The notes: generated by a model from the letters alone, not told the origin. DNA of 20,851 bases from a virus (IMGVR_UViG_3300031669_000287:1-20851), one strand, 5' to 3'; counted from the stretch's first letter, positions 1 through 20,851 are shown. Numbers and translations: made by a program.

Positions 1-1
1 G

Positions 2-88
2 TCGCCGGAATTTCCGACGGCCGAATTCGTCGAAAATCAACTTCTTCAAATTCCGGAATTTTCAAATTCTACTATTATAAACACTTAA
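2..88 (+). CDS. C-terminal end of an upstream gene (partial)
   Basis: A reading frame that is open from the window edge ends at TAA (86-88), eleven bases before the next ATG. It gives 28 residues. Its codons (CTT, CAA, CCG, GAA, GTC, ATT) match the habits of the genes around it, whereas the other two frames look less coding-like. The order of genes suggests a structural or tail gene, but the fragment is too short to identify. Only the C-terminus is present, so nothing can be said about function. Confidence 0.5.
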   Translation, partial: SPEFPTAEFVENQLLQIPEFSNSTIINT

Positions 89-98
89 AAATAAAAAA

Positions 99-410
99 AT
101 GAATTGCACTTGTTTTCAAGATCTTGGTTGTTTTCTTCCAAACGATCCGATTGATTTCGGTTTCACGGCTTTTGAAGCCGGCGATTTTACTTTCGAAGTC
201 ACCTATCGCGGACGAACCGAAAGGATCGTCAAAACTTTCGCTTTGAACGAACCGATCGTTCTTCCTTATACTTTTGACGAAGTCGGCGAAATTCAAATAA
301 AAATTCAAATTCCTTCAACGATCGCGGTTCCGATTTCCGGATTCAATTATTTGACTTCGATCGGCGGCGGTTGTGTTTTTGTTCTTTCCGGCGCTTCGCC
401 TTCTTGTTAA
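99..410 (+). CDS. small beta-rich, cysteine-bearing phage protein, probably tail or virion associated
   Basis: The product is 103 residues. The N-terminus carries a Cys cluster (MNCTCFQDLGCF), the middle is rich in alternating hydrophobic and charged residues typical of beta strands, and the end has two more Cys (GGGCVF and a terminal SC). No signal peptide or membrane segment is visible. The ATG follows an A-rich leader (taaaaataaaaaaATG), typical of this genome. It lies between the end of another gene and a membrane-protein gene, at the 3' end of a transcript closed by the terminator at 846-882. The Cys-rich start recalls the large tail-tip protein at 17908, so a small accessory virion or tail protein is a reasonable inference. 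I cannot name a family. Confidence 0.75.
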   Translation: MNCTCFQDLGCFLPNDPIDFGFTAFEAGDFTFEVTYRGRTERIVKTFALNEPIVLPYTFDEVGEIQIKIQIPSTIAVPISGFNYLTSIGGGCVFVLSGASPSC

Positions 411-427
411 TCTTTTAAATTTGTAAA

Positions 428-835
428 ATGAAAAAATTCGGACTTTATCTTTTGGGCCTTTTAAGCGGTTTTTTGTTGTTCTTCTTCGTGAACGACTTCG
501 GAACCTATCAAAGCGCTGTAAATTCGATTATTTGCGGCTTATTTGCGGCTTTTGCTTCTTTCTTTCTTGACTTCACTTTTCGCGAAGGAAATATTTTCGC
601 TTTTTGGCTTCGCTTCTTGAATCGCTTCTTTTTCGAAAACAAGAAAAATCCGTTTCGGTTCCTTTATAAACCTTTAGGCGGTTGCACGATTTGCATGAAT
701 CAATATATTTCAATTCTTGTCTTCTTGTTGGCTTTTTGGAAACTTGATCTTTCTTTTTGGTTTTTGATTCCGTCTTCATTAGTTAGTCACGTTTCTTTGT
801 TTTTTATGCTTAAACACTTCGATTTAGAAGATTAA
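428..835 (+). CDS. multi-pass membrane protein with a CxxC motif; possible lysis or envelope protein
   Basis: The product is 135 residues, very rich in Phe and Leu. Hydrophobic stretches at about residues 4-22 and 28-48 and a longer one at about 93-127 suggest three or four membrane passes. A basic stretch (about 62-80) is followed by LGGCTICMNQ, with Cys at residues 86 and 89, placed so that the pair could face the inner side of the membrane. It is the last gene before a terminator at the end of a late-type transcript, a place where phages often keep holins or other lysis genes. No endolysin is visible in the window to support that reading. A holin-like role is inference only. Confidence 0.75.
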   Translation: MKKFGLYLLGLLSGFLLFFFVNDFGTYQSAVNSIICGLFAAFASFFLDFTFREGNIFAFWLRFLNRFFFENKKNPFRFLYKPLGGCTICMNQYISILVFLLAFWKLDLSFWFLIPSSLVSHVSLFFMLKHFDLED

Positions 836-845
836 TTTTGCAATT

Positions 846-882
846 CGGGCGCTTCTTTGCGTCTTTTTTGTTTTCTTTTTTG
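846..882 (+). terminator. intrinsic terminator closing the transcript that ends at 835
   Basis: A six-pair stem (847-852 with 859-864, four Watson-Crick and two G-U pairs) has a six-base loop and runs into a long T-rich tract (864-881, only one G and one C among the T's). It lies eleven bases after the stop codon of the membrane-protein gene and before a promoter, so it separates two transcription units. Confidence 0.65.
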
Positions 883-934
883 TCATGATTATTGAAATTA
901 TATTCTAAAAAGTATTGCGGAATCAAAAAAAGTC

Positions 935-961
935 TTTATATTGCGATATGTTTAACAATAA
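935..961 (+). promoter_or_regulatory. phage promoter, copy 1 (TATGTTTA -7-like box at 947-954)
   Basis: The block contains TTGCGATATGTTTAAC. TATGTTTA resembles the Bacteroidota -7 element TAnnTTTG. The same block with few changes recurs at 6689-6715, and in both places the TA of the box is exactly 28 bases before an ATG that begins ATGAAGACA. I see no convincing -33 TTTG at normal spacing here, so the conserved TTGCGA just upstream may take its place. It sits between a terminator and a single-gene unit. Confidence 0.65.
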
Positions 962-974
962 AAAAACCAACAAA

Positions 975-1901
975 ATGAAGACAATCACAATTCAAAGCGC
1001 TGATTCTCAACAAGTTAGCGAAAAAGGCCGCGAAGATTATACGGTGACAATTAACGGAAAAAATATCGAAAACTTCGACAAATTTGAAGCGTCGCTTTAT
1101 TATTTGACAAAAATGATCAACGGCGGAAACGGAAGATCAATCGCTTCGCAATCGAAAACAATGTCAAAACACTTTTCGAAAGAATTTCTTCAAAAAATGA
1201 TCGTTCACCCGGTTTGTATTGCAAGCGAAAAATTTCGCGCGGTTCAAGCGATTTTGAATCACTACAAAAAAGAAGACGAAAAAGAAGCGATTGAAAATCA
1301 CGTTGAAAACATGAAACCGATTCTTTCGGAAATTTTGACAATTTGTCGAAACAAAGTGATCGAAAGATTCGCGCCAACAAGAAAAGCGCTTGAAGACGCG
1401 GTTCAAGCAATCACCGAAATAATGAACAAAGAAAATCTTCCGGTTCGCGGTCTTTCAAAATTTACCGGAAACGTTGTTTTGACTAACGAAGTAAATGATA
1501 AAATTAAGGCTTTTGTAGAAAAAAAATTTGACGTTGACTTGAACGAAAGGTTTTCGACTTACGATCGAAGAAAAGAAGCGCAAGATCAAGCGAATCAATT
1601 CGATTATAATGTTTATCGTTGTTTTCGTTATGGAACCGAAAACGAAATTTCAGAAATGGAAAATCAAAAAGTTGAAACGGAAACTTTTAAACTTTTGACA
1701 AACCTTGCGAAATATTGTCCTTTAGGAACCGACGAAGTAAAGATCAATAAGATCGATAAGGGCGCGAAAGGATTTGAAATCAACGCGGATCTTTATTCAA
1801 AGGGCGAATTCTTGAACGAAATATATACGAACGCCCATTCGGCCGGCGGATATAATATTCAAAGTTTTCATTTCAGATATAAAACAACCGTAAAAAAATA
1901 A
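975..1901 (+). CDS. 308-residue protein of unknown function, single-gene transcript
   Basis: I chose the ATG at 975 (MKTITIQ), 28 bases after the promoter box. An in-frame TTG at 915 would lie upstream of and within the promoter, so it is unlikely. The product is mostly hydrophilic and helical. The N-terminal part (residues about 20-45, YTVTINGKNIENFDKFEASL) looks like a small beta unit, followed by long helices (about 85-165), a basic and aromatic middle (about 190-230) and a C-terminal part that ends FHFRYKTTVKK. There are no membrane segments or catalytic motifs I recognise. It has its own promoter and its own terminator (1911-1941) and comes first in the early-type region, which suggests a strongly or early expressed gene, perhaps a host-interaction or DNA-associated protein. 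That is inference. Confidence 0.85.
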   Translation: MKTITIQSADSQQVSEKGREDYTVTINGKNIENFDKFEASLYYLTKMINGGNGRSIASQSKTMSKHFSKEFLQKMIVHPVCIASEKFRAVQAILNHYKKEDEKEAIENHVENMKPILSEILTICRNKVIERFAPTRKALEDAVQAITEIMNKENLPVRGLSKFTGNVVLTNEVNDKIKAFVEKKFDVDLNERFSTYDRRKEAQDQANQFDYNVYRCFRYGTENEISEMENQKVETETFKLLTNLAKYCPLGTDEVKINKIDKGAKGFEINADLYSKGEFLNEIYTNAHSAGGYNIQSFHFRYKTTVKK

Positions 1902-1910
1902 ATATACAAC

Positions 1911-1947
1911 GAAGGCCGGTCAAATCACTTCGCCGGCCTTCTTGTTC
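1911..1947 (+). terminator. strong hairpin terminator after the 308-residue gene
   Basis: A perfect nine-pair GC-rich stem, GAAGGCCGG (1911-1919) with CCGGCCTTC (1933-1941), has a 13-base loop and is followed by TTGTTC. It starts ten bases after the stop codon. The T tract is short, so some read-through into the recombination genes downstream is possible, which could act as a level control. Confidence 0.7.
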
Positions 1948-1970
1948 AAACCCAAAATCGAAAAGGAAAA

Positions 1971-2285
1971 ATGAACATTCACAAAAATATCAAATTTTCA
2001 ACGGTTGACGGCCGAAAAATTGAAGAAATCGAAGAAATCACCGTCAAAGAATTTCAAATCGGCGATATTTGGCCGGATTTGATCGAACAAGAACGTCAAT
2101 TCATTATATATCAATTGACGATTTTTTTCATTCGTTTTCCGTCCGTCGGCGAAGTCAAAAACTTTCCGTTGAATCAACTTGAAGAAATATTCAAAATGTC
2201 TTTGATCAATTATTCTTCAAATTTGGGCGAAATGCTTTATAAATTAATATTAATAAAAATTACAAATCAAAAATCAAAATCATGA
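1971..2285 (+). CDS. hypothetical protein, 104 residues
   Basis: The ATG at 1971 follows a leader with the recurring motif AAAATCGAAAA (1954-1964). The product starts with a short charged segment, then EEITVKEFQIGDIWPDL, then a hydrophobic stretch (about residues 43-57, FIIYQLTIFFIRFP), and ends with a basic tail (about 92-104). The stretch with bulky residues could be a buried helix and is too short and polar at the edges to be a sure membrane segment. The stop TGA overlaps the next ATG by four bases (ATGA), so the two genes are translationally coupled. It lies at the head of the recombination block. No family recognised. Confidence 0.7.
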   Translation: MNIHKNIKFSTVDGRKIEEIEEITVKEFQIGDIWPDLIEQERQFIIYQLTIFFIRFPSVGEVKNFPLNQLEEIFKMSLINYSSNLGEMLYKLILIKITNQKSKS

Positions 2286-2752
2286 AAAATCAAAATCCTA
2301 TTGAAGTGATTCAAGGAACACTTTCAAAAAAAGAAATCGAAGATCTTTCGACAAAGATCGCCGCCGGCGTTGACGCCGGAATTGAAGAACCGCTTGACCT
2401 TGTGATCAAGATTGAATTCTTGACGAAAACGCTTCAAGCCGCGAAGAAAAAGATCCTTTCTTCATGTATTGACGAAGCGGCGAAATATCACCCGGAAACG
2501 GCTTCAATTCGCGGCGTAAAGATCAAAACAAAAGAAGCCGGCGTGAAATACGATTATTCAAATACTCCGGTTTGGAACGATACAAACGACGAAATCGTTC
2601 AAATGATTCTTCAACAAAAAGAACTTGAAGCGCGCTTGAAGACGGTCAAAGGAAAAGAAACAATTCTTCACCCGGAAACCGGCGAATTGATCGAACTTTT
2701 TCAACCGATTAAAAAATCAACAACGACGATCGAAATTTCTTTTCCGAAATAA
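2282..2752 (+). CDS. helical protein encoded just before recT, 156 residues
   Basis: The product has a long helical N-terminal two-thirds (residues about 12-65, with EFLTKTLQAAKKKILSSCIDEAAK suggesting a coiled coil) and a C-terminal part with a short beta-like motif (GVKIKTKEAGVKYDYS, then a Thr/Ile-rich end). Small helical proteins of this kind are common beside recT genes in Bacteroidota phages, but I cannot assign a function. A host-nuclease inhibitor or a RecT partner are possibilities from position only. It shares an ATGA overlap with the gene before it and is 44 bases from recT, whose leader holds the AAAATCGAAAA motif. No nuclease motif is visible. Confidence 0.8.
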   Translation: MKNQNPIEVIQGTLSKKEIEDLSTKIAAGVDAGIEEPLDLVIKIEFLTKTLQAAKKKILSSCIDEAAKYHPETASIRGVKIKTKEAGVKYDYSNTPVWNDTNDEIVQMILQQKELEARLKTVKGKETILHPETGELIELFQPIKKSTTTIEISFPK

Positions 2753-2796
2753 AAATCATTAAATTTGTCAAATAATTCAAAACAAAATCGAAAATC

Positions 2797-3813
2797 ATGA
2801 AACAAGAAATCACAAATCAAACGAACAACGTAAACGCGGAAACGTTGAAAAAATATCTTCGCGCGGCGAATCTTGTCGGACATTTGACCGACGTTGAAGT
2901 CGATCAATTTATTCAAATTTCAACGGCCTTCGGCTTGAATCCTTTCAAGCGTGAAATATACGCTTCTAAATACGGAAGCAATTTTTCAATTGTGGTCGGT
3001 TATGAAACATATATCAAGCGCGCCGAAAGATCCGGTTTGTTGGCCGGTTGGAAAGTTACGACGGCCGGATCTGTAAACTTTAAAAATCCGGATCAAAGCG
3101 ACTTGAAAGCAATTATCACAATTCACCGGAAAGATTTCAAATTTGAATTCGTTCATGAAGTTTATTTTTCGGAATATTGCCAAAGAACAAAAGCCGGCGA
3201 CCTAACTTCGTTTTGGCGCGGAAAGCCGGTCACAATGATCAAAAAAGTTGCAATGTCACAAGGCTTCCGATTGTGTTTTTCTGACGAATTAGGCGGCCTA
3301 CCTTATACAAAAGAAGAAATCGGAAACGAAACGATCGACACGACGGCGACGGTAATTGAAGAAAACCCGGAAGAAATTATTCATTCGATTGACGATCAAT
3401 TCAAAGAAGCCGAAAAAATGATTGTTCAAGCAAAAGATCGCGAAGCAATCGTCAAAATTTGGAAAGGCTTTCCGGATCTTCAAAAAGAAGAAGATTTCAT
3501 TAAATTAGTAAAGGGCGAAAATGATCGTTTAATCAACGAAAAAAAGAATCTAATACAAGAAGCCGCCGAAGAATTAAAAGGCCCGGAAACGGAAGAAATA
3601 GACGTTCAAATCGTCGAAGGCGAAACGATTCAACTATCAACGCCGCGAATGTTTGTCAATTCCGTTCAATACGACGCAAAAGAAGCGATCTTCTTTATTA
3701 AAGAAATGAAAGACGAATCCGAAATCTTTGACTTTGTTCAAGAAGATAAAAGAACAACGGTCAACGAAACGGCAAAGCAAAGAATCGAAGAAATAACAAA
3801 CGACAAAAATTGA
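2797..3813 (+). CDS. recT: RecT/Bet-family single-strand annealing recombinase
   Basis: The product is 338 residues. Residues about 20-180 carry the signature stretches of the phage recombination protein Bet/RecT family: GLNPFKREIYASKYG, then FSIVVGYETYIKRAERSGL, then WRGKPVTMIKKVAMSQGFR and DELGGLPYTKEE. These proteins coat single-stranded DNA, anneal complementary strands and act in phage recombination-linked replication. Residues about 185-338 form an acidic, Glu- and Lys-rich helical extension with no recognised domain, which may contact SSB or a nuclease. The start ATG follows tcgaaaatcATG. Its stop overlaps an in-frame TTG of the next gene, but the likely next start is six bases further on. 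No exonuclease partner is visible in the window. Family assignment is firm and the role is known for the family. Confidence 0.95.
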   Translation: MKQEITNQTNNVNAETLKKYLRAANLVGHLTDVEVDQFIQISTAFGLNPFKREIYASKYGSNFSIVVGYETYIKRAERSGLLAGWKVTTAGSVNFKNPDQSDLKAIITIHRKDFKFEFVHEVYFSEYCQRTKAGDLTSFWRGKPVTMIKKVAMSQGFRLCFSDELGGLPYTKEEIGNETIDTTATVIEENPEEIIHSIDDQFKEAEKMIVQAKDREAIVKIWKGFPDLQKEEDFIKLVKGENDRLINEKKNLIQEAAEELKGPETEEIDVQIVEGETIQLSTPRMFVNSVQYDAKEAIFFIKEMKDESEIFDFVQEDKRTTVNETAKQRIEEITNDKN

Positions 3814-3818
3814 AAATC

Positions 3819-4214
3819 ATGAAAACGACATTATTGAAAAAAAGAATAATTGAAAAATTCGGATCGATCAACGCTTTTGCAAATCACCGAAAACAAGAAT
3901 TGAATTCTTGGACTATTATTCGCGCTTTAGACGGAACAATAAAAAAAGATCAAGAAGAACTTTTGAAAGTGATCAAAGACGGAATTCAAGTCTTGAACCC
4001 CGAAAAAGAAATCAAGACGGACACGCGCGAATTCATTCGAAGAACGATTTTGACCGAATTTTCAAGTTTTGCCGAATTCAATCGACAATTTCCGGAATTT
4101 TCGAAATCGTTTTTGTCGAACCTTATAAACGGAAAGAAAAAGATCCTTGACAAACGATCGCGAAGGCTTTTAAATGTCTGTTTTAATCTTTACGCAAAAA
4201 ACCCGGCAAAATGA
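3819..4214 (+). CDS. small protein with two similar HTH-like halves
   Basis: The ATG at 3819 is preferred over a TTG at 3810 that overlaps the recT stop. The product is 131 residues. Residues about 10-40 (IIEKFGSINAFANH to IIRALDGT) and about 77-106 (ILTEFSSFAEFNRQ to LSNLINGK) align at an offset of 66-67. Both have the pattern hydrophobic-hydrophobic-x-x-F-x-S-hydrophobic-x-x-F followed by a second helix and a small-residue-Gly turn, as in Cro/XRE-type helix-turn-helix units. A duplicated DNA-binding domain is the best reading. It shares an ATGA overlap (4211-4214) with the DUF1376 gene, so it may control or assist replication. The HTH call is by eye and moderate. Confidence 0.75.
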   Translation: MKTTLLKKRIIEKFGSINAFANHRKQELNSWTIIRALDGTIKKDQEELLKVIKDGIQVLNPEKEIKTDTREFIRRTILTEFSSFAEFNRQFPEFSKSFLSNLINGKKKILDKRSRRLLNVCFNLYAKNPAK

Positions 4215-4999
4215 AAAAGAATTCAAGAAACAAGGCGCCGGCCTTTCAGTTTTACGCGGCCGATTGGTTGACCGATACTTCGCTTCGATTGGTTTCGGCC
4301 GAAGCGCGCGGCGTTTGGATTGATCTTCTTTGTCATGCTTTTTTGTCGCCGGATCCGGGTTTTTTGATTGTCGCCGGTCAAATTTTAGACGAAAAAGGAA
4401 TTCGAACGCTTTCCGGATTGACGCCGAAAAGATTCAAAAAAGTCTTTCATGAATTGACGTCTTTCGGAATCATTAAACAAGACGCCGCCGGAAGGTTTTA
4501 TTCGAAAAGAATGACCGAAGACGCCCAACTTTCAAGGATAAGACGCGAAGCCGGATCAAAAGGCGGAAACCCTAATTTGATTAAAAAGGTTGCAATTTTG
4601 GATAAGCAAACCGACAACCAAAATCAAACCCCTTCTTCTTCTTCTTCTTCTTCTTCTTCAATTTCTATAATTAAAAAAAAATATATAAAAAAAGAAGAAT
4701 TTATTTTTGATCATGTTTTTCAAAAATACATTGAAGAAAATTGTCCGCGAATTGGATCTTTAAAAACTCAATTGACGCCGGAATTTTGCAAACGTCTTGA
4801 AAAAGAATTTGACATTGAAGAAGTGATCATGATTTTTGATCAAATGGAAAATTTTAGTAAATTAAACAAAAATTATTCGTCGGTATATTTGACCGCGAAA
4901 AATTGGTTGATAAAAAGAAAAGAAAATGAAAAAGATATTGAAAAACGAAATTCAAAAAACACAAAACCAACTTTCGAAGACAAACTTCGCGATTTCTAA
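4211..4999 (+). CDS. DUF1376-family replication-associated protein with a poly-serine linker
   Basis: The product is 262 residues. Residues about 8-110 match the DUF1376/YdaU type: PAFQFYAADWLTDTSLRLVS, EARGVWIDLLCHAF, then a winged-helix-like part ending in SKRMTEDAQLSRIRREAGSK and GGNPN. Members are encoded beside replication genes in phages and are thought to act as replication initiator or loader proteins. A linker with nine serines in a row (about residues 142-150), made by a TTC repeat, is followed by a basic stretch and a second helical domain (about 165-245). The poly-Ser tract and two A runs (4673-4681, 4687-4693) are places where slippage could truncate the protein. The 3' end overlaps the next gene by 74 bases in another frame. 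Confidence 0.85.
   Translation: MKKNSRNKAPAFQFYAADWLTDTSLRLVSAEARGVWIDLLCHAFLSPDPGFLIVAGQILDEKGIRTLSGLTPKRFKKVFHELTSFGIIKQDAAGRFYSKRMTEDAQLSRIRREAGSKGGNPNLIKKVAILDKQTDNQNQTPSSSSSSSSSISIIKKKYIKKEEFIFDHVFQKYIEENCPRIGSLKTQLTPEFCKRLEKEFDIEEVIMIFDQMENFSKLNKNYSSVYLTAKNWLIKRKENEKDIEKRNSKNTKPTFEDKLRDF
4633..4659 (+). repeat. (TTC)9 microsatellite inside the DUF1376-type gene
   Basis: Nine perfect TTC units lie in frame so that they are read as eight TCT codons plus one TCA, giving the serine linker. Changes in unit number would keep the frame and alter only linker length. Confidence 0.95.
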
Positions 5000-5792
5000 A
5001 AGGGACGAAATAAAAAAATCAATTCGAACCGATTTGAAAATTCGTGACATTGAAAGCGTTGAACCTATCAAACAAGCGCTTCGATATATTTTCGCCCTTG
5101 TAGGTTTAAGAACGGAACAAATTCCGGGCGACATTGAAAAGATTGTTTTAATAAACTTTATAAAAGATAACTTGAAAAATCATTCACCGGAAGAAATAAA
5201 ACTTTCTTTTGAAGTTGCCGTCAAAGGTGACTTCAAAACCGAATTGAATCACTACGGACACTTTTCCGCCCTTTATTTGTCACGCGTCTTCAACGATTAT
5301 CTTGATCACCGTCGGCAAATTGTCGCGGAAATGCAACGCGAAGACGCGGCCAAAGAATTGAAAGATCGCGAAGAATATAACAAACGGCCGGAAGTGATCG
5401 AAAAACACAACAAAAATTTCGATCACGGTCTTTTGACCGACTTTTTTAATCAATACAAAGAAAACGGATCAATCGACTTTGAATTGTTTCCGGTTTCAAT
5501 TGTTTTCAAAACTTTAAAAGAAAGACACGGATTTTTCAAGGATCTTTCAAAAGAAGAAATTCAAAAAATCACAACCGACGCCGAAAAAAGAACCGATTCC
5601 GAAATCAATCACCGACTTCATAAATTTGGATCGAAAGACGACAACGAATTTCGAAAAGTAATGAAGGAACAAGAATCGGCGACAATGAAGCGAAAAGACT
5701 TTCTTCGAAGGAATCAAAGAAAGATCGCGATCGAAAATCTTTTTGAAAGAATTATTCAAGAAAAAAAAGAATTAAAAGACTTCTTCAAATGA
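4926..5792 (+). CDS. helical protein, probable replisome-associated partner of the DUF1376 protein
   Basis: The product is 288 residues, all helical in character and highly charged. Residues about 47-130 (ALRYIFALVGLRTEQIPGD, then KLSFEVAVKGDF and HYGHFSALYLSRVFNDYLDHRR) form the most conserved-looking domain. I know this type from Bacteroidota phages and elements, next to DUF1376-type genes. The C-terminal half has long Lys/Glu helices (about 215-288). The ATG at 4926 is the only ATG near the 5' end of the frame, so a 74-base overlap with the previous gene is needed unless a non-ATG start is used. The stop overlaps the next ATG by four bases. A helicase-loader or replisome-organiser role is inferred from neighbours only. 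Confidence 0.8.
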   Translation: MKKILKNEIQKTQNQLSKTNFAISKRDEIKKSIRTDLKIRDIESVEPIKQALRYIFALVGLRTEQIPGDIEKIVLINFIKDNLKNHSPEEIKLSFEVAVKGDFKTELNHYGHFSALYLSRVFNDYLDHRRQIVAEMQREDAAKELKDREEYNKRPEVIEKHNKNFDHGLLTDFFNQYKENGSIDFELFPVSIVFKTLKERHGFFKDLSKEEIQKITTDAEKRTDSEINHRLHKFGSKDDNEFRKVMKEQESATMKRKDFLRRNQRKIAIENLFERIIQEKKELKDFFK

Positions 5793-5980
5793 AAAGATTC
5801 GCTTTAATTCATAAACTTGAAGACGGATTTTTTCCGAATTACGGAAATATTGAAGTTTTAGCGATTGACGCCGATTCCGCCGCTTATATTTTCGGAATCA
5901 TGATCGAAGAACTTTCCGTTTTCGGAATGTTTGAAATTTACGAACCGATTGAATTTGAATCATTAAATAATGAAAATTAA
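5789..5980 (+). CDS. hypothetical small acidic protein, 63 residues
   Basis: It starts in an ATGA overlap with the gene before it, which argues for real, coupled translation. The product is acidic, with FALIHKLEDGFFPNYGNIEVLAIDADSA forming a likely beta-beta-alpha unit and an acidic, Asn-rich tail. No motif recognised. It lies in the replication block, five bases before the next start. Confidence 0.7.
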   Translation: MKRFALIHKLEDGFFPNYGNIEVLAIDADSAAYIFGIMIEELSVFGMFEIYEPIEFESLNNEN

Positions 5981-5985
5981 AAAAA

Positions 5986-6195
5986 ATGAATAAAAAACTA
6001 AACGCAAGCGCGGCCGTCGCTTTTTTATTGAAAAATGAATTTGAACGCTTTTCCGGCGCTTGGAACAAACTAAACGAAGGAAAAGAAAAAGAAGATCAAA
6101 AAATAAAACCAACTTTTGACGAATGGTTGATCGCGATCAATGTCGTCGAAGAAGAATCGAAAATTATAAAACCGAACGGATTGTTCGGAAAATAG
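5986..6195 (+). CDS. hypothetical small protein, 69 residues
   Basis: The start follows an A-rich leader (ttaaaaaaATG). The product is charged and helical: NASAAVAFLLKNEFERFSGAWNKLNEGKEKE, then TFDEWLIAINVVEEE and a C-terminal GLFGK. The FDEWL segment looks like a short protein-binding helix, but I recognise no family. It sits between replication genes and ssb and ends just before a hairpin at 6202-6225. Confidence 0.65.
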   Translation: MNKKLNASAAVAFLLKNEFERFSGAWNKLNEGKEKEDQKIKPTFDEWLIAINVVEEESKIIKPNGLFGK

Positions 6196-6201
6196 ACGGA
6201 A

Positions 6202-6225
6202 GCGATCACCGGCAAAATTGATCGC
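6202..6225 (+). promoter_or_regulatory. hairpin in the leader of ssb
   Basis: A perfect seven-pair inverted repeat, GCGATCA (6202-6208) and TGATCGC (6219-6225), has a ten-base loop. It is followed by A-rich DNA, not T's, so it would not terminate rightward transcription. Leftward, the A run reads as T's, but no leftward gene is evident. It lies 18 bases before the ssb ATG and could be an RNA structure or protein site that limits ssb expression. Function is a guess. Confidence 0.4.
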
Positions 6226-6243
6226 AAATAAAAAAAAGTAAAA

Positions 6244-6636
6244 ATGAATAAACACATAATCGCCGGCAACGTCGGCAACGATCCGGAAATCAAAAGACTT
6301 GAATCCGGAATGACAATCGCGAAACTTTCAATCGCGGTGAATGAATTCAAAAAAAACAAAGAAACCGGCGAATCGGAAAAATCGACTTTGTGGCTTAATG
6401 TCGTGGCTTTTGGGCGACTTGCGGAACTTTGCGAATCTTACGTCACAAAAGGAAAAAAGATCCTTGTCGTCGGAAAACTTTCAATTCGTGAATATATCGA
6501 CAAGGACGGCCTAAAAAAATATTTTACCGAAACGATCGCCGACGAAATTGAATTTTTGTCTTCACGAAACGAAGAACAAGAAAACGGATTATCTTCAAAA
6601 GTATTCGAAGAAGGCGAATACGATCTTCCGTTTTAA
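6244..6636 (+). CDS. ssb: single-stranded DNA-binding protein
   Basis: The product is 130 residues. It has the SSB OB-fold pattern: IIAGNVGNDPEIKRLESGMTI, then LSIAVNE, then STLWLNVVAFGRLAELCESYV and KGKKILVVGKLSIREYIDKDG. It ends in the short acidic tail ending DLPF that in bacterial and phage SSBs binds partner proteins. The protein is shorter than many bacterial SSBs because the linker is brief. It coats single strands during phage replication and would work with RecT. It closes the replication block and is followed by a weak hairpin and a new promoter. Confidence 0.95.
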   Translation: MNKHIIAGNVGNDPEIKRLESGMTIAKLSIAVNEFKKNKETGESEKSTLWLNVVAFGRLAELCESYVTKGKKILVVGKLSIREYIDKDGLKKYFTETIADEIEFLSSRNEEQENGLSSKVFEEGEYDLPF

Positions 6637-6642
6637 TCAAAC

Positions 6643-6670
6643 GAATTGAAAAATAATTTCAATTTCTTTC
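6643..6670 (+). terminator. weak AT-rich hairpin after ssb
   Basis: AATTGAAA (6644-6651) pairs with TTTCAATT (6657-6664) around a five-base loop, with a T/C-rich stretch after it. The stem is nearly all A-T, so it would be a weak terminator at best. Its place between the ssb stop and the next promoter is what makes it plausible. Confidence 0.35.
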
Positions 6671-6688
6671 GCAGTTTGTTTTATTTTG

Positions 6689-6715
6689 TTTACATTGCGA
6701 TAGGTTTAACAATCA
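6689..6715 (+). promoter_or_regulatory. phage promoter, copy 2 (TAGGTTTA -7-like box at 6701-6708)
   Basis: The block contains TTGCGATAGGTTTAAC and matches copy 1 (935-961) at all but three positions over about 27 bases. It has the same 28-base distance to the ATG. Here a TTTG lies at 6675-6678, 22 bases before the TAGG box, which fits the spacing known for Flavobacterium promoters. It starts the accessory gene block downstream of ssb. Confidence 0.65.
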
Positions 6716-6728
6716 AAAAAATAGTAAA

Positions 6729-7052
6729 ATGAAGACAAAAAACAATCAATCGACTGAAAATCAAGAAGTTAAAATATTTGACGGATCCGGTTCCGGCCGG
6801 TTTCTTTTAAAAAATCCAATAGGCGGAACAATGAAAGCAATTCTTGAATTGTCAATTTGCAACGAAAGACACCTTCGAAAACCAACAACGGAAATCGTCG
6901 GAAACGAAATCGTCAACACTTGGGAATTCAATTCGATTTCTTGGTCATGTCAAGGAAAATTCGATTCCGTATCTTTCAGATATAAAAAAAGCGAATACAA
7001 TTATAATTCAGCAATTCAACAACTTGAATCGTTTATTAAAAAAAATAGTTAA
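6729..7052 (+). CDS. hypothetical protein, 107 residues, first gene after promoter 2
   Basis: The ATG is fixed by the promoter distance and by the ATGAAGACA start shared with the gene at 975. The product has a polar N-terminus, a beta-rich middle (KIFDGSGSGRFLLKNPIGG, then MKAILELSICNERHL, then WEFNSISWSCQGKFD) and a basic helical end. The folds suggested are beta strands, perhaps a small nucleic-acid- or protein-binding domain. No family recognised. It lies 21 bases before the methyltransferase-like gene and is probably co-transcribed with it. Confidence 0.75.
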   Translation: MKTKNNQSTENQEVKIFDGSGSGRFLLKNPIGGTMKAILELSICNERHLRKPTTEIVGNEIVNTWEFNSISWSCQGKFDSVSFRYKKSEYNYNSAIQQLESFIKKNS

Positions 7053-7073
7053 AAAATCCTAAAAATCGAAAAC

Positions 7074-7730
7074 ATGAAAGAAAAAATTAAATTATTAGAA
7101 CTTTTTGCAGGATCAAGATCCGTCGGAAAAGTAGGGGAAAAAAAAGAAATGCAAGTTTTTTCGGTTGATTGGACTGAATACGAAAATATTGATTTGATTA
7201 TTGATATTGAAGACTTACAAACTTTCGACGTTCCTTTTATTCCTAATATTATTTGGGCAAGTCCGGATTGCAAAACTTATAGTATATCGGCAATTTCTAC
7301 ACATAGGAACGGCCAGGATCCGAAAACACAATACGCTTTAAAATGCGATAACACAAATAAACACTTTATAAATTTGATTAAAGAGTGGTTACAAATAAAC
7401 CCAAAATTAGTTTTTTTTATAGAAAATCCTCGCGGTATGCTTAGACACATGGACTTTATGCAAGAATTTAATCGGCATACAGTTTGGTATTGTCAATATG
7501 GGGACGATCGGGCAAAGCCTACTGATATTTGGACTAATTCAAAAACGTGGATCCCGCGTCAAATGTGTAAAAATTACAAGTACGACAAAGAGGGTAATAT
7601 AATTGATAAACATTGTCACCACGAAAGCGCAAGACGCGGCGCCAAAACAGGTACGCAAGGGAAAAAAGGATCTTATAACAGGTCTTTAATTCCTAACGAA
7701 CTATGTAATGAAATTTTAAACTCCATTTAA
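7074..7730 (+). CDS. cytosine-C5 DNA methyltransferase-like protein
   Basis: The product is 218 residues. LLELFAGSRSVG (residues 7-18) is the SAM-binding motif I. WASPDCKTYS (61-70) corresponds to motif IV, with Cys66 as the likely nucleophile in SPDC instead of the usual PCQ. FFIENPRG (114-121) corresponds to motif VI. CQYGDDRAKPTDIWTN (140-155) and the C-terminal GAKTGTQGKKGSYNRS followed by IPNELC are typical of a short phage family of such enzymes. It would methylate cytosine in phage DNA, perhaps to block restriction or as a first step in modification, and the target is unknown. No separate target-recognition domain is visible. Its codons (AGG, GGG, GTA, GAG, CAG) differ from the rest of the window, suggesting recent acquisition. 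Its leader carries AAAATCGAAAA. Confidence 0.8.
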   Translation: MKEKIKLLELFAGSRSVGKVGEKKEMQVFSVDWTEYENIDLIIDIEDLQTFDVPFIPNIIWASPDCKTYSISAISTHRNGQDPKTQYALKCDNTNKHFINLIKEWLQINPKLVFFIENPRGMLRHMDFMQEFNRHTVWYCQYGDDRAKPTDIWTNSKTWIPRQMCKNYKYDKEGNIIDKHCHHESARRGAKTGTQGKKGSYNRSLIPNELCNEILNSI

Positions 7731-7742
7731 AAAATAACAAAA

Positions 7743-8195
7743 ATGAAAAAAGAATTCTTAATTGACTACAAAGGCGACTTCAATCAAACGGAAACCGACG
7801 AACAAACCGGAAGACAATTCGTTGACGTCTTATCAAATAAATACGGACAAATAAAAATCACCGGAACCGACAAAGATTTGAATTTGTTTCTTTTGGAGGT
7901 TGAAAAAACTTCGCCGAATTTTAAATTGATCGGCGTCACCGATCTTTCGGAAGTTATCGCGATTATAGACGTTCACGAAGAAAAAGCGATTTCCGATTCG
8001 ATCTTTTCGATTCGATCCGATCATGATTCCGAACAAATCGGAACCGCGACCGTTTCTTCAATCGTTCAATTGATCAAAGATTCGGGCGACGACGAAAGCG
8101 AAGTGATTCGATTCTTGACAACCGCCGGCGAATTTCGGACTTGGATCAACAAAGAAGATCTTCAAAAATACATTCAAAAAAATATATTAAAATGA
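7743..8195 (+). CDS. hypothetical acidic protein, 150 residues
   Basis: The product is acidic with mixed alpha and beta character: FLIDYKGDFNQTETDE at the start, KYGQIKITGTDKDLNLFLLEVEK and LIGVTDLSEVIAIIDVHEE in the middle, then an Asp-rich SDHDSEQIG, and a C-terminal helical part with FRTWINKEDLQKYIQKN. Codon use returns to the phage norm straight after the methyltransferase gene. The stop overlaps the next ATG by four bases. I recognise no family. Confidence 0.75.
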   Translation: MKKEFLIDYKGDFNQTETDEQTGRQFVDVLSNKYGQIKITGTDKDLNLFLLEVEKTSPNFKLIGVTDLSEVIAIIDVHEEKAISDSIFSIRSDHDSEQIGTATVSSIVQLIKDSGDDESEVIRFLTTAGEFRTWINKEDLQKYIQKNILK

Positions 8196-8380
8196 AAAAA
8201 ATCTTCAATTTAGAAACTAACTTGAACGGACTTCAATTGACTTTGATTTCAATTCAAGAACAAATGAAATTCGAAAATCAAAAATCTTTGATTTCAGTTC
8301 ATGCCGAAAAAAATGTCGCCGATCTTCAAAACGTCGCCGATCAATTAAAAACAGAAATAAAAAAACACTTTAAAAATTAA
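8192..8380 (+). CDS. hypothetical small helical protein, 62 residues
   Basis: The start chosen is the ATG in the ATGA overlap at 8192. An in-frame ATG at 8141 would put 51 more bases inside the previous gene. The product (MKKIFNLETNLNGLQLTLISIQ at the start) is a single long helix with heptad-like leucines and an ADLQNVADQLKTEIKKHF end, consistent with a coiled coil. No function can be named. Confidence 0.65.
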   Translation: MKKIFNLETNLNGLQLTLISIQEQMKFENQKSLISVHAEKNVADLQNVADQLKTEIKKHFKN

Positions 8381-8383
8381 AAA

Positions 8384-8596
8384 ATGAAAAAAATGAAAAA
8401 ATTATCGATTCGCGGAAAAATTGGATTTCTTCCGTCTTTAGCGATTACCCTTCCGATTCTTTGTTCGATTATCTTGATCGGATCGATTGTCTTTGTTTTG
8501 GCTCGCGTCTTCGCCTTTTTGGGAATACTTGAAGCGCTTGAATTTCAATATCTAAATTTTAAGAATCACCGAATAAATAAACAGATAATAAAATGA
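8384..8596 (+). CDS. small single-pass membrane protein, 70 residues
   Basis: A basic N-terminus (MKKMKKLSIRGK) is followed by a long hydrophobic span at about residues 15-50, enough for one long or two short membrane passes, then a basic tail. A second ATG at 8393 could be the true start, which would remove three residues. The stop overlaps the next ATG by four bases. The shape fits a small phage membrane protein such as a holin, antiholin or superinfection-exclusion protein, but nothing points to one of these. Confidence 0.65.
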   Translation: MKKMKKLSIRGKIGFLPSLAITLPILCSIILIGSIVFVLARVFAFLGILEALEFQYLNFKNHRINKQIIK

Positions 8597-8781
8597 AAGC
8601 AAAAAGAAAAAATGTCGAATTAATTAATTCGCTTTATACTTCGATTCAATATCTTGATTCGCAAATCGCCCAACAAAATAGCATGATCAAAGCAATTCAA
8701 AAAATTGTCGATCGACACGCGGCAAGCAAAAAGAAAATTGAAGATCAAATCAAAGGATTAACAACCGAAGAAAATGATTGA
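8593..8781 (+). CDS. small coiled-coil protein, 62 residues
   Basis: The product is one charged helix with regular hydrophobic spacing (VELINSLYTSIQYLDSQIAQ, then MIKAIQKIVDRHAASKKKIE). It starts in an ATGA overlap with the membrane-protein gene and its end overlaps the next gene by eight bases. The pair, a membrane protein followed by a soluble coiled coil with coupled translation, suggests that the two may work together, as inference only. Confidence 0.65.
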   Translation: MKAKRKNVELINSLYTSIQYLDSQIAQQNSMIKAIQKIVDRHAASKKKIEDQIKGLTTEEND

Positions 8782-9019
8782 TCAAGAACAAATGATCAAG
8801 GTCACAATCGAACCGATTTTCGGAATCGAAGAAGAATATCTTGTTTGGTTTTTTCGATCAATCAATGAAAGATCTTTCGCCGGAATTGCAGACCTTGAAA
8901 AATTGAAAGCGGAACTTTTAACTTTTGTTCAATACAAAAAATTTAACAAAAACGAAGTGAATTCATTTGACATCAAGAAAGAAAGACTTTTAAATTCATT
9001 TGAAGACGTCTTTCTTTGA
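8774..9019 (+). CDS. hypothetical protein, 81 residues
   Basis: The product begins MIDQEQMIKVTIEPIFGIEEE, continues with YLVWFFRSINERSFAGIADLEKLKAELLTF, and has a charged C-terminus. It overlaps the previous gene by eight bases. Mostly helical with aromatic residues and no membrane segment. No family recognised. It ends the run of overlapping small genes, after which 63 bases of A-rich spacer precede the winged-helix gene. Confidence 0.65.
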   Translation: MIDQEQMIKVTIEPIFGIEEEYLVWFFRSINERSFAGIADLEKLKAELLTFVQYKKFNKNEVNSFDIKKERLLNSFEDVFL

Positions 9020-9082
9020 ATATAAGACACTAAAAAGAAAACTAAGTATATACAAACCTAAAATCGAAAAAACACGCTTAAA

Positions 9083-9469
9083 ATGAAGAATTTCGAAGAA
9101 ATAACGAAACCGTTGACGCCGGACGAACAAAATATCGCGGCGATCATTTGCAAACGTTTTAAAAAGAAACCCGGAAAAATAAACATTGTTACGAACAAAC
9201 AAATCGTTCGGGCCTTGAAAATAAAATGTCAAATTGAAATCACCGAACCGCGAATTCGAAAAATCATTCAATTCATTCGATCCGAAGGACTTTTGAACGG
9301 ATTGATTGCGACTTCTTCCGGCTATTGGTTGACGCGAAACGTTGACGAATTGAAATCTTGGATTGATTCAATGATCGAACGAGAAAACGCGATCCGATCT
9401 TCACGTCACGCCGGCGAACGCGATCTTCGATTTTTGATCAATGAAACGGATCAAGGCAAACTTTTTTAA
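9083..9469 (+). CDS. winged-helix-like phage protein, 128 residues
   Basis: The middle of the product (NKQIVRALKI, then ITEPRIRKIIQFIRSEGLLNGLIATSSGYWLTRN in consecutive pieces, about residues 43-103) has the helix, recognition helix and wing order of a winged helix-turn-helix. The tail DELKSWIDSMIERENAIRSS is the helical end typical of this kind of phage protein, which is common in Bacteroidota phages. A DNA-binding regulator of late genes is a fair inference from its place just before the packaging genes. It has its own leader with AAAATCGAAAA (9060-9070). No promoter could be made out in the 63-base spacer. Confidence 0.8.
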   Translation: MKNFEEITKPLTPDEQNIAAIICKRFKKKPGKINIVTNKQIVRALKIKCQIEITEPRIRKIIQFIRSEGLLNGLIATSSGYWLTRNVDELKSWIDSMIERENAIRSSRHAGERDLRFLINETDQGKLF

Positions 9470-9539
9470 TTTGTCCGGAAAAATTACGATCTTTGTTGAT
9501 CCGGCGCAAAAGGAATCGCGCGCAATTAAGCCGATCAAA

Positions 9540-10073
9540 ATGAAGAAAACAACAACGAAGAAGCCGACAAATAAGCCGGTGACAAAGAAAAAAACAACTT
9601 CGACAAGAAGAACAAACGCCGACAAGAAACGGATCGCGAACAAAATTTTCGATCTTTACGGATCCGGCGACTTCACCCTTGAATCTTGTTGTCAAGAAAA
9701 CGGAATCACTTCAAGAACCCTTCACAATTGGACGGATTCGATTTCCGAAATTTCCGCTTCTTTTAAAAAGACAAAAGAAGTCAACGCGAAGTCGAACAAA
9801 GAAAAGGTTCGCGACGTTGCCGTTGACGGCTTAAAAAGATTATTGACCGGCTTTTTCATTGAAGAAGTCGAAGTCGAAGAATTCAAAGACAAGAACGGCG
9901 TTTTAATTTCAACGAAGATCAAGAAGAAAAAGAAATATATTCAACCGGCCGTCGCGGCGATTATTTTCGCTTTGAAGAATACGGATCCGATTAATTGGAA
10001 CGAAGACAAATTCGCGGAACAAGAAGGCGAAGAACAAGTTTTCAATATAGGCGGACAAACCGTTAAATTTTAA
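9540..10073 (+). CDS. terminase small-subunit-like HTH protein
   Basis: From ATG 9540 the product is 177 residues: a Lys/Thr-rich basic tail (about 2-25), then an HTH (about 28-62, IANKIFDLYGSGDFTLESCC, then ENGITSRTLHNWTDSI), then a helical part with VRDVAVDGLKRLLTGF and the end PAVAAIIFALKNTDPINWNE. This order is typical of phage small terminase subunits, which recognise phage DNA for packaging. It lies two small genes before terL. An in-frame ATG at 9441 would add 33 residues and overlap the previous gene by 29 bases. The added part has phage-like codon use, so the longer form cannot be excluded. Confidence 0.75.
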   Translation: MKKTTTKKPTNKPVTKKKTTSTRRTNADKKRIANKIFDLYGSGDFTLESCCQENGITSRTLHNWTDSISEISASFKKTKEVNAKSNKEKVRDVAVDGLKRLLTGFFIEEVEVEEFKDKNGVLISTKIKKKKKYIQPAVAAIIFALKNTDPINWNEDKFAEQEGEEQVFNIGGQTVKF

Positions 10074-10077
10074 TAAA

Positions 10078-10155
10078 ATGATAAACGTCGTTATTTTTTC
10101 ATGGTTTTTCGCTTTGTTCGTTGTCGCTTATATAATAAAACAAAAAAGAAAATGA
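10078..10155 (+). CDS. 25-residue single-pass membrane microprotein
   Basis: A short frame starts at an ATG with a good A-rich leader (taataaaATG), four bases after the previous stop. It begins MINVVIFSWFFALFVVAYII and ends in five mostly basic residues (KQKRK). Its TGA overlaps the next gene's ATG by four bases, the same coupling used by confirmed neighbours, which supports real translation. The hydrophobic span (about residues 3-20) with a positive C-terminal tail predicts one membrane pass with the C-terminus inside. It fills the gap between the terminase-like gene and the next membrane gene exactly. Confidence 0.55.
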   Translation: MINVVIFSWFFALFVVAYIIKQKRK

Positions 10156-10364
10156 AAAATTTGAAACAAAATCAAGAATCATTCGAAAAGTTAAGAAGAT
10201 CAATTTTGTCGGAAGAATTCAAAAATTCAGACCGAAGAAAGAAAAATATAAAACCTTTTTTTATTGGATCGGTGATCGCGATCTTCTTTTTTATTTGGGC
10301 GCTTGGAAAATTGATCGACTTTCTTTTCGTTGGTTTTTTTGAATTTATCAAAATGATTTTTTAA
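10152..10364 (+). CDS. small membrane protein upstream of terL, 70 residues
   Basis: The start is the ATG in the overlap with the microprotein. A longer frame from 10101 would run inside it. Residues 1-34 are hydrophilic and strongly basic. Residues about 36-70 are hydrophobic (FFIGSVIAIFFFIWALGKLI, then DFLFVGFFEF), giving one or two membrane passes at the C-terminus. The stop TAA shares a base with the terL ATG (TAATG). Two small membrane proteins in tandem could be a holin/antiholin-like pair, but no endolysin is nearby. Confidence 0.65.
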   Translation: MKNLKQNQESFEKLRRSILSEEFKNSDRRKKNIKPFFIGSVIAIFFFIWALGKLIDFLFVGFFEFIKMIF

Positions 10365-11641
10365 TGAACGTACTTTTCGAACCGCACGAAAAACAAAAAG
10401 AATATATTGAAGCGATTCTTTCTGATAAATTCCGTTGTTTAATGTACGGCGGCGCGGCCGGCGGCGGAAAGACTTTCGTTTCGCTTGCGGTCTTCGTTTT
10501 ACTTGCGAAAGTTTATCCGGGTTCGCGTTGGTTCGTTGTCCGCGAATCACTTCCGACATTGAAGCGGACGACGATTCCGTCTTTCTTGAAACTTTGTCCG
10601 CGTCAATTTATTCGATCTTATAATCAAACCGATCAAATTGTCACCTTTAGAAACGGAAGTCAATTGACGTTCTTTCCGGAAAATTACAACGCCGATAAGA
10701 ACTTGACAAGGTTTGACGGAATTGAAGCAAACGGATTTTTGATCGAAGAAGGTCAAGAAATAAACCGAAAGACTTTTGAAAAATGTAAACTTCGCGCCGG
10801 GCGTCACATATTGCCGGGCGTTCAAAAGCAACCGAAGCCGATTATTTTGATCACTTGCAACCCTTCAAATAATTGGACGAAGAAAGAATTTCACGAACCT
10901 TTCATCGAAGGCCGGCTTTCAAAAGATTATTTTTATTTAAAAGCGACAATGTCGGACAATCCTTCACTTCCGGAAGACTATCTTGAAGGACTTGAAAACC
11001 TTGACGAAGTCACAAAGGCCGTATTCGTTCGCGGCGATTGGAACGTTCTTGACGTTGATCGTCCCTTCATTTATGCTTTTGACAAGAAGAAGACCGTCTT
11101 CAAAGGCCTTGAACTTGATCAAAGCGAACCGATCATTCTTTCTTTTGATTTCAATGTCGATCCAATTACTTGTATTGCCGGACAATCTTTCGACGGAACA
11201 ATTCGGATCTTGAAAGAATTCCGTCTTCGTAATTCCGATATATACGCGCTTTGTGGTGAAATTTCCGCCGCGTTTGGTGATCATTATTTCATCGTGACCG
11301 GTGACGCTTCCGGAAATGCAAGATCGGCAATGACAAAAGGCGCCTTAAATTATTATACTATTATTCGCGACGAACTTGATCTTTCAAAGGTTCAATTCCG
11401 CGTCCCTTCCGTCAATCCTTCGATTCGGAATTCGCGCGTTCTTTGCAATGCAATTTGTGCAAATCACAAAGACTTCTTGATCGATTCGTCTTGTCATTAC
11501 TTGATCGAAGACGTTGAAAGCGTTGAAGCAACGGAAAGCGGCGATATTGACAAAGGAAAGGACGCGCGGAAAAGTCACCTTCTTGATTGCTTCCGGTATT
11601 TCCTTTGGACTTTTCACAATGACTTCATTAAATTTCGATAA
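10364..11641 (+). CDS. terL: terminase large subunit (packaging ATPase and nuclease)
   Basis: The product is 425 residues. The N-terminal ATPase has Walker A GGAAGGGKT at residues 29-37 and Walker B FLIEEGQEI at about 125-133, with the catalytic Glu at 128 or 129. ITCNPSNNW at about residue 160 fits the coupling motif. The C-terminal RNase H-like nuclease has acidic residues at about 262 (LSFDFNVDP), 313 (VTGDASG) and 407 (KSHLLDCFRY). It cuts concatemeric DNA and pumps it into the prohead. Unusually, no portal gene follows. The next gene is a tail chaperone-like one after a promoter-like sequence. Confidence 0.95.
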   Translation: MNVLFEPHEKQKEYIEAILSDKFRCLMYGGAAGGGKTFVSLAVFVLLAKVYPGSRWFVVRESLPTLKRTTIPSFLKLCPRQFIRSYNQTDQIVTFRNGSQLTFFPENYNADKNLTRFDGIEANGFLIEEGQEINRKTFEKCKLRAGRHILPGVQKQPKPIILITCNPSNNWTKKEFHEPFIEGRLSKDYFYLKATMSDNPSLPEDYLEGLENLDEVTKAVFVRGDWNVLDVDRPFIYAFDKKKTVFKGLELDQSEPIILSFDFNVDPITCIAGQSFDGTIRILKEFRLRNSDIYALCGEISAAFGDHYFIVTGDASGNARSAMTKGALNYYTIIRDELDLSKVQFRVPSVNPSIRNSRVLCNAICANHKDFLIDSSCHYLIEDVESVEATESGDIDKGKDARKSHLLDCFRYFLWTFHNDFIKFR

Positions 11642-11679
11642 TTTTTTGACGATCAATTCGGTTTGAAATTCGAAATTTG

Positions 11680-11687
11680 TATCTTTA
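11680..11687 (+). promoter_or_regulatory. Bacteroidota-type -7 box (TATCTTTA) for the tail genes
   Basis: AAATTTGTATCTTTACG at 11673-11689 is very close to the -7 region seen before many Bacteroidota genes (TAnnTTTG). It starts 40 bases before the ATG at 11720, in one of the few intergenic gaps of the packaging and tail block. The nearest TTTG upstream (11662-11665) is only 14 bases away, too close for a standard -33 box. Confidence 0.5.
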
Positions 11688-11719
11688 CGAAAAATTAATT
11701 GAAAAACAAAATCGAAAAA

Positions 11720-12301
11720 ATGAAATTATTCAAAAGAAAAAAAGAACAAAAGCCGGCTTCAAAACATGAACTTCGTGAAATATATACAAGTGAAGACGGT
11801 TCAAAATGGTTTGAATTTCTTCAACCAATGAACACGCCGGCAAAGCGCGCGATCGCGGCCGAAGTCGCGACAAGGTTCGCCGACATGAACGTCACAAAGG
11901 CAATACTAAAAGAATTAATTCAAGGAATGAAGGGACACGCCAACAAAGGCGACATTGTTTCCTTGTTTGGTATTCTTGCCGAAATCGAATTTCGTCTTGA
12001 TTTTATCGGCGAAGAAGAAACGCTTCTTGAACTTGCGTCAACTTACTTCTTGATTGAAGGCGAACCGGCGGACGATTTGTCCGAAGAATGGACGAATAAA
12101 AAGAAAACAATTTTGAAGAACGACACGGCGGCGCGCGATTTTTTTTTGTCAAGGGCCTATCTTTTCACAACAAAATTTTCGGAATTATCCGGGCGCGATT
12201 TTCAAAAGTATTTGAAGGAAAACCGGGAAAACGCGGAAAGGATCAATCGCTTCTTGTCGGCGTTCACGTCGGGCGATACATTGAAGACATCAATCTCTTG
12301 A
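11720..12301 (+). CDS. tail assembly chaperone-like protein (first of two frames)
   Basis: ATG 11720 is preferred over TTG 11699, which lies close to the promoter box. A leader with AAAATCGAAAA is just upstream. The product is 193 residues: a basic start (MKLFKRKKEQK), then YTSEDGSKWFEFLQPMNTPA, KRAIAAEVATRFADMN and a helical body with LFGILAEIEFRLDFIGEEETLLELASTYFLIEGE. I recall similar proteins before tape measure genes in Bacteroidota phages. Its place directly before the tape measure gene, followed by a small gene in the -1 frame, fits the lambda G/GT type of chaperone pair. These proteins hold the tape measure protein during tail assembly and are absent from the virion. A T9 run at 12139 could cause frameshifting. 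Confidence 0.75.
   Translation: MKLFKRKKEQKPASKHELREIYTSEDGSKWFEFLQPMNTPAKRAIAAEVATRFADMNVTKAILKELIQGMKGHANKGDIVSLFGILAEIEFRLDFIGEEETLLELASTYFLIEGEPADDLSEEWTNKKKTILKNDTAARDFFLSRAYLFTTKFSELSGRDFQKYLKENRENAERINRFLSAFTSGDTLKTSIS
12139..12147 (+). other. candidate -1 ribosomal frameshift site (T9 run)
   Basis: Nine T's lie in the chaperone-like gene, phased as T TTT TTT TTG, which meets the X XXY YYZ rule for -1 slippage. The -1 frame is open from 12100 (just after a TAA at 12097) through to 12504, so slippage here would join the first frame to the second. No downstream pseudoknot was identified by eye. The run could also simply be a Phe-Phe-Leu coding stretch. Confidence 0.35.
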
Positions 12302-12306
12302 ATCAA

Positions 12307-12507
12307 ATGATTTGCGAAAGCCGTCCTTCCGAAGTTGAACACCTTGAAAGCATGACCGTAGAAAATTATTATTCAACGGTGAACACATGGCTTCGAATAA
12401 TTGACGAAAAAAACGCGGCTATTGAAGGCGCCGGAAAAGGTTCAAGAACAAAAGACAAGGACGTCAAACGTTCAATGTCCGCGAAAAGAACTTCTTCAAC
12501 AAACTAA
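12307..12507 (+). CDS. second tail-chaperone-like frame (GT-type extension or separate small protein)
   Basis: The frame is open upstream as far as 12100, so it can be read as a -1 extension of the previous gene or alone. For separate translation, TTG 12298 overlaps the previous stop (TTGA) and ATG 12307 follows. From ATG 12307 the product is 66 residues: MICESRPSEVEHLESMTVEN, a helical segment with YYSTVNTWLRIIDEKNAAIE, and a basic Ser/Lys-rich tail. The MTVENYYSTVNTWLRIIDEKN part resembles the short helical T domain of tail chaperones by position and style. It ends 14 bases before the tape measure start. Confidence 0.6.
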   Translation: MICESRPSEVEHLESMTVENYYSTVNTWLRIIDEKNAAIEGAGKGSRTKDKDVKRSMSAKRTSSTN

Positions 12508-12521
12508 AAAAAATTGAAATT

Positions 12522-15500
12522 GTGGCGGTTAAAAATGTAATTTTTAGACTTCAAGCGGAAACCGGAAATCTTCGGACGGAACTTGATCAAATAAAAAAGA
12601 AAATCGGCGGAATCGGCGACGAAACAGAAAGAACCGAAAAGCAATTCGGCGGCTTGACCGGGACGATCAAGAAAGTCGGCCTTGCGCTTGCCGGCCTTGC
12701 AATAGGCCGCGAAATCTTTCAATTCGGAAAGTCGGCAATCACCGCCGCCGCCGATTTTGAAGCGCTTGAAATCGCTTTTACCACTTTTTTAGGATCAAGC
12801 AAAGAAGCAAAGAAAGTTTTGCAAGATCTTGAAGATCTTTCCGTTTCAACTCCTTTCACGCCGGAACAAGTACAAAACGCCGGAAAAGCGCTTCTTGCGT
12901 TTGGCGTCGAAGTTGACAACCTTCAACCGTCTTTGAAGAAGATCGGCGACCTTTCGGCCGGAACCGGAAAAGACTTCAATCAACTTGCGGTTATTTTTGG
13001 AAAAGCAAAAGTTCAAGGAACACTTTTCGCCGAAGACATTAATCAATTGACCGAAGCCGGAATTCCGGTAATTCAAGAATTCGCCAAACAATTAGGCGTT
13101 TCCGAAGGACAAGTCAAAAAATTAGGATCCGAAGGAAAGATTTCTTTTGCGAATCTTGAAACGGCGTTCGCGGATTTGACCGGTGAAGGCGGAAAATTCT
13201 TCGGCTTAACCGACGCGCTTGCCGGATCAACTTCCGGAAGGCTTTCAACGCTTGAAGGAAACTTCGGACTTTTGAAGCGTGAAATCGGAAACGGACTTCT
13301 TCCGATTTTTGAATCGCTTTTAAATGTAGCTTTTAAGTTAGTTGACGTCTTTTCAAACTTTGGGACTTTTATTGATTCAAACCGCGGCGCGGTCGCCGCG
13401 TTTGCTTCGACGATCGGAATTCTTGTCGGCGCTTTAACACGTCAAAAACAAATATCGCTTTTAAATACAATCCAAACGCAAGCGGCAACGTTTGCGGAAA
13501 AAGCGGCAAGGATCGCCCGAATTGCAAGGATCACGGCAACGCGAAACTTGACAAAGGTCACACAAGCGAATTCAATCGCTTCGAAAGCGTCAACGATCGC
13601 TTCTTTGACGGCAACGTCGGCCGTTCGGGCCTTTAGCGCGGCGATCAAAGCGAATCCGATCGGCTTACTTATCACCGGGATTTCGCTTGCGGCTTCTTTG
13701 TTTCTTGATTTCGGCGACGCGGCCGAAGACGCGGCCGGCGCGACCGGCGATCTTGGCGACGAAACGACAAAACTTTCAAGGAAACAAATCGCTTTGAATA
13801 CGGTACGGGACGAAACAATTCGAAGAACGGCCGACGAAGCCGCCGAATTGAAACTTTTGATCAATCAAGTCAAAAACACAAATCAAACGCAACAAGAACG
13901 CGGCGATATTATTGACACTATAAATTCAAAATATGGTTTAACTCTTAAAAATCTTTCCGACGAAAAGAAATTCATTGAACAACTTGACGTCGCGTATTCA
14001 AATTTTGTTGAAACATTGAAGAAAAAAATCTTTCTTGAAGTTAAACAAGAAGAACTCACAACTTTAATAAAAGAACAAATCACGCTTGAAGAAGAACTCG
14101 CGGACGTTGTCGGGCCGCAAGCCGGAAAAGACTTCGGAAAACGCGCCGGCGAAACTACGGCGTTATTATTAACGACGCCGGCCGAACAACTTGGCGCGTT
14201 TGAAAAGGATTTCGCCGAATTGAAAGCGCTTGCGTCAAAATCACAAGAAGAAATTGACGAAATTTTCAAAGATAAGACGTTCACAGACGGCGGCGGAGGA
14301 AAATCTGTTTTTGATTTTTCGATCACAAAACGCGATATTGAAGAATTTGCGGCTTTTAGCGAAAAGCAAAAGAAGCAATTTGAAGAAAACGCGCGCGCGA
14401 CAAGAAAGGAAATCAACGCCCGGGCGTCTGATTTTTCAAATATAAACAAGATTGAAGTTGAAGAAGTTTTCTTGTACGATCCGGCAACCTTTGAAGAAAT
14501 ATTTGTTCCGGCCGCCGAAGGCGAAGCGAAAGGAATCGGGCAATTAAGGCAAGAATTAAACGGGGTGAATGAAGCAATCGCCGCGCTTGAAGGCGACTTC
14601 GAAAATTTTGATTTCGGCGAAGCGTTCGGCGGATCCGGCGGCCCAAAAATCACGGCGTCGAAAATCAAATCGATTCTTCTTGATCTTCAAACCGAACTTC
14701 GAAAGGCGCAAGAAAAAACAAGAGAAAATCAAATTTCTTTCATTGATCCGGTGACGCTTGACGACGAAATTGACAAACTAAAAAAAGCGGCCGTTCAAGC
14801 GAAACTTATATCGGCTAACGTTGTCGCGGATCGGATCAAGACGGCAAAGAAGGCCGGACAATTAGGCGCGAACGAAGCGAAACTTTTCGCGCAAATAAAC
14901 GCCGAACAACAACTTCAAATCGAAGAAAAACTTCAAGAATCAATTGCCGACTTGCGCGACAAAGCGAAGAAGAAAAGATCGAAGACCGAATTCGATATTG
15001 AAACAACCGAACAAACGATCGAATTCGAAACGACGGAACTTGACGACTTCAAATTAATTGAAGAAGAAAAGAAGAAAATAAAAGAACAATTAAAAACCGT
15101 TACGGACAAAGAAGAACGTCAAGCGCTAAAAGAACAACTAAAAGGAATAAAAGACGCGGAAATCGCTTCTTTGACGGCTCAAACGGACTTTAAGATCAAG
15201 CAAATCGAACGCGAACGCGACTTCGAACTTGACAACGCCGCCTTGACGGCCGAAGAAAGAATATTGATTGAAAAAAACGCCGATCTTGAAATCCTTCGGC
15301 TTCGTTCGGCTTTGGGCGAAAAAACCGACGATCTAAACGAAAGCGGAACGGAAGCGGCAAAGAAAGCCGAAGCCGATAAAAAACAAGTAATTCTTGACGG
15401 AATCGCCGACGTCCTAAACGCGACGAAAGACTTGATCGATCAAATTATCGAACTACAAATCGCCGAAGTTGAAAACGCAATTTCAGCGCAAGAAAAGCGC

Positions 15501-16109
15501 GTCGAAGCGGCGACGGAACTTGCGGAAAAAGGGAACGCCGAACTTCTTGAAGCAGAAGAAAGACGCCTTGAAGAATTAAACAAAAAGAAAGCGAAATTTG
15601 TTCGAACTCAACAAGCGCTTGCGGCGACCGAATTAATTATCAATTCAGTCGTTGCCGTTTCAAAAGCGGCGGCCGAAGGCGGCGCGGCGGCGCCGTTTAC
15701 AATCGCGGCGACATTGATCGCCCTTGCGGCCGGCTTAGTTGCCGCAAAAGCGCAAGCAAGCGCGGCGGCCGGCGGCTTTGCTTCCGGCGGTTACACCGGT
15801 GACGGCGGAAAATATCAATCGGCCGGAATTGTTCACAAAGGCGAATTCGTTATGACAAAAGAACAAACGTCAAAATTTCGACCGTACTTCGAAGAAATTC
15901 ACAAAGGACGGAATCCTTTCTTGACGGAAGGATTGAACGAAAAATTTATATTTGTAAATAATTTTGGTTTCGAATCAAAACTTGATCGGATTGAAAAAGC
16001 GATTTCAAATCAAGATCGAATGAAAGTGAATATTGACGAACGCGGAATCAACGCGATTGTTTCAAATATTAGTTATAAACAACAACGAATCAAAAACCGG
16101 GCGCGATAA
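12522..16109 (+). CDS. tape measure protein, 1195 residues
   Basis: The best start is GTG (MAVKNVIFRLQAETGN), unusual here as nearly all other genes use ATG. Residues about 1-50 form a coiled coil. About 70-270 is the conserved tape measure domain (FEALEIAFTTFLGS, then FTPEQVQNAGKALLAFG, LAVIFGKAKVQG, DINQLTEAGIPVIQEFAKQL). Hydrophobic segments lie at about 287-303 and 380-397. Long helices and coiled coils fill 400-1030. An Ala-rich hydrophobic part (about 1034-1085) precedes GFASGGYTGDGGKYQSAGIV and HKGEFVMTKEQ, the usual end of Bacteroidota tape measure proteins. It sets tail length and passes into the host at infection. At about 0.15 nm per residue the tail would be roughly 180 nm long, so a long-tailed phage. 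The stop shares a base with the next ATG. Confidence 0.93.
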   Translation: MAVKNVIFRLQAETGNLRTELDQIKKKIGGIGDETERTEKQFGGLTGTIKKVGLALAGLAIGREIFQFGKSAITAAADFEALEIAFTTFLGSSKEAKKVLQDLEDLSVSTPFTPEQVQNAGKALLAFGVEVDNLQPSLKKIGDLSAGTGKDFNQLAVIFGKAKVQGTLFAEDINQLTEAGIPVIQEFAKQLGVSEGQVKKLGSEGKISFANLETAFADLTGEGGKFFGLTDALAGSTSGRLSTLEGNFGLLKREIGNGLLPIFESLLNVAFKLVDVFSNFGTFIDSNRGAVAAFASTIGILVGALTRQKQISLLNTIQTQAATFAEKAARIARIARITATRNLTKVTQANSIASKASTIASLTATSAVRAFSAAIKANPIGLLITGISLAASLFLDFGDAAEDAAGATGDLGDETTKLSRKQIALNTVRDETIRRTADEAAELKLLINQVKNTNQTQQERGDIIDTINSKYGLTLKNLSDEKKFIEQLDVAYSNFVETLKKKIFLEVKQEELTTLIKEQITLEEELADVVGPQAGKDFGKRAGETTALLLTTPAEQLGAFEKDFAELKALASKSQEEIDEIFKDKTFTDGGGGKSVFDFSITKRDIEEFAAFSEKQKKQFEENARATRKEINARASDFSNINKIEVEEVFLYDPATFEEIFVPAAEGEAKGIGQLRQELNGVNEAIAALEGDFENFDFGEAFGGSGGPKITASKIKSILLDLQTELRKAQEKTRENQISFIDPVTLDDEIDKLKKAAVQAKLISANVVADRIKTAKKAGQLGANEAKLFAQINAEQQLQIEEKLQESIADLRDKAKKKRSKTEFDIETTEQTIEFETTELDDFKLIEEEKKKIKEQLKTVTDKEERQALKEQLKGIKDAEIASLTAQTDFKIKQIERERDFELDNAALTAEERILIEKNADLEILRLRSALGEKTDDLNESGTEAAKKAEADKKQVILDGIADVLNATKDLIDQIIELQIAEVENAISAQEKRVEAATELAEKGNAELLEAEERRLEELNKKKAKFVRTQQALAATELIINSVVAVSKAAAEGGAAAPFTIAATLIALAAGLVAAKAQASAAAGGFASGGYTGDGGKYQSAGIVHKGEFVMTKEQTSKFRPYFEEIHKGRNPFLTEGLNEKFIFVNNFGFESKLDRIEKAISNQDRMKVNIDERGINAIVSNISYKQQRIKNRAR

Positions 16110-17875
16110 TGGCAATTAAAATCGAATTCAATGGAAATCTTTTGACCGGCCGAATTGACGGAACGGATCAATTCGAAGTCACTATCGAAAATAAAACCGA
16201 CGACAATCGGATCGCGAAATCGTTTTCAAGTGAATTGACATTCTATGACGACGGATTCGACTTGATCAAATCCGTTTTGATTGACAATCCTTCCGGTTTT
16301 ACGAATAGTATAAACGTTAAAGTTTTTGACGATTGTTGCAAACAACCGGTTTTCGAAGGAATAATTCGCGGCGATTCAATTGATTGGTGCGATCCGATTT
16401 GCGCGGTTTCGGCAAATATTATCGAATCCGATCCGACAATCGATTGTATAAAAAGCACGTTAATTTACGACGATTTCAACGGATTTCTTCAAGTTGAAAG
16501 ACCGGCGATTCGTTATTGTTTGGAATTGCGCCCGGCTTTTACACAAATTGCGTTGATTTGGTTCGCTTATATTATCAATATACTTTTGACGGCGATATTG
16601 ATTCCGATTATAGCCGTTATTTTTGTGATCTTCGGTCTTATATATATTATTTGTTCAATTGTTTCGGCGATTGCTTCGGTGATTCCGGGCGTTGACGGCC
16701 CGGATTGCAATTCCGGCTTCACGAATCCGATCAATATAATTAACAACCTTCTTGACGCTTTGGATTCAATACAAAATCAACTTGTCGCGTGCGGTCGATT
16801 TCACCCTTCGCCGTATGTCCGCGACTATATCGAAAATGTATGTTTAAAATGCGGATTGACTTTTCAATCTTCAATTTTAAACGATCCGGCTTCGCTTTAT
16901 AATAACATGGTCTATTTTTCCGCCGAAGTCGAAAAGGGCCGGAAGAACGATTCAACCGATTTTTCAATGATTAAAGGAAACGAACCGATTTTGACTTTGG
17001 AATTCTTCCTTTCCGATTATGTCGCGCCGCTTTTCAACGCAAAATGGGAAGTCGTGAACGGCGTTTTAATTCTTGAAAGACGCGATTTTTTCCAAAATAC
17101 GAACGTTTGGGTTTCTTCGGACATTCTTCAACAAGATCAAAGATTGATCGACGGCGTTATTTGTTATAATTGGATTGACGACGATCGCGCGGCTTATGGG
17201 CGCTTTGAATATACGAAGGACGGTCAAGAATATATCGGCAACGAAGCCGGCAATCGCTTTAATGATATTATTGAATGGAATTCGCCGCCGAATCCGATTC
17301 AATCCGGCGAATATAAATTTATATCACCTTCGGCGGCGGCAAGATTCCGCGACGACGGAATTGAAGTCGATGTCCTTTCGTTTTTCTTGGATCTTAGTCC
17401 GGTTTTAAATGCTCTTTTCGGCGGCGCTTTGTCTGAATGGCGCTATGTTCTTTTAATGAATCAATCGACGGCGTTCGCGCCGAAGTTTTTGATCGTTGAA
17501 GGATCGACGCCGTCCGTTTGGAAAAACGATCGCGTAAAAAGGAATTATTCGAATACTTTAACCGGCGGCCCGGTTTACGATTCCGCCGGAAATTACGTCG
17601 ATGAATTAGAACGATTCAATTATCCTCTTTGGTTCAAAGAAAATTTCGACAATAATTTATATACTAACTTTCACTATTTAAAAAATCCGCGCGACACGAA
17701 TTCTCAATCCTTCGATTTTGAATTTGAATTTGTTTTCACTTGCGAAGAATACAACGATTTTTCATTCGGAAAAACGGTCGAAATTGTGAAAAACGGAACG
17801 ATTGTCAACGGAATCGTTCAAAGAATTAAAGTTGATTTTGTAAAACGAACGATAAAAGTCAACGGAATTGTTTAA
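16109..17875 (+). CDS. distal tail or baseplate protein with an internal hydrophobic segment
   Basis: The product is 588 residues. The N-terminal 140 residues are beta-rich with many Cys (DDCCKQPVFEG, DWCDPICAVS, TIDCIK). Residues about 147-193 are one strongly hydrophobic stretch (for example LLTAILIPIIAVIFVIFGLI), long enough for two membrane passes. The rest is beta-rich and aromatic, with FLSDYVAPLFNAKWEVVNGVL followed by ILERRDFF recalling tail hub or tail-associated proteins, and a C-terminal repeat of VNGIV. TAATG coupling to the tape measure gene places it at the tail-tip position (distal tail or hub). I infer a hub or tail-tip role. The membrane-like segment is unusual for such proteins. 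Confidence 0.75.
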   Translation: MAIKIEFNGNLLTGRIDGTDQFEVTIENKTDDNRIAKSFSSELTFYDDGFDLIKSVLIDNPSGFTNSINVKVFDDCCKQPVFEGIIRGDSIDWCDPICAVSANIIESDPTIDCIKSTLIYDDFNGFLQVERPAIRYCLELRPAFTQIALIWFAYIINILLTAILIPIIAVIFVIFGLIYIICSIVSAIASVIPGVDGPDCNSGFTNPINIINNLLDALDSIQNQLVACGRFHPSPYVRDYIENVCLKCGLTFQSSILNDPASLYNNMVYFSAEVEKGRKNDSTDFSMIKGNEPILTLEFFLSDYVAPLFNAKWEVVNGVLILERRDFFQNTNVWVSSDILQQDQRLIDGVICYNWIDDDRAAYGRFEYTKDGQEYIGNEAGNRFNDIIEWNSPPNPIQSGEYKFISPSAAARFRDDGIEVDVLSFFLDLSPVLNALFGGALSEWRYVLLMNQSTAFAPKFLIVEGSTPSVWKNDRVKRNYSNTLTGGPVYDSAGNYVDELERFNYPLWFKENFDNNLYTNFHYLKNPRDTNSQSFDFEFEFVFTCEEYNDFSFGKTVEIVKNGTIVNGIVQRIKVDFVKRTIKVNGIV

Positions 17876-17907
17876 TAAATTGAATAAATTTGTAATAAAT
17901 AAAATAT

Positions 17908-20778
17908 ATGCTTTTATCGAATTGTATTGATCAAATAAATAACAATCTAATTTTTGAAAATTGTTGTTGTGAAATATCTTGTCAAATCTTTAAAGATCCG
18001 ACGCAAACAACAAGACAATTGACTTCACTTGAATTAATTCTTCCGGCCGGACAAACTTCTTCAATTATTTCAATGAATGGCGTTCCTTATACAACGCCAA
18101 ACGGCGCGCCCTTGCCGGTTCCTATAAATAACGCAAATAGTTTAGATTTTATTATTTCGATTTGTGGATCTCAAATTGGAAACATTGATTCGCTTGAACT
18201 TCGCGCCGATTGGCGACGCGGCGGCCAAACCGGAACGGACGTCTTCTTTTTCAACGTTGAAACCCTTCAGCAGTCTTTGTATTGGACGCCGCCGCTTTCC
18301 GGAATTCAAGATCTTGGAACTATTCCGATCGGCGCTTCTTCGATTCTTTCTTTTGACTTTACAAATCCGACAATTTGCGACGTTGATATTTCTTTCACGC
18401 AAACGCCGATTTCGGCCGGCGGTTGTGACGACGTTGTCGAAAATCAATTGAACCCGACAACGGTTCCGTCCGGTGCGACGGTTCCGTTTTCGTTTACTTG
18501 GACGCCTTCCGTTTCCGGATCCATTTCATGTAAAATCGACGCTTTTGGTTGTGGCGGCGCCGGAATCGGATCCGTTCGACTTACCGGATCCGGCGTCGCG
18601 GCTTCCGGTTGCTTGACTTGTCTTAACGTTAAATTGAAGACTGAAAACAATTATTTGATTGAAGCGCCGGGACTTTGTTCCGATTATTCCGGCGGCGCGT
18701 ATTACGCTTCAAGCGCGATCGGTGAACGAAAGATCATGCGCTTTTCGCTTTATTACTTGCCGGGACTTACGAACGGCCTTGAATTATGGTTGAACCCGGA
18801 ATTCTTCGGCGACGTTTGCAACTTCGCGTCTTATTATCCTTCGGGAATGATTGATTCGGCGCCGCCGGTTGCGTTTTATATTCAATATTTTTCCGGAATC
18901 GGATCCGCTTCAATGACATTGATCGGCGCGGCCGGCGCGACAAATAGTCAAAGAAATCTTGAAGCGACTTTCATTGAAGGCGCGAATCCGGGCGAATTTG
19001 TTGTCGAATTGTCGTATATAATGACCGAAGATCTTGACAATTGGTTGACGTCTTCAATCAATACGAACAACGATCGTCTTCTTTCTTCTTCCGTTTACGA
19101 ATCGAATCAATTGACTTTGTCGGTTCCTTCAATTTATAATCAAGTGCGAAAAAGTTGTTTTTTGTTTTACCTTCTTGATCCTTCGACACTTGTTCCGGAT
19201 CCTTTATCCGGCGCCCTTGTTCCGTTTACTTGTCCGGAAACTTATTCCGTCGCGCAAACTTCAAGATTCTTCAACAAGGGACTTTTCGGCGGCGTTTCTG
19301 AATTTATTAATCCGACTTTAATCTTGTCGCGTAACGGAACCGTTGTCACCGACCTTTCTTCGCTTACAAATACGGACGTCGAATTTCAAATTGATTCAAT
19401 AAATGTCGGCGGCGTCAACAACGTTGTTTTTAATTTGATCGACGCTTCACAAACGAATAATCTTGTCGATTTTTTCACAAATTACGATTCAAGCCGGGCC
19501 GAAGTGATCACCGATCCTTCAATCGGCGTTCTTGACAATCACTTGAAGACGCCTTCGATCGCGCCGGCGATTCTTTCCGGATCAATCTATTCAACGTCGG
19601 CAATCGTCGGAAACGACGTCCTTGTCGGTCAAGAATTTTATTTGATCGCGATCGTTTATTCAAAAGGCGACACGCCTTCTTCAAATATTGTTAACTCTTT
19701 TATTTTCGGAAAATATATCGTCACGAATACGCCCGGAACTTTTGACGTTTGTTGTCCTTTGGAAATAACGTCCGATTTTTCAGATTATAATAAAACTTGG
19801 CGAACGAATTATTTCACGCCGACAATGAAAGAAAGAATTCGTCATGATTTGAAAATTTGCGGCGGCGATTTTGCAAATATTTGTCTTGTAGATCTTGGAC
19901 TTCCGCCGGAAAAGGTCGGCGATTGGATCAATTTTGTTTCGACGATTGATTTCCGAATTCTTCGCGAAGTCGTTGATTATCCGGCGCCCGGTCAAACTAC
20001 TTCTTTTATTTTTCAAGAATATACGGTTCAAAGAAACACGGCTTTTCCGGGAAATTGGTTCCTAAACGGACAAACCGTCTTGAATGTTTCCGACAACGGC
20101 TCGAACGCGGACAAACCTTGTATTTTAACCGAATGGAACGGCCGCGTTCGTTATGAAGAAAACCTTTCGCCGCCTTTGGTTTTGGTAGCAAATAACGCGA
20201 CGCCCTTTTCAAGAATTCCGGCCGGCGGACTTTCTTCCGTTTATATTTCGACAAATAATATATCTTTTGATTGGGCGAATGAAGATATTATATTTGAATA
20301 TCAAATAAAATTCGACGCTTCGCTTCTTGTCGGCGGCCCTTTTAATGTTATTCAAGTATTCCGTCCGAAAATAAAACCTTTTGAATTTGAAGGAAATGCG
20401 CCGCGCGGACTTGACGAAATTGATTTCTTTGCGCCGGATCCGATCGATCCGTCCCTTCCGGGCGTTCAAATATTCGGCGCGATTTGTTCGGACGAATTTC
20501 CGTTTTTGTTCGTTAGAACGCATAAATTGCCGGGCGACGTGACATTGAATCAAATCGCGACGATCGATTTCTTTCCGGTCGGAATCGGAAACCTTGAAGA
20601 AGAAGAAGCGTATCTTTCGACGGCTTCGCTTACTTTAAGTCAACTAATTTCGCCGTATATTTACGACGTTGATATTGAATTCGACGCCGTGACGAACTTC
20701 GCTTTCTTCAAACTTGACTTGTCCGCTTTAGGCGCCGGAAATTATCAAGTTTGTTCAATTGCTTTGCCTAAAAACTAA
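17908..20778 (+). CDS. large tail-tip or receptor-binding structural protein, 956 residues
   Basis: The product is beta-rich throughout, Ser/Thr/Asn/Gly-rich and without membrane segments, as expected of tail-tip, baseplate or fibre proteins. The N-terminus carries a Cys cluster (ENCCCEISCQIF). Residues about 135-230 (DLGTIPIGASSILSFDF, TNPTICDVDISF, then VPFSFTWTPSVSGSISCKI, ending LTGSGV) follow the plan of an ASH/Hydin-type immunoglobulin-like domain. Later parts contain several similar beta blocks and about ten more Cys. It comes right after the tail hub-like gene, and another tail-type gene starts four bases after its stop. A leader (aaatttgtaataaat) is A/T-rich. Receptor contact is plausible but not shown. 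Confidence 0.8.
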   Translation: MLLSNCIDQINNNLIFENCCCEISCQIFKDPTQTTRQLTSLELILPAGQTSSIISMNGVPYTTPNGAPLPVPINNANSLDFIISICGSQIGNIDSLELRADWRRGGQTGTDVFFFNVETLQQSLYWTPPLSGIQDLGTIPIGASSILSFDFTNPTICDVDISFTQTPISAGGCDDVVENQLNPTTVPSGATVPFSFTWTPSVSGSISCKIDAFGCGGAGIGSVRLTGSGVAASGCLTCLNVKLKTENNYLIEAPGLCSDYSGGAYYASSAIGERKIMRFSLYYLPGLTNGLELWLNPEFFGDVCNFASYYPSGMIDSAPPVAFYIQYFSGIGSASMTLIGAAGATNSQRNLEATFIEGANPGEFVVELSYIMTEDLDNWLTSSINTNNDRLLSSSVYESNQLTLSVPSIYNQVRKSCFLFYLLDPSTLVPDPLSGALVPFTCPETYSVAQTSRFFNKGLFGGVSEFINPTLILSRNGTVVTDLSSLTNTDVEFQIDSINVGGVNNVVFNLIDASQTNNLVDFFTNYDSSRAEVITDPSIGVLDNHLKTPSIAPAILSGSIYSTSAIVGNDVLVGQEFYLIAIVYSKGDTPSSNIVNSFIFGKYIVTNTPGTFDVCCPLEITSDFSDYNKTWRTNYFTPTMKERIRHDLKICGGDFANICLVDLGLPPEKVGDWINFVSTIDFRILREVVDYPAPGQTTSFIFQEYTVQRNTAFPGNWFLNGQTVLNVSDNGSNADKPCILTEWNGRVRYEENLSPPLVLVANNATPFSRIPAGGLSSVYISTNNISFDWANEDIIFEYQIKFDASLLVGGPFNVIQVFRPKIKPFEFEGNAPRGLDEIDFFAPDPIDPSLPGVQIFGAICSDEFPFLFVRTHKLPGDVTLNQIATIDFFPVGIGNLEEEEAYLSTASLTLSQLISPYIYDVDIEFDAVTNFAFFKLDLSALGAGNYQVCSIALPKN

Positions 20779-20782
20779 AAAA

Positions 20783-20851
20783 ATGAATTATCAAATAAAT
20801 AATACTATTTTTTGCGATCTTGACGCTTCCGGCTTGCCGATCGGTCAAGGT
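20783..20851 (+). CDS. N-terminal end of a further structural-type gene (partial)
   Basis: An ATG with a typical A-rich leader (aactaaaaaaATG), four bases after the previous stop, opens a frame of 23 codons to the window edge. It begins MNYQINNTIFCDLDASG. The codon use and the Cys in the first residues resemble the tail-tip gene before it, so another tail or fibre component is likely. Only the start is visible. Confidence 0.6.
   Translation, partial: MNYQINNTIFCDLDASGLPIGQG

What the first reader, a model, noticed from the sequence alone, without database searches (positions are those of the whole stretch)
1..20851. CAG/CTG and GAG/CTC are strongly depleted, in every reading position, except in one gene
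Reading through the window, CAG, CTG, GAG and CTC occur only some tens of times in all, where base composition would predict hundreds for the set. Gln is almost always CAA, Glu GAA and Leu CTT or TTG. The avoidance also crosses codon borders: before a codon starting with G, the codons NCG or NCC are used (gcc gaa, acg gaa, tcg gaa), while NCA and NCT appear before A or T. This is more than tRNA preference and looks like DNA-level or RNA-level word avoidance, for example escape from a nuclease or a mutational bias of the host. Counts are by eye.
Basis: partly seen in the sequence, partly recalled or inferred. Interest (0 to 1): 0.62.

Follow-up and report, generated by a model that had tools for sequence, protein, structure and literature searches.

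The report
Phage genomes purged of short words
This virus of bacteria has removed almost every copy of certain three-letter DNA words (GAG/CTC, CAG/CTG) from its genome, its relatives have removed other two- or three-letter words instead, and the pattern looks like repeated escape from something in the host that reads very short DNA words, shorter than any known restriction enzyme site.

Summary
Observation confirmed: GAG, CTC, CTG and CAG occur 6, 19, 14 and 24 times where base composition predicts 277, 213, 219 and 269. The loss crosses codon borders: against a codon-preserving shuffle, junction O/E is 0.03 to 0.13, z -13 to -16. The gene at 7074-7730 (C5-type DNA methyltransferase) is the exception. 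The window is a siphophage fragment, probably of a Bacteroidota host. Relatives show this is one state of a larger pattern. Of 80 loci sharing its portal family, 18 have ordinary 3-mer usage and 62 an extremely restricted one, with nothing between. Different lineages lose different words: GAG/CTC, all AG/CT, all CG, all CA/TG, or GAC/GTC, with 90-98% of avoidable copies gone on both strands. The portal tree needs at least 10 state changes. Unrelated phages show partial versions, two losing essentially GAG/CTC alone. Codon preference, deamination-like mutation and RNA-level avoidance do not fit. Best reading: lasting selection on double-stranded DNA by host factors that read very short words, probably restriction-like; the agent is unidentified.

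The parts
1..20851 (.). virus record (IMG/VR, linear fragment), all genes on + strand, purged of GAG/CTC, CAG/CTG, GATG/CATC, CTAG, AGCT
2797..3813 (+). RecT/Bet-like single-strand annealing protein
   Evidence: Pfam RecT 9.7e-26, NCBIfam bet_lambda
4211..4999 (+). replisome organizer-like protein
   Evidence: phrog_13246 2.5e-7
6244..6636 (+). single-strand DNA binding protein
   Evidence: Pfam SSB 2.7e-29
7074..7730 (+). C5-type DNA methyltransferase-like gene, the exception: 2 GAG, 2 CTC, 2 CTG, 5 CAG; avoided-word density 3.5 times the genome mean
   Evidence: phrog_757 3.4e-22; counts; density; nearest viral-contig relative on unrelated phage L161, 49% identity
9441..10073 (+). terminase small subunit
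   Evidence: phrog_309 5.2e-15
10364..11641 (+). terminase large subunit
   Evidence: phrog_2 4.7e-30 and Pfam Terminase_3
12522..16109 (+). tail tape measure protein
   Evidence: Pfam TMP_3 1.4e-24, phrog_9959 9e-67
16109..17875 (+). conserved tail-region gene of this phage family (cluster 1, in all 28 genomes compared)
17908..20778 (+). conserved tail-region gene of this phage family (cluster 2, in all 28 genomes compared)
7383..7723 (.). cluster of 4 of the 25 GAG/CTC sites left in the window (7383, 7429, 7590, 7721), inside the methyltransferase gene

Best explanation
The genome is under long-lasting purifying selection, acting on double-stranded DNA, against certain very short words. The likeliest agents are host DNA-recognising defences of restriction type, met repeatedly by phages of Bacteroidota. 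Sites are lost step by step: hard 4-mers (CTAG, AGCT, GATC, CATG, TGAG and others) go to zero, then whole 3-mers (GAG/CTC first in two unrelated lineages), and in the most extreme lineages whole dinucleotides (AG/CT, CG or CA/TG). Which words are purged depends on lineage, presumably because hosts differ. Methyltransferase genes come and go in the same phages, as expected if they offer a second way out. Shown here: extreme loss, both strands, inside and between codons, lineage switching, presence in unrelated phages, reduced word-changing substitutions. Inferred: the order of steps, that the selecting agent is a host nuclease or similar, its 2-3 bp reading, and the host.
For: Both strands and all codon phases. 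90-98% of avoidable copies removed: window GAG/CTC 94%, CAG/CTG 94%; G003 GAG/CTC 98%; G011 AG/CT 92%; G034 CG 96%; G033 CA/TG 96%. Recurrent switching of the purged words: at least 10 changes on the portal tree, CG-free state in two separate groups. The same word lost in unrelated phages: L161 GAG/CTC 11 vs 156, L172 26 vs 287, L194 18 vs 206, the last two with all other 3-mers far less affected. Classical restriction-type zeros beside it: CTAG 0, AGCT 0, GATC 0/122 (G022), CCGG 0, CGCG 0, CCAG/CTGG 0/236 (G021), ACAG/CTGT 0/221 (G004). An exempt context: CAG/CTG is lost in nearly all contexts but CCAGG/CCTGG is 1.7 to 2.7 times enriched in five genomes of two vocabulary types (G003 65/26, G004 85/31, G006 105/42, G012 46/17, G022 59/34); this is the Dcm/EcoRII site, in which the methylated C is the C of CAG, so methylation may protect it. 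Genes richest in avoided words include methyltransferases. Synonymous differences between close relatives change the hard words at mostly 0.1-0.3 of the random rate.
Against: No restriction enzyme known to me reads 2 or 3 bp alone, and a published survey found avoidance almost only for orthodox Type II sites, not Type I or IIG (PMC6286503). Hundreds of AG sites, many forced by the protein sequence, remain in AG-free genomes (449 in L042, of which at least 283 are unavoidable), and the window itself keeps 25 GAG/CTC sites, so each site cannot be lethal. Several 4-bp palindromes that common restriction systems read are enriched in the window (GATC 2.8, CCGG 5.4, CGCG 5.2 times). No host was found in GTDB genomes. 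The CCAGG exemption is absent in the window and its nearest relatives.
Confidence: 0.5

Rival explanations
1. Extreme context-dependent mutation (host or phage replication, repair, deamination or base damage) drives the words out; no selection on the words themselves.
For: Would act on both strands, genome-wide and in intergenic DNA. The whole vocabulary shifts (CG up to 2.2, TA down to 0.4), not just a few words. Protein composition moves too: Gln is 125 of 6,217 codons in CA-free L111 against 267 of about 6,200 in L101.
Against: One-base context mutation cannot remove both CTN leucine and NCT codons, or Arg CGN by transitions, yet all are at or near zero (L042 CTN about 1%, NCT 0-1%; L060 CGN about 5%, L112 CGN about 3%). 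A destructive process would make word-changing synonymous differences common; they are mostly 0.1-0.3 of random for the hard words. Absolute zeros such as TGAG 0/45 beside AGAG 20/65 (L171) are too sharp. No phage DNA polymerase was recognised in the window.
Confidence: 0.15
2. PAM avoidance: hosts with CRISPR systems select against 2-4 nt protospacer-adjacent motifs on both strands.
For: PAMs have the right length, act on both strands and differ between hosts; a weaker depletion of PAMs in phages has been reported (PMC4246573).
Against: Many words are lost at once in one genome, CG and CA/TG are not PAMs I know of, and CRISPR gives no reason for zero counts of 4-bp palindromes or for the CCAGG exemption.
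Confidence: 0.12
3. Self/non-self trick of the phage: it makes a factor that attacks host DNA at a short word and keeps its own genome free of it.
For: Explains why different lineages purge different words and why purging is nearly total; normal relatives would lack the factor.
Against: Gene-content comparison of 28 genomes found no gene in all restricted and no normal members (SSB cluster in 13 of 23 restricted, 0 of 5 normal, is the nearest). The same word is lost in unrelated phages with different replication genes. Residual forced sites would be self-destructive.
Confidence: 0.08
4. Codon or codon-pair adaptation, or RNA-level avoidance (RNase sites in phage mRNA).
For: Codon use is extreme (Glu GAA 99%, Gln CAA 98%).
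Against: Comparable loss in all three phases, intergenic loss, and comparable loss of word and reverse complement while all genes lie on one strand.
Confidence: 0.03
5. Avoidance of initiation trinucleotides of the host primase (from general knowledge, bacterial DnaG enzymes start at 3-nt words such as CTG, CTA or CCC).
For: A 3-nt DNA-reading enzyme; CTC, CTG, CTA and CCC are among the words lost in vocabularies like the window's.
Against: Does not explain CG- or CA-free relatives, and no benefit of losing primase sites is evident.
Confidence: 0.03

Closest known systems
Restriction-site avoidance in phages (survey PMC6286503)
   Same: DNA-level, both strands, complete loss of some 4-bp words such as CTAG, GATC, AGCT; found in DNA phages
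   Different: Known cases concern sites of orthodox Type II systems; here whole 3-mers and dinucleotides go, non-palindromic words dominate, and the set of words changes between lineages of one family
PAM depletion in phages of CRISPR hosts (PMC4246573)
   Same: Short words, host-dependent, measured with codon bias controlled
   Different: Reported cases are depletions of one known motif per CRISPR type; here up to 98% of avoidable copies are gone and many words at once
CpG suppression in RNA viruses and small DNA viruses of vertebrates (e.g. PMC7879557)
   Same: Near-loss of one dinucleotide, as in the CG-free members L060 and L112
   Different: Different hosts; here AG/CT or CA/TG can be the lost dinucleotide and the viruses are double-stranded DNA phages

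Membership tests
Orthodox Type II restriction-site avoidance | 4-6 bp words, mostly palindromic, absent from the genome beyond codon constraints | tested here: inconclusive
   CTAG 0 and AGCT 1 in the window and many zero 4-mers in relatives; but the main words GAG/CTC and CAG/CTG are 3-mers and not palindromes, and GATC, CCGG, CGCG are enriched
Orthodox Type II restriction-site avoidance | A host restriction enzyme with the matching specificity | not testable with these tools
   No host found in two GTDB scans
Codon-usage adaptation | Bias confined to in-frame codons | tested here: not met
   Junction O/E 0.03-0.13, z -13 to -16; intergenic loss
Context-dependent mutation bias | Words removable only by non-synonymous single changes are kept; word-changing differences between near relatives are frequent | tested here: not met
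   CTN and NCT, and Arg CGN, all lost; hard-word-changing synonymous differences mostly 0.1-0.3 of random; a bias against creating words is not excluded
RNA-level avoidance | Only the mRNA-sense word is lost | tested here: not met
   G003 GAG 0.01 and CTC 0.03 of expectation; window CAG 0.06 and CTG 0.06; all genes one strand
PAM depletion | Purged words equal the PAM of host CRISPR systems | not testable with these tools
   Host unknown

The most novel reading that the evidence does not exclude
Bacteroidota carry a widespread, undescribed DNA surveillance system that reads words of two or three base pairs (GAG/CTC, AG/CT, CG, CA/TG in different hosts, with CCWGG methylation protecting CAG/CTG), and whole phage families survive by rewriting their genomes to lack the local word, switching vocabulary when they switch host.
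Probability: 0.35. Interest if true: 0.93.

Novelty: new variant of a known kind. Interest (0 to 1): 0.82.

Why it matters
Loss of whole 3-mers and dinucleotides from DNA phage genomes, with the lost word differing between lineages, is to my knowledge not described; five literature searches found nothing equivalent. If selection is the cause, the lost words are a direct read-out of what hosts recognise, so phage genomes could be used to find unknown defence systems and to predict hosts. If mutation were the cause, it would be among the strongest context biases known. Either way the pattern is measurable in existing data and testable.

Tried and rejected
Codon preference alone (rejected). A phage-encoded C5 methyltransferase causing 5mC deamination (rejected: only 3 of 33 relatives have a PF00145 match, and the codon pattern is wrong). 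RNA-level avoidance (rejected by strand symmetry). Strict one-strand gene order as the cause: restricted full genomes are one-directional and the five normal ones are not, but in the second family normal members are one-directional as well, so at most a correlate. A gene shared by all restricted members (none found). Host search by TerL and portal in GTDB genomes (nothing); the portal has no relative in the phage collection. Reading the loss as a sum of many longer sites: contexts of GAG in the window and G003 and of CT in G011 are uniformly near empty, which argues for short words, though intermediates lose TGAG first. Rfam and tRNA scans of the window: nothing.

Full report
What the window is. 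The record is a 20,851-base linear IMG/VR virus fragment. All genes run on the + strand. Annotated: RecT/Bet annealing protein, SSB, replisome organizer, C5-type DNA methyltransferase, both terminase subunits, tape measure. It is a siphovirus by its tape measure; isolated phages with a related tape measure include Cellulophaga phage phi39:1 and Riemerella phages, so a Bacteroidota host is likely but not shown.

The observation. GAG 6, CTC 19, CTG 14, CAG 24, against 277, 213, 219, 269 from base composition. In a codon-preserving shuffle the words across codon junctions stand at 0.03, 0.13, 0.10 and 0.12 of expectation, z between -13 and -16, and no shuffle of 300 came near. The 840 intergenic bases hold no GAG, CTC or CTG and one CAG. 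The exception gene is 7074-7730.

Relatives. Terminase relatives at 81-99% identity share the vocabulary; two at 71% identity (L011, L012) purge a different one, with CTT and GATC low while TGG and CCA are not. A portal scan then gave 80 loci of one wide family. Their 3-mer divergence from base composition is bimodal: 18 loci at 0.03-0.07 bits, 62 at 0.21-0.50, none between. The restricted genomes fall into several vocabularies: GAG/CTC lost with AAG kept (window type), AG/CT lost, CG lost, CA/TG lost, and AG/CT plus GAC/GTC lost. On the portal tree the normal and restricted states interleave; at least 10 changes of vocabulary state and 3 changes between normal and restricted are needed. The CG-free state occurs in two separated groups.

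How complete is it. I back-translated each genome's proteins with the codon use of two normal family members and computed the fewest copies any synonymous coding allows. Share of avoidable copies removed: window GAG/CTC 94%, CAG/CTG 94%, GATG/CATC 96%; G003 GAG/CTC 98%; G011 AG/CT 92%; G017 AG/CT 94%; G034 CG 96%; G033 CA/TG 96%; the two normal genomes are near zero for most of the main words. In CA-free L111, Thr ACA is 0 of 405, Ser TCA 0 of 455, Leu CTG and TTG together about 0 of 546, and even Gln is roughly halved.

Selection or mutation. In AG/CT-free genomes both Leu CTN and all NCT codons are gone, and in CG-free genomes Arg CGN falls to about 3-5%, which single-base context mutation (for example deamination) cannot do without changing proteins. 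Between close relatives, synonymous differences that change the hard words occur mostly at 0.1-0.3 of the random rate; a process that destroys words would make them frequent (in the closest pairs counts are tiny, pairs share branches, the broader word sets give 0.5-0.8, and a mutation process that never creates the words is not excluded). Selection is therefore favoured.

Which level. Word and reverse complement go together although transcription is one-way, so double-stranded DNA is the likely target. A few words in other genomes are strand-asymmetric (for example CCC 0.10 against GGG 1.30 in G034), unexplained.

Beyond the family. The nearest viral-contig relative of the window's methyltransferase lies in an unrelated phage (L161) with a different terminase (about 22-24% identity to this family), which also lacks GAG/CTC (11 vs 156), AGCT and CATG. 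Its family runs from ordinary members to restricted ones at about 80% terminase identity; intermediates lose TGAG first (0/45, 0/68) and GAG/CTC next, with other 3-mers far less affected. A further unrelated phage, L194, lacks essentially only GAG/CTC (18 vs 206) and another, L193, is CG-poor. The same words being lost in unrelated phages points to an outside agent, not to something built into one phage family.

Clues to the agent. Beside the short words, many genomes have exact zeros of 4-mers of the restriction-site type. CAG/CTG is lost in nearly all contexts but CCAGG/CCTGG is enriched in five genomes of two vocabulary types; this is the Dcm/EcoRII site and its methylated base is the C of CAG, so methylation may protect it. 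In two other genomes (G013, G021) CCAG/CTGG is exactly zero. Among the genes richest in avoided words are methyltransferases (window 3.5 times, G036 3.6 times), as if acquired recently. These fit a restriction-type pressure. Against it: the words are too short for any enzyme I know, and many forced copies survive.

Limits. Genes were called by a simple open-reading-frame rule, expectations rest on the codon use of two normal family members, most contigs are fragments, near-identical contigs are not independent, and no host was found. The tree root is a midpoint. The CCWGG methylation is inferred from sequence alone.

Noticed in passing
L026-L027 (G003), L028-L029 (G004), L032-L033 (G006), L123-L124 (G012), L137-L138 (G022): CCAGG/CCTGG is 1.7-2.7 times enriched while nearly all other CAG/CTG contexts are nearly empty; in G013 and G021 CCAG/CTGG is exactly zero.
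   Followed up: partly
L151-L152 (G033), L133-L134 (G019): The major capsid gene cluster (and in G033 also a structural neighbour, cluster 12) holds 2.3-2.5 times more avoided words than the rest of the genome; expression-driven codon use or recent exchange are possible.
   Followed up: no
L153-L154 (G034): Strand-asymmetric avoidance: CCC 0.10 of expectation but GGG 1.30 on the coding strand.
   Followed up: no
L145-L150, L135-L136, L141-L142: Members with ordinary vocabulary have early genes on the opposite strand and larger genomes (36-40 kb); restricted members are one-directional, mostly 31-35 kb with a few up to 39 kb. In the second family normal members are one-directional too.
   Followed up: partly
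L164 and most loci of L190-L247: CTAG is absent or nearly so in many otherwise ordinary phages.
   Followed up: no
window 99-410, 428-835, 1971-2752, 3810-4214, 4926-5792, 7743-9469: Conserved early genes of this family without assigned function (phrog_26016 and phrog_2113 are of unknown function).
   Followed up: partly
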